Assembly (NCBI RefSeq): GCF_020733635.1
Contig: NZ_JAJFZL010000001.1
Coordinates: forward strand, 4,030,001 to 4,094,000
Direction of reading: 5' to 3'
DNA from: Nocardia spumae
GTDB lineage: Bacteria; Actinomycetota; Actinomycetes; Mycobacteriales; Mycobacteriaceae
Length of the DNA stretch: 64,000 bases
This document shows, one piece after another, positions 1 through 64,000 of this stretch (positions within the stretch are counted from its first letter, which is position 1; every line of letters begins with the position of its first letter). A model generated the notes under the pieces. That model made no database searches, had not been told where the DNA came from, and was given only the letters and a program-made list of their open reading frames with translations. The position numbers and the translations under genes were made by a program.

Positions 1-368
1 CGGCCCGCGAAGCCGCGCTGCCAGCCGTCGACCATGGCGAGTGCGAAGGCCCACGCCAGCGCCGTGATCCAGGTGACGAGCAACAGGCGACGCCAGCCGA
101 CCGACGCGGCGACGGTGGGTCCCCGGACGACGACACCGACGGCGACCAGCACGGCCGGTCCGGTCCCCCAGCCGATATGCGGCAACCAGGAGCCGAAGAT
201 CGGCGCCGACGCGGCGTACAACGAATCGCGATAGTGCGCGGTGCCGACCCACGGGACGACGAAGGCGGCGGCGACCAGTATCGCGGCGCCCACCGCGCAC
301 GTGATGTCGGCGCGGATGCCGGAGACGGGCCGCGCGCGCGATTCGGTGGTGCTGCGGGTATCGCTCAC
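1..368 (-). CDS. Integral membrane protein, N-terminal part only
   Basis: An open frame runs from a GTG start off the left edge of the window; 122 residues are visible. After a short polar N-terminus of about 22 residues come three hydrophobic stretches, at roughly residues 24-43, 67-84 and 93-112, so this is a polytopic membrane protein. The gene is divergent from the glycosyltransferase operon that follows, with about 115 bp between the start codons. That context suggests a membrane glycosyltransferase or a protein of unknown function linked to sugar-lipid metabolism, but no diagnostic motif is visible in this fragment. The start is chosen because it opens the coding-like frame just before the hydrophobic region. 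Confidence 0.65.
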   Translation of the reverse strand, partial: MSDTRSTTESRARPVSGIRADITCAVGAAILVAAAFVVPWVGTAHYRDSLYAASAPIFGSWLPHIGWGTGPAVLVAVGVVVRGPTVAASVGWRRLLLVTWITALAWAFALAMVDGWQRGFAG

Positions 369-483
369 CGGTTCACCGTAGGCCCCGCCGGCCGCTGCTC
401 CATGCTTCCGAGACCGTGCCGTCACAGTTTCGTCACCGTTGCGACCAGCTAATTTCCGACCGAGCGGGCATACGGTCGAACCT

Positions 484-1146
484 GTGAACCCAGTCGAGAC
501 CTCGCCCCCGCTGACGGTGGTCATCCCGTGCCGCAACGAAGCGGGCGCCCTGCCCGGTGTGTTGTCGGCGGTGCCCGCCGAATACCGGGTCATCGTGGTG
601 GACAACGGATCCACCGACGCCACCGCGCAGGTGGCTCGTGCCGCCGGGGCCACGGTCGTCACCGAACCCACCCCTGGATACGGGGCCGCCGTGCAGGCCG
701 GGATCGCCGCCACCTCCACCGAACTGGTGGCGGTGCTCGACGGCGACGGCTCGATGGCCCCCGATGAACTCCCGCTGCTGGTCTCCGAACTCACCCCCGG
801 GATCGCGATGGTCGCCGGTCGGCGGCGACCGGTGCCGGGCGCCTGGCCCTGGCATGCCCGGCTCGGAAACTGGTTGCTCGCTGGCTGGCTCCGGCACAGG
901 TATCACCTGCCGGTGCACGATCTGGCGGCCATGCGGGTGATCCGCCGCGCCGAACTGCTCGCACTGGGACCGCTGCATCCCCGCTCGGGTTATCCGCTCG
1001 CGTTGCTGGCGGGGGCGGCGCGAGCCGACTGGCGGGTCGTCGAACGCGACGTCACCTACCGGCCGAGAACCCATGGGGTGTCCAAGGTGTCCGGTTCGGT
1101 AGTCGGCACGATCCGTGCCGCCCGCGACTTCTGGAGTGTGCGATGA
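484..1146 (+). CDS. Family 2 (GT-A) glycosyltransferase
   Basis: A 220-residue GT-A glycosyltransferase of the dolichyl-phosphate or undecaprenyl-phosphate sugar synthase type. The N-terminus has the nucleotide-sugar fold: VVIPCRNEAG near residue 10, then VVDNGSTDAT, and the metal-binding acidic motif VLDGDGSM (a DxD-like element) near residue 83. There is no obvious membrane segment, so it probably works at the cytoplasmic face of the membrane. The GTG start is preferred over an upstream in-frame ATG because homologues begin just before the first beta strand. The stop overlaps the next ATG by 4 bp, so the downstream genes are probably translationally coupled. Donor and acceptor cannot be read from sequence. 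Confidence 0.85.
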   Translation: MNPVETSPPLTVVIPCRNEAGALPGVLSAVPAEYRVIVVDNGSTDATAQVARAAGATVVTEPTPGYGAAVQAGIAATSTELVAVLDGDGSMAPDELPLLVSELTPGIAMVAGRRRPVPGAWPWHARLGNWLLAGWLRHRYHLPVHDLAAMRVIRRAELLALGPLHPRSGYPLALLAGAARADWRVVERDVTYRPRTHGVSKVSGSVVGTIRAARDFWSVR

Positions 1147-1826
1147 CAACACTGCCGTTCACGCTGCTCGTCGTGGCGAAGGCTCCGGTGGCCGGATTCG
1201 CCAAAACGCGGCTGACACCACCCCTGTCACCGGGTGAGGCCGCCGACCTGGCCGCCGCCTCACTGCTGGACACCCTGGCCGCGGTACGGGCCAGCAGCGC
1301 CGCGCGAGCGGTGGTGGCCTGGACCGGTGAGCTGGATCGCGCGCAGCGCCGGCGCGAGATCGACGCGGCGTTGCGGGATTTCGATATCGTCGCTCAGCGC
1401 GGGGCCGATTTCGGGATTCGGCTGGCCAACGCGCACGCCGATGCCGCCCGCGCCGGATTTCCGGTTCTGCAGATCGGGATGGACACCCCGCAGGCCGACT
1501 CGGTCCTGCTGACCGAATGCGGGAAAAGGCTGCTGTCGGAAGGCGATTCGGTTCTCGGACCGGCCGCCGACGGTGGCTGGTGGGCGCTCGGCCTGTCGGA
1601 TCCGCGCCATGCCAGAGTGCTCGCGGAGGTGCCGATGTCCACCGATCGGACCGGGCAGATGACTCGAGAGGCGCTGTCGCGTATCGGATGTCACATCGCA
1701 CTGCTTCCCGAGCTCGACGATGTCGACCGCTACGACGACATCGCCGGGGTCGCGGCCGGCTGCCAGGGATTGTTCGCCACCGCCGCGGCGCGGCTCATCT
1801 CGGCTGCCGCCGGCCACCACCGATGA
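1143..1826 (+). CDS. DUF2064 / TIGR04282-type nucleotidyl- or glycosyltransferase-like protein
   Basis: A 227-residue protein of the DUF2064 family, which has a glycosyltransferase A-like fold. Visible family marks are the N-terminal VVAKAPVAGFAKTRL (a lysine-rich nucleotide-binding loop), the GMDTPQ motif near residue 115, and GPAADGGWWALGL near residue 138. The gene overlaps both neighbours by 4 bp, so it sits in a coupled operon. Family members are often found beside GT2 enzymes; the substrate is not established. It may act together with the preceding glycosyltransferase. Confidence 0.85.
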   Translation: MTTLPFTLLVVAKAPVAGFAKTRLTPPLSPGEAADLAAASLLDTLAAVRASSAARAVVAWTGELDRAQRRREIDAALRDFDIVAQRGADFGIRLANAHADAARAGFPVLQIGMDTPQADSVLLTECGKRLLSEGDSVLGPAADGGWWALGLSDPRHARVLAEVPMSTDRTGQMTREALSRIGCHIALLPELDDVDRYDDIAGVAAGCQGLFATAAARLISAAAGHHR

Positions 1827-3010
1827 CGGCGGGCGCCGGGGATCGACTGCTGCTGCCCGCCGCGGTGCGCGCCCGCATCGCCGCGGCGCGCTCCCCGGAG
1901 GTCGCGGCACGGATCGGCATCGCGATCGGTGGCACGGTGACGCTGTGCTTCGTCACCGGCCTGATCAGCCACTGGATCCAGCATCCGCCCTCGTGGTTCG
2001 CCTGGCCGGCGCATCCGGTGTGGCTGTACCGGGTCACCCAGGGAACCCACGTGGTCAGTGGAGTGATCACGATTCCGCTGGTGCTGGTGAAACTGTGGTC
2101 GGTATATCCCCGCCTGTTCGCCCGGCCGATCCTCGGTAACCCGCTGCGGGTGGCCGAACGCGGTGCCATCGCGATGCTGGTCGGATCGATACTCTTCCAA
2201 CTGGCGACCGGACTGTGCAACATCGCTCAGTTCTACCCGTGGCGGTTCTTCTTCACGACCACGCATTACGCGATGGCCTACATCGCCTTCGGCGCTCTCG
2301 CGATCCATCTGGCGGTCACATTGCCTGTCGTGCGAGACGTGCTCACCCGGCGGGGACCCGGGCCGCGAGCCGACGCCGACGCCGCGCACCGGCCGCGGCG
2401 ATCGACGGCGGCCGCGGTGGCCCCGAGACGTGTGGTGCTGACCGCCGCGGCCGTTTCGGCCGCCGTGGCGGGATTGTCCATCGCCGGCCAGTCGGTGCCG
2501 TGGCTGCGCCGGGTCTCCGTGCTCGCCCCGCGCAGCGGAACCGGACCGCAGGCGGTGCCGATCAACCGCACCGCCCGGCAGGCCGCCGTGGTCGAGCGAG
2601 CCCTCGATCCGGACTACCGGCTGACCGTCGCGGTGGGATCTCGCATCCGCGCGTTCTCGCGGGCGGAATTGACGAGCCTGCCGCAGCATGCCGCCGTCCT
2701 CCCGATGGCCTGCGTGGAGGGGTGGAGCGTATCGGCCCACTGGTCGGGAATACGGCTGCGCGACCTGCTCGCCGCGGTCGGCGGCTACGGCGGCGGCGAG
2801 GTCACCGTCCGCTCCCTGGAACAGGGCGGTCTCTACAGCAGTTCATCGCTCCCGCATCCGCACGTGGTGGACGATTCGACTCTGATCGCCTTGCGGCTCA
2901 ACGGATCCGATCTCGATGTGGATCACGGGTTCCCGTGTCGTCTCATCGCACCGAACCGGCCGGGTGTGCTGCAGACCAAATGGCTGTCACGGATCGAGGC
3001 CGGGCCATGA
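1823..3010 (+). CDS. Membrane-anchored molybdopterin-dependent oxidoreductase (SUOX/YedY-like domain)
   Basis: A 395-residue protein with two parts. Residues about 25-170 form four hydrophobic helices with conserved histidines (for example in QGTHVVSG and TTHYAMAY), which looks like a small b-type cytochrome membrane domain. A further helix near residue 210 leads into an extracytoplasmic molybdopterin domain of about 170 residues. The likely Mo-ligand cysteine is in MACVEGWS, followed by WSGIRLRDLL, both typical of the sulfite oxidase/MsrP fold. The layout resembles MsrP and MsrQ fused in one chain. Start chosen at the ATG that overlaps the upstream stop by 4 bp. Substrate unknown; a sulfoxide or similar S- or N-oxide is plausible. 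Confidence 0.82.
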   Translation: MTAGAGDRLLLPAAVRARIAAARSPEVAARIGIAIGGTVTLCFVTGLISHWIQHPPSWFAWPAHPVWLYRVTQGTHVVSGVITIPLVLVKLWSVYPRLFARPILGNPLRVAERGAIAMLVGSILFQLATGLCNIAQFYPWRFFFTTTHYAMAYIAFGALAIHLAVTLPVVRDVLTRRGPGPRADADAAHRPRRSTAAAVAPRRVVLTAAAVSAAVAGLSIAGQSVPWLRRVSVLAPRSGTGPQAVPINRTARQAAVVERALDPDYRLTVAVGSRIRAFSRAELTSLPQHAAVLPMACVEGWSVSAHWSGIRLRDLLAAVGGYGGGEVTVRSLEQGGLYSSSSLPHPHVVDDSTLIALRLNGSDLDVDHGFPCRLIAPNRPGVLQTKWLSRIEAGP

Positions 3011-3432
3011 CCGTGGTGCGTGCGGTGCTGCTGCTGTCCGGCCTCGCGGCGGCCGGGTACGGGATCGACCTCGTGCTGACGATGAGGCCCGTCGAACTGC
3101 TGTCCATCGCGATCTGGTTCCTGGGTGTGATCGTGCTGCACGATGCCGTCTTCGCACCGCTGTCCGCGGGCGTGGGTGCGATCGGCCGCCGCTGGGTGCC
3201 CGCCGGCGTCGTCGCGCCGGTGGCGATCGGTGCCGTCGCCACGGTCACGCTGGTGGTGGTAGCGGTCCCCGTCGTCCGGCGCGGTGGCGCGGTCGCGAAT
3301 CCGACTGTGCTGGACCGCGATTACGGCGTGGGCCTGGCGATCGCGGTGGCGCTGGTCTGGGCGGGGGTCGGCGGCGCGGTACTACGGCGCCGGCGGCGCG
3401 AGGGTCGCCGCCGCACCCCGGGTGACGCGTAG
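3007..3432 (+). CDS. Small four-helix membrane protein, unknown function
   Basis: A 141-residue protein with four hydrophobic helices (about residues 3-22, 28-50, 63-87 and 108-128) and a basic C-terminus (RRRRREGRRR) expected to face the cytoplasm. No known domain is recognised. It overlaps the molybdopterin oxidoreductase stop by 4 bp, ending the operon, so it may help assemble or stabilise that membrane enzyme or pass electrons to it; that role is inference from position only. Confidence 0.7.
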   Translation: MTVVRAVLLLSGLAAAGYGIDLVLTMRPVELLSIAIWFLGVIVLHDAVFAPLSAGVGAIGRRWVPAGVVAPVAIGAVATVTLVVVAVPVVRRGGAVANPTVLDRDYGVGLAIAVALVWAGVGGAVLRRRRREGRRRTPGDA

Positions 3433-3516
3433 TGTTCGATAGGTCGCGCCCGCGCGCCGGGCGGTCGAGCCGCACCTCGCCCGCAGCAGCCCTCCGATCG
3501 TGAAGGAGTCTCGCCC

Positions 3517-4305
3517 ATGATCATCGATCTGACCGGCCGGACCGCACTGGTCACCGGCTCGACGCAGGGAATCGGGCTGGCGATCGCCGAGGGTCTGGCG
3601 CGCAGCGGCGCGCGGGTCGCGGTCAACGGCCGCACCCGCGACCGAGTCGACGAAGCGGTGTCGGCACTGCGCGCCGACGGCGCCGACGTCCTCGGCGTCA
3701 CCGCCGATGCGACGAGTACCGAGGGCGTGGACCGACTGCTCGCCGAACTTCCCGCGGTGGACATTCTGGTGAACAATCTCGGGATCTTCGGCGCGGTACC
3801 GGCCCGCGAGATCACGGATGCGCAGTGGCGCACCATCTTCGAGGTCAACGTGCTGTCGGCCGCGCGGCTGATCCGTGCCTATCTGCCCGGCATGATCGCC
3901 AGGGAATGGGGCCGCGCGATCCAGATCGCCAGTGACTCGGCGGTGGTCGTGCCCGAGGAGATGATCCATTACGGGGTATCCAAGACCGCACTGCTGGCAC
4001 TGTCGCGCGGCTTCGCCAAGGACGCCGCGGGCTCCGGCGTCACCGTCAACTCGGTCATCGCCGGGCCTACCCACACCGCCGGTGTGGAGGATTTCGTCTA
4101 TCAGCTCGTGGACCGGTCACTGCCCTGGGACCGGGCACAGCGCGAGTTCATGCGCGAGCATCGGCCGCAATCGCTGATCCAGCGCCTGATCGAGCCGGAG
4201 GAGATCGCCAATATGGTGGTCTATCTCAGCTCGCCGTTCGCCTCGGCGACCACCGGGGGCGCGCTCCGTGTGGACGGCGGATACGTGGATTCGATTCTGC
4301 CGTAA
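3517..4305 (+). CDS. SDR family oxidoreductase
   Basis: A 262-residue classical short-chain dehydrogenase/reductase. The cofactor-binding TGSTQGIG motif lies near residue 12, NNLG replaces the usual NNAG near residue 86, and the catalytic Ser and YxxxK are seen as QIASDSA and YGVSKTA. The C-terminus ends in the usual ATTGGALRVDGGY. A good ribosome binding site (AAGGAG) precedes the ATG by about 11 bases. NAD(P)-dependent; substrate unknown. It converges on the Lrp gene and is apparently monocistronic. Confidence 0.88.
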   Translation: MIIDLTGRTALVTGSTQGIGLAIAEGLARSGARVAVNGRTRDRVDEAVSALRADGADVLGVTADATSTEGVDRLLAELPAVDILVNNLGIFGAVPAREITDAQWRTIFEVNVLSAARLIRAYLPGMIAREWGRAIQIASDSAVVVPEEMIHYGVSKTALLALSRGFAKDAAGSGVTVNSVIAGPTHTAGVEDFVYQLVDRSLPWDRAQREFMREHRPQSLIQRLIEPEEIANMVVYLSSPFASATTGGALRVDGGYVDSILP

Positions 4306-4325
4306 CGGAATCCGCCCGCGATCGG

Positions 4326-4772
4326 TCAGTCGTCGGTCTTGATCTTCTTCATGATCAGATGCGAATCGACGCGGGCCACCGCGGCCAGGCTCATCAGCCG
4401 GCTGGTCAAGAAGGTCTCGAAGATCGCCTGATCGGCCACCGCGACCCGGATGAAGTAATCGGGCCGCCCGAAGAGTCGATGGAATTCCACGACCTCGTCG
4501 TAGGAGGCGACCGCCCGCTCGAATTCCTCGACCGTCTGCAAGTCGTTGATGCTGATCTCGACCGCGACCACGACCTCGAAGGCCCGGCCCATCGCGGCGG
4601 TATCGATGCGCGCCCGATAACCGCTGATGATTCCGGCGTCCTCGAGCCGTTTGACGCGTCGCAGACACGGCGGCGGGGTCAGGCCGACGCGCTTGGCCAG
4701 TTCGACGTTCGTCAACCGGCCGTCGCGACCGAGTTGAAACAAAATATCTCTATCGACCGAATCCAGGCGCAT
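4326..4772 (-). CDS. lrp: Lrp/AsnC family transcriptional regulator
   Basis: A 148-residue regulator with the normal Lrp layout: an N-terminal winged helix-turn-helix beginning LDSVDRDILFQL and LAKRVGLTPPPCLRRVKRLE, then a RAM ligand-binding domain with a FHRLFGRPDYFIRVAV segment that forms the effector pocket. It is divergent from the AzlCD exporter genes with 75 bp between starts. The same arrangement exists in Corynebacterium glutamicum, where Lrp activates brnFE in response to branched-chain amino acids or methionine. That role is inferred here from synteny. Confidence 0.88.
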   Translation of the reverse strand: MRLDSVDRDILFQLGRDGRLTNVELAKRVGLTPPPCLRRVKRLEDAGIISGYRARIDTAAMGRAFEVVVAVEISINDLQTVEEFERAVASYDEVVEFHRLFGRPDYFIRVAVADQAIFETFLTSRLMSLAAVARVDSHLIMKKIKTDD

Positions 4773-4847
4773 TTCGTATCTCTCCGACGCTGACGGTGGC
4801 CACTTTCGGACACCATATTACGTCGAGTAACACATAAAATTACCCGG

Positions 4848-5591
4848 GTGAGGATCAGTACGACATCGACACCGACCACCGAACCCGCTGTCGCGACGAC
4901 CGACCCGGCGCGATCGGATCTGCGCGCGGCGCTGGCCGACTCGGGCTCGGTCGGCCTGGCACTGGTTCCACTGGGCCTGGCGCTCGGGGTACTGGTCGTC
5001 CACGCGCACCTGGCCTGGTGGTGGGCGCCGGTATTCGCGGGCTTCATCTACGCCGGATCGCTGGAATTCCTGCTGATCGGACTGCTGACCGCGACCACCC
5101 CGCTGGCCCAGGTGGCGCTGACGGCATTTCTGGTCAATTCCCGGCACGTCTTCTACGCCCTGTCCTTTCCGCTGCATCGCATGCCCGGCCGCGTGGCGAA
5201 GGGATATGCGACGTTCGCGCTGACCGACGAGGTCTACGCGTTGACCACCGGGGCATCGGCCCGCCGGTGGAGCGGGCGCCGAATCCTGTTGCTGCAGCTT
5301 CTGTGTCAGGGGTATTGGGTTGCCGGAGCGACCCTCGGCGCCGCGGGTGCGGCCGTCTTGCCGATCCGGCTCGACGGCCTGGATTTCGCCCTGACGGCGT
5401 TGTTCGCCGTACTCGCCGTGGACGGCTACCGGGCGCGGCCGGATCTGCCGGTCCCGGTGGCGGCTCTGGTCTGCGCGCTGATCGCCCGGTTCGCACTGCC
5501 CGGGCAGATGCTCCCGGTGGCACTGGGACTGTTCACCGTCACCCTGTCGATCCGACGCGTCCGCACCCGGAAAGAGTCCTCCCGTGCCTGA
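4848..5591 (+). CDS. brnF: Branched-chain amino acid exporter large subunit, AzlC/BrnF family
   Basis: A 247-residue membrane protein of the AzlC family, with about seven hydrophobic helices and the conserved FIYAGSLEFLLIGL and NSRHVFYALSF segments. It should form, with the small AzlD/BrnE subunit, a two-component secondary exporter of Ile, Val, Leu and Met at the cytoplasmic membrane. The GTG start leaves a soluble N-terminus of about 25 residues before the first helix. The 3' end overlaps brnE by 8 bp, so the two are co-translated. Expression is probably controlled by the divergent Lrp gene. Confidence 0.88.
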   Translation: MRISTTSTPTTEPAVATTDPARSDLRAALADSGSVGLALVPLGLALGVLVVHAHLAWWWAPVFAGFIYAGSLEFLLIGLLTATTPLAQVALTAFLVNSRHVFYALSFPLHRMPGRVAKGYATFALTDEVYALTTGASARRWSGRRILLLQLLCQGYWVAGATLGAAGAAVLPIRLDGLDFALTALFAVLAVDGYRARPDLPVPVAALVCALIARFALPGQMLPVALGLFTVTLSIRRVRTRKESSRA

Positions 5592-5907
5592 CACCCGCTA
5601 TCTGGTGACCGCCGTCGCGGTATGCGCCGTCGTCACGTGGTCGCTGCGCGCACTGCCGTTCGCCGCGCTGACACCGCTGCGCACCGACGCCACCGTGGAC
5701 TACCTCGGCCGGACCATGCCGGTCGGCGTCATGGTCGTACTCGCCGGGTACACCGTGCGCGATATCACCCCGGCTCAGCTGTGGCCCACCGCGCTCTGCC
5801 TGGCCGTGACCGTCGGGTTGCACCTGTGGCGGCGCCACGCCGCCCTCAGCGTGCTGACCGGCACCGCGGTCCACGTCGCCCTCGCCACCTGCCTGGCGAA
5901 TACCTAG
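5584..5907 (+). CDS. brnE: Branched-chain amino acid exporter small subunit, AzlD/BrnE family
   Basis: A 107-residue protein with four hydrophobic helices and the family features TWSLRALPFAAL and YLGRTMPVGVMVVLAGYTV. Length and topology match AzlD/BrnE, the essential partner of AzlC/BrnF. It overlaps brnF by 8 bp and ends the operon; the next gene begins about 180 bp later. Confidence 0.87.
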   Translation: MPDTRYLVTAVAVCAVVTWSLRALPFAALTPLRTDATVDYLGRTMPVGVMVVLAGYTVRDITPAQLWPTALCLAVTVGLHLWRRHAALSVLTGTAVHVALATCLANT

Positions 5908-6091
5908 CGCCGATATCCGGCGGCGCGGGCACGCGGCATCCGATGCCATTTCCGATCGGAAGTACCGGAACGCGGCGCTCGGACGCGCGAGCTACGCGAG
6001 CGCACCACGAAGCGATACCTAACCCCTTGCGCGAGAAGAGGATTGCCTGGCGGGCGAGACCCCGGCACACCCACCGGGTACATTGTGGACC

Positions 6092-6472
6092 GTGACCAAC
6101 ACTTCCGGAGACGCGTATCCCCTCGCCGACGCGATGACCACCTCGGTCGCCGTGCACGACGATGCGACCGTGCTCACCGTGGCCGGCGAGGTCGATCTGG
6201 CAACCGCTCCCGCACTGCAGAGTGCGATCGAGGCGACCCTCGGCGGTGAACCGGCGACACTGATCATCGATCTGCTGCAGGTGAGCTTCCTGGCTTCGGC
6301 CGGAATGGCCGCCCTCGTCGCCGCCCATCAGCGGGCCGGCACCACGACTCGCATCGTTCTCGTCGCCGAGGGTCCCGCCACCAGCAGGCAACTCAAGCTC
6401 ACCAATCTCGATCAGGTGTTCGCTCTGCACCCGACACTCGATGCCGCCCTCGCCGCGCTGCGGCAGGACTGA
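6092..6472 (+). CDS. STAS-domain protein (anti-sigma factor antagonist)
   Basis: A 126-residue single STAS domain. Its core reads VLTVAGEVDLATAPAL, then LIIDLLQVSFLASAGMAAL, where the serine in ASAG occupies the site phosphorylated by anti-sigma kinases in SpoIIAA/RsbV; the usual preceding Asp is replaced by Ala. The start is uncertain: GTG is used here, but an in-frame TTG lies 9 bases upstream and neither has a clear Shine-Dalgarno. No RsbW-like kinase or sigma factor gene lies nearby, so the partner must be elsewhere. Likely acts in the cytoplasm in a stress sigma factor partner-switching system. Confidence 0.82.
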   Translation: MTNTSGDAYPLADAMTTSVAVHDDATVLTVAGEVDLATAPALQSAIEATLGGEPATLIIDLLQVSFLASAGMAALVAAHQRAGTTTRIVLVAEGPATSRQLKLTNLDQVFALHPTLDAALAALRQD

Positions 6473-6493
6473 CCTCACCCGGGGCCCGAGGGA

Positions 6494-6525
6494 CCGCCGG
6501 CAGTTCGTCGTCGAACTGCCGGCGG
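6494..6525. terminator. Bidirectional terminator hairpin
   Basis: A perfect 14-bp inverted repeat (arms 6494-6507 and 6512-6525, loop TCGT) lies between the convergent STAS and LLM oxidoreductase genes, just past both stop codons. There is no T-run, as is usual in high-GC actinobacteria. Confidence 0.75.
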
Positions 6526-6531
6526 ATCCGT

Positions 6532-7569
6532 TCAGACCAGCTCGCGCAGCTGTTCGATCAGCTTGACCCGTTCCGGCGCCGTCTCGGCCAGCGGGACCAC
6601 GTTGAGCACCGTGACGCCCGCCTCACGGAACGCCGCGACCCGTTCGGCGACGAAGCCGGCCGAACCGATCAGCGAGATGTCGCGCACCAGATCGTCGGGG
6701 ACCACCTTGGCGGCCTCCTCCTTGCGACCGGCCAGATAGAGCTCCTGGATGCGGTCGGCCTCGGCGCCGTAGCCGTATTTGGTGGCCAGGGTGTGATAGA
6801 AGTTCTTGCTCTTGGCGCCCATGCCGCCGATGTAGAGCGCCAGATGCGGCTTGATGAACTCGCGCAGCGGCTCCACGTTGTCACCGATGGCCAGCGCGGG
6901 ACCGGCGTAGACGTCCAGTTCGCCGAGTGCGGGATCGCGTTTCGCGGTACCCGCCGCCAGCGCCTCACCCCACACGTCCCGAGCCTTCTCCGGCAGGAAG
7001 AAGATGGGCTGCCAGCCTTCGGCGAGTTCGGCGGCCAGCTGCACGTTCTTCGGGCCGAGCGCGGCCAGTAGCACCGGAATGCGTTCGCGCACCGGATGAT
7101 TGATCAGCTTGAGCGGTTTGCCCAGACCGGTGCCGCGATCGGCGGGCAGCGGGATCGTGTAGTACTTGCCCTGATATTCGAGACGTTCACGCCGCCACAC
7201 CTTGCGGCAGATCTCGACCACCTCGCGGGTGCGGCCGATCGGGGCGTCGTAGGGCACGCCGTGGAAACCCTCCATCACCTGTGGACCGGAGGCGCCCAGA
7301 CCGAGGATGTAGCGGCCGTCGGAGACGTAGTCCAGTCCCGCGGCCGTCATCGCGGTCAGGGTGGGCGTACGGGTGTAGAGCTGCAGGATGCCCGACGCCA
7401 GCTGCACCCGATCGGTCTTGGCCGCCAGATAGCCCAGTCCGCTCACCGCGTCGTAGGAGTAGGCCTCGGGGACGAAGACGATGTCCAGGCCGGCCCGCTC
7501 GAGATCGGCGACCTCGGCCGCGACCTCCTTGAAGCCCCCCGCATAGTTGATGCCCAATCCGATCCGCAT
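6532..7569 (-). CDS. LLM class F420-dependent oxidoreductase
   Basis: A 345-residue luciferase-like (TIM barrel) flavin-type oxidoreductase using reduced F420, in the group that includes mycobacterial Fgd-like and methylene-H4MPT-reductase-like enzymes. Visible features are an N-terminal MRIGLGINYAGG strand, FVPEAYSYDAV, the LGLGASGPQVMEGFHG loop that binds the deazaflavin phosphate, and a C-terminal LIGSAGFVAERVAAF. Substrate unknown. A GGAG motif 8 bases before the ATG supports the start. The promoter region contains a strong palindrome (separate entry), so the gene is probably regulated by a small HTH repressor that is not encoded next to it. Confidence 0.9.
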   Translation of the reverse strand: MRIGLGINYAGGFKEVAAEVADLERAGLDIVFVPEAYSYDAVSGLGYLAAKTDRVQLASGILQLYTRTPTLTAMTAAGLDYVSDGRYILGLGASGPQVMEGFHGVPYDAPIGRTREVVEICRKVWRRERLEYQGKYYTIPLPADRGTGLGKPLKLINHPVRERIPVLLAALGPKNVQLAAELAEGWQPIFFLPEKARDVWGEALAAGTAKRDPALGELDVYAGPALAIGDNVEPLREFIKPHLALYIGGMGAKSKNFYHTLATKYGYGAEADRIQELYLAGRKEEAAKVVPDDLVRDISLIGSAGFVAERVAAFREAGVTVLNVVPLAETAPERVKLIEQLRELV

Positions 7570-7588
7570 CTATGCAACTCCGTTCATA

Positions 7589-7602
7589 TGCAACCAGTTG
7601 CA
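7589..7602. promoter_or_regulatory. Palindromic operator upstream of the LLM oxidoreductase
   Basis: TGCAACCAGTTGCA is a perfect 6-2-6 inverted repeat, and a further ATGCAACT half-site lies between it and the LLM start codon (7572-7579). It covers the expected promoter or leader of the LLM gene. The size and spacing suit a TetR- or MarR-type dimer. No regulator gene is adjacent. Confidence 0.6.
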
Positions 7603-7797
7603 ATGAGGCTATAGCACCCCATTACCCGTAACAAATGCGATCCACGACACCAGCCGGGTCGCGCAGCTTCCATCCTGCACACCGCCCGCACACCGCGATC
7701 ACCAGGGCGGCCCGGCCCGATCCGCGACCGCCGCGCACGCCCGGTACGGTTGTTCGCGTACCGCACGCCCATTCCTCGAAACGGGAGGCCCCGCAGC

Positions 7798-8454
7798 ATG
7801 TCTCAGGACACCGCATCGTCGCCGGACACCACGACGTTCGGAGACTCGACGATCGGCCGATACCTGGACGATCTCGCCGCCAAGATCCCCGCACCCGGCG
7901 GCGGCGCGGTGGCGGCACTGCACGCCGCACAGGGCGCCGCCCTGGTGGCCATGGTGGCCCGCTACACCACCCGAGCCAAAGACGCCGACAACCGCCCGGC
8001 GATCGACCGGATCATCGCCGCCGCGGATGCCGCACGCGCGCGTGCGCTGGCCTTGGCCGATGCCGATGCCACCGCCTTCACCGCCGTGGGAGCCGCCTAC
8101 AAGCTCCCCAAGGACACCGACGAGCAGATCACGGCACGCAAGGACGCCATCGCCGCCGCACTTCTCGAAGCCGCGCGGGTCCCGGCCGCGGTGGTCGCCG
8201 AGGCCGACGAGGTGCTGTCGCTGGCCGCGGACCTGCTGCCGATCGGCAATCCGAACGTCGTGACCGATATCGGAGCGGCGGCCGACGCCGCCCGCGCCGC
8301 GGCCGCGAGTTCGCAGCTGAACATCGCCATCAACGTCGGCTCGCTCGGTGATCACGAGGCCGAGGAATTCGCCCCCGCGCTGCGGCGGGTGGAGGAGATC
8401 TTCGCCCGCGCCGACGCGCTGCACACCGACGTACTCGCCGCCGTCGTCGGCTGA
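7798..8454 (+). CDS. Cyclodeaminase/cyclohydrolase (FTCD C-terminal domain) family protein
   Basis: A 218-residue, mostly helical protein matching the stand-alone formiminotetrahydrofolate cyclodeaminase / methenyl-THF cyclohydrolase family. The signature KIPAPGGGAVAALHAAQGAAL appears near residues 25-45 and a second conserved TDIGAAADAARAA lies near residue 160. The ATG used has a GGGAGG motif about 9 bases upstream; an upstream ATG in the same frame lacks one. The family acts on 5-formimino- or methenyl-THF; folD lies 0.9 kb downstream on the other strand, but true specificity of these actinobacterial proteins is not established. Confidence 0.82.
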   Translation: MSQDTASSPDTTTFGDSTIGRYLDDLAAKIPAPGGGAVAALHAAQGAALVAMVARYTTRAKDADNRPAIDRIIAAADAARARALALADADATAFTAVGAAYKLPKDTDEQITARKDAIAAALLEAARVPAAVVAEADEVLSLAADLLPIGNPNVVTDIGAAADAARAAAASSQLNIAINVGSLGDHEAEEFAPALRRVEEIFARADALHTDVLAAVVG

Positions 8455-8595
8455 GAGCCTTACCACACCCCTCGCGAAACCTCGATTAGCCACGCCGTAA
8501 CTGTGATCACGAAGCGAGAACTATCCGGCGGATCATGATCATCCGGATCTAGAATCGAGGTCTTCGGTACGCAACCCACCTGAGGGGGTGGAGCC

Positions 8596-9333
8596 ATGCG
8601 GAACATGATACGTCATGTACTCCTGGCAGCAGTTATCGCACTCATCGCCGCGGCTACGACCGGCACCGCGGCCGCGACGGTGGCACCGCGGATCGCGCCC
8701 GTAGCCTCGATCTCCCCCGCCGGCGGCGCGGTCGTCGGGATCGCGCATCCGGTGACCGTCAGATTCACCGCACCCGTCACCGATCGCACCCGTGCGGAGC
8801 GTTCCGTGCACATCGGGACCTACCCCGGCACGTTCTCCTGGACCAGCGACCGCGAATTGGTCTGGACCGCCACCGGATACCTGCCCGCCGACACCCGATT
8901 CACGGTGTATGCGGGCAACGCCCGCGCGGATTTCCGGACCGACGGCGGCACCAGCGCCGACGCCGATATGTCGGCGCACACCTTCACCGTCTTCGTCCCC
9001 GGCCAGGCGCCGCGGGTGATGCCGGCATCGATGGGCAAGCCGGGGCGTGAGACTCCGGTCGGCACCTTCCCCGTCATGGAGAAGGACCGCACCATCATCT
9101 TCGATTCGCGCACCATCGGCATCCCGCTCGACGATCCGGAGGGGTACTACCTCACCGGTGAGTTCGCCGAGCGCCTCACCTCCGGCGGTGTGTTCGTGCA
9201 CTCGGCGCCGTGGTCGGTCGGCGACCAGGGAAACGCGAACGTCAGCCACGGCTGCATCAATCTCGCGCCCGCCGATGCCGAGTGGTACTACGACACCGTG
9301 AGCGTGGGCGATCCGGTGACCACCCACTGGTGA
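8596..9333 (+). CDS. Exported L,D-transpeptidase (YkuD family)
   Basis: A 245-residue secreted enzyme. Residues 1-28 are a signal peptide (basic start, hydrophobic core, AAA cleavage region). Residues about 35-125 form an Ig-like domain as in mycobacterial LdtA/LdtB, and residues about 128-245 are the YkuD catalytic domain. The catalytic motif is VSHGCINL with Cys220 and His218; His202 in FVHSAPW completes the pocket. It should make 3-3 cross-links in peptidoglycan at the cell wall. It lacks the membrane-anchor lipobox of some paralogues. A GGAG sequence lies just upstream of the ATG. Confidence 0.92.
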   Translation: MRNMIRHVLLAAVIALIAAATTGTAAATVAPRIAPVASISPAGGAVVGIAHPVTVRFTAPVTDRTRAERSVHIGTYPGTFSWTSDRELVWTATGYLPADTRFTVYAGNARADFRTDGGTSADADMSAHTFTVFVPGQAPRVMPASMGKPGRETPVGTFPVMEKDRTIIFDSRTIGIPLDDPEGYYLTGEFAERLTSGGVFVHSAPWSVGDQGNANVSHGCINLAPADAEWYYDTVSVGDPVTTHW

Positions 9334-10182
9334 TCAGCGCGCGGCTTCGGCCGCCTCCACCACATGGCGCATGAGCAGCGCGGTGGTGACGGGCCCGACA
9401 CCACCGGGTACCGGACTGAGCGCTCCCGCCCGGCCCTCGACCGTCGCTGCGTCGACATCGCCGACGATGCCGCCGTCGGGACCCTCGTTGGTGCCGACGT
9501 CGATCACCACCGCGCCCGCACGCACATGGTCACCTCCGATCAGCCCGGCCCGCCCGGCCGCCGCGACCACGACGTCGGCCGCCGAGGTGACAGCGGGCAG
9601 ATCGGTGGTCCGCGAATGACAGACCGTCACCGTCGCATTCTCGGCCAGCAGCAGCTGTGCCAGAGGTTTGCCGACGACATTCGACCGGCCCACGACCGCC
9701 ACATGACGGCCGGCCAGCGCGATGTCGTGATGTTTGGCCAGCTCCACCACCGCCTGGGAGGTGGCCGGCGGAAATCCCGGCAGTCCGGCGGCCAGCAGGC
9801 CCAGTGACAGCGGGCTCACCCCGTCGACATCCTTGACGGCGGCGATCGCGGAGCTGACATCGTTGAGGTCCACTCCGGCCGGCAGCGGTGTCTGCAGCAT
9901 CACCGCGTGCACCGCCGGATCCTCGCTCAATGTCGCCAGGGCCCCGCGAATCTCCTCCGCACTCGCCTGCGCTCCGAAATCGGTCTTCTCGCATTCGATG
10001 CCGAGCCGTCCCGCGGCGCGCTGCAGCGAATTGACATACCACCCGCTGGCCGGATCGTCATTGGCGATCACCAGCACCAGCCGCGGCGCGGCCCCGGATT
10101 CGGTGAGCGTGGCCGCGCGTTGCTTCGTCTCGGCGTTGAGGTCGGCGGCGAGTTGTTTGCCGGTCAGCGAAATGGTGTCCAC
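9334..10182 (-). CDS. folD: Bifunctional methylene-THF dehydrogenase / methenyl-THF cyclohydrolase FolD
   Basis: A 282-residue FolD, normal length. Family marks: GWYVNSLQRAAGRLGI (catalytic Tyr and substrate binding; the equivalent of YxxxK is altered around here), VHAVMLQTPLPAGVD, KDVDGVSPL, and the NADP-binding VVGRSNVVGKPLAQLLL and GTNEGPDGGIVGDVD, ending in SPVPGGVGPVTTALLM. It interconverts 5,10-methylene-, methenyl- and 10-formyl-THF in the cytoplasm. It starts with GTG. It converges directly on the L,D-transpeptidase with no gap. Confidence 0.95.
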   Translation of the reverse strand: MDTISLTGKQLAADLNAETKQRAATLTESGAAPRLVLVIANDDPASGWYVNSLQRAAGRLGIECEKTDFGAQASAEEIRGALATLSEDPAVHAVMLQTPLPAGVDLNDVSSAIAAVKDVDGVSPLSLGLLAAGLPGFPPATSQAVVELAKHHDIALAGRHVAVVGRSNVVGKPLAQLLLAENATVTVCHSRTTDLPAVTSAADVVVAAAGRAGLIGGDHVRAGAVVIDVGTNEGPDGGIVGDVDAATVEGRAGALSPVPGGVGPVTTALLMRHVVEAAEAAR

Positions 10183-10364
10183 CCGGTCACCTTATCGGGC
10201 CGCGCACCAGCGTCGACGGCCGCCGCCACCGGGACGGGAGTCGGATCCGACGGGGCAAATCCGGGCTCGTGACCGACTCGGGCCGTATGGTGGGCACGGT
10301 TGTCTCCAACGATCGTGCCGAAACAAGCGCGTGATCCCGCTCGCCCGGAAAGGTGTCTACCGAC

Positions 10365-11237
10365 TTGAACATCGCCAGACGTATGACACATCTTCTCGTC
10401 GCGGCAACGGCCACCACACTGCTGGCCGGCCCCCTCACCGCGACTGCCACGGCCGCCGACGGACCGGCGCCGCTCTACAACTCCGCCCAATCCAACTTCG
10501 TCAACGGCAACGACGCGGCCGGCCTGGCCGACCTGCGCGCGCTGCTGGACAACACCCCCGACGATGCGCAGGCATTGGCCCTGCAGGGCATCTGGTCGGA
10601 TTACACCGGCGACTTCGTCACCCGTGAGACCGCGTTCAACCGGCTCGCGGCCATCGATCCCGAGATGGCCCAGGGCGCACGGGGTGTCATCGGCGCCATC
10701 GGCGCGGCCGTGGGCACCCTGCCCAATCCGCTCCCGGCGATCGCCGGTCCGCAGACCGGGATCGTGGTGCTCGGCTACGGGCTGCTGCCCGACGGCTCAC
10801 TGCGGCCCGAGCTGGTGAACCGGCTCACCGCGGCGTGGTTGCAGGCTCTCGCCGCACCGATGTCGCCGATCGTCGTCACCGGCGGCAATCCGCAGAACGG
10901 CGTCCCGGAGGCGGGAGCGATGGCCGGCTGGCTGATCGGTCACGGCATTCCCGCCAACCGCGTCCTGGTCGAGGATCGTGCCAATTCCACCGTGCAGAAC
11001 GCGTTGTTCAGCTCGCAGATGCTGCGGGATGCCGGCGCGACCAGCGCGATCGTGGTGACCTCGCCCAACCACATCCGCCGTTCGGTGGCCGATTTCATCG
11101 TCGCCGGAACGCGGGTGGTCGGCGCGACGACCTCGCTCGATCAGCTGGTGTCGCAACTGCCCCCGCCCAACAAGGCCGCGCAACGAGGTATCTACCTCGA
11201 TGCCACCCGCACCTTCCTGCTCCCGGCCTCCCGGTAG
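10365..11237 (+). CDS. Exported DUF218 (YdcF/SanA/ElyC-like) protein
   Basis: About 290 residues: a signal peptide of roughly 30 residues ending TATATAADG, a helical spacer of about 90 residues, then a DUF218 domain with GIVVLGYGL, VVTGGNPQNGVPEAGAMAGWL, RANSTVQNA and VVTSPNHIRRS, the usual order for this family. Homologues act in envelope or lipid-carrier homeostasis; the reaction is unknown. Start choice: a GGAAAG motif abuts a GTG at 10353 too closely to serve it, so TTG at 10365 (giving a basic MNIARR start) is preferred; ATG at 10383 is another option. Confidence 0.82.
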   Translation: MNIARRMTHLLVAATATTLLAGPLTATATAADGPAPLYNSAQSNFVNGNDAAGLADLRALLDNTPDDAQALALQGIWSDYTGDFVTRETAFNRLAAIDPEMAQGARGVIGAIGAAVGTLPNPLPAIAGPQTGIVVLGYGLLPDGSLRPELVNRLTAAWLQALAAPMSPIVVTGGNPQNGVPEAGAMAGWLIGHGIPANRVLVEDRANSTVQNALFSSQMLRDAGATSAIVVTSPNHIRRSVADFIVAGTRVVGATTSLDQLVSQLPPPNKAAQRGIYLDATRTFLLPASR

Positions 11238-11300
11238 CACGCCCCCCGAAATCCGGTGCCCCGGTCGATATCCGGTTGACCACCGGCCGACAATGAACAG

Positions 11301-12122
11301 GTGAGCGACCCCGGACCCGAGGCACCCGACGACGCCGCCCTGGTGGCGGCCCTGCGGGGTGCGGGATGTGTCTTCGCCGAAGAGGAGGCCGCGCTGTTGC
11401 GAGGCGCGGCCTCCTCCTCCGAGGAACTCGCGGGGCTGGTGACGCGGCGGGTGCGCGGTACGCCACTGGAACACCTGCTCGGCTGGGCGGAGTTCCGCGG
11501 GCATCGCATCGCGGTCGGTCCCGGCGTCTTCGTGCCGCGGCGACGCACCGCTTTTCTCGTCGACCGAGCCTTGGCGCGAACCGCCGCCGCGGCCGGTGAC
11601 GAACGCACCGTGGTCGACCTGTGCTGCGGTTCCGGCGCCCTGGGGTGGGCTGCCACCACCGCCCTGCGCACCGCGGGTGTGCGGGTGCATCTGGTCGCCG
11701 CCGATATCGATGTCGCGGCGGTCGTCTGCGCCCGCCGCAATCTGGAACCATTGGGCGCCAGGGTGTTTCAGGGTGATCTGTTCGCGGCCCTGCCATCGGA
11801 GCTGATCGGGCGCGTCGACCTGCTGCTGGCCAACACTCCGTACGTGCCGACCGCGATGATCGCGCGGATGCCGCCGGAGGCCCGCGATCACGAACCGCGT
11901 GCCGCCCTCGACGGCGGTGCGGACGGCCTCGACGTCCTGCGCCGGCTGGCTCCCGAGGCCGCACGCTGGCTCGCCCCCGGTGGGCAGATGTTCGTCGAGA
12001 CCGGCGAATCGCAGCAGGACACCGCGGCCGCGATCATCGAACAGTCCGGTTTGACGTCCTCGATCGACCGGTCGGCGCCGGACGGCACGATCGTCGTCGG
12101 CGGGAGCCGCCGTGCGCGGTGA
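11301..12122 (+). CDS. Putative protein N5-glutamine methyltransferase (PrmC/HemK-like)
   Basis: A 273-residue class I SAM-dependent methyltransferase in the actinobacterial HemK-like subfamily that is distinct from true PrmC. SAM motif I is VVDLCCGSGALG (about residue 108), the acidic loop is VAADIDVAAV, and the PrmC catalytic NPPY is seen as ANTPYVPT. An N-terminal helical domain includes the GTPLEHLLGWAEF segment, as in PrmC. Likely methylates a Gln side chain in a protein, possibly a release factor; the Pro-to-Thr change in NPPY is typical of this subfamily. Starts with GTG. Confidence 0.82.
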   Translation: MSDPGPEAPDDAALVAALRGAGCVFAEEEAALLRGAASSSEELAGLVTRRVRGTPLEHLLGWAEFRGHRIAVGPGVFVPRRRTAFLVDRALARTAAAAGDERTVVDLCCGSGALGWAATTALRTAGVRVHLVAADIDVAAVVCARRNLEPLGARVFQGDLFAALPSELIGRVDLLLANTPYVPTAMIARMPPEARDHEPRAALDGGADGLDVLRRLAPEAARWLAPGGQMFVETGESQQDTAAAIIEQSGLTSSIDRSAPDGTIVVGGSRRAR

Positions 12123-12137
12123 TCGCCGGGGCGGTGC

Positions 12138-12641
12138 TCACCCGCGTCCGAGCCCCTGCTGGATATCGCCGACGATCCGCAGCTGTTCCCGTACCCCCGC
12201 CAGGCCGGCGGCCACGGCGGAAGGATCCGGTTGTGTTGCGGCCCGGGCATATTCGGCCACCCCGGCTTCGATCGTCGTCACCGCCTCGGCGGCCCGGTCC
12301 CGTGGTGGTTGCCGCAATTCCGGGCGCAGACCGGAGATCGCGACCAGATGGTCGTCCAGTGCCGCCGCCGACTGCTCCAGATCGGCGCGCAGGGTGACGG
12401 TCGCGGCGGTGTCGTAGGCCGGCACCGCACGCAGCGCCGCGACCGCGTCCCGCAGTCGCCGATGCAAGCGCGCCTCGGGATCGTGGGACCTCGCCCACGA
12501 CTCCGGAGCGCGCGTCGCGATGCCGGGCACCACCTGGTTCTCGGCCGTGATGCGGCGGCGCTGATGATTCCAGGCCACCACACCGACCGCGATCACACCG
12601 CCGGTGACGACCAGGAATGCAAGCAGGAGCAGCAGAACCAT
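12138..12641 (-). CDS. Single-pass membrane protein, unknown; third gene of the SPFH module
   Basis: A 167-residue protein: one N-terminal transmembrane helix (about residues 2-24), a short basic stretch (HQRRR), then a helical cytoplasmic region with regularly spaced Leu and Ala that may form a coiled coil. No named domain recognised. It follows the zinc-ribbon gene by only 1 bp and is the last gene of a three-gene minus-strand operon. In size class and topology it could play the part of Bacillus YdjH, which works with YdjG and the SPFH protein YdjI; this is inference. Confidence 0.7.
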   Translation of the reverse strand: MVLLLLLAFLVVTGGVIAVGVVAWNHQRRRITAENQVVPGIATRAPESWARSHDPEARLHRRLRDAVAALRAVPAYDTAATVTLRADLEQSAAALDDHLVAISGLRPELRQPPRDRAAEAVTTIEAGVAEYARAATQPDPSAVAAGLAGVREQLRIVGDIQQGLGRG

Positions 12642-12642
12642 G

Positions 12643-14052
12643 TCATCTCCCGTGGTGGATGGTGGTGTGCCCGGTGCTGTGGTGGGTGCTCCCGCCGCCG
12701 TGCCACATCGAGAAGGCGACGACCAGGCCGATGATCAGCAGGGTGATCGCGGTAACCAACGCGGCCAGTTTCACCTTGCTCCAGGGGCGGCGGCCGACCA
12801 CCTCACCGGTGAGGCCGTTGATGTAGAGCTGGAACGGTGTGTTCGCGTACATCACCGTGAGCAGCCAGATCGGCAGCAGGAGATGCTTGTACGCCAGCGA
12901 GTTCCAGGTCGAGCGCAGATCGTGGATGCGCTGCCGGTCGCCGCCGATATCGTGGCGTACGGTGTCCTCGATCACCTTCTCCATCCGCCCGCGTGCGACC
13001 GGGAACATCTGCTCGGCGTCACGGTCGTAGGTGCGGGCCAGATGTCCGGCGACGTATTCGGGCGAATAGATCGTCGCCTCGGCTACCGGCCACGGCTCGA
13101 GTTCGGCGACCCGATCCCGGTCGTCGGTATCGTTGGCCAGGACCGGAAGATCGGTGAACCGATTGCCGACCTCACCGCCTGCCGGATACCAGCGGATCCC
13201 GGTGCGGCTCTTGAGTTCTCCGTCGTCCCAGTACCGCTCCTGGTACTCCTCGCCACGTTCGCCGCGATACCGGGTGTGCACATCGGCGTCGTAGGTGAAG
13301 TAGGCGTGGTACACGCTCGCCAGTGAGCCGAGACGCTTGTACTTCTTGAAGGCGGTCGGCGCGAACCAGCGTCCGGCGACCCATTTCTCGACCCGCTCGC
13401 GGGCCGCCTTCTCGTCGATACGAAACGGTACGACGCCGTCGACCCGCAGCCGGGCCGGCGCATTGTGCACATCTTCACGCTGGATCGCGGTGGCGCAGTA
13501 CGGACATCGTGTCGCGGTCAGGCTGCCGACGAACGTCGTTGTGCCCCCGCAGTTCTGGCATTTCACCTCGCGGTCGCCGGTGACCTGCGGCCCCGCCGTC
13601 ACGGCCTGAGCGGCCCGCAACTCGCCCATCGCCTGTCGCAGATCGCGTGCGAAGACCGGTGCGTGCGGCGCCGACAGCGGCGAATAGTTACCGCAACTCG
13701 GGCAGCGCAACTGCTGTGCGGCGATATCGAAGACGAGCTGCCCGCCACAGGCGGCGCAGGGATAGGTGCGGGTCAGCTCGGTCCGATGCAGCATGGCGCG
13801 ATCCGGTGCCGCCGGGGGCGGCCCGGGCGGTGGCTCCACGGGCGGGGCGAACCGCCCGGGCGGGCCGGCGCAGGCGGGGGCCGATGGCACCCCGGGCGTC
13901 GGCGCGCCCAGCGCCGAGGGCAGCGGCGGCGGCGCCATCGCCGGCGGGGGCACCGACCCCGGCGCCGGAAACGGCGGCGGCGCAGCAGGATACGGCGCCG
14001 CGGCATGCGGTGGCGGAAACCTCCGGTCCGGTGGCGACGGTATGTCGTTCAT
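12643..14052 (-). CDS. Proline-rich double zinc-ribbon membrane protein (YdjG-like)
   Basis: A 469-residue protein. Residues 1-85 are almost all Pro and Ala. Two zinc ribbons follow: CAACGG...CPSC (about residues 98-117) and CQNC...CPYC (about 164-183). A mixed alpha/beta region with FAPTAFKKYKRL and YHAYFTYDADVHTRYRGERG comes next, then two hydrophobic segments near residues 392-405 and 428-449. The tail is His-rich (HSTGHTTIHHGR). TFIIB-type zinc-ribbon proteins beside SPFH genes are known in many bacteria, and YdjG in Bacillus anchors PspA. Neighbour spacing: 25 bp after the SPFH gene, 1 bp before the next. Confidence 0.8.
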   Translation of the reverse strand: MNDIPSPPDRRFPPPHAAAPYPAAPPPFPAPGSVPPPAMAPPPLPSALGAPTPGVPSAPACAGPPGRFAPPVEPPPGPPPAAPDRAMLHRTELTRTYPCAACGGQLVFDIAAQQLRCPSCGNYSPLSAPHAPVFARDLRQAMGELRAAQAVTAGPQVTGDREVKCQNCGGTTTFVGSLTATRCPYCATAIQREDVHNAPARLRVDGVVPFRIDEKAARERVEKWVAGRWFAPTAFKKYKRLGSLASVYHAYFTYDADVHTRYRGERGEEYQERYWDDGELKSRTGIRWYPAGGEVGNRFTDLPVLANDTDDRDRVAELEPWPVAEATIYSPEYVAGHLARTYDRDAEQMFPVARGRMEKVIEDTVRHDIGGDRQRIHDLRSTWNSLAYKHLLLPIWLLTVMYANTPFQLYINGLTGEVVGRRPWSKVKLAALVTAITLLIIGLVVAFSMWHGGGSTHHSTGHTTIHHGR

Positions 14053-14077
14053 CTACTCCCCCGAGATCGGACGTCGC

Positions 14078-15217
14078 TCAGCCCGCGGGCGGCATCGGCG
14101 GCGGGGTTCCCGGCAGCGGCGGCGGTCCGGCGAACAACGGCTGCAGGGCCGGTACCGATCCGGCGGCCGCCCAGGCCTGCATACCGTCGGTCCACACATT
14201 GGTCCGCGGTGTGAGCTGACCGCTCGAGACGAACTGCCGCAGCTGGTCGACCGGGAACGGTCCCGCCGCCTGCCCGTTCAGATCGACGTGGAACTGTGGC
14301 TGCCCGGGCAGCGGCGGCGGCTGCCGCGGGGCGAATCCGCCCTGGACCGCGCCGGCGAGCTGTCCGCCCAGCGCGACCCCCATCCCCGCCTGCATCGCGG
14401 CGCCGACCGCACCCTGAGCGGGGTTCTGCGCCGCCGCCAGCATCGCGTCGGCGGCCTGCACCTGCTGATAGCGGTTCGGATCACGGACGTTGTCGGCGAA
14501 TCCGCTCGCCTCCACACCGCGGGCCACGCCGCGGGTCATCGCCTGCTGGATCTCCTCGGGCAGCGAGATCGTCATGGTGACCGCGTCGACGCCCAACCCG
14601 AACGACGCCACCCGCTGCGCCACGAATTCGCGCAGTTTGTCGGACAATTCGACCTGGCGCCCCTGCAGATCGATCGCCCCCAGACCACTGGCCAGCACCA
14701 TATCGGAGAACGCGAGCACGATATTGCGCCGCAGCAGATCGGTGATCTGCTCCATCTCGACCACGCTCTCGGTGCCGATCACCTGCCGCAGGAAGACGGC
14801 CGGATCGAGCACCTTGACGATGGTGGTGCCGTTGGCCCGCACCTGCACCATCCGGAAGTCGGGATCGCGCACGGTCACCGGTTGCGGTGTGCCCCATCGC
14901 AGATCGGTGACCGGCCGGGTGTTGACGAAGTACACCTCGGAGCGGAACGGGCTGTCGAAGCCGTGCCTCCAGCCCTGCAGGGTGGACATGATCGGCATGT
15001 TCTCGGTGGTCAGCGTGTAGTGACCGGGACCGTAGCGGTCGGCGAGCTGCCCGCGGTAGACGAAGACGGCCTGCTGACCCTCGCGCACGATCAGCTCGGC
15101 GCCGTTCTTGATCTCGTTGTCGTAGCGCGGAAACCTCCACGCCAGTGTGGTATTCGTATCGTCGAGCCATTCGATGATGTCGACGAATTCGCCACGGATC
15201 TTGTCCATCAGGCCCAT
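14078..15217 (-). CDS. SPFH-domain protein with C-terminal GYF_2 domain (YdjI-like)
   Basis: A 379-residue protein. Residues about 20-230 are an SPFH/band-7 domain of the virion-core/YdjI type (IVREGQQAVFVYRGQ, GPGHYTLTTENMP, VKVLDPAVFLRQVIG). An Ala/Gly-rich helical linker and a Pro-rich hinge follow; residues about 310-365 are a GYF_2 domain (FHVDLNGQAAGPFPVDQLRQ, TNVWTDGMQAWAAA), and the tail is Pro-rich. No transmembrane helix, so it is probably a cytoplasmic scaffold that binds membrane through partners. First gene of the SPFH / zinc-ribbon / small membrane protein operon. Confidence 0.88.
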   Translation of the reverse strand: MGLMDKIRGEFVDIIEWLDDTNTTLAWRFPRYDNEIKNGAELIVREGQQAVFVYRGQLADRYGPGHYTLTTENMPIMSTLQGWRHGFDSPFRSEVYFVNTRPVTDLRWGTPQPVTVRDPDFRMVQVRANGTTIVKVLDPAVFLRQVIGTESVVEMEQITDLLRRNIVLAFSDMVLASGLGAIDLQGRQVELSDKLREFVAQRVASFGLGVDAVTMTISLPEEIQQAMTRGVARGVEASGFADNVRDPNRYQQVQAADAMLAAAQNPAQGAVGAAMQAGMGVALGGQLAGAVQGGFAPRQPPPLPGQPQFHVDLNGQAAGPFPVDQLRQFVSSGQLTPRTNVWTDGMQAWAAAGSVPALQPLFAGPPPLPGTPPPMPPAG

Positions 15218-15302
15218 GCGTTGGCTCCGTCCTCCCTCGGCGCATTCCGCCGCGCCGAGTATGGCACACCCCGATTCGGCGGGGCCGCTAGCATGAATCG
15301 TC

Positions 15303-15818
15303 GTGGAGCAGCGCTATGTACGGCGATCGGGCCGGGTGATCCTCGCCGATATCGACGATCGGATCCTGCTCATCGCCTACCGCGGCACGCTCGATCCGCT
15401 GTACTGGATCACTCCCGGCGGCGGTATCGACGAGGCGGAGTCGCCCGCCGAGGCCGCGGTGCGAGAACTCGGCGAGGAGACCGGCGTGCGGCTCACGCCG
15501 GACGAGCTGGGGCCGCAGGTGGCCATCGCCTCCGGCTATCTCGAGATACCGGGGTGGCTGGCGGGGGTGTTCCGCGAGGACTACTTCTTCCACCGCTTGC
15601 CGACCGCGGGCACCGCGTTGGACACCAGCGGGCTGCTGCACTACGAGAGCGCCGCCATCGATGAATACCGCTGGTGGAGTGTCGATGATCTCGCCAGGAC
15701 CGATCAGACCGTGTACCCGCTCGGACTCGCCGCACTGCTGAGCGAGCTGCTGGCGGGACGGAGACCGGCGGAACCGGTCACGCTGCCCTGGCGCGACCGG
15801 TCCGCGGAAACCTCCTGA
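15303..15818 (+). CDS. Nudix hydrolase
   Basis: A 171-residue protein with a complete Nudix box: GGGIDEAESPAEAAVREL followed by GEETG, giving the GX5EX7REUXEEXGU pattern. It hydrolyses a nucleoside diphosphate linked to another group; the substrate cannot be read from sequence. GTG start shortly after the divergent SPFH promoter region. It ends in convergence with the SDR gene, with a palindrome spanning both stops. Confidence 0.88.
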   Translation: MEQRYVRRSGRVILADIDDRILLIAYRGTLDPLYWITPGGGIDEAESPAEAAVRELGEETGVRLTPDELGPQVAIASGYLEIPGWLAGVFREDYFFHRLPTAGTALDTSGLLHYESAAIDEYRWWSVDDLARTDQTVYPLGLAALLSELLAGRRPAEPVTLPWRDRSAETS

Positions 15819-15832
15819 TCCGGCGGATCAGG
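15814..15832. terminator. Palindrome across two convergent stop codons
   Basis: CCTGATCCGGCGGATCAGG is a 9-1-9 palindrome. It contains the stop codon of the Nudix gene and the stop codon of the convergent SDR gene. It may act as a compact bidirectional terminator; the practical stem would be about 7 bp with a 5-base loop. Confidence 0.45.
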
Positions 15833-16655
15833 GCTTGCGGCCGGTGAATTCGTCCATCGAGTGGTACACGCCCACCTTGTTCAGGTAGAAGTCTCGCAAC
15901 TTCAGCGGCAGCAGGCCCGAGATGGCCCGGTTGAACCGGGAGGTCCACGGCAGCACCACCAGCGGCGTCCCGTTCTTCATCTCCTGCCAGGCGGTGTCGA
16001 CGACCTCTTCCTGCTCGAGGATCGGGGTGAACCAGAATCCCTTGGCGCCGTCGAACATTCCGGTGTTGATGTAGGTCGGGCACACGGTGGTGATCTTGAC
16101 GTGCTCGTTGCCGGACTGCTCGAGTTCCAGCCGCACCGAATCCGACCAGCCCAGCGCCGCCCACTTGGACGCGGCGTAGACACTCATCCGCGGATTGGAG
16201 ACCAGCGCGGCCGAGGACGCGATGTTCAGCATGCGCGCGGGCGTCTTGCGGTTCACCATCGCGGGCAGGAATTCCAGTGCGGTGTACATGGGCGCGAGCG
16301 AGTTGATGGCCATCGTCTTGTCGATGTCGGCGCGGTTGTCGGTCTCCCAGAAGTAGCCGTTGCCGCGCACGATTCCGGCATTGTTGATCAGCACGTCGAT
16401 ATCGCCGACCTCGTCACGCACCGCGGCCGCGGCGGCGGCGATCGACTGCTGATCGGAGACGTCGACCGCGTACTGATGCACGCGGCTCACCGCCCCGGAG
16501 GACAGTTCGGCCACGGTCTGTTTCAACGCGGTCTCGTTGATATCCCACAGCACCACATCGGCGGCCTGCTCGCGCACCGCCCGCTGGGCGAAGGATTTGC
16601 CCAGACCCATCGCAGCGCCGGTGATCAGCACCCGCTTGCCCGCGACCGTATCCAT
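15828..16655 (-). CDS. SDR family oxidoreductase
   Basis: A 275-residue classical SDR: TGAAMGLGKSF cofactor loop near residue 11, VLINNAGIVRG near residue 88, catalytic NIASSAAL and YAASKWA near residue 160. A C-terminal extension of about 60 residues (FNRAISGLLPLKLRDF) resembles the membrane-associated SDRs of mycobacteria. A GGAAAGGAA sequence precedes the ATG. It is 35 bp downstream of the semialdehyde dehydrogenase gene and probably co-transcribed; the pair may oxidise alcohol to aldehyde to acid. Confidence 0.88.
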   Translation of the reverse strand: MDTVAGKRVLITGAAMGLGKSFAQRAVREQAADVVLWDINETALKQTVAELSSGAVSRVHQYAVDVSDQQSIAAAAAAVRDEVGDIDVLINNAGIVRGNGYFWETDNRADIDKTMAINSLAPMYTALEFLPAMVNRKTPARMLNIASSAALVSNPRMSVYAASKWAALGWSDSVRLELEQSGNEHVKITTVCPTYINTGMFDGAKGFWFTPILEQEEVVDTAWQEMKNGTPLVVLPWTSRFNRAISGLLPLKLRDFYLNKVGVYHSMDEFTGRKP

Positions 16656-16690
16656 ATCCGTTCCTTTCCAGAGGCGCCCGAGGGGCGAAA

Positions 16691-18256
16691 TCACTTCTGC
16701 CGCAAGGTCTTCATCACACCGAAGTACAGCGTCATGGTCTTCGCCCACAGCGCCTCCGACATCCCCGGCAGCGGTGCGATCGGCAGGGCCCGCTGGACGG
16801 CGATGGTCTGTGTGTCGACGTATTTCAGCAGCCCCTCCGGACCGTGCCGACGGCCGTTGCCGGAGATCCCGAGCCCGCCCGAGGGAGCCGCGACACTGCC
16901 CCAGGCCGCGATGAAGCCCTCGTTGACGTTCACCGATCCGGCGTGAATACGGGCGGCGATCGCCCGGGCACGGCCGGTATCCCGGCTCCACACACTGGCA
17001 TTGAGACCGTAGGACGTGTCGTTGGCCTGTTCGACGGCCTCGTCGTCGCTGTGTACCCGGTAGATCGAGACGACCGGGCCGAAGGTCTCCTCGCGGTAGA
17101 CCGTCATCCCCGGCCGCACGCCGGCCAGGACGGTGGGTTCGTAGAAGTAGGGGCCCAGATCCGGGCGCGCGCGCCCGCCGGCCAGGACGGTAGCGCCCTT
17201 GGCGACCGCGTCCTCGACGTGAGCGGTCACCGTTTCCAGCTGGCGCGGGAAGGTCAGCGACCCCATCTCGTAGGAGTAGTCGAGGTCCGTGCCCAGTCGC
17301 AATGCCTGTGTGGCCGCGGTGAATTCGGCGACGAACCGATCGTGGACCCGGTCGTGCACATAGATCCGCTCGATCGATTCGCACAGCTGCCCGGCGGAGG
17401 CGAAACAGGCCCGCACCGCGATCTTGGCGGCCGCGCTCACATCGGCGTCCTCCAGGACCAGCAGCGGATTCTTTCCGCCCAGCTCCAGTGAGCAGCCGAT
17501 CAGCCGCTCCCCCGCCTGCTGCGCGATGGTCCGGCCGGTGGCACTGGACCCGGTGTAGTCGACGTAGTCGGCGCGCGCGATCACCTCGCCGCCGATCACC
17601 GATCCGCGGCCGAGGACCGCCTGCCACAGCCCCTCGGGCAGGCCGGCGCGTTCGGCGACATCGATCGCCCACAGCGCGGTCAGCGCGGTCTGATTGTCCG
17701 GCCGCGCGACCACGGCATTGCCCGCCATCAGCGCGGGCAGCGCGTCGGAGGCCGCGAGTGCGAGCGGATAGTTCCACGGCGAGATGACGGCGACCACACC
17801 CTTGGGCCGGTTGCGGACCTCCACCTGGGTGAGCACCGGGAGCACGCCGCGCGGGCTGCGCGAGGCGAGCAGGCGCGGGGCGGCCGCGGCGTAGTAGCGG
17901 GCGTTGACGGCGACGTCGCCGACCTCGTCGAAGGCGTGCACCCGAGATTTTCCGGCCTCGGTCTGCACGATGTCGAGAACGGTGTCCTGCTCGGCGAGCA
18001 CCAGATCGTGGAAGCGGCGCAGCACCGCCGCGCGCTCACGGACCGGCACCCGCGCCCAGCGTTGCTGGGCGATGCGGGCGGTGGCGAAGGCGGATTCGAT
18101 ATCGGCGGTCGAGGACTGCGGCAGATCGGCGATCTTCGTCCCGTCGGCCGGCGCGAAGATCTCCACCGAGGCGGCGCCGCCCGCGCGGGCGCGGGCCAGC
18201 AGACGCTCCACCAGCTCCCGCGGCAGCGCGGTGGTCAGTTCCGGGGCGGTCGTCAT
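16691..18256 (-). CDS. gabD2: Succinate-semialdehyde dehydrogenase, GabD2-like
   Basis: A 521-residue aldehyde dehydrogenase close in layout to mycobacterial GabD2. Visible motifs: PKGVVAVISPWNYP (cofactor region), TGSSATGRTI, catalytic Glu in LELGGKNP, catalytic Cys in AGQLCESIERIYV, and SGGLGISGNGRRHGPEG near the C-terminus. It oxidises succinate semialdehyde or a similar aldehyde with NAD(P). The ATG chosen is 45 bp inside the longest frame and follows a GAGAGGG motif. Divergent from the TetR gene, with paired operators in between. Confidence 0.88.
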   Translation of the reverse strand: MTTAPELTTALPRELVERLLARARAGGAASVEIFAPADGTKIADLPQSSTADIESAFATARIAQQRWARVPVRERAAVLRRFHDLVLAEQDTVLDIVQTEAGKSRVHAFDEVGDVAVNARYYAAAAPRLLASRSPRGVLPVLTQVEVRNRPKGVVAVISPWNYPLALAASDALPALMAGNAVVARPDNQTALTALWAIDVAERAGLPEGLWQAVLGRGSVIGGEVIARADYVDYTGSSATGRTIAQQAGERLIGCSLELGGKNPLLVLEDADVSAAAKIAVRACFASAGQLCESIERIYVHDRVHDRFVAEFTAATQALRLGTDLDYSYEMGSLTFPRQLETVTAHVEDAVAKGATVLAGGRARPDLGPYFYEPTVLAGVRPGMTVYREETFGPVVSIYRVHSDDEAVEQANDTSYGLNASVWSRDTGRARAIAARIHAGSVNVNEGFIAAWGSVAAPSGGLGISGNGRRHGPEGLLKYVDTQTIAVQRALPIAPLPGMSEALWAKTMTLYFGVMKTLRQK

Positions 18257-18303
18257 TGTCGGCCCTCTCGATCGGCGGGCGTCCAACAATTCGCTGAACA
18301 CCA

Positions 18304-18338
18304 GTGTTAGATTAACACCGCTGTTAGATTAATGGCGG
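18304..18338. promoter_or_regulatory. Tandem palindromic TetR operator
   Basis: GTGTTAGATTAACAC (18304-18318) is a perfect 6-3-6 palindrome. The 11-mer TGTTAGATTAA repeats exactly 17 bp later (18322-18332), flanked by CCGC and GCGG arms (18318-18321 and 18335-18338). The element sits about 50 bp from both divergent start codons, ideal for a repressor controlling gabD2-SDR and its own gene. Confidence 0.72.
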
Positions 18339-18388
18339 TGGGCCGCGTGCTGTCAAGTCCGTGGCGAGCGATCAGGGAGGTACCACAG

Positions 18389-19090
18389 ATGTCCGAGGAT
18401 GCGGTGGTCACCACTCACAGCGGCGCCCGCCGCGGCCGCCCGCCACAGACCCGCGAACAGGCCGACGAGGTCCGGTCCCGCATCGTCGCCGCCACCGCGG
18501 CGGTATTCACCGAATTCGGTTCCCGCGGCCTCAGCGTCGCGCGCATCATCGGCGGGGCCGGGATCTCCCGGCCCACCTTCTACCGCTATTTCGCCAACGC
18601 CACGGCACCGCTCGATGTGGTACTCACCCTGTCCAACGAAGGGCTGGTGGGCGGAATTCGCACCGCACTGGCCGGATCCGAGGAACCGGTGGCGCTGGGC
18701 ATCGGCATCATCGACGCCTACCTGGACTGGGCGCGCGGGCACGGCCCGATGCTGCGGCCGGTATTCGCCGAACTGCACGATCCGGCCTCACCGGTATCGG
18801 CGTATCGGGAGGAGGCGTTCGACGATATCCGCGCCCTGGTGCGGTCCAAGTTCCACGCGCTGGGCCGGGAGCGGCCCACCGCGCTCGATCTCGACACCGC
18901 CCTGCAGGTATGCGAATTCGTCGTCTACCGGGTGTCGCTGGGTACCGCCCCCGGTGCCGAGCCCGATCCCGCGGAGGTGGCGCAGGCGCGACTCACGATG
19001 ATCCGCAATGTCCTGGTCACCCTGGGCCGGCGCGAGGATGTCGAACTCGCCCTGACGATTCCGGGCATCTTCACGCCCGCCCAGCGCTGA
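18389..19090 (+). CDS. TetR/AcrR family transcriptional regulator
   Basis: A 233-residue TetR regulator with a HTH of the usual type near residues 30-75 (VAATAAVFTEFGSRGLSVARI then GISRPTFYRYFAN) and a helical ligand-binding domain of about 150 residues. AGGGAGG lies 9 bases before the chosen ATG; an upstream in-frame ATG lacks this. Divergent from the gabD2-SDR operon, which it probably controls through the tandem TTAGATTAA palindromes. The inducer is likely an aldehyde, alcohol or fatty acid related to those enzymes (inference). Confidence 0.88.
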   Translation: MSEDAVVTTHSGARRGRPPQTREQADEVRSRIVAATAAVFTEFGSRGLSVARIIGGAGISRPTFYRYFANATAPLDVVLTLSNEGLVGGIRTALAGSEEPVALGIGIIDAYLDWARGHGPMLRPVFAELHDPASPVSAYREEAFDDIRALVRSKFHALGRERPTALDLDTALQVCEFVVYRVSLGTAPGAEPDPAEVAQARLTMIRNVLVTLGRREDVELALTIPGIFTPAQR

Positions 19091-19094
19091 ACGA

Positions 19095-20978
19095 TCAGCC
19101 GCGCAGCCCGCTCGCCCGCAGGACCCGCCGCGAGATACCCGCCTGCAGCGCCTCCGCCGTGCCGATGATCCGCACCCGCTGCCGGGCGCGGGTGATCGCG
19201 GTGTAGAGCAGTTCGCGGGTCAGCAGGGTCGACTCCGGACCGGGCAGGACGAGGGTCACCGCACCGTACTGACTGCCCTGGCTGCGGTGGATCGTCATCG
19301 CGTAGACGGTGGTGACGCCCGGGAACTGGGTGGGATGCACCAGATACGGCTCGCTGCCGCGCTGCAGTGCCGCCCGCAGGCCGCCGTCGGCCGCGCGCAC
19401 GATCACCCCGGTATCGCCGTTGTAGATGCGAGCCTCGTGATCGTTGGCCGTGACCAGCAGTGGCTGTCCGGGAAACCAGTGCCCGGCAACGGATTCCGCG
19501 CCGATCCCGGCCGCGGCCACCCAGGCCCCGGCCATCCGGTCCCACCGCTCCACACCGAAGGGGCCCTGCCGGTGCGCGCACAGCAGGCGATGCGATTCCA
19601 TCGCGGCCAGTGCCGCGGCCGCGTCGCCGTTCTCGGCCGCCGCGGTGGATTCGCGGGCCGCGGCGACCACATCGGACCGTACCTCGGCGATATCGTCCGG
19701 CCCGTGCAGCGACAGCTCCGCACCGGCCTCGTGGAGCAGCGCCAGTGCGGTATCGGCGTCTCCGGCTCGCACCGCGACCGCCAGATCGGCGATGCGGCCG
19801 CCGAACCGGCGACCCCTGGTGAGCCGAATCATGCCACCACGCAACCGATTCCGCTCCCGGACACTGAGTTCTTCCGCTCCGGCGGCGGGTTCGGCGGCGC
19901 CGGTGTCGAGGATCCGGTCGAGGACCGGATTGGGCGGGCCGAGCACCGGCCCGGCGACCAGATCCGCGAGCACGGCGCCGGCGTCGACGGACGCGAGCTG
20001 ATCGGGATCGCCGACCAGGACCAGCCGGGCGTCCGGGCGCACCGCGGGCAGCAGGCGGCTCATCATCGTCAGCGACACCATCGAGGTCTCGTCGACCACG
20101 ATCACGTCGTAGGGCAGCCGATTGTGGGCGTGGTGGCGGAAGCGGGTGGTGCCGCCGCGCTGCCAGCCCAGCAGGCGGTGCACGGTGGCGGCGGTCAGCT
20201 CCGGCAGATCCAGGTCGGCAGCCTGCTCACGCACCGATTCCTGCAGGCGCGCAGCGGCTTTACCCGTCGGGGCGGCCAGCGCGATCCGCAGCGGGGCGGT
20301 GTCGGCGAGCGCACGCTGATGCGCCACCAGCAGTGCCAGGATGCGGGCGATGGTGTGGGTCTTGCCGGTTCCCGGGCCACCGGCGACCACCGTGGTCCAG
20401 CTGGTGGCGGCGACGGCGGCCGCGATGCGCTGCCGGTCCGGAGCCGCGCCGGGAGCGCCGGTACCGGGAAACAGCCGATCCAGCTCCCGACGCACCGTCT
20501 CGGGATCGATGAGCGGATGTCCGCCGGCGCGCTCGTCCAGAGCCGCGCGGATCGTCTGCTCCTGGCGGTAGTAGCGATCCAGGTACAGCAGCGGCCCGCC
20601 GTGGGAGTCGACCAGTCGCAGCGGCCGTAACGGACCGGCCGGGCTCCCGGCCACCAGCGGGCTCTCGCGCAGCGCCGCGCACAGCGCCTCGACCTCCGGC
20701 CACGGTAGCAGCGCGGGATCCATCGGTTCGGTCTCGCCGAGGTCGAAACCCTCACCGTCGACGCCGATTTCGTGCATGCGCCGCAATTCCAGGCACACCG
20801 ATCCCGAGCGCACCGCGCGCACCGCCAGCGCCGCGGCCAGCAGCACCTGCTCCCCCGATTCCCCGCCGAGACGGCCCAACCGCAGTGCCACGTGCACATC
20901 GGCCGCCGACAGCACCCCGGCGGTGTTGAAGGTCCGCAGCAGACCGGTGGCCCGCTGCGCGAGTCCGATAGCGGTCAT
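19095..20978 (-). CDS. recD: Exodeoxyribonuclease V alpha subunit RecD
   Basis: A 627-residue RecD. Helicase motifs in order: Walker A GGPGTGKTHT, motif II VDETSMVS, VLVGDPDQLAS, and C-terminal motifs V-VI (MTIHRSQGSQY, LLYTAITRAR). It is the 5'-3' helicase of the RecBCD DNA end-processing complex. Its ATG overlaps the recB stop by 4 bp, so subunits are co-translated in the order C-B-D. Confidence 0.95.
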   Translation of the reverse strand: MTAIGLAQRATGLLRTFNTAGVLSAADVHVALRLGRLGGESGEQVLLAAALAVRAVRSGSVCLELRRMHEIGVDGEGFDLGETEPMDPALLPWPEVEALCAALRESPLVAGSPAGPLRPLRLVDSHGGPLLYLDRYYRQEQTIRAALDERAGGHPLIDPETVRRELDRLFPGTGAPGAAPDRQRIAAAVAATSWTTVVAGGPGTGKTHTIARILALLVAHQRALADTAPLRIALAAPTGKAAARLQESVREQAADLDLPELTAATVHRLLGWQRGGTTRFRHHAHNRLPYDVIVVDETSMVSLTMMSRLLPAVRPDARLVLVGDPDQLASVDAGAVLADLVAGPVLGPPNPVLDRILDTGAAEPAAGAEELSVRERNRLRGGMIRLTRGRRFGGRIADLAVAVRAGDADTALALLHEAGAELSLHGPDDIAEVRSDVVAAARESTAAAENGDAAAALAAMESHRLLCAHRQGPFGVERWDRMAGAWVAAAGIGAESVAGHWFPGQPLLVTANDHEARIYNGDTGVIVRAADGGLRAALQRGSEPYLVHPTQFPGVTTVYAMTIHRSQGSQYGAVTLVLPGPESTLLTRELLYTAITRARQRVRIIGTAEALQAGISRRVLRASGLRG

Positions 20979-23900
20979 CGCGGATCCACCCCGGCCAGTA
21001 GATCCGACAGCGCCACGACGAGGTCCGCGGGCGGATCCCAGTCGAAGACGCCGTATCCCGGCGGGGTCGCCGGGCCGATCATGCCGCGCACGAACAGATA
21101 CCGCACACCGCCCAGATGGCGGGCCGGATCGTAATCCGGCATCCGCCAGCGCAGATATCGGTGCAGCGCGGCCGAATACAGCAGGGCCTGCAGCGGGTAG
21201 TGCGAGCGCATCATCTCCTCGGCCATCCGGTCACGCCCGTAATGGGCGACGGTCAGATCGCCCGCGCCGAGCCGGTTGGTCTTGTAGTCGACGACGACGA
21301 AACGTGGGCCGGCGGTGCGCAGGACGGCATCGATACTGCCGGTCAGATAGCCTCGCAGCACGACGTCGTCGAGCCGGTCGATGGCGTCGGCGTAGCCGGC
21401 GAACGGATCGTCGGCGGACAGGTGCGTGCGCAACAGCGCGCCGATGCGGCGCAGTGTCACCCGCTGGGCCACCGGATCGTCGCCGCCGGCCAGCGGCAGT
21501 TCGAATTCCAGCTCGTTCAGCCGGTCCCGGGATCGGATATCGGCCAGCGCGACCGGATCGAGCGGCGTGCGCAGCACCGCCACCAGAGCCCGGGCCAGGT
21601 CGTCGGGGTCGATATCGGCCATCAGTTCGGCGATGGCCCGGCCACAGCGCGCCCGCACCTCGGCGGCCAGATCCGGGGCGTCGGTGTCGACGAGTTCCAG
21701 GACACCGTGGACCAGGGTGCCGAATTCCGCGCCGTAGGGCAGGTCGTTCATCAACGACGGTGCGGCGCCGGAGAATTCGTCCTCGGCGGCGTCGGCGGTC
21801 TGGAATTCCGGTGCGGGCGAGAGTGGTTCGTCGGTGCCGCCGGCGGGGGTATCCGGGGCGCCGGAGTCCGCGAGCGGTTGCTGATCGTGGGCCGAGGCGG
21901 TCAGCGCGGAGTAGGAGGTGCGGCGCCAGTCGTGGTCGACGGTGCGCTCGAACCGCGCGGCCGCCAGGTCGACGGCGCCGAGATCGCCGCGTTCGCCGCG
22001 CAGCCGGGCCGGTTCGGGAGCCCGGACCGGTTCGATCGCGATCAGTCCCGGGCCCGCCGAGCCGGCCCAGTCACGCAGCTGTTGCAGCACCATCGGATCC
22101 GCGGCGACGTCGCAGCGCGGCGGCACATCGGCACTGCCGGGCGTGCGGCCGAGGACCATCCGGTGCAGCGGTGACGCGGCCGTGCCGTAGGTGGGCGCCC
22201 ACCAGGCCACCACCTGGCATTGGGCCCGGGTCAACGCCACGTACAGCAGGCGCAGTTCCTCGCCCGCCTCCTCGGCCTCGCACCACCGCTTGTGCTCGGC
22301 GTATCCGGGCGCATCGGGACCGCCCACGTCGAGGACTCGCTCGTCACCGTCGTGGAACAGCAGGGTCGACGGCTTGGGATTCTTGGCGCCGTCCCAGGCG
22401 AAGGGCAGGTAGACGAGCGGGAACTCCAGGCCCTTACTGGCGTGAACGGTGGCGATCTGGACCGCGGCGGCATCCCGATCGAGGCGGCGGCTGCGCCCGG
22501 CGACGGTGCCGGAGGCCGGATCCCGCACCCGATCGGCCAGCCACCGGGTCAGGGCGGTGAGCCCCAGCGATTCGCGCGCGGCGACCTCGTCGAGCAGTTG
22601 TGCGATATGGCGGAGGTCTGTCAGCCGGCGTTCGCCGCCGGATTGGCCGAGCAGCCGCGGCGCGGGCCGGGCCTGGGCACTGAGCCGGTCGAAGACCGCC
22701 GCGAAGCCCGACCGGGCGAACAGGCGGGCCGCGTCGCGCAGCTGGGTGCTGAGCCGGCCGACCAGATCCGCACCGCCGGCATCGATCTCGGCGGCCGAGT
22801 GCCCGAGCAGCGGCGTGGTCGCCGCCAGCCGCACCCGGTCCCCACGATGCGGCTGTTCCAGCGCGCGCAGCACCCACAGCCAGTCGGTGGCGCTGCGGGT
22901 GGCGAAGACGCTGGCGCCGCCGGCGAGCACCGACGCCACCCCGGCCCGGTCCAGTGCCGCGCGCACCACATCGACCTGGGCGCGAGTCCGGACCAGCACG
23001 GCGATATCGCCCGGACCCAGCTCCCGGTCGTCGATGCGCAGGCCCGATTCCAGCACCCGCACGATGTCGGCGGCCAGATCGGCGGCGACCCGATCGCGCT
23101 GACGGACCACCGCCGGGAAGCCACTGCCGTTCAACGCACCGGCGCCCTGCCGGGGTAACAGCCGAAGGCGCAACGGAATCGCGGAGTCCGCGGCGCCGCC
23201 GAGCCGGGTGCGCGGCCGTACCGCCCGCACCTCGGGCACCGTGATCTCCGGATGTCCCAGCGCCGCGCCACCGAACAGATGCCGCAGTGCCGCCAGCAGT
23301 CCCGCGTCGCTGCGCCGATTCGTATCGAGTTCCCGGCGGGCATCGGCATGCGCGACCGCGTCGAGATAGCTCAGCACCTCCGCCCCGCGGAAGGCGTAGA
23401 TCGCCTGTTTGGGATCGCCGACCAGGACCAGCGTGCAGTGGTTGTGGAACACCCGGCGCAGAATGTCCCACTGCAACGGGTCGGTGTCCTGGAATTCGTC
23501 GACCAGCGTCACCGGGAAGCGTTCGCGGATGCGACGGCAGGCCCGTTCGCCGTGGGCCGGATCGGCGAGTATCTCGTGCAGCAGCACCAGTTGATCGTCG
23601 AAATCGCGAATTCCCGAAAGACGTTTGCGCCGTTCCACTTCCGCGCGGACGGCGGCGGCGAAGGCGGCCGCCTCCGCCGCGGGATGATCGCCCAGTTCCT
23701 CCCCCGGCACCAGCCGCGCGCGCCGGTCGGCCACCGCCGCGACGGCCAGCGACACCGCCTGCCGGATCGGCATCGGCGCACCGCCGCGAGCGTACCGGGC
23801 CAAGTACAGATCCTCGGCCACGGTGCCCACCAGCTCGTCGATTCCCTCGACCAGCCGGACCCGCGGGTCGTGCTCACCCGCGATGCCGAGTTCGTCGAGC

Positions 23901-24511
23901 ATGCGCTGACAGAATCCGTGGGTGGTCGAGATGGTTCCGGCGTCGAAATCCGACAGTGCCGCGACCAGCCGGCCCCGGCGGCGGTCCACCTCCTCCGCGT
24001 CGGCGGTGGCCAGATACGAGATCAGCTCGTCGGCACTCGCGCGGGCGGTGTCCGGATCGTCGAGGGCGTTCGCGGCGGTGACGAATCGCTCGCGCGTGCG
24101 CTCCCGCAGCTCCTGGGTCGCGGCCCGGCTGAACGTGACCAGCAGCAACTCGGAGATGTCGACGACGCCCTCCGCGACGAAGCGCACGGCGAGTCCGACG
24201 ATCGCGTAGGTCTTCCCGGTACCGGCGCTGGCCTCGAGCACGGTGGTACCGGCGGGCAGCCGGCCACACAGGTCGAAGTGACCGGGCGTGGTGGCGCTCG
24301 CCTCCGGGATCCGAGCATCGGCGCCGGCCGCGCCCGGCTCCGCCGGTTCGGTCGCGCCCGGCTCCGCCGGTTCGGTCGCGCCCGGCTCCGCCGGTTCGGT
24401 CGCACCGCGCGATTCGATGCTCCCCGGGCGCTCGCCTCGGCGCCGCGCGGCCGGGCGGGTCGCGACGTCGACGCCGCGGAGTTCGGCGCTCGGGAACAGT
24501 TCTTCGGTCAC
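20975..24511 (-). CDS. recB: Exodeoxyribonuclease V beta subunit RecB
   Basis: About 1178 residues. After an unusual N-terminal extension of roughly 75 residues containing three copies of TEPAEPGA, the core begins FDLCGRLPAGTTVLEASAGTGKT (split over the Walker A). Then VDEFQDTDPLQWDIL, LVLVGDPKQAIYAFRGA and EFPLVYLPF; the C-terminal nuclease shows GTLVHGVLEL, the Asp of GSIDAV and VVDYKTN. It is the 3'-5' helicase and nuclease. The GTG start used overlaps the recC stop by 4 bp; an earlier in-frame ATG lies inside recC. Confidence 0.93.
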   Translation of the reverse strand: MTEELFPSAELRGVDVATRPAARRRGERPGSIESRGATEPAEPGATEPAEPGATEPAEPGAAGADARIPEASATTPGHFDLCGRLPAGTTVLEASAGTGKTYAIVGLAVRFVAEGVVDISELLLVTFSRAATQELRERTRERFVTAANALDDPDTARASADELISYLATADAEEVDRRRGRLVAALSDFDAGTISTTHGFCQRMLDELGIAGEHDPRVRLVEGIDELVGTVAEDLYLARYARGGAPMPIRQAVSLAVAAVADRRARLVPGEELGDHPAAEAAAFAAAVRAEVERRKRLSGIRDFDDQLVLLHEILADPAHGERACRRIRERFPVTLVDEFQDTDPLQWDILRRVFHNHCTLVLVGDPKQAIYAFRGAEVLSYLDAVAHADARRELDTNRRSDAGLLAALRHLFGGAALGHPEITVPEVRAVRPRTRLGGAADSAIPLRLRLLPRQGAGALNGSGFPAVVRQRDRVAADLAADIVRVLESGLRIDDRELGPGDIAVLVRTRAQVDVVRAALDRAGVASVLAGGASVFATRSATDWLWVLRALEQPHRGDRVRLAATTPLLGHSAAEIDAGGADLVGRLSTQLRDAARLFARSGFAAVFDRLSAQARPAPRLLGQSGGERRLTDLRHIAQLLDEVAARESLGLTALTRWLADRVRDPASGTVAGRSRRLDRDAAAVQIATVHASKGLEFPLVYLPFAWDGAKNPKPSTLLFHDGDERVLDVGGPDAPGYAEHKRWCEAEEAGEELRLLYVALTRAQCQVVAWWAPTYGTAASPLHRMVLGRTPGSADVPPRCDVAADPMVLQQLRDWAGSAGPGLIAIEPVRAPEPARLRGERGDLGAVDLAAARFERTVDHDWRRTSYSALTASAHDQQPLADSGAPDTPAGGTDEPLSPAPEFQTADAAEDEFSGAAPSLMNDLPYGAEFGTLVHGVLELVDTDAPDLAAEVRARCGRAIAELMADIDPDDLARALVAVLRTPLDPVALADIRSRDRLNELEFELPLAGGDDPVAQRVTLRRIGALLRTHLSADDPFAGYADAIDRLDDVVLRGYLTGSIDAVLRTAGPRFVVVDYKTNRLGAGDLTVAHYGRDRMAEEMMRSHYPLQALLYSAALHRYLRWRMPDYDPARHLGGVRYLFVRGMIGPATPPGYGVFDWDPPADLVVALSDLLAGVDPR
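24331..24402 (-). repeat. Three perfect 24-bp tandem repeats within recB
   Basis: Exact units at 24331-24354, 24355-24378 and 24379-24402. The period is a multiple of three, so copy-number change would keep the reading frame; each unit encodes eight residues (TEPAEPGA in one phase). They fall in the N-terminal linker of RecB, ahead of the helicase core. Confidence 0.95.
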
Positions 24512-27500
24512 GGTTGCCCCTGGGATTCGTTGGTCAGCAACGGATTCCACATCCGTCGCGCGACCGAGCCGAAGGCGGTCGTCTCCCCGTGGCGATCCGG
24601 TGCGGGCAGCGGCGCCGCCAGCTCGTCGAAGGCGGGATCGGGCCCCCAGATATAGGTGAGATAGCGGTCGGTGTGATCGCCGAACGGCCGCGGGCCCTTG
24701 GGTCCGCCGAAGAACTCCTCCTCGGCCGCGGCGAGGGCGGAGTCGAGATCGGCTCCGCGGCAGCGGCGTTCGGCGTAGACCGCCGAGGCCGACGGCGCGA
24801 ACGACAACGGTTCGGCCAGCCCCTCATCGCGCAGCTCGGCCAGCTCGCGCAGTAGTTCGGCGGCCGTGGCCGGAGCCGGTGCGGTCAGAGTCGAACGCCA
24901 GGCCGGTCGACCGAATCTGCCGCGCCCGATACTGATCGCTCGCCAGCTCTGATGCCGTTCGGTGGCGGCCAGGGCCAGCAGCCGCACCCAGGCGGCCATG
25001 CGATGTTTGGGCGCGAGCCGGGAGAAGGTGGCCCGGACGATGGCGTCGTCGTGCACATCGGCGACCGTTCCGGACAGCCGCCGTCCCGCTCCCAGATCGA
25101 CCGCGATATCGAGGGTGCGCGCGGGCGCCTGCTGAATCGGTGCGGCGACTTCCACGAGGCGGTCGACGGTCGCTTCGACATCGGCCAGCACCGTCGCACC
25201 CAGGCCGAACGGGGGCAGGGTGCCGCGCCGCCATTCCGCCGCGCGCAGGGCGGCCGGATCGGCGCCGGTCAGCCGGGCCGCCAGCATGCGCTCGCCGATA
25301 TTCCAGGTCGCCAGCCCGCTCAGTTCGATAGGCAGCCGTTCGTCGATGTCCTCGTCCTCTTCCGGCACCCGGATACCCAGCCGCTGCCACAGGAAGGCCC
25401 GGATCGGATGTTCGGCGAAGGAAACCAGCTCGGACAGTTCGACATCGGTGCGCGCCGGCGCCGGCAGAGGTGCCGGCAACCACAGCGGCGGCGGCTGGGC
25501 GGGACGGGCGGCCGCCTCGGCGGCGGCCAGGGCGAGGGTGTCGAAACCGAACGGGTCGCGAGCATCGAAATTGCTTCGGTCGTAGGCCTGCAGCGGATGC
25601 CGCCGCACGACGGCGTCGGTGCCCCGGTGTGCCCGCACCACATCGATCAGTTCGGCCAGCGGTGTGACCGGCGGGCGCGGCACCCCGGTGACCGGGTCGG
25701 CGCCGGTGTAGAGCACCACCAGATGCTCCTGCGCGGCCAGTACCGCATCCAGCAGCAGACCGCGATCCTCACTGCGCGGATCCCGTTCCCCGACAAGCGG
25801 TTCGCGTGCGGTCACATCGTCGCCGTCGATACCTCCGGTCCGTGGGAACACCTCGTCGTCCAGTCCCAGCAGGACCACCACCCGATGCGGCACCGCCCGC
25901 ATCGGGGCCAGTCCGCACACCGTGAGTTCACCGGTGCGGTAGTTCGACCGCGCGGCGCGCGCCCGCGACCGCGCGCGCAGGGCCGCGACGACATCGGGCA
26001 ACCGAAGTTCGGTCTCACCGGCGTGCTCGAACGCCGCGACCACCTCCCGCCGCGCCGCGATCCCCTGCCACGCCGCCGCGGCGGGCAGGTCGGTCAGCAG
26101 GTCCAGGGCCCGGTGCAGCAACTGTGACCATTGCCGGGCCGGGCGCGGCGTACCGGCGGGGTCGGCGGCGTTGGGGCCGCTGAAATCACGGACACAGACC
26201 GCCAGCCGGTCGACGAATTCCGCGAAGCGCCCGGCGAGATCGACGTCGCCGGAGTCGACATCGTCGAGGGGCAACGCCAGATCGAGCCAGTCCGCCCCGG
26301 ATTCACCGGCGGCGACGCCCAGCAGGATGCGGTCGACCGCCGCGTTCAGGGTGTTCTGGCCGAATTCGGCGAGTCCGAAGGCTTGCCGCTGCCGCTGTCC
26401 GATGCCCCAGCGCGCGCCGGTTTCGGCTGCCCATTCGCGCAGCCGCTCGATATCGTCGTCGTCGAATCCGCAGCGGTATCGAACCGGTTCGGTCGCGGCG
26501 AGATCGAGTACCTGGGTGACGCCCACCCGGCCCTCGGCCAGCCCGAGCAGGTCGTCCAGGACGGCGAGCACGGAATTGGCGGCGCCGGCGTTGCGTTCGG
26601 CCGGACGGACGCGCAGACCGTGGGCGGGATTGGCATCGGGATCGTCCGGGCCGGCCGGCCCCTGCCCGAACGCGGCTCGCACCAGCGGTGCGAATCCCTC
26701 GGGATCCGGGCACAGCACGATCACCTCACGCGGTTCCAGGGTCGGATCGCGCCGGAACAGGCCCAGCAGTACATCGCGCAGCACCTCGACCTGGCGCGCG
26801 GGGCCGTGACAGGCGTGGATCTGCACGCTGTCGTCGTGCTCGGCCGTCGCCGTGCGCTGCGGGCGGCGGCCCGCGTGGACAGCGGCCCGCAGGCCGGAAA
26901 GTACTGTGCCCGAATCGTTCTCATCGTCCCCGCCGACCGCGGGGTGGTGGGTGTCGACGCATTCGACCGCCGCCAGCCGGTGTCGCAGCTCCCGCACATC
27001 GCGTCCCAGAGCCGCCAGCAGCGGGTGCGCGGTCAGCGGCTCGGCGGCGGTGCGCCGCCGCGGCGCCACCAGGACCGCTCGCGCGGTCGCCACCGCCGCC
27101 GGTGCGAGATCGTCGCGGATCGGCTCGTCCGCCTTCCACAGTGCCGGGCTGGGATGAACGAGCCACAGATGGACGTCACGATGGTGCGCGAGGGCGGTCA
27201 GGACCGCGAGTTGCCCGGCCGGCATCCGATGCGGCGCGAACAGCGAAAGCCGCTCGGGCAGATCGATACTCGCGGGCTCGGTGCGCAATCGGCGGCAAAC
27301 CGCCTCGAGCCGTTCCGCGGGCGCGGGCGTCCCGATCCGGTCCCGCACCCGACGCCACAGCCGCGGCTGCCACCGCAGGTCCTCCGGCAGTTCGACGCCG
27401 CGGCCATCGGTGTCGGCGCCGTCGGCCCACTCGGCGATCAACGACGGGCGAGCGGTTCCGTAGGTGTCGAACAGGGCGGCGATATGCGCGGCGGTGGCCA

Positions 27501-27906
27501 GTCGCCGCCCGGCGCGGTAGCCCTCACCGGGCCCGGCGCCCACACCGAGATGCCGGGCCGGCACCGCGGCCCACGGCTCACCGAGCGAGGCGTCCAGCGC
27601 GTCGAGCACCGGCCACACCAGCCGGTCGAGCGCCCATGGGTCGTGGTCGGCCGCGATATCGGCAGCGGCCGCCGATATGTCGGCCACCAGCGCCGCCGGT
27701 GTGCGGTAGTCGATATTCGCCGAGACGCCGTCTCCGCGCGGGCCGCCCAGTACCGAGGCCAGCCGTTGATTGAGCCAGCGTTGCACGCCGTGTGCGCCGA
27801 CGGCGACCACCTCGGCGGAGAACGGATCCGGGAGCGGATGGGCCAGCATCGCCGCGAGCGCGTCGGCCAGGGTGCTCGCCGACTCCGCCCGGTGAATGTG
27901 CAGCAC
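24508..27906 (-). CDS. recC: Exodeoxyribonuclease V gamma subunit RecC
   Basis: A 1132-residue RecC, typical length. The N-terminus MLHIHRAESASTLADALAAML and later LGLDDEVFPR, DRGLLLDAVLAAQEHLVVLYTG (split) match the family; it is a degenerate helicase-nuclease fold that recognises Chi and splits the DNA strands. It is first in the recCBD operon and overlaps recB by 4 bp. Confidence 0.93.
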   Translation of the reverse strand: MLHIHRAESASTLADALAAMLAHPLPDPFSAEVVAVGAHGVQRWLNQRLASVLGGPRGDGVSANIDYRTPAALVADISAAAADIAADHDPWALDRLVWPVLDALDASLGEPWAAVPARHLGVGAGPGEGYRAGRRLATAAHIAALFDTYGTARPSLIAEWADGADTDGRGVELPEDLRWQPRLWRRVRDRIGTPAPAERLEAVCRRLRTEPASIDLPERLSLFAPHRMPAGQLAVLTALAHHRDVHLWLVHPSPALWKADEPIRDDLAPAAVATARAVLVAPRRRTAAEPLTAHPLLAALGRDVRELRHRLAAVECVDTHHPAVGGDDENDSGTVLSGLRAAVHAGRRPQRTATAEHDDSVQIHACHGPARQVEVLRDVLLGLFRRDPTLEPREVIVLCPDPEGFAPLVRAAFGQGPAGPDDPDANPAHGLRVRPAERNAGAANSVLAVLDDLLGLAEGRVGVTQVLDLAATEPVRYRCGFDDDDIERLREWAAETGARWGIGQRQRQAFGLAEFGQNTLNAAVDRILLGVAAGESGADWLDLALPLDDVDSGDVDLAGRFAEFVDRLAVCVRDFSGPNAADPAGTPRPARQWSQLLHRALDLLTDLPAAAAWQGIAARREVVAAFEHAGETELRLPDVVAALRARSRARAARSNYRTGELTVCGLAPMRAVPHRVVVLLGLDDEVFPRTGGIDGDDVTAREPLVGERDPRSEDRGLLLDAVLAAQEHLVVLYTGADPVTGVPRPPVTPLAELIDVVRAHRGTDAVVRRHPLQAYDRSNFDARDPFGFDTLALAAAEAAARPAQPPPLWLPAPLPAPARTDVELSELVSFAEHPIRAFLWQRLGIRVPEEDEDIDERLPIELSGLATWNIGERMLAARLTGADPAALRAAEWRRGTLPPFGLGATVLADVEATVDRLVEVAAPIQQAPARTLDIAVDLGAGRRLSGTVADVHDDAIVRATFSRLAPKHRMAAWVRLLALAATERHQSWRAISIGRGRFGRPAWRSTLTAPAPATAAELLRELAELRDEGLAEPLSFAPSASAVYAERRCRGADLDSALAAAEEEFFGGPKGPRPFGDHTDRYLTYIWGPDPAFDELAAPLPAPDRHGETTAFGSVARRMWNPLLTNESQGQP

Positions 27907-28254
27907 CTGCTCCCCGCCTCTCTGTCCTCACTCGATCCGCTGTCGGGGTGGTCCGGCGGGACGATCCTACAAACCCGGCCCCCGGGTGCGTCCGTCCCGA
28001 CCCTCTGTCGCGTCCGCCGCCACCAGCCGACCATATCCGCAACCACACCGATACCGCCCGCGAACTCCGAATTGCCGACTTCGGCAGCATGTCACCAAAC
28101 TTCTGGCAACACAATCGAATCCGGTCGTTTCGCACCCGCGTCGGTCGCGAACAGGATTCGCCACCGCGTGTCACCCGTACACCGGGCTCACGGTATGTCA
28201 CAGTGCTTTGCGGGGAGGGTTGGGAGAAGCGGTATCGAAAGGCTGGTTCGATTC
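27907..28254. other. Intergenic region upstream of recC, no gene seen
   Basis: This 348-bp stretch separates recC (minus strand) from the small plus-strand gene. It should hold the recCBD promoter and that of the small gene. I see only short dyads, such as GCCGACTTCGGC near 28074, and a GGTTCGATTC string near 28243 that resembles a tRNA T-loop but has no matching stems. Frames crossing it look like shadows of recC. Confidence 0.5.
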
Positions 28255-28461
28255 ATGTCTGCGACGGTGGTCCCCCTCGTACCGAGATCCGGGTTCACGG
28301 TACGACGATCGGGCGAGACGTGGGAATTGATCAACTCCCGGCACTACGGCCGTGGCGTCGTCCTGCACACCTGGGCCCGGGACGAGCACTCCGAGGCCTT
28401 CGCGCACTGTTATCGACTCAACGGCCGCAGCGTCGAGGATCTACTCGCGGCCTTCCGCTGA
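28255..28461 (+). CDS. Small hypothetical protein
   Basis: A 68-residue reading frame beginning MSATVVPLVPRSGF and ending VEDLLAAFR, with Trp, His and Cys residues and strong G/C preference at third codon positions in its second half, which suggests real coding. No known domain and no hydrophobic segment. No clear Shine-Dalgarno precedes the ATG. It lies between recC (divergent) and the serine hydrolase. It may be a small cytoplasmic protein, or a chance frame. Confidence 0.45.
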   Translation: MSATVVPLVPRSGFTVRRSGETWELINSRHYGRGVVLHTWARDEHSEAFAHCYRLNGRSVEDLLAAFR

Positions 28462-28587
28462 CCTGCGCGGATACCCGCACGGTGGCCGAAATACGCTGGC
28501 CCGCAAGGAACTTTGCGCAGCTACCACAACCGCGGGTCCAGCTCAAGACGTGCATCATCGGCGCATTCATGGCTATTGTGGCTCACC

Positions 28588-29475
28588 GTGCGTTATCCCC
28601 GGACCGCGTCACGCGGCATTCGAACCACCCGCTTCGCCGCCGGCGCCTGCGTCGTCGCCGCCGCGTTGATGGCGAGCGCGCCCGCACTCGACCCGGCCCC
28701 GGCCGGCGCCGTGCCGTTGCGCATGCAGGGCTGCCGCGACGGCTTCGACTGCGATTTCGGCAGCCGGATCGCGGCCGTCGACAACTATCTGGCCTCTCGC
28801 CCGGGTGTGACCGGCTACGTGGTGCGCGACCGCGTCACCGGCGGCACCTACAGCAACGGCCAGGCCGACACCATGTTCTGGACCGCGTCGACGATCAAGC
28901 TCGCGATCGCCGAGGATCTGCTCAACCGGGCCCGTGTCGGCGCGATCGTGCTGTCGCCCGAGGACCGGACCCAGATGGAATCGATGCTGGCGACCTCCAA
29001 CGATTCCGCCGCCGACTATCTGTGGAACAAATACGCCGGGCCCGACCGGCTGGCGTTCAACAACGCCTTCCGCGCCAACGGCATGACCGGTCTCGTCCCG
29101 CAGCCGCCGACGGGTGGACACGCGTTCCCGGACTGGGGTTTTCAGCAGTGCACTCCGGCCGACCTGGACCGGCTGATGAACAATGTGCTCGACCACATGA
29201 ACCCCGACGACCGCGGCTACCTGCTCGATCGCATGCGCAAGGTCGACACCAACCAGCACTGGGGCGTGTGGGGCGCGGGCGATGCGATGCGGCCGGGCCT
29301 GAAGAACGGCTGGTCCGACGAGAACGGCGGCTGGGTCGTCAACTCCGTCGGATTCGCCGGACCCGGTGAGCGCTACACCCTGGCCGTGATGAACTCGCTG
29401 GGCGATCAGGGCGGCTATACCGAAGGCGAGGAGACCACCACGCACGTCGCGCAGCTGCTGTTCTCCGGTCGGTGA
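28588..29475 (+). CDS. Exported class A beta-lactamase-like serine hydrolase
   Basis: A 295-residue secreted protein with an Arg-rich start, a hydrophobic signal core (about residues 18-34) and a PAGA cleavage region. The active-site serine motif SxxK is STIK (Ser101-Lys104); the second motif is seen as SND in ATSNDSAADYLW and the third as KNG in LKNGW, in place of SDN and KTG. Such changes mark it as a D,D-peptidase/esterase-like relative rather than a classical beta-lactamase. The GTG start places a proper n-region before the signal core. Confidence 0.85.
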   Translation: MRYPRTASRGIRTTRFAAGACVVAAALMASAPALDPAPAGAVPLRMQGCRDGFDCDFGSRIAAVDNYLASRPGVTGYVVRDRVTGGTYSNGQADTMFWTASTIKLAIAEDLLNRARVGAIVLSPEDRTQMESMLATSNDSAADYLWNKYAGPDRLAFNNAFRANGMTGLVPQPPTGGHAFPDWGFQQCTPADLDRLMNNVLDHMNPDDRGYLLDRMRKVDTNQHWGVWGAGDAMRPGLKNGWSDENGGWVVNSVGFAGPGERYTLAVMNSLGDQGGYTEGEETTTHVAQLLFSGR

Positions 29476-29487
29476 GCCGCCGGGCGA

Positions 29488-30984
29488 TCACAGCCGCGAC
29501 AGCCGCATGGGCGCACCGTCGCGTGGGAACGGGATGGTGTTGAAACCCCACGGCATCAGATAGTCCTCCGGGATATCCCACCGGTACGCGCGCACCATCG
29601 CGGCGATGACCACCTTCACCTCGAGGGTGCCGAAATGCATGCCGATGCATTTGTGCGCCCCGGCGCCGAACGGCATCCACGCCAGCCGGTGGGATTTGTC
29701 CTCCCGCCGGCCTTCGGCGAACCGTTCCGGATCGAACCGCGCCGGATGCCGCCACAGTTCCGGAATCAGGTGGTTGACCGCGTAGGCGACATCGACGTGG
29801 GTTCCGGCCGGGATGTAGTGACCGGCCACCTCGGTATCGCGAACCGCGCGCCGCACCAGTCCCGGCACCGGCGGGACCAGGCGCAGACTCTCCTTGATCA
29901 CCAGGTCCAGATCGCGCAGGCGGTCCAGGTCGGCGATGGTCGGCGTGGCGCCGCCGAGATCGCCGAACAGCGCCTGGGCCTCCGCCCGCACCCGCTGCTG
30001 CCAGTCCGGATGCCGGCCCAGGTAGTAGGCGACCGCGGTGGCGGTCGTGGTGGTCGTGTCATGGGCGGCCATGATCAGGAAGATCATGTGGTTGACCACG
30101 TCGGCGTCGGAGAAGGTCGCACCGTCCTCGGTCCGGGCATGACACAGCGCCGAGAAGAAATCGTCCCCCTCGCCGCGGCGCTTGCGCGGCACCATCTCGG
30201 CGAAATACCGCTCGAGTACCGTGCGGCCACGCAGGCCGGCCCGCCAGGCGCCACCCGGTACGGGGTGGCGGACCAGCGCCAGCGGTGCGTGCGTGCAATC
30301 GAGGAAGGCCTGCCCCAGCCGCTGTCGTTGCGGACCCGCGTCGACCCCCATGAACGTCTCGGTGGCGATCTCGAGGGTCAGATCCTTGATCGTCGGATAC
30401 AGCCGCAGACTCCGCGTACCGGAGGGACTCCAGCGCGCGATCGCGGTGTCGAGCACCGGGCTCAGATGCGCCAGATGTGATTCGAGCCGTTCGCGGGTGA
30501 AGGCCTGCTGCATGATCCGGCGGTGGAACATGTGCTCGGAGAATTCCAGCAGCAACAGTCCGCGGCGGAAGAAGGAGCCGATCAGGAAGTCCCAGCCCTG
30601 CCCGAAGTCGTTGCGCCGCTTGCCGAGTACCTCGTCCACGGCCTGCGGACCGGCCACCAGGACGCGGTCGACACCGAAGGACTTGTTGTAGCTGACCGGG
30701 CCGTAACGCCGATACCGGTCGAGCATCTCAGCGGGGCCCCAGCGCAGATACTGCAATGAGCGGCCGATGACCGGCAGTCCGGAGTCGCCGCGCACCGCGG
30801 CCGCGGTGCTGCCCGGCGGCGGGGTGGCCAGCACCTGTTCGCGGACGGGCAATCGGCGCAGCAGCCGATCGACGCGGTGGCGATCCGGAATCTCGAGGAA
30901 ATCGATGTTCTCCCGGTCCGCGACGGTGTACACCCCGGCAGTGGATCCCGCGGTGCCGGCGGGACGCGGGTCGGCGCTGACCAT
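29488..30984 (-). CDS. Cytochrome P450, CYP136-like
   Basis: A 498-residue P450 that resembles M. tuberculosis CYP136 along its length, including the N-terminal PPPGS...GLPVIG and the EHMFHRRIMQQAF helix. The I-helix is IMAAHDTTTT, the K-helix ExxR is ESLR, and the heme loop is FGAGAHKCIGMHFG with the Cys ligand. The ATG chosen precedes a long polar N-terminus without a membrane anchor. Divergent from a TetR gene, as cyp136 is next to a TetR gene in M. tuberculosis. Redox partner not encoded here. Confidence 0.9.
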   Translation of the reverse strand: MVSADPRPAGTAGSTAGVYTVADRENIDFLEIPDRHRVDRLLRRLPVREQVLATPPPGSTAAAVRGDSGLPVIGRSLQYLRWGPAEMLDRYRRYGPVSYNKSFGVDRVLVAGPQAVDEVLGKRRNDFGQGWDFLIGSFFRRGLLLLEFSEHMFHRRIMQQAFTRERLESHLAHLSPVLDTAIARWSPSGTRSLRLYPTIKDLTLEIATETFMGVDAGPQRQRLGQAFLDCTHAPLALVRHPVPGGAWRAGLRGRTVLERYFAEMVPRKRRGEGDDFFSALCHARTEDGATFSDADVVNHMIFLIMAAHDTTTTTATAVAYYLGRHPDWQQRVRAEAQALFGDLGGATPTIADLDRLRDLDLVIKESLRLVPPVPGLVRRAVRDTEVAGHYIPAGTHVDVAYAVNHLIPELWRHPARFDPERFAEGRREDKSHRLAWMPFGAGAHKCIGMHFGTLEVKVVIAAMVRAYRWDIPEDYLMPWGFNTIPFPRDGAPMRLSRL

Positions 30985-31042
30985 GATTGGAGCCTCCCGA
31001 ACACAGCGGCCCCGCCACACCGCGCGGCCGCAGAAAAAGTAC

Positions 31043-31060
31043 ACCTCGTACATTAGAGGT
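31043..31060. promoter_or_regulatory. Inverted repeat between P450 and TetR genes
   Basis: ACCTC and GAGGT form a 5-8-5 dyad (ACCTCGTACATTAGAGGT). It lies 59 bp from the P450 start and 12 bp before the tetR start, so a bound repressor would block both promoters. Confidence 0.55.
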
Positions 31061-31071
31061 AGAATCGCGCT

Positions 31072-31743
31072 GTGACAAGGGACACAGAGGTGCGGCGGCC
31101 GGGCCGGCCGCCCGGGCCACCCCGCGATCCGGAGCGGCGGCGCGCGGAGATCCTCGACGCCGCCGAACGCGTGGTCGCGACCGCCGGGGCCCGGATGAGC
31201 ATCGCGCAGGTCGCCGCCGAGGCCGGCTACGCCCGTACCGCGGTATACGCCGTGTTCCCGGATATGCCGGCACTGATCGACGCGCTCGCGCAACGACATA
31301 TGGACGCCATCATCGGCGCCGCCGACGAACTACTCGCCCAGCCGCTGCCGGCCCGCCGGCTGCTCCGCGCGGTAGTGGCGCTGATGTGCGATTTCGTCGA
31401 CACCAACCCGAATCTGCACCACGTCATGATGCAGCGCCTGGAAAGCGGAGATGCCGAGCACCGGCCGTTCTTCACCCGCGTATCGGATTGGGCCACATCG
31501 GTTTTCGACACCATCCTGCGCAGGCTGGACGCCGATCCCGCGCTGGCGAGGATCTGGGCGACCGCGACCGTCGGCGCGATCCTGATGTCGGCGGAGGCGT
31601 GGATGCAGCAACCGACCCGCTCACGCACCGAATTCATCGATCAACTCGCGGCCTTCCTGTGGCCGACGGTGGAGAGTATCGGCGGCGACCGCCTCAGCGG
31701 GCCGCTGGTCGGCGCCGAGGCGGCGGCACCGGTACCGAAGTGA
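31072..31743 (+). CDS. TetR family transcriptional regulator
   Basis: A 223-residue TetR protein with an N-terminal basic tail, HTH (ILDAAERVVATAGARMSIAQVAAEAGYARTAVYAVF spread over residues 24-62) and a C-terminal helical domain with W-rich positions near the end. Divergent from the P450 gene and probably its regulator. GTG start. Confidence 0.88.
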   Translation: MTRDTEVRRPGRPPGPPRDPERRRAEILDAAERVVATAGARMSIAQVAAEAGYARTAVYAVFPDMPALIDALAQRHMDAIIGAADELLAQPLPARRLLRAVVALMCDFVDTNPNLHHVMMQRLESGDAEHRPFFTRVSDWATSVFDTILRRLDADPALARIWATATVGAILMSAEAWMQQPTRSRTEFIDQLAAFLWPTVESIGGDRLSGPLVGAEAAAPVPK

Positions 31744-31839
31744 CCGGACGCGCCGACAATCGATGCTCGCCGTGACTGCCTCCGGGTCGCCGACTACCGT
31801 TGAGCCTGTCGTAGACCGCACGTCCGGCGAGGAGCGCAG

Positions 31840-33345
31840 ATGGGAACCGAAACTGTCGAGAACCGACGCCACCGAGTGGTGGTGATCGGATCCGGCTTCG
31901 GCGGCTTGTTCGCGTGCAAACATCTCGAACACGACAACGTCGACGTCGTACTGATCTCCAAGACCTCCACGCACCTGTTCCAGCCGCTGCTCTACCAGGT
32001 CGCCACCGGCATCCTGTCCACCGGTGAGATCGCCCCGGCGACCCGCATCGTGCTGCGTAAACACCACAACACCCGGGTGATCCTCGGCGAGGTCCACGAC
32101 ATCGACCTCGTGAACCGGACGGTCACCTCGGAACTGCTCAACCAGGACACGGTCACCTCCTTCGACAGTCTGATCGTCGCCACCGGCGCCCAGCAGTCCT
32201 ACTTCGGCAACGACCGGTTCGCGACGTACGCGCCGGGTATGAAGACCATCGACGACGCGCTCGAACTGCGCGCCCGCATCCTGGGCTCGTTCGAGGAGGC
32301 CGAACTGGCCAAGACGCAGGAGGAACGGGATCGATTCCTGACCTTCGTCGTCGTCGGCGCGGGCCCGACCGGCGTCGAATTGGCCGGGCAGATCGCCGAA
32401 CTCGCCGATCGCACCCTGGTCGGCACCTTCCGCAACATCGATCCCCGCGACGCACGTGTGCTGCTGGTCGAGGGCGCCGGCGCGGTCCTGGCGCCGATGG
32501 GTCCCAAACTCGGCGGTAAAGCGCAACGCCGCCTCGAGAAGATGGGGGTGGAGATCCAGCTCAACGCCATGGTCACCGATGTGGACGCGCGCGGTGTCAC
32601 GGTGAAGGACAAGGACGGCAGCGAACGCCGGATCGAGTCGGCGTGCAAGGTGTGGTCGGCCGGCGTGCAGGCCAGCGAGCTCGGCAAGATGCTGGCCGAC
32701 GGTTCCGACGGCACCGAGACCGACCGGGCCGGGCGCGTGGTCGTCGAACCGGATCTGACCATCAAGGGCCATCCCAACGTCTTCGTCGTCGGCGATCTGA
32801 TGTCGGTGCCCGGTGTCCCCGGCCAGGCCCAGGGCGCGATCCAAGGCGCCACCTACGCGGCCAAGCAGATCAAGGCCGAGGTCGCGGGCAAGCAGACACC
32901 GGAGCAGCGCAAGCCGTTCAAGTACTTCAACAAGGGCAGTATGGCGACGGTGTCGCGGTTCAACGCCGTCTGCCAGATCGGCAAGCTCGAGTTCAGTGGC
33001 TTCCTCGCCTGGCTCATCTGGCTGGTCCTGCACCTGTACTACCTGATCGGATACCGCAGCCGCACGGTCACCGTCTTCCAGTGGTTCGTCGCCTTCCTGG
33101 GCCGCAACCGTGGTCAGATGGCCGCCACCGAGCAGTGGGTCTTCGCCCGGCTGGCGCTCGAGGCCATGAACGGCAACGACACCGACGCGCGCGAAGTACG
33201 CGCCGAGGTCGGCGAGAAACCCGCCTCACCCGGTGCGGCGACACCGTCCGCCGGCAGCCACGCGGCTTCCGGTGCCGACGGCGACACCGCACCCGGTACC
33301 AGCGAATCCGCGAGATCGGATACCGCACAGCCGAAGGCGGGCTGA
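31840..33345 (+). CDS. ndh: Type II NADH dehydrogenase (NDH-2)
   Basis: A 501-residue NDH-2. FAD-binding VIGSGFGGLFA near residue 15, quinone-site region HLFQPLLYQVATG, NADH-binding VVVGAGPTGVELAGQIAE near residue 170, and VGDLMSVPGVPGQAQGAIQGA near residue 320. A C-terminal hydrophobic pair (about residues 385-410) attaches it to the membrane, and the last 50 residues are a polar Ala/Ser/Pro-rich tail. It oxidises NADH and reduces menaquinone without proton pumping. Convergent with ureD, as in M. tuberculosis (Rv1854c). GAGGAG precedes the ATG. Confidence 0.95.
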   Translation: MGTETVENRRHRVVVIGSGFGGLFACKHLEHDNVDVVLISKTSTHLFQPLLYQVATGILSTGEIAPATRIVLRKHHNTRVILGEVHDIDLVNRTVTSELLNQDTVTSFDSLIVATGAQQSYFGNDRFATYAPGMKTIDDALELRARILGSFEEAELAKTQEERDRFLTFVVVGAGPTGVELAGQIAELADRTLVGTFRNIDPRDARVLLVEGAGAVLAPMGPKLGGKAQRRLEKMGVEIQLNAMVTDVDARGVTVKDKDGSERRIESACKVWSAGVQASELGKMLADGSDGTETDRAGRVVVEPDLTIKGHPNVFVVGDLMSVPGVPGQAQGAIQGATYAAKQIKAEVAGKQTPEQRKPFKYFNKGSMATVSRFNAVCQIGKLEFSGFLAWLIWLVLHLYYLIGYRSRTVTVFQWFVAFLGRNRGQMAATEQWVFARLALEAMNGNDTDAREVRAEVGEKPASPGAATPSAGSHAASGADGDTAPGTSESARSDTAQPKAG

Positions 33346-33358
33346 CCGCCGGATTCGA

Positions 33359-34045
33359 TCAGCCCACCGCGGCGGCCGGTCGTCCGATCCGGCCGGCCTC
33401 GCCGAGGTGCGCGCCGGTCCAGGTCGACAGCGTGCCACCGGCCGCCAGCGGCAGCAGCGCACCGGTCAGACCCGTTGTGGCCGCGGCTCGCTCATCCGGA
33501 TAGCGCAGTTCGCTCGCGACCGCGCGGGGCATGGCCAGCAGATCGTCGGCGGCGGATCCGGCGCCCAGTTCCAGCCGGTGGCGCACCAGCGGCGCCCCGG
33601 CGGCATCGGCGATCAGATCGCCACACCAGAATCCGTGATCCTCACCGCTGCGGCCGATCTGGACGCGTTCGCGGATCCGCACCCGGGCGTCGGTGGCCAG
33701 CCGGACCACGGTGACGCTGCGATGGTCGGCGCCACCGGCGACGACGGTCGGCTCCGGATCCAGATCGAGTTCCGCGCCCGCGCCGACCTCGACATGCCAG
33801 CGGGCCGTCGACAGCCGGGTGTCCCGGCCGGGCAGCGCGATCGTGGCCGCCACCGATCGCAGCACCAGCCGTGCGCCGGGTTCGACGACGATGCCGATAT
33901 CGATGTCGTCGCCACCGAGCGGCGTGGCGGCGGCACCGATCAGATGAACGGTGTCGGGTCCGGTGGTCCGCACCGCGAGCCCGCCGACGGCGGCCACCCG
34001 CGGCGACGTTCCGGCGCGGGCGATGATGCGAATCTCAGTGCGCAA
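33359..34045 (-). CDS. ureD: Urease accessory protein UreD/UreH
   Basis: A 228-residue UreD, which binds the urease apoenzyme and, with UreF and UreG, forms the nickel-insertion complex. It shows the family features [19 protein letters not shown] and [22 protein letters not shown]. It is short and alanine-rich, like actinobacterial UreD. It begins with TTG and overlaps ureG by 11 bp. It is last in the ureF-ureG-ureD group and converges on ndh. Confidence 0.9.
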
Positions 34046-34763
34046 CAGCGCTTTCCCCGGTGACCGACGCCGGCACGTCGCCCTGCCCGGCCGCGGCGCG
34101 CAACTGGTCGCGTACCCAGCCCAGCACCGGTGTCGCGGCCGGATCCTCGGTCAGCGAGGTGAACACGAAGGTGCGGCCCTCGCGGACCGCCGCCGAATCC
34201 CGGCGCATCACCTCGAGATCGGCGCCCACCATCGGCGCGAGATCGGTCTTGTTGATCACCAGCAGATCCGAATACGTCACGCCCGGACCACCCTTGCGCG
34301 GAACCTTGTCGCCCCCCGCGACGTCGACCACGAAGATCTGCGCATCGATCAGACCGGCGGAGAAGGTCGCCGTGAGGTTGTCGCCGCCGGATTCGACGAG
34401 GATCAGATCCAGCCGCGGGTTGGCCTCGATCAAATCGTCGATGGCATCCAGATTGGCCGTGATGTCGTCACGGATCGCGGTGTGCGGGCAGCCGCCCGTC
34501 TGCACGGCGGTGATGCGCTCATCGGGCAGGACCGCATGCCGGCGCAGGAAGTCGGCGTCCTCGGTGGTGTAGATGTCGTTGGTCAGCACCGCCAGCGACA
34601 ACTCCTCCCGCAACTGCCGGCACAGAGCGGCGACCAGCGCCGTCTTCCCGGAGCCGACCGGCCCGCCGATCCCGATACGCACCGGTTCCCCGGGCGTGCG
34701 CACCCGCTTGGGTCGGTCGTGAGCATGATCGTGTGGTTCACCATCGATCAGATGGGGCGCCAT
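34035..34763 (-). CDS. ureG: Urease accessory GTPase UreG
   Basis: A 242-residue UreG. P-loop [10 protein letters not shown], metal-binding CPH in [22 protein letters not shown], and the GTPase guanine motif NKTD are all present. The N-terminus ([14 protein letters not shown]) has four His in a short stretch, which may bind nickel; no ureE is present anywhere in the window. The ATG used begins just before this His-rich tail; the frame stays open upstream but is not coding-like. It follows ureF by about 110 bp. Confidence 0.94.
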
Positions 34764-34875
34764 GGGCTCTCCTCTCGCATCGGCCTCTCGGCTGATCATC
34801 GTGGCCGATGCATGTGAACCCGGTGTTACCGGCCCGGTGAGCGAACCGAGACCACGCCCGATCCCCGCGGTGGCG

Positions 34876-35508
34876 CTAGGACGCGAACAGCGGCATCTCT
34901 CGGTCGAGGTGGCGCTGGGCGAGGACGTCGCCGAGCGGATCGGAGAGGGCGGCCGGGCCGGCGGTGGCCGCGCGGGCGGTCTCCTCACACAGCGGGGCGA
35001 GCGCCAGGGTGGTCGCCGCGACGGCGGCCGGATCCAGCGCGAGCAGCCGCTGCGCCGCGGTCGCCGCGCCGGTCATCGTCGTATAGACCACGACGCCGGC
35101 GATCTCGACCGGTTCCAGCTCCGCCGCCCGGCCCACGACCCCGAAGACCGTGGACAGATGCGGCCGCGCATCGAGGGCGGACCAATCATGGTGTGGCCAG
35201 ACGTATTTCGCCAGCCGCAGCAGCCCGCGACCCTGCGCCCGCGAGGCGGTGCGCGCGGCCGGTGCGAGAGTTCGGGCATCGGCCTCCGCGTCGGCCGTGG
35301 CGGGCGTCAGTGCTGCGGCGCACACGGCGGCCGCCAGCGAGGCCGACACCAGCCCGGTGGTGCGGATCCGGCGCCGCAGATATGCCGTCACCGTATCGAC
35401 ATCACGCACGATCCCCGAGGTGATCGCCTCCTCGACACCGCCGGAATGGACGTGCCCGCCGATGGGCAGCCGCGAATCGGCGAGCGACATCACCATCGCG
35501 AGACTCAT
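34876..35508 (-). CDS. ureF: Urease accessory protein UreF
   Basis: A 210-residue helical UreF, the GTPase-regulating partner of UreG. Features: [23 protein letters not shown] at the start and [19 protein letters not shown] later. Start choice: GGAGG at 35516-35520 abuts the first ATG (35514) directly, so the second ATG, 6 bases further on, is the better start. In relatives ureF directly follows ureC; here 11.5 kb of unrelated genes lie between them. Confidence 0.92.
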
Positions 35509-35556
35509 GGGCATCCTCCGCGGCCGATCACGGTCTCCGATCCTAGAACCGCGCGC

Positions 35557-36396
35557 TCAACCGGCCGCGGCGAAGTCCGCCGCGACGCTCACGGCGGCCC
35601 ATTTCTCGGTTTCCTCGGCACGCGCTCGACCGGCCGCGCGCGCCGCGGCCAGCGCGTCGCTGCCCAGCAGCAGCCGTCGCGGCGGTTCGGCCGCCTGGAC
35701 CACCTCGGTGATGATGCGGGCGGCGCGCGCCGGGTCACCGGGCTGGGATCCGTTGTTGTCGCGGCGGAAGCGATGGATCTCGCCGACGGTGGCTTCGTAG
35801 TCGGGCCCGACGGGATGGATGGTCATCGAGGCACCCTGCCAATCGGTGCGGAATGCCCCCGGCTCGACGATGACGACCCGGATCCCGAACGGCGCCACCT
35901 CGTTCGCGAGCACCTCCGAGAATCCCTCGACCGCGAATTTCGCCGTCTGATACGCGCCCAATCCGGGTGAGCCGCCGACCCGCCCGCCGATCGAGGAGAT
36001 CTGGACGAAGGTCCCCGACCGCTGCGTCCGCAGCGCCGGCAGCGCTGCCCGGGTGACGTTGACGACGCCGAACAGGTTGGTTTCGATCTGCGCCCGGAAG
36101 TCGTCGATGGCCGTCTCCTCGATCGGTGCGCTGTCGGCGTACCCGGCGTTGTTGACCACGACGTCGAGGGAGCCGAAGGTCTGCGTGACCGCGGCCACCG
36201 CAGCCTCGGCCGCCGCCGGGTCGGTGACATCCAACCGGACCGGCAGCAGGCGGGATCGGTATCGCCGCAGCAGCTCGTCGAGTTGCTCGGGATGACGCGC
36301 ACCGGCGGCGACCCGGTCTCCGGCGGCCAGCGCGGCCTCGGTCAGATGGCGGCCCAGGCCGCGTGACGCACCGGTGATCAGCCAGGTTCGGGCCAT
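35557..36396 (-). CDS. SDR family oxidoreductase
   Basis: A 279-residue SDR of the single-domain type often annotated oxidoreductase/retinol dehydrogenase-like. TGASRGLGRHL near residue 8, VVVNNAGYADSAP near residue 82, catalytic ISSIGG and YQTAKFA, and VEPGAFRTDW typical of this subgroup. The ATG is preceded by GGAGAG. Divergent from a TetR gene across an AT-rich spacer with several dyads. First gene downstream in the block that separates ureC and ureF. Confidence 0.88.
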   Translation of the reverse strand: MARTWLITGASRGLGRHLTEAALAAGDRVAAGARHPEQLDELLRRYRSRLLPVRLDVTDPAAAEAAVAAVTQTFGSLDVVVNNAGYADSAPIEETAIDDFRAQIETNLFGVVNVTRAALPALRTQRSGTFVQISSIGGRVGGSPGLGAYQTAKFAVEGFSEVLANEVAPFGIRVVIVEPGAFRTDWQGASMTIHPVGPDYEATVGEIHRFRRDNNGSQPGDPARAARIITEVVQAAEPPRRLLLGSDALAAARAAGRARAEETEKWAAVSVAADFAAAG

Positions 36397-36486
36397 GTTC
36401 AGCTCTCCGTTCGACGGTCCGGACACCCTCGGCGAGGGATCCGGACATCCATCAAATGTATCACCACTGTAGCACTTACCTCATTT

Positions 36487-36538
36487 TTGGCTACTGTAAA
36501 GCAGCAAATAGTGGACCAACTGCTGCTCTATTGGCTAC
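36487..36538. promoter_or_regulatory. AT-rich divergent promoter with repeated TTGGCTAC motifs
   Basis: TTGGCTAC occurs at 36487-36494 and 36531-36538, and a GCAGCA/TGCTGC dyad (36501-36506 and 36521-36526) lies between them. The spacer is visibly less GC-rich than its surroundings. Likely contains overlapping promoters and the TetR operator for the SDR and tetR genes. Confidence 0.45.
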
Positions 36539-36547
36539 CTTGGCCGG

Positions 36548-37117
36548 GTGAGAGCTGATGCCGCCCGCAATATCGAACTGGTGCTCACCACCGGCGCCCG
36601 GCTGCTCGCCGACGATCCGTCGGCCAGCCTGTCGGCCATCGCGGCCGCCGCGAACGTCGACCGGCGTACCGTCTACCGCCGCTTCGCCTCCCGCGACGAC
36701 CTGCTGGCGGCGGTGTATCGAGCGCGCTACGACGCGGTCGAGGAGGCCATCGTGAGCGCCCGGCTGCGGGAGGCGCCGGTCGCGGTCGCCCTGCATCGAT
36801 ACGTCGAGGCGATCGTCGCCGTCAACCGTCGCTGGCCCGTACAGACGGCCCGACTGGTGGCCGACGAGACCATCCGGGAACGGCGCGCCCCACTGATCGC
36901 CGAGGTCGACACATTTCTGCGCCGAGCCACCGACGACGGGCTGTTGCGCCCCGGCCTCCCCGAAGGCTGGGTATCGGCACTGCTGGCCCAGCTGACGGTC
37001 AACGCCGCCGAGGACCTACCGGACCTCGACCCCGCCCGCGCCGCCGACGTCGTGGTCGACACCCTGCTGCACGGTGTCGGCAACGTCCCGGAAGCGGAGC
37101 GCGGACCCGGCACTTGA
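36548..37117 (+). CDS. TetR/AcrR family transcriptional regulator
   Basis: A 189-residue TetR protein. The HTH (SLSAIAAAANVDRRTVYRRF) is near residues 30-50, and a C-terminal domain of the TetR_C type follows with QLTVNAAEDLP near the end. GTG start with GG-rich upstream sequence. Divergent from the SDR and followed by a quinone-oxidoreductase-like gene 33 bp later, which may be in the same transcript. Confidence 0.85.
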   Translation: MRADAARNIELVLTTGARLLADDPSASLSAIAAAANVDRRTVYRRFASRDDLLAAVYRARYDAVEEAIVSARLREAPVAVALHRYVEAIVAVNRRWPVQTARLVADETIRERRAPLIAEVDTFLRRATDDGLLRPGLPEGWVSALLAQLTVNAAEDLPDLDPARAADVVVDTLLHGVGNVPEAERGPGT

Positions 37118-37150
37118 CCTCAACATTGGCTGAGGTTGCAGGGTGAGATC

Positions 37151-38155
37151 ATGAAAGCGATACGTCTGCACGAATTCGGACCGGCCGAGAATCTGCGTTA
37201 CGAATCGGCGCCCGATCCGCTGCCCGCGGCCGGCCAGGTCCGGATCACCGTGGCGGCGGCCGGGATTCATCTGGTCGACACCCATCTGCGCCGAGGACTG
37301 CCCGGCCCCTACCCGCTGCCGCAGCTACCGACCATTCCCGGCCGGGAGGTCGCCGGCACCGTCGATCTGGTGGGCCCCGGCGTCGACCCGGATCTACTCG
37401 GCACCGCCGTCGTCACCCACCTGGGCACGGCACCGGGTGGCTACGCCGAACTGGCCGTCGCCGACGCGGCCCGGCTGCACTCGATTCCGAGCGAACTGGA
37501 CCCGGCCGCGGCGGTGGCGATGATCGGCACCGGCCGCACCACACTCGGCATCCTCGGATTCGCCGAACTCGAACCGGGACACCTCGCGGTGGTTCCCGCG
37601 GCGGCGGGCGGTATCGGAACGCTGCTGGTGCAGTATCTGCGCGCATCGGGGCTCACGGTCGTCGGACTGGCCGGCGGGCCGGACAAGGTCGCCACGGTGG
37701 CGGCCAACGGAGCCGACCTCGCCCTCGACTACACCGACCCCGGTTGGCCGGAGGCGGTGCGCGCACGGTTCGGGGAGCGGCCCGCCCACTGGGTCTTCGA
37801 CGGGGTCGGCGGGGCGGCCGGTCGAGCGGCGGTCGAACTGCTCGCACCGGGCGGTGCCCATCTGGTGTTCGGCTGGAGCGACACCGCCTTGGACATCGAC
37901 CGCGGCCACCTTGCCGCCCGCGGCATCACCTCGCGCTCGACCCTGGGTCCGGCGATGCTCGAACGCGGTGGCGGGATCGCGGCCCTCGAGACCCGCGCCC
38001 TGGCCGAAGCCGCATCCGGACGGCTACGACCGGCCGTACATCGCTTCGCCCTCACCGATGCCGCCGCCGCGCATCGGGCGCTCGAGCGGCGGGCCACCGT
38101 CGGGAAGGTGATTCTCGAGCCCTCACGGTCGATAACTGTAAGATTGCTGACGTAA
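37151..38155 (+). CDS. Zinc-independent MDR family dehydrogenase (quinone oxidoreductase-like)
   Basis: A 334-residue medium-chain dehydrogenase. The N-terminal catalytic domain starts MKAIRLHEFGPAENL and includes PTIPGREVAGTV; the Rossmann domain has VVPAAAGGIGTLLVQYL near residue 150. No zinc-ligand cysteines are seen, so it is probably an NADPH:quinone reductase-like enzyme. Ends GKVILEP plus a short extra tail. Lies 33 bp after tetR; likely regulated by it. Confidence 0.86.
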   Translation: MKAIRLHEFGPAENLRYESAPDPLPAAGQVRITVAAAGIHLVDTHLRRGLPGPYPLPQLPTIPGREVAGTVDLVGPGVDPDLLGTAVVTHLGTAPGGYAELAVADAARLHSIPSELDPAAAVAMIGTGRTTLGILGFAELEPGHLAVVPAAAGGIGTLLVQYLRASGLTVVGLAGGPDKVATVAANGADLALDYTDPGWPEAVRARFGERPAHWVFDGVGGAAGRAAVELLAPGGAHLVFGWSDTALDIDRGHLAARGITSRSTLGPAMLERGGGIAALETRALAEAASGRLRPAVHRFALTDAAAAHRALERRATVGKVILEPSRSITVRLLT

Positions 38156-38262
38156 TTGATTCGTAGCCTCCCGCGTCGCTCGCGGCTCCTACGCTGGAGG
38201 TCGCGTCTCGTTCTCACGGCCCGCGACGGAGGCCGGCGGGCGCACGCAGAGGAGGTTCGTCC

Positions 38263-39090
38263 ATGCCTGTGTGTACCACGCGCGACGGGGTCGACATCTA
38301 CTACAAGGATTGGGGGTCGGGCCGCCCGGTGGTGTTCATCCACGGCTGGCCGCTCAATGCCGACGCCTGGGACGATCAGTTGAAACACGTCGCGGACAAC
38401 GGATTTCGTGGCATCGCGCACGATCGCCGCGGTCACGGGCGCTCGGCGCAGCCGTGGAGCGGCTACGACTTCGACACCTTCGCCGACGATCTCGACGACC
38501 TGCTCACCCAACTCGACCTACGCGATGTGACCTTGGTCGCGCATTCCATGGGCGGCGGCGAACTGGCTCGCTACATCGGCCGTCACGGGACCGACCGCAT
38601 CCGCTCCGCAGTGTTGCTGTCGGCTATCCCGCCCTTGATGGCTCGTACCGCCGACAACCCCGAAGGCGTGCCCGACGAGGTGTTCGATCAGATCAAGAAG
38701 GGCATCCTGAACGAACGTTCGCAGTTCTGGCGCGACACCTCCGAGGGCTTCTTCAGCGCCAACCGGCCGGGCACCAAGGCCACCCAGGGCAATCGGGACG
38801 CGTTCTGGTTCATGGCGATGCACGAGTCGATCGAGGCCGGCGTGCGCTGCGTGGACGCCTTCGGATACACCGATTTCACCGCCGACCTCGAGAAATTCGA
38901 CGTGCCCACCCTGCTGGTGCACGGCGACGACGACCAGGTCGTCCCCATCGACGCCACCGCCCGTAAGGGGGCCAAGATCATCCCGAACGCCACCCTGACC
39001 GTCTACGAGGGGGGTTCCCACGGTATCGCGCTGGTCCCCGGGGACAAGGAGCGTTTCAACACCGATCTGCTGACATTCCTGCAGAGCTGA
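38263..39090 (+). CDS. Alpha/beta hydrolase, non-heme chloroperoxidase-like
   Basis: A 275-residue alpha/beta hydrolase. HGWPLNADAWD forms the oxyanion region, Ser in VAHSMGGGELAR is the nucleophile (near residue 98), Asp in HGDDDQVVP (near residue 226) and His in GGSHGIAL (near residue 255) complete the triad. Residues match the cofactor-free haloperoxidase/esterase group. An AGGAGG motif precedes the ATG by about 8 bases. It ends at a strong terminator. Confidence 0.88.
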   Translation: MPVCTTRDGVDIYYKDWGSGRPVVFIHGWPLNADAWDDQLKHVADNGFRGIAHDRRGHGRSAQPWSGYDFDTFADDLDDLLTQLDLRDVTLVAHSMGGGELARYIGRHGTDRIRSAVLLSAIPPLMARTADNPEGVPDEVFDQIKKGILNERSQFWRDTSEGFFSANRPGTKATQGNRDAFWFMAMHESIEAGVRCVDAFGYTDFTADLEKFDVPTLLVHGDDDQVVPIDATARKGAKIIPNATLTVYEGGSHGIALVPGDKERFNTDLLTFLQS

Positions 39091-39096
39091 ACCGGA

Positions 39097-39129
39097 CCCC
39101 GCTCGCGGGCAACATACCCGCGAGCGGGG
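39097..39129. terminator. Bidirectional terminator hairpin
   Basis: A perfect 13-bp inverted repeat (arms 39097-39109 and 39117-39129, loop CAACATA) lies between the convergent hydrolase and RibD-like genes. Confidence 0.75.
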
Positions 39130-39180
39130 AATCGGCGCTCATCGCCGTGTCCCCGAAGCGCGATGGCCCGCTCGGACGGC

Positions 39181-39792
39181 CTAGCGGCGGACCTTGAATT
39201 TCAGGTGTAGCACCCGCTCGCCCCGGACGACCACGTGCGGATCCTCCAGCAGGCAATGCCCGTCGATACCGCCGAAGTAGCGTTTCCCCGCGCCGAACAC
39301 CACCGGCACCATATCCATCGCGACCTCGTCCACCAGCCCGGCGGCGAGAATCTGAGCTCCCACCTCACCGGCGTTCACGCTGACCGTTCGCTCCCCCGCC
39401 AGCTCTCGGGCCTTGCCGATCGCGGCTCGCACCCCGTCGACGAAGTGGTACGACGCCTCCGGATGCCAGCCTTCGGGTTTGGGCCGATGCGACACCACCA
39501 CCACGTGTTCGCCCGCGGGCGGGCGGCCCTCCCAGCCGTTCACCAGGTCGAACAGGTGGCGGCCCATCACGATCACGCCGATCGACTGCCACATCGACCG
39601 GACGTATTCCGCGGAGGCGGCCGACACCCGGAAGCCCAGACCCGCTCCGGAATGATCGAACAGCGGGTCGTCGGTGTCGGTGATCGGGGTGTCACCGCTG
39701 AAGTACCACTCGTGCAGCGGTCCGACATCGTCTTTCTCGTCGGCGATGAAGCCGTCCAGCGACACCACGTTGTGCATGATTACCGTGCCCAC
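39181..39792 (-). CDS. Dihydrofolate reductase family protein (RibD C-terminal-like)
   Basis: A 203-residue protein of the DHFR/RibD-C superfamily: an N-terminal NVVSLDGFIA strand, MGRHLFDLVNGW, VVVSHRP and a C-terminal VVFGAGKRYFGG. These NADPH-binding proteins are common in actinobacteria; their substrates are mostly unknown, and this is probably not the essential FolA. Located 73 bp downstream of the AraC gene on the same strand. Confidence 0.85.
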   Translation of the reverse strand: MGTVIMHNVVSLDGFIADEKDDVGPLHEWYFSGDTPITDTDDPLFDHSGAGLGFRVSAASAEYVRSMWQSIGVIVMGRHLFDLVNGWEGRPPAGEHVVVVSHRPKPEGWHPEASYHFVDGVRAAIGKARELAGERTVSVNAGEVGAQILAAGLVDEVAMDMVPVVFGAGKRYFGGIDGHCLLEDPHVVVRGERVLHLKFKVRR

Positions 39793-39865
39793 AGATTCTC
39801 CTCGAATGCCCGTGCGGATGTCGTTTCGATCGTGCCGATCCGGACGGCGCCGGGCTTGTAGAAAA

Positions 39866-40708
39866 TCACTCGGCGGGCATCGGACCGCTGTCGGGCGGAA
39901 AGCCCCGCGCGGCCGGAAACCGGCGCCGCAGCGCCACGTACTGGGTCGGGGTGTGGCCGGTGAAGTCCTTGAACTCTCTGCTGCAGTGAGCCTGGTCGAA
40001 ATAGCCTGCGGTGTAGGCGATCTCCGTCCAGTCGACCGGGCGCGAGGCGTCCACGGACAGGATCACCCGCGCGAAGCGGTAGATTCGCGCCACCCGCTTC
40101 GGCGTCACCCCGATATGCGATGTGAACTGCGCGGCCAAATAGTTGGCGCTCACGCCGGCCGCATCGGTCAGCGCGCCGACCGGCATCGCGCCGTGGGCCC
40201 TCGCCAACCGCGCGCCCGCGTACCGAACCAGGTCGAGGCCGCGAACGGGTGTTTCGGCCAGCCGCGAGCGCAGTTCCTCCTCCACCACATCCAGCGCCTC
40301 GGCAGCCGAGACGCCGGCGCCGACCCGGTTGCGGATGCGATCCGCGGATCGCTGCCAGAGTTCGTCGAGGGGCACCCATCGATCACGCAGCTCACCGGCC
40401 GGGACGCCGACGAACGGCGCCATGCCCCACGGCTTGAAATGCACCCCGACCAGCCGCAGGCGGGCGGGGTACTCGACTACGAAACGCCTGGTCCATACCC
40501 CCATGAACCATCCATCGCACATCAGGGCCGGTGGCATCGAAGGCTCGCCGTCCCACAGGCGGACCGGCTCGCCCAGGTTGACGAACAGGTGCGCCGACGG
40601 CATCGGCGGGACGGTCATCCGGCGGTGGCGCGGGATCCCGGTCAGGACATAGATGTCGTCGACGAAACGGTCCAGCGGCGGGGCGGGCACCCGGGCGACG
40701 TATCGCAT
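39866..40708 (-). CDS. AraC family transcriptional regulator
   Basis: A 280-residue regulator. Residues about 1-150 form a DUF6597-type N-terminal sensing domain (MPSAHLFVNLGEP, GVHFKPWGMAPF), and residues about 170-265 form the double HTH with ALTDAAGVSANYLAAQF and the AraC signature IAYTAGYFDQAHCSREFKDFTGHTPTQY (split). It may control the RibD-like gene downstream. Confidence 0.88.
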   Translation of the reverse strand: MRYVARVPAPPLDRFVDDIYVLTGIPRHRRMTVPPMPSAHLFVNLGEPVRLWDGEPSMPPALMCDGWFMGVWTRRFVVEYPARLRLVGVHFKPWGMAPFVGVPAGELRDRWVPLDELWQRSADRIRNRVGAGVSAAEALDVVEEELRSRLAETPVRGLDLVRYAGARLARAHGAMPVGALTDAAGVSANYLAAQFTSHIGVTPKRVARIYRFARVILSVDASRPVDWTEIAYTAGYFDQAHCSREFKDFTGHTPTQYVALRRRFPAARGFPPDSGPMPAE

Positions 40709-40743
40709 GGGTCAAGTGTCGCCGATGGGCCGGCCCCGGTTGC

Positions 40744-41619
40744 CTAGGTCGCGCGGAAGCTGCGCGCCATCAATCGCTGTGCGGGACCGCGGGTCATATC
40801 GGTCCACGCCTGCAACGGGCCGCTCCACCACGGCGAGATCTCGACCGGTTTGGCGGTGACCGCGTGGCACACCAGGTCGGCGGCCTCGTGTGCGGTGAGT
40901 CCGGGCATCGATCCGAAATCGGTCGGTGCGCTCATGCGCGTATGCACCAGCGGCATGTAGATCGAGGTGGTGCTGACCCCGTCCGCGGCGATTTCGGTGG
41001 CCACCGTCCGTAACCACTGATCGAAGGCCGCTTTCGACGCGCCGTAGGCGGCCCAGCGCGGAGCCGGCGGCATCCGCAGACCCCAGGTGGACATGTTGAC
41101 GATATGTCCCTGCCGGCGCTCGCGCATCGTGGGCAGCAGCGTCAGCAACAATCGCACCGGGCCGAGGTAGTTGATATCGATCGTGCGGGTGAAATCGTGG
41201 AAACGGTCGTAGGATTCGTCGATCGAGCGACGAATCGAGCGACCGGCGTTGTTGATCACCATGTCGACCCGGCCGTGTGTGGCGAGCACCGTGCGGGCCA
41301 GTTCGTCGACGGCGTCCATATCGGTGAGGTCGGCGCGGTAGCTGTGCGCGACGCCGCCCGCGGCGGTGATGGCGTCGGCCGCTGCTTCGAGTTCGTCGCC
41401 GGATCGGGCGACCATCACCACCACCGCGCCCGCGGCGGCCAGTTTGCCGGCGGCGACCTTGCCGATGCCGTGCGATGCGCCGGTCACCAGCACCACCCGC
41501 CCGGAGACGGCCGCGCGCAGATCCTTCGCGCGCGGCCGAGTGGTCGGGTACAGCAGCCGGGTGGCGATCCGTTCGGCCAGCGGACGCCCGGGGGAATCGT
41601 TCGAGACACTGTCTGTCAC
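40744..41619 (-). CDS. SDR family oxidoreductase
   Basis: A 291-residue SDR with a short N-terminal extension before VVLVTGASHGIGKVA (near residue 45), VINNAGRSIRR near residue 120, catalytic Ser in VNMSTWGL and YGASKAAF near residue 190. The ERIATRLLYP segment and the tail WTDMTRGPAQRLMARSF resemble mycobacterial SDRs thought to act on lipids or fatty acids. The GTG start follows the gene's usual N-terminus (TDSVSND). It lies 35 bp upstream of the araC gene. Confidence 0.86.
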   Translation of the reverse strand: MTDSVSNDSPGRPLAERIATRLLYPTTRPRAKDLRAAVSGRVVLVTGASHGIGKVAAGKLAAAGAVVVMVARSGDELEAAADAITAAGGVAHSYRADLTDMDAVDELARTVLATHGRVDMVINNAGRSIRRSIDESYDRFHDFTRTIDINYLGPVRLLLTLLPTMRERRQGHIVNMSTWGLRMPPAPRWAAYGASKAAFDQWLRTVATEIAADGVSTTSIYMPLVHTRMSAPTDFGSMPGLTAHEAADLVCHAVTAKPVEISPWWSGPLQAWTDMTRGPAQRLMARSFRAT

Positions 41620-41707
41620 AGCCGAAACTGTATTGGCGGGCCCGGCACCGCGGGGCCGGAATGGCCCCACCGGAATCGCGCCGGCGCCATCGAGCGCCGA
41701 AACCGGC

Positions 41708-43228
41708 TCAGTCCGGACCGGCTTGCGCGGTCGCCGGATCCACCGCACGCCGGCGCCGCCGCGACGAGGTTGCCGCCGCCGCGACCGCCATCGCGATCAG
41801 CAGCGCCGCGCCGACGGCCACCGCGGTGTGCATCCCGGTGACGAACGAGGTCTGCGCCGCGCGGACGACCCCGGCATCGCCGTGGTGCTCCACGATCGTC
41901 TCCCCCAATGTGTCGGCGAAGTCGCCGCCGGACCGGAAGATCAGCGCGGCCAGCGAGCCCAGCAGCGACAAGCCCAGCGCATTGCCCAGTTCGAAACTGG
42001 TCTCGCTGATACCGACGGCCGAGCCCGCGCGCTCGGCCGGAACCGACGACACCGCGACCTCCGACACCAGGGTGAACACGATGCCGTAGCCGAGGCCCGC
42101 GATCGTGGAACCCGCCAGGTACCAGCCGATTCCACTGTCGACACCGATGCCCAGCAGCGCCAGATTGCCGACGGCGGCCGCGCTGAGCGCCAGCACGAAC
42201 GACCCCCGGGTGCCGAGCCGGCGTGCCACCCGGGCGCCGCCCATCGAGCAGACGAAGACCGCGATGGCCGCGGGAATACCCAGCAGCGCGGCGCCCAGGA
42301 CGTCGCGCCCCGCGACCGTCTGCAGATACGTGCTGGTGAGATAGCTCATTCCCGCCAGCGACATCATGCCCACCGTCGAGGATCCGATGGCCACCCGGAA
42401 CAGCCCGCGGCGGAACAGGCTCAGATCCAGTAGCGGATCGGTCAGCACCCGCTGCCGCCGCACGAACGCCACCAGCACCGCGATACCGGCGATCGCGAGA
42501 ACCACCGACACCGCGTCGACGCCCTCGGCGGCGGCGCGCTTGACCGCGTACACCAGCGGCAGGATGCCACCGATCGACATGACCACGCTGACCGGATCGA
42601 GCGGTCCACGCCCGGACGAGCGGTGTTCGGGTAGCAGCAGCGGAGCCAGCGCCAGCAGTACCAGCAACACCGGTGTGTTGATCAGGAAGATGGAACCCCA
42701 CCAGAACTTGTGCAGCAGCAGCCCGCCGATCACCGGGCCCACCGCCGAGCCGCCCGCGAAGAACGCCGTCCAGATGCCGATGGCCGTCCCGCGCGCCCGC
42801 GCATCGGCGAACAGGCTCGAGATCAGCGCCAGACTCGACGGCAGCAGGGTCGCACCGCCGACACCCATCAGCGCCCGCGCCACGATGAGCATGCCGGCGC
42901 CGGAGGCGAAGGCCGCCATCAGCGAGGCGAGTCCGAACACCGTGGCACCCGCGAGCAGAATGGTCCGGCGGCCGATGCGGTCGCCGAGATTGCCCATGGT
43001 GATGAGCAGCCCCGCGATCATGAATCCGTAGATGTCGAGGATCCACAGTTGCTGTTCGGCCGACGGGTTGAGGTGTTCGGTCAGTGTCGGCATCGCCAGA
43101 TACAGCACCGACATATCCATCGACACCAGCAGTACCGGCAGCACCAGCACTGCCAGGCCGAACCAGGCCCGACGGGGAGTAGCGCTCGGCGCGGCGCGCA
43201 CCGCCGCCGAGGTATGTATGCCGACCAT
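41708..43228 (-). CDS. MFS drug exporter, DHA2 (14-TM) family
   Basis: About 506 residues with 14 hydrophobic helices. Motif A GNLGDRIGRRTIL and motif C-like GGSAVGPVIGGLLL match drug:H+ antiporters of the DHA2/EmrB-QacA type. It probably exports a hydrophobic cation or antibiotic at the cytoplasmic membrane. Two start codons are adjacent (GTG 43231 and ATG 43228); the ATG is used. Divergent from a TetR gene over an exceptionally regular operator. Confidence 0.9.
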   Translation of the reverse strand: MVGIHTSAAVRAAPSATPRRAWFGLAVLVLPVLLVSMDMSVLYLAMPTLTEHLNPSAEQQLWILDIYGFMIAGLLITMGNLGDRIGRRTILLAGATVFGLASLMAAFASGAGMLIVARALMGVGGATLLPSSLALISSLFADARARGTAIGIWTAFFAGGSAVGPVIGGLLLHKFWWGSIFLINTPVLLVLLALAPLLLPEHRSSGRGPLDPVSVVMSIGGILPLVYAVKRAAAEGVDAVSVVLAIAGIAVLVAFVRRQRVLTDPLLDLSLFRRGLFRVAIGSSTVGMMSLAGMSYLTSTYLQTVAGRDVLGAALLGIPAAIAVFVCSMGGARVARRLGTRGSFVLALSAAAVGNLALLGIGVDSGIGWYLAGSTIAGLGYGIVFTLVSEVAVSSVPAERAGSAVGISETSFELGNALGLSLLGSLAALIFRSGGDFADTLGETIVEHHGDAGVVRAAQTSFVTGMHTAVAVGAALLIAMAVAAAATSSRRRRRAVDPATAQAGPD

Positions 43229-43244
43229 CACCTATCCTTCTCCA

Positions 43245-43287
43245 CGATGCGTACGTCGTACGCGGCCCGGGTACAGCGTACGCATCG
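43245..43287. promoter_or_regulatory. Operator with 11-bp perfect inverted repeat between MFS and TetR genes
   Basis: CGATGCGTACG (43245-43255) and CGTACGCATCG (43277-43287) are perfect inverted arms; inside the left side, GCGTACGTCGTACGC (43249-43263) is itself a perfect 7-1-7 palindrome. The hexamer CGTACG occurs three times (43250, 43257, 43277). It spans the space from 17 bp upstream of the MFS start to 27 bp before the tetR start. Confidence 0.75.
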
Positions 43288-43313
43288 GGCCGCGGAAAGG
43301 AAAGCGAGATTCC

Positions 43314-44057
43314 ATGCCGGATGATTCCCACCCACCCGCACCGGACGATTCCCACCCACCCGCACCGGACGATCCCCACGCACCGGCGCGGGGCAGATCC
43401 CACTCCGAGCGGCTGACCCGCGCGGCGATCGTCGACACGGCCATCGCCCTGGCCGACGCCGACGGCATCGAGGGGTTGTCGATGCGCCGCATCGCCGACC
43501 GGATGGGTGTGGGCGCGATGTCGCTGTACCGGCATGTGCCGAACAAGGACGCGCTGCTGGCCGAGATGACCGACGAGGTCGCCCGCCGCTATCCGTATCC
43601 GGAGCCGGATTCGGGCTGGACCTGGCGCGAACGGGTGCGGGCGGCCGCCGACATCGACTGGCAGCTGTACCGGCTGCACCCGTGGGTGCTGTTCACCTTC
43701 GCGGTGCCGCGCTACAACTTCGGGCCGCACAGCCTGGCCTGTCTCGCCTGGCTGACCGAAGGATTCACCGAGCTGACCGACGATCGGCGCGAGGCCACCC
43801 GGATGGCGCTGCAGGTGTGGAGCTATATCGCCGGCATCGCCCTGCAGCAGGTCAGCGCGTCGATGCTGGCCGAACGCGATGCCGACGACGAGGAGACCTC
43901 CGGTCTGACGGCACTACTGGAAGGCACGCCGCGCTGGCCCAGCCCCCCGGCACTGGCGCCGCTCGAGGGGACAGGAACCGGCGATCTGCTCGATCCGGAG
44001 CGGCAACTGCACTCCGGCCTGATCGCGATGTGCGACGGATTCGCCGCCAGGCACTGA
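43314..44057 (+). CDS. TetR family transcriptional regulator with N-terminal octapeptide repeats
   Basis: A 247-residue TetR regulator of the TetR_C_1 type (TetR/tetracycline-repressor-like C-terminal domain). It begins with two exact and one degenerate PDDSHPPA repeats, then the HTH at residues about 40-80 (AIALADADGIEGLSMRRIADRMGVGAMSLYRH split). The C-terminal domain is helical and ends LIAMCDGFAARH. AAAGGAAAG precedes the ATG. Very likely represses the divergent MFS exporter and itself. Confidence 0.88.
   Translation: MPDDSHPPAPDDSHPPAPDDPHAPARGRSHSERLTRAAIVDTAIALADADGIEGLSMRRIADRMGVGAMSLYRHVPNKDALLAEMTDEVARRYPYPEPDSGWTWRERVRAAADIDWQLYRLHPWVLFTFAVPRYNFGPHSLACLAWLTEGFTELTDDRREATRMALQVWSYIAGIALQQVSASMLAERDADDEETSGLTALLEGTPRWPSPPALAPLEGTGTGDLLDPERQLHSGLIAMCDGFAARH
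43317..43388 (+). repeat. 24-bp tandem repeats in tetR, two exact and one degenerate
   Basis: Units at 43317-43340, 43341-43364 and 43365-43388. The first two encode the same peptide PDDSHPPA and differ only at a synonymous base in the Asp codons; the third encodes PDDPHAPA. In-frame period of 24 bp, within the disordered N-terminus before the HTH. Confidence 0.85.
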
Positions 44058-44105
44058 CCAGCGCCGGATCCCGCCGCCCCGCAACGACTTCGGCGGAGGT
44101 TTTCG

Positions 44106-44187
44106 CTCACGGTGAGTCTTGGTGGTGGCAAAACGGCCGCGGCCGAGGATAATTCGTGCGGCCACTCGGTGTGCCACCCGAGCGGCC
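44106..44187 (+). promoter_or_regulatory. Leader region of the cysteine dioxygenase gene with palindrome and hairpin
   Basis: CTCACGGTGAG (44106-44116) is a 5-1-5 palindrome. At 44160-44187 a hairpin forms from GGCC and CTCGG pairing with CCGAG and GGCC around a short loop, with one mismatch; it ends 29 bp before the GTG start. May be an operator plus a structured 5' leader. Confidence 0.4.
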
Positions 44188-44216
44188 CCTGATCCGCACG
44201 ACACATAAGGGGTAGT

Positions 44217-44741
44217 GTGACCACGGCTTTGCCAGTGAATCTGAAGCATGCCAGAGATATTCATCCGAGCCTCGACGTGCCGCTACTACACGAGGCCGTT
44301 GTCCCGGAACGAGCGCTGTGGTCACCGGCGGAGTTGCACGAGCTGACCGCGGTCGTGGCCAGCGAGCTGGCGACCCCCCTGCTCGATATCGTGCGATTCG
44401 ACACCACGCAGCGCTGGTGGGCCCGGCTCGCACTCACCATGGGCGTGGAACTGTGGCTGCTGTCCTGGGCGCCCGGGCAGGGTACCGAACCACACGACCA
44501 CGGCGGCGCGGCCGGATCGTTCACCGTCTCCATCGGCGAACTCCACGAGGAGTACCGCCACGGGGCCGGGCCCGTGCGTTCGGCGACCTGGCAGGCCGGT
44601 GACACGGTGGCGTTCGGACCCGAGCGCGCCCATCAGCTGCTCAACCGCGGCGCCCGTCCAGCCGCCACGGTGCACGCCTACTCACCGCCGTTGCGCCCGG
44701 TCCGCGATTACCGGGCACTGACCGATTTCACGGGTGTGTGA
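44217..44741 (+). CDS. Cysteine dioxygenase family protein
   Basis: A 174-residue cupin of the cysteine dioxygenase family. Iron ligands His93 and His95 lie in PHDHGGAAG, and His139 in ERAHQLLN, matching the three-His site. The Y residue of the C-terminal VHAYSPPLRP is the conserved active-site tyrosine. It converts cysteine (or a close thiol) to the sulfinic acid. GTG start with AAGGGG 6 bases upstream. A rhodanese gene follows 40 bp later, pointing to sulfur catabolism. Confidence 0.88.
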   Translation: MTTALPVNLKHARDIHPSLDVPLLHEAVVPERALWSPAELHELTAVVASELATPLLDIVRFDTTQRWWARLALTMGVELWLLSWAPGQGTEPHDHGGAAGSFTVSIGELHEEYRHGAGPVRSATWQAGDTVAFGPERAHQLLNRGARPAATVHAYSPPLRPVRDYRALTDFTGV

Positions 44742-44781
44742 CCATACGGGTGGATCACCGCGCACGAGAGGAGAAACGGGT

Positions 44782-45174
44782 ATGAGCGCCGAGGATCTAC
44801 TCGCACAGGCGCGGGCCGGATTGGATCGGGTCACCCCCGGCGAGGCGCAGCGGCGCTTGGAACACGGCGCGCTGGTCGTCGATATCCGCCCGCACGCCAA
44901 CCGGCTCGCCGAGGGGGAGATTCCGGGATCCGTCGTGGTCGAGCGCATCGTGCTGGAGTGGCGCCTCGACCCGACCGGGAGCCACCGGCTGCCCGGCCTG
45001 TCGCCCGAGACCGAGGTGGTGATCGTCTGTAACGAGGGCTACGCCTCGAGCCTGGCCGCCGCCGACGCCCGCCGGCTCGGGCTGGCCCACGCCACCGATC
45101 TCGTCGGCGGGTTCCGGGCCTGGAAGGCCGCGGGCCTGCCGGTATCGCCCGGCGGCACCCCCGCGGTTCCGTAG
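44782..45174 (+). CDS. Rhodanese-like sulfurtransferase
   Basis: A 130-residue single-domain rhodanese. The active-site Cys is in VIVCNEGYASSLAA (near residue 90), preceded by VVDIRP and followed by DLVGGFRAWKAAGLPV. AGGAG precedes the ATG. Together with the upstream dioxygenase it probably handles sulfane sulfur from cysteine. Confidence 0.88.
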   Translation: MSAEDLLAQARAGLDRVTPGEAQRRLEHGALVVDIRPHANRLAEGEIPGSVVVERIVLEWRLDPTGSHRLPGLSPETEVVIVCNEGYASSLAAADARRLGLAHATDLVGGFRAWKAAGLPVSPGGTPAVP

Positions 45175-45208
45175 CGACGACACCCGCGGACGGCGGGCCG
45201 GTTGCCGA

Positions 45209-45607
45209 TCAGTAGTACGACCGCCCCGCAATCCCACCCGACACCGACCACACCTCCACGATCAGCCCGTCGACGACGCGCAGAATATCGGTGCCACTGA
45301 TCGCGATCTCACCGTCGGCGCCGGGCCGCCGCGAACCGTACGGGCGGGCGACGAATCCGGTGCGGCCGTGGTCGATGTCGACCACGGCGACACCCTGGAC
45401 CTCGAACCGCTGCCCCGGCAGCGCCGCGCGGAATGTCGCGATCTGGCGCGCGAACGCCGCGGGATCGCGCACGGTGTCGTACACCTCGGCGCCCGGCTGG
45501 GCGTAGCGCAGAGTGAAACGCGGCGCCATGATCCGCTCGGCGAGTTCGAGTTCGCCGTTCCACATCGCCGTCCACCGATCGAACAGTTCGATTCCGAAGT
45601 CGCGCAC
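45209..45607 (-). CDS. SnoaL-like / NTF2-fold protein
   Basis: A 132-residue NTF2-like protein: LFDRWTAMWNGELELAERIM at the N-terminus, a middle strand FEVQGVAVVDIDHGRTGF and a C-terminal GTDILRVVDGLIVEVWSVSGG, the SnoaL pattern. Function unknown, possibly an isomerase or a small-molecule binding protein. GTG start. It is divergent from a PadR gene with shared operators. Confidence 0.82.
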   Translation of the reverse strand: MRDFGIELFDRWTAMWNGELELAERIMAPRFTLRYAQPGAEVYDTVRDPAAFARQIATFRAALPGQRFEVQGVAVVDIDHGRTGFVARPYGSRRPGADGEIAISGTDILRVVDGLIVEVWSVSGGIAGRSYY

Positions 45608-45656
45608 GATAACTCCAATAGTCTCATTGATACGGTATTGCCGAGATGAAGCTATA

Positions 45657-45669
45657 GTCTCAACGAGAC
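45657..45669. promoter_or_regulatory. PadR operator candidates between SnoaL and padR genes
   Basis: GTCTCAACGAGAC is a perfect 5-3-5 palindrome. Another GTCTC half-site (45621-45625) and the palindrome ATACGGTAT (45630-45638) lie nearby. All are within the 109-bp divergent region. Confidence 0.55.
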
Positions 45670-45716
45670 CATGTCAATGAGCGACCGCGGCCGCATCGAA
45701 CCGAAAGCAGACGACC

Positions 45717-46289
45717 ATGGCGGATTCGGGAGCGCAGGACCACATCGTGCTCGGGCTCATCGCCCGCCACGGCCCGCTGACCCCGTACGAGCTCAAGGCC
45801 CACATGGACGAGAGCGTCGAATACTTCTGGCCGGTGCCGCACGCGCAGCTCTACCGGATTCCGGCCCGGCTGGCCGAGCGCGGGCTACTACACGAGGACG
45901 CCGAGGAGACCGGGCGGCGCCGGCGGGTCTTCCACCTCACCGACGCCGGGCGCGAAGCCTTGCGGGACTGGCTGTCGGACCCGGACTGCCCGCCGCCGGA
46001 GACCCGCGATCCGGCGCAGGTGAAGCTGTTCTTCGCCGATCTGGGCGCGCCGGGCGATGTGGTCGCGCTGGCGCGGCAGCAGGCCGCCGAGCACCGCGGC
46101 TGGCTCGATCGCTATCGCGCGCTGCTCGCCGCGATCGATCCGGACGACACCGTACGCGCCCGATCCCGTTCGCGCGTCCTCGAACTCGGCATCGGCCACG
46201 AACAGGCCCAGGTGGACTTCTGGACCGCACTCGCCGAGGATCCGGAACACGGCCCCGGCGGCCCGCGGTCCCGGGACCGAGCGGGTTAG
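45717..46289 (+). CDS. PadR family transcriptional regulator
   Basis: A 190-residue PadR protein: N-terminal winged helix (VLGLIARHGPLTPYELKAHM, then YFWPVPHAQLYRIPARLAERGLL) and a C-terminal helical dimerisation domain (Vir_C type, residues about 95-180). Divergent from the SnoaL-like gene and probably represses it. Confidence 0.88.
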   Translation: MADSGAQDHIVLGLIARHGPLTPYELKAHMDESVEYFWPVPHAQLYRIPARLAERGLLHEDAEETGRRRRVFHLTDAGREALRDWLSDPDCPPPETRDPAQVKLFFADLGAPGDVVALARQQAAEHRGWLDRYRALLAAIDPDDTVRARSRSRVLELGIGHEQAQVDFWTALAEDPEHGPGGPRSRDRAG

Positions 46290-46293
46290 CCGA

Positions 46294-46959
46294 TCACTCG
46301 CCGACGACCACCGCGTAGGCGAAACCGTCCCAGCCCTTACCGCCGACGGTCTGCAGCACCGTGGCCTCCACCCGCGGCTCGTCGGCGAGCAGGCGCAGCA
46401 CCTCGCGGCCGCCGCGCACTCCCGGATCGCCGGCATCGCCGTCGACCAGCGCGCCGTTGCGCACCACATTGTCGACGATGATGATCGAGCCCGGACGGGT
46501 CAGGCGCAGCGCCCACTGCACATAGTTGGCATTGTTGATCTTGTCGGCATCGATGAAGACCAGATCGAAGGGTTCGGAGTGGTCCCGCACGACGTCCGGC
46601 AGGCTGTCCAGCGCCGCGCCGACCCGGATCTCCACCCGCTCCCCGACTCCCTTGCGGTCGAGGTTCGCGCGGGCGACCTCGGCATGGTGTGGATCGAATT
46701 CCAGCGTCACCACCCGGCCCCGCGGTCCCACCGCACGCGCCAGCCACACCGTGCTGTAACCGCCGAGGGTGCCGATCTCCAGCACCCGCCGCGCCCCCGC
46801 CGACAGCGCGATCAGATGCAGGAACTTGCCCTGTGGCGGTGAGACGTCGATCGGCGGCAACCCCGCGTCCGAATTGGCCTGTGCCACATCGGAATCACCG
46901 TCCCCGATCAGTGTGTCCACCAGATAACGATCGACCGCGCCCCATTCGGTATCCGTCAT
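46294..46959 (-). CDS. O-methyltransferase (COMT-like class I SAM enzyme)
   Basis: A 221-residue methyltransferase of the bacterial catechol O-methyltransferase-like family. SAM motif I is VLEIGTLGGYSTVWLA, metal/acidic residues FIDADKINNANYV, and IIIVDNVVRNGALV; these match the divalent-metal-dependent OMT group. Substrate unknown. It is 68 bp downstream of ureC on the same strand and is the first gene of the block between ureC and ureF. Confidence 0.9.
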   Translation of the reverse strand: MTDTEWGAVDRYLVDTLIGDGDSDVAQANSDAGLPPIDVSPPQGKFLHLIALSAGARRVLEIGTLGGYSTVWLARAVGPRGRVVTLEFDPHHAEVARANLDRKGVGERVEIRVGAALDSLPDVVRDHSEPFDLVFIDADKINNANYVQWALRLTRPGSIIIVDNVVRNGALVDGDAGDPGVRGGREVLRLLADEPRVEATVLQTVGGKGWDGFAYAVVVGE

Positions 46960-47027
46960 GAGCGCCAGTCTGCCACCACGATCCGCGGTGCGCCCGTACG
47001 CCGGACGGCCGGCGGAGGCCGCGCGGG

Positions 47028-48749
47028 TCAGAACAGGAAGTACCGCTGCGCCATGGGGAGTTCGGTAGCCGGTTGCTGATCCCAGACCTCACCGTCGATC
47101 CGCACCGTGAAGGTGTCCGGTTCCACCTCGATGCGCGGCATGGCGTCGTTGAGCGGCAGATCGGCCTTGGTGCGGCGCCGGACATCGGCCACCGGCACCA
47201 GCCTGCGCCGCACCTGCAAGCGCTCGGCGAGGCCGTCCTCGACGGCCTGCGGGGAGACGAAATGCAGCGAGGTCCCCGCGGCGACCACCGGGGCGGCACC
47301 GAACATCGGCCGCGGCAGCACCGGCTGCGGGGTCGGGATCGAGGCATTGGCATCACCCATCGCGGCCCAGGCGATCGCGCCGCCCTTGAGCACCGCGTGC
47401 GGGCGCACGCCGAAGAAGGCCGGTTCCCATAGCACCAGATCCGCGAGCTTGCCGACCTCGACCGATCCGATCTCGTGATCCATTCCGTGCGTAATCGCCG
47501 GGCAGATGGTGTATTTCGCGATATAGCGCCGGACCCGGTTGTTGTCGGCGGCGCCGTCACCGCTCAGTGCGCCGCGGCGGCGCTTCATCATGTGGGCGGT
47601 CTGCCAGGTGCGCATCACCACCTCGCCGATCCGGCCCATGGCCTGGGAATCCGAGCCGATCATCGAGATCGCGCCCATATCGTGCAGCAGGTCCTCGGCG
47701 GCGATGGTCGAGGGCCGGATCCGGCTCTCCGCGAAGGCCAGATCCTCGGGCACGGCCGGATTGAGATGGTGGCACACCATCAGCATGTCGAGATGTTCGT
47801 CGAGGGTGTTGATCGTATGCGGACGGGTGGGGTTGGTGGAGCTGGGCAGCACGTTGGAGTGCGCGGCGACGGTGATGATGTCGGGCGCGTGGCCACCGCC
47901 CGCCCCCTCGGTGTGATACGAGTGGATGACCCGGCCGGCGATCGCGGCCAGCGTGTCCTCCACGAATCCGGCCTCGTTGAGGGTGTCGGAATGCAATGCG
48001 ACCTGCACCCCGGCGGCATCGGCCACACTCAGGCAGGCGTCGATCGCCGCGGGGGTGGTGCCCCAGTCCTCGTGCAGCTTGAAACCGCCCGCGCCACCGC
48101 GCAATTGCTCCCACATGGCCTCGGGCCGCACCGTGTTGCCCTTGCCGAGCAGCAGGACGTTGACGGGCCAGCCGTCGGTGGCCTCGAGCATGCGGCCCAG
48201 ATGCCAGGCGCCCGGGGTGACCGTGGTCGCCTTGGAGCCCTCGGCCGGGCCGGTGCCCCCGCCGACCAGTGTGGTGATGCCCCCGCCGAGCGCTTCCTCG
48301 AGCAACTGCGGGCAGATGAAATGCACGTGGCAGTCGATGGCACCGGCGGTGAGAATGCGGCCGTTACCAGCGATGATCTCGGTCGACGGGCCGACCACCA
48401 GATCCGGATGCACCCCGTCCATGGTCTCGGGATTGCCGGCCTTGCCGATCGCGCAGATCCGGCCGTCACGAATACCGATGTCGGCCTTGATGATTCCCCA
48501 GTAGTCGATGATCACCGCGCCGGTGATCACGGTGTCGGGAGTTCCCTCGGCCCGGGTGGCCCGGGCCTGGCCCATCGACTCCCGCAGCACCTTGCCGCCG
48601 CCGAATACCGCCTCGTCGCCGGCCAGACCCGGTCCGCCACTGCGATCCTCGGTGATCTCGACGACGAGATCGGTGTCCGCCAAGCGGATACGGTCACCGG
48701 CGGTGGGGCCGAACAGCGCGGCGTAGCGGGCGCGGGAGAGCTCGGTCAT
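47028..48749 (-). CDS. ureC: Urease alpha subunit UreC
   Basis: A 573-residue urease catalytic subunit, full length. By alignment to known ureases the two-nickel ligands are His141 and His143 (CHVHF), the carbamylated Lys224 ([10 protein letters not shown]), His253, His279 and Asp367 (GSDSQ); the catalytic base is His327 (MVCHHLN). It hydrolyses urea to ammonia and carbamate in the cytoplasm. It overlaps ureB by 4 bp. The accessory genes normally just downstream are instead 11.5 kb away. Confidence 0.97.
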
Positions 48750-49150
48750 CGGTCGAGCGGCCTTTCGTCGGCGTTGTCCCGGGCCGGCGGGGCGCCCGCC
48801 GCGACAACGGGTCCCAGTGGTCCCGGAGCGCCGGGGCCGATGCCGTACACCTCGCGGGTGCCACCCAGCGGCACGAGCGACACGCGTTGCGCCAGACCGG
48901 GTTCGAAACGCACCGCGGTCCCCGCGGGAATATCGAGACGGCGGCCGTGGGCGGCGTTCCGATCGAATTCCAGGGCGGCGTTGGCCTGGGGGAAGTGCAC
49001 ATGACTACCGACCTGCACCGGACGATCACCGGTGTTGACGACCTCGAATTCGATGCGGTCGGCACCGGCGTTGATCTCGATCGGATCGGCGGCGAGCAGG
49101 TACTGGCCCGGCACCACGCCGGATTCGTCCCCGATGGACGTCGTGCTCAT
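48746..49150 (-). CDS. ureB: Urease beta subunit UreB
   Basis: A 134-residue urease beta subunit with [16 protein letters not shown] at the start, [16 protein letters not shown] and [15 protein letters not shown]. The C-terminal tail of about 30 residues ([14 protein letters not shown]...) is longer than in the enteric proteins. It lies 11 bp after ureA and overlaps ureC by 4 bp. Confidence 0.95.
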
Positions 49151-49161
49151 GATGTCTGACC

Positions 49162-49464
49162 TCAGCCGATCGGATGATGGACGGTCACCAATTTCGTGCC
49201 GTCGGGAAAGGTGGCCTCGACCTGGACATCGGCGATCATCTCCGGGACGCCCGACATCACGTCGTCGCGGGTGAGCACGGTGCGGCCCGACGACATCAGC
49301 TCGGCGACCGTGCGGCCGTCACGGGCACCCTCGAGGACGTGATCGGTGATGATCGCGACCGCCTCGGGATGATTGAGCTTCAATCCGCGGGCCTGCCGCC
49401 GGCGGGCCAGTTCGGCCGCATAGCTGAGCATGAGTCGTTCCTGCTCGTGCGGCGACAAACGCAC
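49162..49464 (-). CDS. ureA: Urease gamma subunit UreA
   Basis: A 100-residue urease gamma subunit: [46 protein letters not shown] and the C-terminal [16 protein letters not shown] are all standard. First gene of ureABC. GTG start. Confidence 0.96.
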
Positions 49465-49574
49465 ATCGGCTCCTCGGCGGCTCGGGTCGGCGGCGCTGGG
49501 CCCGCGCGAATCTCGGTGCTCGATATTTTGGCACGGTCGTACGGACCGCGCTCGGCGGCATGGGGCGGGCCGGG

Positions 49575-50030
49575 CTAGGCCTTGGCGGCACCCTCGGCGG
49601 TGAGGTTCTGCAGCCGCACCTGACCCCGCGCGACCAGCCGGTCCTGCTCATCGGTGATCTGCACCTGCCACAGCTGCTGCGATCGCCCCTGGTGGACCGG
49701 GGTCGCCACCCCGCGCAGCGTGCCCTCGCGCACCGCCCGCAGGAAGTCGGTGTTGTTGTTGACTCCGACCACGTGCCCGCGGTCGCCGAACCAGACACCA
49801 CCGCCGACACTGGCGAGGGTTTCGATGATGGTGCAGTACACCCCGCCGTTGACGATTCCGGCGGGCTGGTGCAGCTGCGGCGAGACCACCCACTCCCCGG
49901 CGACGCGATCGGGTCCGATCTCGGTGTACTTCAGGCCGATCAGATCGCTGAAGGTTCCCTCGCTGTAGCGCGTCATCTGTTCCGGCGTCACATCCGCCAG
50001 CGAGCCCTCGAACCGGTCGTGCTGTGTCAT
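49575..50030 (-). CDS. PaaI-family hotdog thioesterase (Rv1847-like)
   Basis: A 151-residue hotdog-fold thioesterase: [30 protein letters not shown] carries the catalytic His/Asn-Gly and Glu region (split here), and [16 protein letters not shown] and [13 protein letters not shown] follow. It probably hydrolyses an acyl-CoA. Directly upstream of ureABC in M. tuberculosis (Rv1847) too, on the same strand, so its position is conserved. Confidence 0.88.
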
Positions 50031-50180
50031 AGAAGAACACTTACACCACCTGCGGACCGCTCGGTCCGCCGGTATCCGCGCGCGGGCGACAGCGGCGCCG
50101 GCGCCCGATCGCGGCTACCGTTGCGATCACGCCGAATGCAACCCTCGTTCCCGAGCGCGGCCCGTCCTACGGTGTCGGCC

Positions 50181-50723
50181 ATGACAGCCGAATCGGGGAC
50201 GCCGCTCAACGACATCATCGAGGCCACCGCACAGGCCGTGGCGGACGATCCGGCGCAGGCGCAGGTGGTGTTCGCCGCCGACGGAGTCGCGGAGGGCGCC
50301 GTCGGCAGTGCCGTCACAGCGGGCAAGTACACGGTGCGCGTCGACGAGCCGGCGGCGCTCGGCGGTGACGGCACCGCGCCGAATCCGGTCGAGTTCTACC
50401 TCGCCGCGCTGATCTCCTGTCAGGTGGTGACCTACCGATTCTGGGCGCAGCGGCTCGGCATCGAAGTCGGCGACCTGCGTATCAGCGCCGAGGGCGACCT
50501 GGACGTCCGCGGTTTCTTCGGCCTCGAGGACGGCGTGCGCGCCGGCTTCCAGCAGGTCCGGGTCACCGTCCACATCGACGGCCCCGAACCGGCCCAGCGC
50601 TACGCCGAGTTGCAGCAGGTCGTGGACGCACGGTGCCCCGTCCTCGACATCTCCACCGGGCACACGCCCGTGCGGACCATACTGGTGACACCGGAGCTGG
50701 AACACTCCACCGTCTCCGCCTGA
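50181..50723 (+). CDS. OsmC/Ohr family protein
   Basis: A 180-residue OsmC-like protein with two redox cysteines: Cys in AALISCQVV (near residue 75) and Cys in ARCPVLD (near residue 150), as in OsmC peroxidases. GGDGTAPNPVEFYLAALIS is the usual preceding motif (split here). Reduces organic peroxides or handles thiol stress. Divergent from the thioesterase, and 101 bp upstream of metY. Confidence 0.86.
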   Translation: MTAESGTPLNDIIEATAQAVADDPAQAQVVFAADGVAEGAVGSAVTAGKYTVRVDEPAALGGDGTAPNPVEFYLAALISCQVVTYRFWAQRLGIEVGDLRISAEGDLDVRGFFGLEDGVRAGFQQVRVTVHIDGPEPAQRYAELQQVVDARCPVLDISTGHTPVRTILVTPELEHSTVSA

Positions 50724-50824
50724 CCGTTCCGCCTGATCACTACCGCGATCCAGGCCTTCCGGGGCGGCACCCGCCGCCCGTGCGCGACCCCTTCCCATCC
50801 CATCGATCCCCTGGAGCAGAATCC

Positions 50825-52150
50825 ATGACCGACTCCGTCGAGCCGACCGATCCGGCGCAGAACTGGAGCTTCGAGACCAAACAGGTGCACGTCGGCCAGG
50901 TCCCCGACGGCGCCACCAATGCTCGCGCGCTACCCATCTACCAGACCACCTCCTACACCTTCCGCGACACCGAGCACGCGGCGGCGCTGTTCGGGCTGGC
51001 CGAGCCCGGCAACATCTACACCCGCATCATGAACCCCACCCAGGACGCGGTGGAACAGCGGATCGCCGCCCTCGAAGGCGGCGTGGCCGCACTGCTGCTG
51101 TCCTCGGGGCAGGCCGCCGAGACCTTCGCGATCCTCAACATCGCCGGCGCCGGTGACCACATCGTGTCGAGCCCGCGGCTGTACGGCGGCACCTACAACC
51201 TGTTCCACTACACACTGCCGAAACTGGGTATCGAGGTCTCGTTCGTCGAGGACCCGGACGATCTCGAGCAGTGGCGCGCCGCGGTCCGGCCGAACACCAA
51301 GGCGTTCTACGGCGAGACCGTGTCCAATCCGCAGAACCACATTCTGGACCTGCCCGGTATCGCCGAGGCCGCTCACGCCGCGGGCGTGCCGCTGATCGTC
51401 GACAACACGGTGCCGACGCCGTACCTGATCCAGCCGCTGCGCCACGGCGCCGACATCGTCGTGCACTCGGCCACCAAGTACCTGGGCGGACACGGCGCGG
51501 CGATCGCGGGTGTCATCGTCGACGGCGGCACCTTCGACTGGACGGTGACCGATGAGCAGGGCAATTCCCGCTTCCCCGGTTTCACCACCCCCGATCCCAG
51601 CTACCACGGCGCGGTCTTCGCCGATCTGGGCGCGCCGGCGTATGCGCTCAAGGCGCGGGTGCAGTTGCTGCGCGACCTCGGGTCGGCGATCGCCCCGTTC
51701 AACGCCTTCCTGATCGGTCAGGGCATCGAGACCTTGAGCCTGCGAGTGGAGCGGCATGTCGCGAATGCGCAGGCCGTCGCCGAATTCCTCAGCGAGCAGC
51801 CGGAAATCACCACGGTCTTCTACGCGGGTCTGCCGTCCTCGCCCTGGTACGAGCGCGGCCGTCAACTCGCCCCGAAGGGCACGGGCGCCATCGTCGGATT
51901 CGAGCTCGCCGGTGGTGTCGACGCGGGTAAGCGGTTCGTCGATGCGCTGAGCCTGCACAGCCATGTCGCCAATATCGGCGATGTGCGCTCGCTGGTCATC
52001 CACCCGGCCTCGACCACCCACTCCCAGCTGACCCCGGACGAGCAGGCCGCCGCCGGTGTGACGCCGGGGCTGGTCCGCCTCGCGGTCGGGATCGAGGGCA
52101 TCGACGACATCATCGCCGATCTGCGCGCCGGTCTGGCCGCCACGCGCTGA
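50825..52150 (+). CDS. metY: O-acetylhomoserine sulfhydrylase (MetY-like)
   Basis: A 441-residue PLP enzyme of the Cys/Met gamma-family, with the PLP-binding Lys218 in HSATKYLGGHGAAI, ALPIYQTTSYTFRDTEHA at the N-terminus and the YTRIMNPTQDAVEQRIAALE segment. Length and the large-insert region (FPGFTTPDPSYHGAVF) fit MetY rather than MetB or MetZ. It forms homocysteine from O-acetylhomoserine and sulfide. GGAGCAG precedes the ATG. A strong terminator follows. Confidence 0.92.
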   Translation: MTDSVEPTDPAQNWSFETKQVHVGQVPDGATNARALPIYQTTSYTFRDTEHAAALFGLAEPGNIYTRIMNPTQDAVEQRIAALEGGVAALLLSSGQAAETFAILNIAGAGDHIVSSPRLYGGTYNLFHYTLPKLGIEVSFVEDPDDLEQWRAAVRPNTKAFYGETVSNPQNHILDLPGIAEAAHAAGVPLIVDNTVPTPYLIQPLRHGADIVVHSATKYLGGHGAAIAGVIVDGGTFDWTVTDEQGNSRFPGFTTPDPSYHGAVFADLGAPAYALKARVQLLRDLGSAIAPFNAFLIGQGIETLSLRVERHVANAQAVAEFLSEQPEITTVFYAGLPSSPWYERGRQLAPKGTGAIVGFELAGGVDAGKRFVDALSLHSHVANIGDVRSLVIHPASTTHSQLTPDEQAAAGVTPGLVRLAVGIEGIDDIIADLRAGLAATR

Positions 52151-52161
52151 GTTCCGCACAT

Positions 52162-52195
52162 CGAAGCCCGGCTCCCCCGCGGGAGCCGGGCTTCG
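52162..52195 (+). terminator. Rho-independent-like terminator after metY
   Basis: A perfect 15-bp inverted repeat (arms 52162-52176 and 52181-52195, loop CCGC) begins 12 bp after the metY stop. Confidence 0.85.
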
Positions 52196-52228
52196 CGTGT
52201 CGTCGGATCCGGTCGGGGCCGGAACGAC

Positions 52229-52261
52229 GCGGCGGGCCCTTCGTGACACAGGGCCCGCCGC
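52229..52261 (-). terminator. Terminator for the FhuF-like gene
   Basis: An 11-bp GC-rich stem (arms 52229-52239 and 52251-52261, 11-base loop) lies about 80 bp beyond the stop of the minus-strand FhuF-like gene, facing the metY terminator. Confidence 0.6.
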
Positions 52262-52329
52262 GGGCAGGGGATCGGGGAGTCGACCGCAGCCCTCGGGACT
52301 CTCGCTCGATCCTGACGCCGGAACTGAGT

Positions 52330-52348
52330 GTAGGGCAGGCTTACCTAA
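52330..52348. promoter_or_regulatory. IdeR/DtxR iron box-like sequence at the 3' end of the FhuF-like gene
   Basis: GTAGGGCAGGCTTACCTAA agrees at about 14-15 of 19 positions with the IdeR consensus TTAGGTTAGGCTAACCTAA. It overlaps the last codons and the TAA stop of the FhuF-like gene. No promoter-proximal gene lies downstream in either direction, so it may be a relic. Confidence 0.6.
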
Positions 52349-53048
52349 CAAAGCAAGACCGACGCACCGGCTGTCCTCGATCGGCCATCGCCGCCAGCAC
52401 CGCCTGCCCTCGTTCGATGCCTCGATCGGCGCCGGTCCGCGCGAGTTCCGGGACATACGTGGCGGCGCCGACGACGGCCTCGCCCACCAGACCCCAGAAG
52501 CGCCCCGGACTCAGCCCACCGCACCGCGACAGCGTGTCACCGACCAACCGCAGCGACGCTTCACAACGATGCGCCAGCCACACGTCCAGCGCCCGATCGC
52601 ACGGCAGCGTCACCACCCCCAGCCGCCCGGCCAGCGGATCGCCCGCCACGACGCGAATCGTGGTGTCGGACAACCCCGCCCAGTCGAGGCCGCCGTCGTT
52701 GTCGGTGTGCACCCACAGATTCTCGAGTCCCGGATCCCAGGCCCGGTTGTCACAGACCACCAGGGCCGTCACCCGGCCCACCACGGCGTGGATGAGTGCG
52801 GTGGCGACGACCTCCGCGGCGATATCGGCGTTGACCATCTCCGCGGCATGGCGCCGGTACATCAGTTCGATGCGCCCTTCGCGGACGCCGTCGGCCAGCC
52901 GCCACCAGCGGCGTCGCCCCTGTTCGGCCATCGCCGCCATCGCGTACACCCGCGGATGCCCCGGCTGTAACGCCCGCAGCCGGACGCAGATCTGTTCGAA
53001 CGCCGGCTCCACACGGCGATCCGGGAATATCGTCACCGGTTCGGACAT
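52341..53048 (-). CDS. FhuF-like siderophore-iron reductase, C-terminally truncated
   Basis: A 235-residue protein whose body resembles FhuF-type ferric-siderophore reductases: LMYRRHAAEMVNADIAAEVVAT, ENLWVHTDNDGG, LGVVTLPCDRALDVWLAHRCEASLRLV and GRFWGLVGEAVVGAA. In FhuF the sequence RRxCC... continues into a four-Cys [2Fe-2S] cluster; here it reads RRSC, then FVR and stop, and the stop lies within an iron box. The cluster is missing, and neither other frame restores it. Divergent from the siderophore permease genes over an iron box. Confidence 0.72.
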   Translation of the reverse strand: MSEPVTIFPDRRVEPAFEQICVRLRALQPGHPRVYAMAAMAEQGRRRWWRLADGVREGRIELMYRRHAAEMVNADIAAEVVATALIHAVVGRVTALVVCDNRAWDPGLENLWVHTDNDGGLDWAGLSDTTIRVVAGDPLAGRLGVVTLPCDRALDVWLAHRCEASLRLVGDTLSRCGGLSPGRFWGLVGEAVVGAATYVPELARTGADRGIERGQAVLAAMADRGQPVRRSCFVR

Positions 53049-53089
53049 CGAACCCCCTCAACGCTCGGCATTACGGACGACAACGAAAC

Positions 53090-53108
53090 ATAGGTTAGGC
53101 TTACCAGA
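53090..53108. promoter_or_regulatory. IdeR/DtxR iron box
   Basis: ATAGGTTAGGCTTACCAGA matches the IdeR consensus at about 15 of 19 positions. It lies between the divergent FhuF-like and permease genes, 42 and 58 bp from their starts, suited to iron-dependent repression of both. Confidence 0.75.
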
Positions 53109-53165
53109 CTTGATGAGCCAGAGTTCCACCGCCATGAAACGCGTCACCAGGAGTCGCCCGCCGCC

Positions 53166-54203
53166 GTGTCCGCAGCCGTAACCACCTCCCGCCGGCGCGC
53201 GGGCGGTCTGGCGCTCCTGATCGGAGTGCTGCTGATCGCCGTCGTCGCCGGACTCGCCGTCGGCGCCAAATCCGTCTCCCCCGCCGCGGTGCTGCATGCC
53301 GTCACCTGCCCGGGCGGAGTGCCGTTCACCTGCCCCGCCGACGGGCAGGCGGAGCAGATCGTGCGCGAATTGCGTCTCCCCCGAACGATTCTCGCCCTTC
53401 TCACCGGCGCCGCACTGGGTATCGCCGGTGCGCTGATCCAGGGCTACACGCGCAATCCGCTCGCCGACGCGGGCCTGCTCGGGCTCAACGCCGGCGCGGC
53501 CTTCCTGGCCGCGCTGGGCATCCACCTCTTCGCCCTGACCCAGCCCGGGCAGTACATCTGGCTCGCCTTCGCGGGGGCCCTGATCGCCGGTGTCGTGGTG
53601 TTCGCCGCCTCGGCCACCGGCGGCGGCCGATCCACACCGTTGACGCTGGTCCTGGCCGGTGCGGCGGTCACCGCGCTGCTCCAGGCGCTGACCAATGCCG
53701 TGATCCTGCTCGATCCGGCGGCACTGGACACCTACCGCTTCTGGGTGGTCGGCACACCGGCCGGTCACGAGCCCGAGGTGGCCGCCCAGATCGCGCCGTT
53801 CATCCTGGCCGGGGCCGTCCTGGCGATCCTGGCCGCGCCCGGGCTCAACGCGATCGGGCTCGGCGAGGACGTGGCACGCGGCCTCGGGGTGAACATCGCC
53901 CGCAATCGCGCCGTCGGATTGATCGCGGTGGTCCTGCTCACCGGAGCCGCCACCGCCGCGGTCGGGCCGATCGCCTTCCTCGGCCTGGTGGTTCCGCATC
54001 TGGGCCGGATGATCACCGGCCCGGATCATCGCTGGCTGATTCCGTATTCGGCAGTGCTCGGCGCGATCGTGCTGCTGCTGGCCGATATCGTCGGCCGCGT
54101 GATCGCTCCGCCCGGTGAACTGCAGGCCGGCATCGTGCTGGCGCTGATCGGCGCCCCCTGCTTCATCGCCCTCGTGCGCCGGCGGAAGGTGGCCGAACTG
54201 TGA
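53166..54203 (+). CDS. Ferric-siderophore ABC permease, FecCD family
   Basis: A 345-residue FecCD/BtuC-type permease with 9-10 hydrophobic helices; RLPRTILALLTGAALGIAGALIQGYTRNPLADAGLLGLNAGAA contains the family signature (split here), and GLVVPHLGRMITGPDHR is near the C-terminus. GTG start. It overlaps the second permease by 4 bp. Imports Fe3+-siderophore across the cytoplasmic membrane; the substrate-binding lipoprotein is not in this cluster. Confidence 0.92.
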   Translation: MSAAVTTSRRRAGGLALLIGVLLIAVVAGLAVGAKSVSPAAVLHAVTCPGGVPFTCPADGQAEQIVRELRLPRTILALLTGAALGIAGALIQGYTRNPLADAGLLGLNAGAAFLAALGIHLFALTQPGQYIWLAFAGALIAGVVVFAASATGGGRSTPLTLVLAGAAVTALLQALTNAVILLDPAALDTYRFWVVGTPAGHEPEVAAQIAPFILAGAVLAILAAPGLNAIGLGEDVARGLGVNIARNRAVGLIAVVLLTGAATAAVGPIAFLGLVVPHLGRMITGPDHRWLIPYSAVLGAIVLLLADIVGRVIAPPGELQAGIVLALIGAPCFIALVRRRKVAEL

Positions 54204-55351
54204 ACCCGCGCACCGATATCGACGTCGGCGAGCCGGTCACCGGTCCGCAGCACACGGACCCGGCGGCGCCCACCGCGGCGCTGAGGCGGGTGCGCCCGGC
54301 CGTCCGGATCGCCGGTATGTCCGCGGTCCTGCGCCTGTCCGCACTGCTGACACTGGCCGCCCTCGCGGTCGCCATCGTCGTGCTGTTCGCGGTGGATATC
54401 TCGGTCGGTGACTATCACATCGCGCTCGGCCGCGTCGTGGATGTGCTGACCGGCGGCGGCACCCGCTCCCAGCGCTATGTCATCACGCAATCGCGGCTGC
54501 CGCGCGCGGTGACCGCGCTGGTGGCCGGCGCGGCGCTCGGCATCGCCGGGGCCATCACCCAGTCGATCCTGCACAACCCGCTGGCCAGTCCCGATGTCCT
54601 CGGGATCACCTCGGGCGCGAGCTTCGCCGCCGTCGCCGTGCTGGCCGGGGTTGGCGGGACCGCCACCGGAATCATTGCCTCCCTGGGTGTTCCGCTCGCC
54701 GCATTGGCGGGCGGCCTGCTCACCGCGGCGATCATCGGAGTACTCGCGCTGGGACGTGGCGGCTCCGGCGATACCGGGCTGGGCGGTATGCGCTTCATTC
54801 TCATCGGCATCGGCGTGAACGCTCTGCTGCTGGCGGGCATCAACTGGCTGATCACCCGCGCCAGCCTCGACGACGCGTCACGGGCGCAGCTGTGGCTCAC
54901 CGGATCGCTCAACGGCGCGGACTGGCCCAGGACCACGGCGGCGGTCGCCGGCCTGGTCGTGGTGGTCGTCATCGCCGCCGGTTCGGCCCGCACACTGGCC
55001 GCATTGCGTTTCGGCTCCGACACCACCCGCGCGCTGGGTGTGCGAGTGCAGACTCAGCAGATGGTCCTGATCGGCGCGGCGGTGATGGCCGCGGCCCTGG
55101 CGACGGCCGCGGTCGGCCCGCTCGCCTTCGTCGGGCTCGCGGCACCCCAGATCGCCCGCCGGCTCCTGCGCACCCCGGGCGAGCCGGTGATCGGTTCGGC
55201 GCTGACCGGTGCGGTGATCGTGATCGCCGCCGATGTCGCCGCCCGCACCGTCGTACCCGTCGACCTGCCGGTCGGCCTCGTCACCGCCGCGTTCGGCGGT
55301 CCGTTCCTGCTGCTGCTGTTGATCCGCGTGAACCGGAAGGCGACCCTGTGA
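54200..55351 (+). CDS. Ferric-siderophore ABC permease, FecCD family
   Basis: A 383-residue second FecCD permease, with a polar N-terminus of about 45 residues and then 9-10 helices; SRLPRAVTALVAGAALGIAGAI and NPLASPDVLGITSGASFAAVAVL carry the signature. The C-terminus has FVGLAAPQIARRLLRTPGEP. It probably forms a heterodimer with the preceding permease. It overlaps the ATPase gene by 4 bp. Confidence 0.92.
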   Translation: MNPRTDIDVGEPVTGPQHTDPAAPTAALRRVRPAVRIAGMSAVLRLSALLTLAALAVAIVVLFAVDISVGDYHIALGRVVDVLTGGGTRSQRYVITQSRLPRAVTALVAGAALGIAGAITQSILHNPLASPDVLGITSGASFAAVAVLAGVGGTATGIIASLGVPLAALAGGLLTAAIIGVLALGRGGSGDTGLGGMRFILIGIGVNALLLAGINWLITRASLDDASRAQLWLTGSLNGADWPRTTAAVAGLVVVVVIAAGSARTLAALRFGSDTTRALGVRVQTQQMVLIGAAVMAAALATAAVGPLAFVGLAAPQIARRLLRTPGEPVIGSALTGAVIVIAADVAARTVVPVDLPVGLVTAAFGGPFLLLLLIRVNRKATL

Positions 55352-56295
55352 CCACCCGAACCTCGGACCGGATCACCACCGACGAATCCACCGACCGGCC
55401 GGCCCACCGCCTCGCCGCCGACGGGGTGACCCTCGGCTACGGCGGCCGGATCATCGTCGACGGCCTGAGCGTCGATATCGAGCCCGGTCTGATCACCACC
55501 GTCATCGGCCCGAACGGCTGCGGTAAGTCCACCCTGCTGCGCGGACTCGGCCGGCTGCTGCGCCCGAACGCGGGCCGGGTCCTGTTGGACGGCAAGGCTA
55601 TCGCGACCATGAAGACTCGGGAGGTGGCCCGCATCGTGGGCATGCTCCCACAGACACCGGTCGCGCCCGAGGGCCTCACCGTCGCAGATCTGGTCGCGCG
55701 CGGGCGCCATCCCCATCAGTCCTGGCTGCGGCAGTGGTCGGGTGACGACGAATCCGAGGTCGCTCACGCACTCGCTCAGACCGGGGTGTCCGATCTGGCC
55801 GACCGCACCCTCGACGAGCTGTCCGGCGGACAGCGGCAGCGGGCCTGGATCTCGATGGCGCTGGCTCAGGGCACCGACATCCTGCTGCTCGACGAACCGA
55901 CCACCTACCTCGATCTCGCGCATTCGCTCGAGGTGCTCGATCTGGTCGACCGGTTGCACGACGATCTGGGCCGGACCGTGGTGATGGTGCTGCACGATCT
56001 GAATCTGGCCATCCGCTACAGCGATCGCTTGATCGTCATGCGCGAGGGCCGCATCGTCGCCCAGGGCTCCCCCGGCGACGTCATCGACGCCGACCTGTTG
56101 CACACCGTCTTCGGCCTGCGCGCCGAGGTGCACACCGACCCGGTGTCGGAACGGCCGATGATCGTCCCGATCGGTTCCCGTCACGTCATCGGCGCGGTCG
56201 GCGGACCGCGCGCGAGCGATCGGGCGGCGAGTGCGGCACCGCCGCGGGAAGCGGGCTCCGCGCAGGCCGGGACGAGTTCCCCGACCGGGCTATGA
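55348..56295 (+). CDS. Ferric-siderophore ABC transporter ATPase, FecE/FepC family
   Basis: A 315-residue ABC ATPase: Walker A GPNGCGKST, signature LSGGQRQRAWISMAL, Walker B LLLDEPTTYLD with the YLD typical of siderophore importers, and the H-loop VMVLHDLN. The C-terminus has an extra Ala/Ser-rich tail of about 40 residues. GTG start, coupled to the upstream permease. Third gene of the iron import operon. Confidence 0.92.
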   Translation: MTTRTSDRITTDESTDRPAHRLAADGVTLGYGGRIIVDGLSVDIEPGLITTVIGPNGCGKSTLLRGLGRLLRPNAGRVLLDGKAIATMKTREVARIVGMLPQTPVAPEGLTVADLVARGRHPHQSWLRQWSGDDESEVAHALAQTGVSDLADRTLDELSGGQRQRAWISMALAQGTDILLLDEPTTYLDLAHSLEVLDLVDRLHDDLGRTVVMVLHDLNLAIRYSDRLIVMREGRIVAQGSPGDVIDADLLHTVFGLRAEVHTDPVSERPMIVPIGSRHVIGAVGGPRASDRAASAAPPREAGSAQAGTSSPTGL

Positions 56296-56321
56296 AAAAT
56301 CCCACACAGCTACCGACCGGT

Positions 56322-56338
56322 TACGACGACTTGTAGTA
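56322..56338. promoter_or_regulatory. BlaI-type dyad upstream of blaI
   Basis: TACGAC and GTAGTA form an imperfect dyad (5 of 6 matched) with a 5-base spacer, 34 bp before the blaI start. TAC/GTA half-sites of this kind suit BlaI/MecI regulators, which autorepress. Confidence 0.45.
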
Positions 56339-56372
56339 CGCATTTGTGTCGTTGCCTCCGTAAGCTTGAGGG

Positions 56373-56810
56373 ATGGCAGGTCTTGGTGAACTCGAGAAAG
56401 CGGTTATGGACCAGTTGTGGTCGGCCGATGAACCGCAGACGGTCCGGCAGGTCCATGAAGCCCTCGCCGCGCGCCGCGAGCTCGCGTACACCACGGTGAT
56501 GACCGTGCTGCAGCGACTGGCGAAGAAGGATCTGGTGGTCCAGCAACGCGACGACCGCGCGCATCGGTACGCACCGGTGCACACTCGCGACGAGCTCGTG
56601 GCGAGTCTGATGGTCGACGCGCTGCAGCAGGCCGACGAGGTCGGCTCCCGCCGGGCGGCCCTCGTGCACTTCGTCGAACAGGTCGGAAAGGACGAGGCTG
56701 CCGCACTCCGCGATGCACTCGCTAAGCTCGAAGCAACCGAGGCCGCGCGCAACCCGTCCGATGACGAGAACACCGCGTCCGACGACAACGGAGTCGCCCC
56801 GCCGCAGTAG
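56373..56810 (+). CDS. blaI: BlaI/MecI/CopY family transcriptional repressor
   Basis: A 145-residue winged-helix regulator: LGELEKAVMDQLW at the start, TVRQVHEALAARRELAYTTVMTVLQRLAKKDLV in the HTH (split here) and a C-terminal dimerisation region rich in acidic residues. It matches mycobacterial BlaI (Rv1846c) in length and neighbours. The M56 peptidase gene follows 63 bp later. It should control that gene and other envelope or beta-lactam-response targets. Confidence 0.92.
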   Translation: MAGLGELEKAVMDQLWSADEPQTVRQVHEALAARRELAYTTVMTVLQRLAKKDLVVQQRDDRAHRYAPVHTRDELVASLMVDALQQADEVGSRRAALVHFVEQVGKDEAAALRDALAKLEATEAARNPSDDENTASDDNGVAPPQ

Positions 56811-56873
56811 CTGCGCGGCGTTCTCCGGCCGCCGCGATCTCGGGTCCTGGCCCCACAACGCAGTGAGCTGAGT

Positions 56874-57848
56874 ATGAACGCAACAGCGCCGGTCTTCGCC
56901 GGTCTCGCCTTGCTTCTCGCGGGACCGGTCCCTGCGCTGCTCAGTCGAGCCACTTGGCCGTACCGAACACCGCGCGCGGCGCTGGTGTTGTGGCAGGCCG
57001 TCGCGCTCGCAGCGGTGCTGTCCGCCTTCGGATCCGGCCTCGCGATCGCGAGCCTGCTGCTGGTTCCCGGTCCCGACGGCCGCCCCACGACCTCGCCCAC
57101 CAAGGAGATCGACGCGCTCGGGCTGGCGGTGTGGCTGATCTACGTGGTGGTTTTCGCCCTCACCCTGATGGTCGGCGCGCGATTGATCTACGCGGTGGTC
57201 CGCGTCGGCGTGCACACCCGTCGCCGTCGCGCCCGCCACCGCATGCTGGTCGATCTGCTCGATCAGGGCGACGACACACACGGCGATCTGATCGCGAGCT
57301 CCCCCCTCGCCGGTACCCGGGCCGCCGATATCCGCATCCTCGCCGCCGCGGAGCCGATCGCGTACTGCCTGCCCGGTCTGCGCCAGCGAGTGGTGCTCAG
57401 CCAGGGCACCTTCGCGAATCTGTCGCGGTCCGAGCTCACCGCGATCGTCAGCCACGAACGCTCCCATCTGCGAGCCCGCCACGATCTGGTGCTGGAGGCC
57501 TTCACCGCGGCACACGAGGCGTTCCCGCGCGTGGTCCGCAGCAAATCGGCGCTGGATTCGGTGAAACTGCTGATCGAGTTGCTCGCCGACGACTCCGCGG
57601 TGAAGATCACCGGCCCCACCCCGCTGGCGCGTGCGCTGGTCACCTGCTCGAATTCCACGGCGCCCCAGGGCGCCATGGCCGTCGGCGGACCCACGACCCT
57701 GATCCGGATTCAGCGCCTGACCGGGCCACTGGGTGATCTGCGCATCGCGAGCGCCGCCTATGCGACCGCCGCGGCGATTCTGGTGGTTCCCACCCTGGCC
57801 GTCGCCATCCCCTGGCTGGTCGAACTGAACCGGCTACTTCGTGCCTGA
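56874..57848 (+). CDS. M56 family membrane metallopeptidase (BlaR1-like)
   Basis: A 324-residue membrane zinc peptidase. Three hydrophobic regions (about residues 5-20, 36-64 and 84-112) precede the catalytic domain; the zinc site is HERSH (His194, Glu195, His198) in IVSHERSHLRARHD, and ELLADDSAVKI (near residue 240) supplies the third acidic ligand. A final helix lies near residues 300-318. It lacks the penicillin-binding sensor domain of BlaR1. Corresponds to Rv1845c. It overlaps the helicase gene by 8 bp. Confidence 0.9.
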   Translation: MNATAPVFAGLALLLAGPVPALLSRATWPYRTPRAALVLWQAVALAAVLSAFGSGLAIASLLLVPGPDGRPTTSPTKEIDALGLAVWLIYVVVFALTLMVGARLIYAVVRVGVHTRRRRARHRMLVDLLDQGDDTHGDLIASSPLAGTRAADIRILAAAEPIAYCLPGLRQRVVLSQGTFANLSRSELTAIVSHERSHLRARHDLVLEAFTAAHEAFPRVVRSKSALDSVKLLIELLADDSAVKITGPTPLARALVTCSNSTAPQGAMAVGGPTTLIRIQRLTGPLGDLRIASAAYATAAAILVVPTLAVAIPWLVELNRLLRA

Positions 57849-59196
57849 GCGCCCCGGCGGCGGAGCGGCCGGACCCGCCTTCGCGACGATGGGCCTGCCC
57901 GTCGAACTCGTACAGGCCCTGCGGCGCGAAGGACTCGAGACCACCTTCCCGATTCAGGCGGCGGCGATTCCGGACATCCTCGCCGGACGCGATGTGCTCG
58001 GGCGAGCCGTCACCGGCTCCGGAAAGACTCTCGCCTTCGGGCTGCCGATGCTCGTGCGGCTGCGGCGCGGCGCCTCCGCCCCCGGCCGGCCGCGGGGTCT
58101 GGTCCTCGCGCCGACTCGCGAACTCGCGCTGCAGATCGAGCGAACGCTCGACGAGGCCGCGGTGGCGCTGGGGTTGCGACTGGCCACGGCCGTAGGCGGG
58201 CTGCCGATCAAACGCCAGGCCGAGCGTCTCGGCCGTGGTGTGGACCTGCTGATCGCCACGCCGGGCCGGCTCGGCGATCTGCTCGATCGGGGTACGGTCG
58301 CCGTCGACGCGGTTCGCACGGTCGCGATCGACGAGGCCGACCATATGGCCGAACTCGGTTTCATCGATGACGTTCGCGCGATCCTCGATCTGCTGCCCGG
58401 CGACTGCCGGCATCTGCTGTTCTCCGCCACGCTCGACGAGGCCGTCGACGCCCTCGTCCGGGACTATCTCGACGATCCGGTTCGCCACGATGTCACCGAG
58501 GCGGAAAAGCCGGTCGCGCCGCCGGACCCGGCCACGGCGCCCGCCCCGCCGGACACGGATGCGGTCACCCATCACCTGCTGCGGGTGCGCCCCGCCGACA
58601 AGCGGGCGGTGGTCACCGAGATCGCGGCCCGATCCGGACGCACCCTGCTGTTCGTGCGCACTCAGTACGGCGCGGACAAGCTGGCGCGGCGACTGCGCGA
58701 ATCCGGCATCGGCGCGGTAGCCCTGCACGGCGGGCTCACCCAGAACCAGCGAGTCCGCACACTCGCCGCGTTCTCCGCGGGCGCCGCACCGGTTCTGGTC
58801 GCCACCGATGTCGCCGCCCGCGGTATCCACGTCGACGACATCACGCTGGTGGTCCACGTCGATCCGGCCGCCGACGCGAAGGACTACCTGCACCGCTCCG
58901 GCCGTACCGGCCGCGCGGGCGCGGGCGGAACGGTCGTCACGATCGTCACCGGGACGGAGGAGGATACGACGGCCGTCCTCCGCGATGCCGCTGTCGCGCA
59001 CCGGGTCTCCCGGGTGCGTCCCGGCGATCCGCACCTCACCGAGATGACCGGGGCGCGTCTCCCGACCGGGCGCCCGGTTTCCGATCCCGCTGCTCCCGCC
59101 GCCCCGCGGCCGCCTGCCGACACGCCCGGTAAACCCCGGCGCCATTCGGGCAGGCCGCCGCACCCGGCACGCCGCGGCAAGCGTCGAGCACACTGA
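57841..59196 (+). CDS. DEAD/DEAH-box RNA helicase
   Basis: A 451-residue DEAD-box helicase. Q-motif region FPIQAAAIPDIL, motif I AVTGSGKTLAFGLP, PTRELALQ, TPGRL, motif II DEADHM, motif III SAT, then ARGIHVDDITLVVHVD and HRSGRTGRAGAGG. The C-terminus is basic and Pro-rich (KPRRHSGRPPHPARRGKRR), probably for RNA binding. GTG start overlapping the M56 gene by 8 bp, so its expression is tied to the blaI operon. Occupies part of the position of gnd1 in M. tuberculosis. Confidence 0.92.
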   Translation: MPERPGGGAAGPAFATMGLPVELVQALRREGLETTFPIQAAAIPDILAGRDVLGRAVTGSGKTLAFGLPMLVRLRRGASAPGRPRGLVLAPTRELALQIERTLDEAAVALGLRLATAVGGLPIKRQAERLGRGVDLLIATPGRLGDLLDRGTVAVDAVRTVAIDEADHMAELGFIDDVRAILDLLPGDCRHLLFSATLDEAVDALVRDYLDDPVRHDVTEAEKPVAPPDPATAPAPPDTDAVTHHLLRVRPADKRAVVTEIAARSGRTLLFVRTQYGADKLARRLRESGIGAVALHGGLTQNQRVRTLAAFSAGAAPVLVATDVAARGIHVDDITLVVHVDPAADAKDYLHRSGRTGRAGAGGTVVTIVTGTEEDTTAVLRDAAVAHRVSRVRPGDPHLTEMTGARLPTGRPVSDPAAPAAPRPPADTPGKPRRHSGRPPHPARRGKRRAH

Positions 59197-59214
59197 TCCG
59201 TGCACGGGCGGCCA

Positions 59215-60006
59215 CTACGGCAGGCCCGGAAGATCGACGCCCGCGTTCGCATCGATCGCCGCGGCGCGGGAGCCGTCCTTCAGCTCCACCCCGGATCGGC
59301 CGAGCGCGCGGGCTCCCACGACCAGCCCCGCCACCACCGCGGCGGCCTGCCGGTATCCGAGGCCCGCGGGCGGATGGATATTGGAGACGCAGTTGCGCTC
59401 GGCGTCGGTGCGGCCGGGCCGCGGACGGTGCGTCAGATAGATGCCGAGGCTGGCCGCCACCGACAACCCGGGCCGTTCGCCGATCAGCACCAGCACCGTC
59501 CGCACACCCATGACCGCCCCGAGGTGATCGCCGATCGCCACTCGCGCCTGCGTCGCGATCACGGGTGCGGCGAGGGTCCATCGCGGCGATAGTTCGGCGA
59601 CCAGGGCGGTGAGCAGATCCGGGCCGTGCTCGGCGAGCGCCTGCGGCGAAAGTCCGTCGGCCAGAACGAAACCCACATCCGCATCGCTGCCGGTGACCGC
59701 CGAGGTGTGCGTCGGCAGCCGCCCCAGATCGGGCCGGCGCAGATACTCCGCACGGTCGCGGGCGCGACTGGGCACATGGACCGGGACGCCCAGCCCCACC
59801 GCGCCGACCCGCACGGTCAACGCGTCCACATCCAGCGGGGCGTGGACCGCGTCGCGAGCGGCCGCGTGCGCGGCCCGGAATTCCAGCACCCGGGTGGTGG
59901 GCAGCGCGTCGCCGGTCCGGCCGAGCCCGATCCGGGCTCGCGTGGTGCGCCGCAGGTCCGCCCAGAACTCGTCGGGGTCCGGGCGCATCCCGGCCGGCGC
60001 GGTCAT
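59215..60006 (-). CDS. eutC: Ethanolamine ammonia-lyase light chain EutC
   Basis: A 263-residue EutC: TRARIGLGRTGDALPT at the start, SRARDRAEYLRRPDLGR, and the C-terminal GIYLTHRPRPGRTDAERNCVSNIHPPAGLGY (split here). It binds part of the adenosylcobalamin. With EutB it converts ethanolamine to acetaldehyde and ammonia. It overlaps eutB by 4 bp. Confidence 0.93.
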   Translation of the reverse strand: MTAPAGMRPDPDEFWADLRRTTRARIGLGRTGDALPTTRVLEFRAAHAAARDAVHAPLDVDALTVRVGAVGLGVPVHVPSRARDRAEYLRRPDLGRLPTHTSAVTGSDADVGFVLADGLSPQALAEHGPDLLTALVAELSPRWTLAAPVIATQARVAIGDHLGAVMGVRTVLVLIGERPGLSVAASLGIYLTHRPRPGRTDAERNCVSNIHPPAGLGYRQAAAVVAGLVVGARALGRSGVELKDGSRAAAIDANAGVDLPGLP

Positions 60007-61424
60007 CGGGCGGCGCCCAGTTCACGCAGCGGCGAGGACAGCGGTTCCACGGCGGCGATACCGCCCGCCGCGTCGATCATGCCCAGCCGCGCCAGCCACT
60101 GCTCGAATTCCGGTGCGGGCGCGAGGCCGAGGACGCGGCGCGCGTAGAGGGCGTCGTGGAAGCTCAGGCTCTGATAGCCCAGCATGACGTCGTCGGCGCC
60201 CGGCACGGCGATGACGAAGGCCACCCCCGCCGCCGCGAGCAAGGTCAGCAGCGTGTCCATATCGTCCTGATCGGCCTCGGCATGGTTGGTGTAGCAGACG
60301 TCCACGCCCATCGGCAGGCCCAGCAGTTTGCCGCAGAAGTGGTCCTCGAGTCCCGCCCGGACGATCTGCTTGCCGTCGTAGAGATACTCCGGGCCGATGA
60401 ATCCGACCACCGTATTGACCAGCAGTGGGTCGAGATCACGTGCGACCGCGTAGGCACGGGCTTCGAGGGTCTGCTGATCGACCGGCTTGTCACCGCTACC
60501 GCGGTGCGCCCCGGCCGACAGCGCCGAACCCTGACCGGTTTCCAGATACATGACGTTGTCGCCGACGGTGCCGCGGCCCAAGGACCGGCCGGCCGCGTTC
60601 GCCTCGCGCAGCAGGGCCAGATCCACGCCGAATCCCCGGTTGGCCGCCTCGGTGCCCGCGACCGACTGGAAGACCAGATCGACCGGTGCACCGGCCTCGA
60701 TCAGCCCGAGGGTCGTGGTGACGTGCGCGAGGACGCAGGACTGGGCCGGAATGTCGTAGCGGGTCCGTACCTCGTCGAGCAATCGCAGCAGCTCACCGGC
60801 GGCGTGCGGCGAATCGGTCGCCGGATTGACCCCGATCACCGCGTCGCCGCAGCCGAGCAGCAACCCGTCCAGCACCGCCGCGGCAATCCCCCGTGGATCG
60901 TCGGTGGGATGGTTGGGCTGCAGCCGGGTGCTCAGCCGTCCCGGCAACCCGATCGTGGTGCGAAAGCCGGACCGCACCTCGACGGCACGGGCCACGCTGA
61001 TCAGATCCTGATTCCGCATGATCTTGCTGACCGCCGCCACCATCTCCGGGGTCAGCCCGGGTGCGAGGGCACCCAGCACCTCGGCCGGCGCGCCGGGGCC
61101 GGTCCCGGCGGCGATCGCCAGCAGCCGGTCCCGCAACCCACCGACGCTCAGATGTGCGATGGGCCCGAAGGCCGCCCGATCGTGGCCGTCGAGGATCAGC
61201 CGGGTGACCTCATCGGTCTCGTAGGGCACCACCGGATCGTTCAGGAACGTGGTCAGCGGCACCTCGGCCAGCGCCCATTGCGCCGCGGCCCGTTCGGCGT
61301 CCGACGAGGCCGCGCAGCCGGCCAGTTCGTCACCGCTGCGCTGCGGCGTCGCCTTCGCCAGCAAGTCGACCGGTCCGTCGAAGGTGTAGGTGGTGCCGTG
61401 CAGAGTCTGGGTGTACCGCGTCAT
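60003..61424 (-). CDS. eutB: Ethanolamine ammonia-lyase heavy chain EutB
   Basis: A 473-residue EutB with the TIM-barrel active-site features ATDSPHAAGELLRLLDEV, CVLAHVTTTLGLIEAGAPVDLVFQSVAGTEAANRGFG (split here), GPEYLYDGKQI and the C-terminal CYTNHAEADQDDMD. Normal length. An AGGAGA motif precedes the ATG. No microcompartment shell gene, EutA reactivase or ethanolamine permease lies next to it in this window. Confidence 0.94.
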   Translation of the reverse strand: MTRYTQTLHGTTYTFDGPVDLLAKATPQRSGDELAGCAASSDAERAAAQWALAEVPLTTFLNDPVVPYETDEVTRLILDGHDRAAFGPIAHLSVGGLRDRLLAIAAGTGPGAPAEVLGALAPGLTPEMVAAVSKIMRNQDLISVARAVEVRSGFRTTIGLPGRLSTRLQPNHPTDDPRGIAAAVLDGLLLGCGDAVIGVNPATDSPHAAGELLRLLDEVRTRYDIPAQSCVLAHVTTTLGLIEAGAPVDLVFQSVAGTEAANRGFGVDLALLREANAAGRSLGRGTVGDNVMYLETGQGSALSAGAHRGSGDKPVDQQTLEARAYAVARDLDPLLVNTVVGFIGPEYLYDGKQIVRAGLEDHFCGKLLGLPMGVDVCYTNHAEADQDDMDTLLTLLAAAGVAFVIAVPGADDVMLGYQSLSFHDALYARRVLGLAPAPEFEQWLARLGMIDAAGGIAAVEPLSSPLRELGAAR

Positions 61425-61574
61425 CGGCGTTCTCCTGGCGCATCCGCGTGCGTGCCCGCTGCGGCACAGCCTGTGCCGGCAGCCAGCGTACCGCTGCACG
61501 CGACGTGCGCCGATGTCCGTTATGTCCCAACGCGTTACGATCGGGTGACACGCCGATGATGCGCGGAGGTGCCG

Positions 61575-62098
61575 ATGACCGAACGCAAACCGGCCGGCAT
61601 GGGTTTCGAGTCCTGGATCGACAAACAGATCCGGGAGGCGAGCGAACGCGGTGAATTCGACAACCTGACCGGCGCCGGCAAGCCGCTGCCCGGAGTGGGC
61701 GAACCCTACGACGAGAACTGGTGGCTGCGGAACTACCTGCGACGCGAGGGTGTGGGTGGCGAGGCGCTGCTGCCCACCTCCCTGGTGCTGCGCAGAGATC
61801 TGGAGCGTCTGCCCGCCACCGTGGCGGACATGGATTCCGAGGCCGAGGTCCGCGCCTACGTCACCGAACTCAACTCCCGGATCGTGGAGTGGATCCGCAG
61901 ACCGCACGGTCCGCAGGTCCGGATCGCTCCGGTGCGGGCCGACGACGTCGTATCCGACTGGCGTGCGGCCCGGCCCGGGCGGGGCACCCCGCAGCGCGCC
62001 GACAATCCTTCCGCGGCGGCCACTTCCGAACGGCGACGACTCGACGTGGAACGCCCGGTGTGGTGGCGGCGCCTGCTCCGGCTCGGCCGCCCGCGGCG

Positions 62099-62102
<4 letters not shown>
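61575..62102 (+). CDS. DUF1992 (DnaJ homologue subfamily C member 28-like) protein
   Basis: A 175-residue protein with a DUF1992 domain: FESWIDKQIREASERGEFDNLTGAGKPLP (split here) and ENWWLRNYLRREG, followed by a basic tail (RPVWWRRLLRLGRPRR). Role unknown. GGAGG 5 bases before the ATG fixes the start; a GTG 6 bases earlier is too close. Its TAG stop overlaps the stop of the convergent PPOX gene. Confidence 0.85.

Positions 62103-64000
<1,898 letters not shown>

Follow-up and report, generated by a model that had tools for sequence, protein, structure and literature searches.

Throughout the genus Nocardia the urease operon is divided in two, the enzyme genes ureABC being separated from the maturation genes ureFGD by a block of other genes. 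This split is an old trait shared across the genus and not an oddity of the window, the 64,000-nucleotide stretch of Nocardia spumae DNA analyzed here. At the level of sequence, the split, its spread, a constant MFS pump gene in the gap, a conserved motif in a conserved position before ureF, and the joint absence of the two halves are established. The explanation that we consider quite probable is an ancestral insertion of a block into ureABCFGD with later gene turnover, which would have left ureFGD as a separate transcription unit of the leaderless type. Searches of the open-access PMC literature listed no prior description of the Nocardia urease split, and a term search of PMC5336288 returned no mention of urease.

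All six urease genes are recognizable in the window by Pfam and NCBIfam matches, and all are on the minus strand:
49162 to 49464, minus strand: ureA, urease gamma (Pfam Urease_gamma, 161.8 bits)
48746 to 49150, minus strand: ureB, urease beta (Pfam Urease_beta, 136.4 bits)
47028 to 48749, minus strand: ureC, urease alpha (NCBIfam PRK13206, 1168 bits, cut-off 907)
34876 to 35508, minus strand: ureF (Pfam UreF, 68.3 bits; start placed by comparison with MSLA... starts)
34035 to 34763, minus strand: ureG (NCBIfam TIGR00101, 280.5 bits, cut-off 204.2)
33359 to 34045, minus strand: ureD (Pfam UreD, 72.8 bits; start codon uncertain)

The UreC match exceeds the NCBIfam cut-off over the whole length of the protein, and Urease_alpha has a single match in the genome. 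The longest ORF of ureF begins at 35514, and homology places the start at 35508. An Rfam match to the 5' ureB sRNA, antisense to ureC, was put down to coding conservation of ureC. As the initial annotation had it, ureABC (49464 to 47028) and ureFGD (35508 to 33359) stand apart, with ~11.5 kb and 14 genes from the ureC stop to the ureF start, and the family matches on either side of the block bear out its reading of an interrupted operon. Nor do the six genes form a run that one transcript could cover, since seven genes of the 11.5-kb block lie on the opposite strand.

Read from ureC to ureF, the block comprises genes for an O-methyltransferase (−), PadR (+), SnoaL (−), rhodanese (+), cysteine dioxygenase (+), TetR (+), the MFS pump (−), an SDR (−), AraC (−), RibD_C (−), an alpha/beta hydrolase (+), a zinc-type quinone oxidoreductase (+), a further TetR (+), and a further SDR (−), seven on each strand. 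Those that bear on the argument are:
46294 to 46959, minus strand: O-methyltransferase, first gene of the block (Pfam Methyltransf_3)
43314 to 44057, plus strand: tetR1, a TetR regulator gene transcribed away from the MFS gene (TetR_N)
41708 to 43231, minus strand: DHA2-type MFS efflux pump, whose family is present in every fully read gap (MFS_1)
40744 to 41619, minus strand: SDR sdr1, a frequent MFS companion (adh_short; family in 41 of 68 fully read gaps)
36548 to 37117, plus strand: tetR2, a further TetR gene in divergent orientation to sdr2 and specific to the clade (TetR_N; 4 loci including the window)
35557 to 36426, minus strand: SDR sdr2, directly upstream of ureF, clade-specific (adh_short; 4 loci including the window)

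The MFS pump is LfrA/QepA-like but below the NCBIfam cut-offs; its best match is LfrA, and since the score of 360.5 bits is far under the LfrA cut-off of 825 we do not name it LfrA.

Among the 84 Nocardia genomes that carry both genes on one contig (33 of 117 had ureC and ureG on different contigs and were not judged), ureC is adjacent to ureG in none. Canonical order and orientation of the two are kept in 75 of the 84, and in nine genomes the halves are 0.8 to 5.9 Mb apart in contig coordinates. Named loci (n = 39, 10 of them unmeasurable because they had ureF only) are split in all 23 measurable Nocardia cases, by 2.6 to 8.7 kb within a view limited to a 10-kb flank, whereas in five Rhodococcus loci and one Antrihabitans locus only 2 to 8 nt lie between the UreC and UreF alignments. 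In the wider family, ureC lies beside ureF or ureG in 105 of 108 non-Nocardia genomes, among the matches listed at UreC identities of at least 79% (rows of lower identity were left out); one outgroup set, of 46 genomes, was hand-picked. Other genera of the family thus keep ureC beside the maturation genes, in line with what the initial annotation had stated for mycobacteria. Because the arrangement recurs across the genus, the split is neither chance nor an assembly error. The initial annotation had regarded it as something particular to this genome and had named a comparison of gene order with relatives as the way to overturn that view; the comparison did so, with most close relatives split too, including every judgeable Nocardia genome.

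The gaps hold 2 to 18 genes across the genus, and 127 gene families come and go among the 68 that were fully read. The MFS pump family is present in 68 of 68, and the TetR and O-methyltransferase families in 61 each. An earlier description of the block genes as unrelated therefore fits most of them, which do vary, but not the constant MFS gene or its two near-constant companions. The MFS gene was matched in 145 of 150 Nocardia genomes and lies on the ureF side in all nine genomes with far-apart halves. The tree that we used was built from the MFS protein only, by a quick method that gave many weak branches; second MFS copies and genomes not retrieved were left out of it, and one genome (G054) entered as urease-less but is an assembly of 1,340 contigs.

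As had been noted from the DNA, the window shows no visible hallmark of a mobile element. It contains no tRNA, the Pfam matches of the block genes include no transposase or integrase, the two junctions share no repeat pair of at least 18 nt, and GC is even across the window (0.66 to 0.71). The marks of an integrative genomic island (integrase or transposase, tRNA site, flanking repeats, odd GC) are therefore missing from the window, and the block was rejected as a mobile element, although in an old insertion they could since have been erased. No origin for the block was found.

Of 76 Nocardia loci (not independent, as the species are related), 63 carry the motif TAGGATCG ahead of ureF, compared with 1 of 1,173 other genes of the same loci under the same rule. 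The motif usually stands 6 nt ahead of a start codon and 8 nt ahead in the window:
35540 to 35545, minus strand: predicted −10 element TAGGAT of the ureFGD unit (from conservation of TAGGATCG; read directly in the window)

To judge from the sequences, the presence of this motif before ureF across Nocardia loci is what is new here, and it agrees with a −10 element that gives rise to a leaderless transcript. The maturation genes thus do seem to possess the separate promoter that the initial annotation had called for. More generally, a TANNNT hexamer 5 to 8 nt before ATG or GTG is conserved across species for ureF (69 of 76 genes versus 114 of 1,207 others). As other genes of the locus have the same general layout, for example sdr1 in 38 of 49 cases, this leaderless-type promoter layout does not appear special to ureF; the exact TAGGATCG does. 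In a column profile of the ureF upstream regions, which covered 72 of the 76 loci, no −35 element was conserved. The hexamer columns of the profile are high by construction because it was anchored on the motif, and the rule applied to all other genes of the loci served as the control. The putative promoter rests on this comparison across species. Within the window, TAGGATCG alone occurs twice, no more than expected by chance, and TAGGAT-N6-RTG has no match because the spacing there is 8 nt. Over 17 kb, a sigma-70 consensus scan returned one promoter-like site, no more than in shuffled sequences, and no intrinsic terminator-like site was detected. No such motif precedes ureF in G126, and none was present in the 100 nt read before ureF in G132.

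An alternative is that ureFGD lacks its own promoter and depends on read-through from the gene before it (sdr2 here, MFS or sdr1 elsewhere). In the window read-through could also contribute, as sdr2 is immediately upstream in the same orientation, 42 nt from the longest ureF ORF. A same-strand gene precedes ureF in 46 of 76 Nocardia loci. In the other 30, however, that gene is divergent; the motif is conserved whatever gene is upstream, and TAGGAT stays with ureFGD where the latter is inverted in place (G009) or lies 18 to 25 kb beyond the MFS gene (G117 and G042). We therefore think it unlikely that ureFGD relies on read-through alone. Similarly improbable, in our estimate, is that TAGGATCG is a regulator site or a translation signal, as conservation past the hexamer might suggest (CG in 67 of 75, and a C two bases before the hexamer in 66 of 75). 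In a study of Mycobacterium tuberculosis, promoters have a TANNNT −10 element, no conserved −35 element, and a start codon at the expected start site (PMC3898074). The hexamer with its fixed spacing to a start codon and the lack of a conserved −35 element before ureF agree with that layout.

The codon after the motif takes two forms. In the clade of the window it is the first codon of a short upstream ORF, and the stop codon of that ORF overlaps the start of ureF:
35505 to 35531, minus strand: predicted upstream ORF, GTG...TGA, 8 codons (stop overlapping the ureF ATG as ATGA)

The 76 ureF loci sort into 38 with an upstream ORF, 36 with an in-frame start, and 2 without the motif; omitting G060, G109, G024, and G140, in which the codon taken lies 1 or 27 nt from the hexamer, leaves 35 and 35. 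Among these 35 upstream ORFs, 26 are 8 codons long and 31 terminate in the ATGA overlap, and because of this overlap translation of ureF by coupling is proposed. A Shine-Dalgarno-like GGAGG within many of the upstream ORFs may matter more than the ORF itself.

The outer neighbors of the two halves bear on whether ureABC and ureFGD were ever one operon in this lineage:
49575 to 50030, minus strand: 4HBT thioesterase, upstream flank (also upstream of ureA in the intact outgroup locus L182)
31840 to 33345, plus strand: NDH2-like oxidoreductase, downstream flank (Pyr_redox_2; also after ureD in intact L180, L181, and L182)

Among six intact outgroup loci, one (L182) has both flanks, two have the NDH2-like gene alone, and three (L185 to L187) lack it after ureD; the 4HBT gene was not seen upstream of ureA in the other five, so that the outer neighbors support an insertion in place only in part. 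Separate acquisition of the halves could draw on the three loci with other neighbors and on the nine genomes with distant halves. Against it, 75 of 84 genomes retain the canonical arrangement, L182 shares the genes beyond both ends, and each of the nine far-split genomes still has the 4HBT gene next to ureABC and the NDH2-like gene next to ureFGD; we think separate acquisition very unlikely.

Equally hard to credit is that the split marks a urease in decay. UreC is indeed missing from 30 of 150 Nocardia genomes, all 30 of which also lack UreG and 28 of which keep the MFS gene. Yet 147 of 150 genomes have either both halves or neither, and where retained the primary proteins are 84 to 97% (UreC) and 84 to 95% (UreG) identical to those of the window. 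The three exceptions (G029, G030, and G129), with ureC and no ureG, are unclear assemblies; since their contigs end 1.2 to 2.2 kb after the MFS gene, they are not taken as losses of the maturation half. A recent insertion peculiar to this genome, for which it could be said that the exact 14-gene set of the window is not fully repeated in any other gene string read, is ruled out by the split in 84 of 84 genomes and 23 of 23 named loci.

For an ancestral insertion, the course of events would have been as follows. In an ancestor of Nocardia, a block carrying an MFS pump gene under TetR control, probably including an O-methyltransferase gene and often an SDR gene, would have entered an undivided ureABCFGD cluster at the ureC-ureF junction, and the gap would afterwards have gained and lost many other genes. 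ureFGD would have come to be transcribed separately, as a leaderless mRNA from a promoter whose −10 element, TAGGAT, is of the sigma-A type. In one large clade, the window included, the start codon would open the upstream ORF and ureF would be translated by coupling; at most other loci the start codon after the motif would be the in-frame ureF start. Four parts of this account are inferred: that one insertion took place in the ancestor, that the element acts as a promoter, that initiation is leaderless, and that ureF translation is coupled. More tentatively, and with considerable doubt, the split may have been kept as useful, the maturation proteins being expressed independently from a leaderless mRNA and, in one clade, via a conserved, mostly 8-codon upstream ORF. 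If so, nickel loading of urease would be separately tunable, e.g., sustained in starvation, when leaderless translation is favored. The genus also offers a natural record of an operon that was broken and survived: outgroups are intact, and Nocardia shows many later stages, with 2 to 18 gap genes, halves megabases apart, inversion in place, and joint loss. The promoter-like element would mark the point at which the detached half came under its own control. How half of a broken operon recovers its expression can thus be tested, as can the question whether an enzyme and its maturation genes must remain together at all.

Compared with the ureABCFGD cluster of Rhodococcus, Antrihabitans, and other genera of the family, the window has the same six genes in the same order and orientation; Nocardia differs in the block between ureC and ureF and in the promoter-like motif of ureFGD, TAGGAT being absent from the stretches read in six intact outgroup loci. 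The ureF layout resembles the leaderless sigma-A-type promoters of M. tuberculosis as given in PMC3898074 (TANNNT −10, no conserved −35), but for ureF the transcription start is a predicted one, and many Nocardia loci add a short upstream ORF that overlaps ureF. LfrA-like TetR-MFS efflux cassettes likewise pair a DHA2-type MFS gene with a neighboring TetR gene, although the pump of the window scores far below the LfrA cut-off. In the operon life cycle, an operon is reportedly split by insertion and then acquires a new promoter. The Nocardia urease likewise has an old operon, inserted genes, and a distal part that is apparently expressed independently; what sets it apart is that the split extends through a whole genus, that its promoter-like element is conserved, and that the two halves are absent together.

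The window carries a complete set of six urease genes in their usual order on the minus strand, as judged from profile matches, and Urease_alpha has only one match in the whole genome. The initial annotation was right that the structural genes (ureABC) and the maturation genes (ureFGD) keep their order on either side of 14 genes, as the gene matches in the window confirm, and that no mobile element marks the split, since nothing mobile-looking was seen in the block. Seven block genes lie on each strand, so any single transcript crossing the block would run antisense to half of its genes. The positions referred to below are as follows.

48293-48587, plus strand: Rfam match to 5' ureB sRNA, antisense to ureC
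47028, minus strand: stop of ureC
43317-43388: three 24-nt tandem copies at the tetR1 gene start
35545-35540, minus strand: TAGGAT hexamer, a predicted -10 element
35531, minus strand: GTG, start codon of the predicted short upstream ORF
35508, minus strand: overlapped ATG, the start of ureF by homology

The Rfam match probably reflects only the coding conservation of ureC.

A sample of 150 Nocardia genomes was searched for UreC and for UreG, which were matched in 120 and 117 genomes, respectively. Leaving aside 33 genomes with ureC and ureG on separate contigs and 3 without a UreG match, the two genes were adjacent in none of the 84 genomes that have both on one contig. They lie on the same strand and in order in 75 of the 84, separated by 3.2 to 66 kb (median 9.4 kb, a distance that takes in ureF), and 0.8 to 5.9 Mb apart in contig coordinates in the other 9, a distance that is shorter the other way if the chromosome is circular. 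The named records gave the split in 23/23 measurable Nocardia loci. Outside Nocardia, 108 genomes among the matches listed have a close UreC, and in 105 of them ureC and ureG are 678 to 849 bp apart, which leaves space for ureF alone. In the named records, UreC and UreF, measured between their aligned ends, are 2 to 8 nt apart in five Rhodococcus loci and one Antrihabitans locus. The exceptions are G363 and G185, with the genes on different contigs, and G156, a member of the same non-Nocardia genus of the family as G185. The break in G156 (loci L183 and L184) comes after ureF rather than after ureC, with ureABCF and ureGD at distant places. Thus, the split that the initial annotation had taken as a peculiarity of this genome proved, in the gene-order comparison it had proposed, to be genus-wide, and is best regarded as ancestral in Nocardia. 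No published description of it was found in the PMC open literature searched. An intact arrangement is possible in Nocardia, because a second, divergent urease in six genomes (UreC 55 to 66% identical, plus one 80% fragment) leaves no more than about 0.8 kb between ureC and ureG.

Gene content was read for 68 complete gaps, that of the window among them, using a gene caller trained on the codon use of the window. The gaps hold 2 to 18 genes (median 8) from 127 families, of which 76 occur once. Only the DHA2-type MFS pump gene is present in all 68, followed by its TetR neighbor and an O-methyltransferase (61 each) and an SDR (41). The minimal gaps, in G022 and G111, consist of ureC-TetR-MFS-ureF and nothing more. 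In nine of nine far-split genomes, the 4HBT thioesterase gene still lies beside ureABC, and the MFS and NDH2-like oxidoreductase genes beside ureFGD. Apparent last codons of sdr2, possibly a trace of gene loss from the gap, precede ureF in L103 and L123 (G005 and G086), where no sdr2 was called. A second break, with extra genes between ureF and ureG, occurs in L108, L114, L147, and L156 (G023, G066, G148, and G044) and corresponds to three changes on a tree of the MFS gene (quick method, one gene); in L156 the extra genes run to the end of the stretch read.

Most simply, a TetR-MFS block would have inserted once before Nocardia diversified, and genes would then have been gained and lost at that position. 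Both the 4HBT and the NDH2-like neighbor occur at one of six intact outgroup loci, L182; L180 and L181 have the NDH2-like neighbor alone, and L185 to L187 neither. Since the outer neighbors are common to part of these loci, insertion in place is backed by some relatives, not all. The same genes presumably flank the urease cluster of Mycobacterium tuberculosis. The MFS gene is matched in 145/150 Nocardia genomes and in 9 of 46 hand-picked outgroup genomes, eight at 55 to 60% identity and G224 at 75%. The TetR-MFS pair of G224 (L195, L234; another genus) nests inside Nocardia on the MFS tree, which suggests transfer out of Nocardia.

All 30 Nocardia genomes without UreC also lack UreG; 28 retain the MFS gene, and the assemblies of the remaining two, G107 and G110, are incomplete. 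Among the 20 urease-less regions first read, those of G139, G094, and G025 have 4HBT on one side, NDH2-like on the other, and the block between, with no urease genes called. On the MFS tree, urease absence takes six changes, five forced by starred branches; 23 of 28 urease-less rows fall in one clade, and G054, among the lone cases, is a poor assembly. Because both halves are absent together, they act as one functional unit despite their separation. Three genomes (G029, G030, and G129; L221 to L223) have ureABC and no UreG match; their contigs stop 1.2 to 2.2 kb past the MFS gene, which makes loss of the maturation half indistinguishable from an assembly gap.

The claim that ureFGD requires a promoter of its own gains sequence support from a conserved motif, C-N-TAGGATCG-N4-RTG, directly 5' of ureF. 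Across the 76 Nocardia loci in which ureF was called, the spacer before it is 39 to 861 nt and the preceding gene is divergent in 30. In five of six outgroup loci there is an overlap or 10 to 16 nt; the sixth, L183, has 89 nt because the caller chose a later start. TAGGAT occurs no more than 60 nt before the called start of 64/76 ureF genes versus 10/1,207 of the remaining genes in these loci, and TANNNT followed at 5 to 8 nt by ATG or GTG precedes 69/76 versus 114/1,207. Taking the last motif variant within 120 nt of every gene, TAGGATCG precedes 63/76 ureF genes versus 1/1,173 others. In an alignment of 72 loci anchored on the motif, which favors the hexamer columns, eight core columns reach 1.4 to 2.0 bits and columns -40 to -3 reach 0.13 to 0.63 bits, with no conserved -35. 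The stretches read in six intact outgroup loci contained no TAGGAT. The ureA side has another conserved motif, by eye GTGCCAGAAT-like, so the halves have no common promoter sequence.

The hexamer accompanies ureFGD in several rearrangements. In G009 (L240), ureFGD is inverted in place, with the SDR gene on one side of it and the NDH2-like flank on the other, and TAGGAT moved along; in G117 and G042 it is retained although MFS and ureF are 18 to 25 kb apart. G132, which has a similar insert, showed no TAGGAT within the 100 nt read before ureF, and the motif is absent before ureF of G126. The codon after the hexamer is an in-frame ureF start in 35 loci and starts a short upstream ORF in 35, with 6 of 76 unsorted; the two forms require two changes on the MFS tree. 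The upstream ORF has 8 codons in 26 of 35, and its stop overlaps the ureF ATG as ATGA in 31.

In M. tuberculosis, according to excerpts of PMC3898074, 73% of primary starts have a TANNNT motif centered 7 to 12 bp before them, with no -35 conserved, and 26% of the genes that have such a start are leaderless. TANNNT without a -35 before ureF in Nocardia resembles the promoter layout described there, and by analogy ureFGD is probably a leaderless unit.
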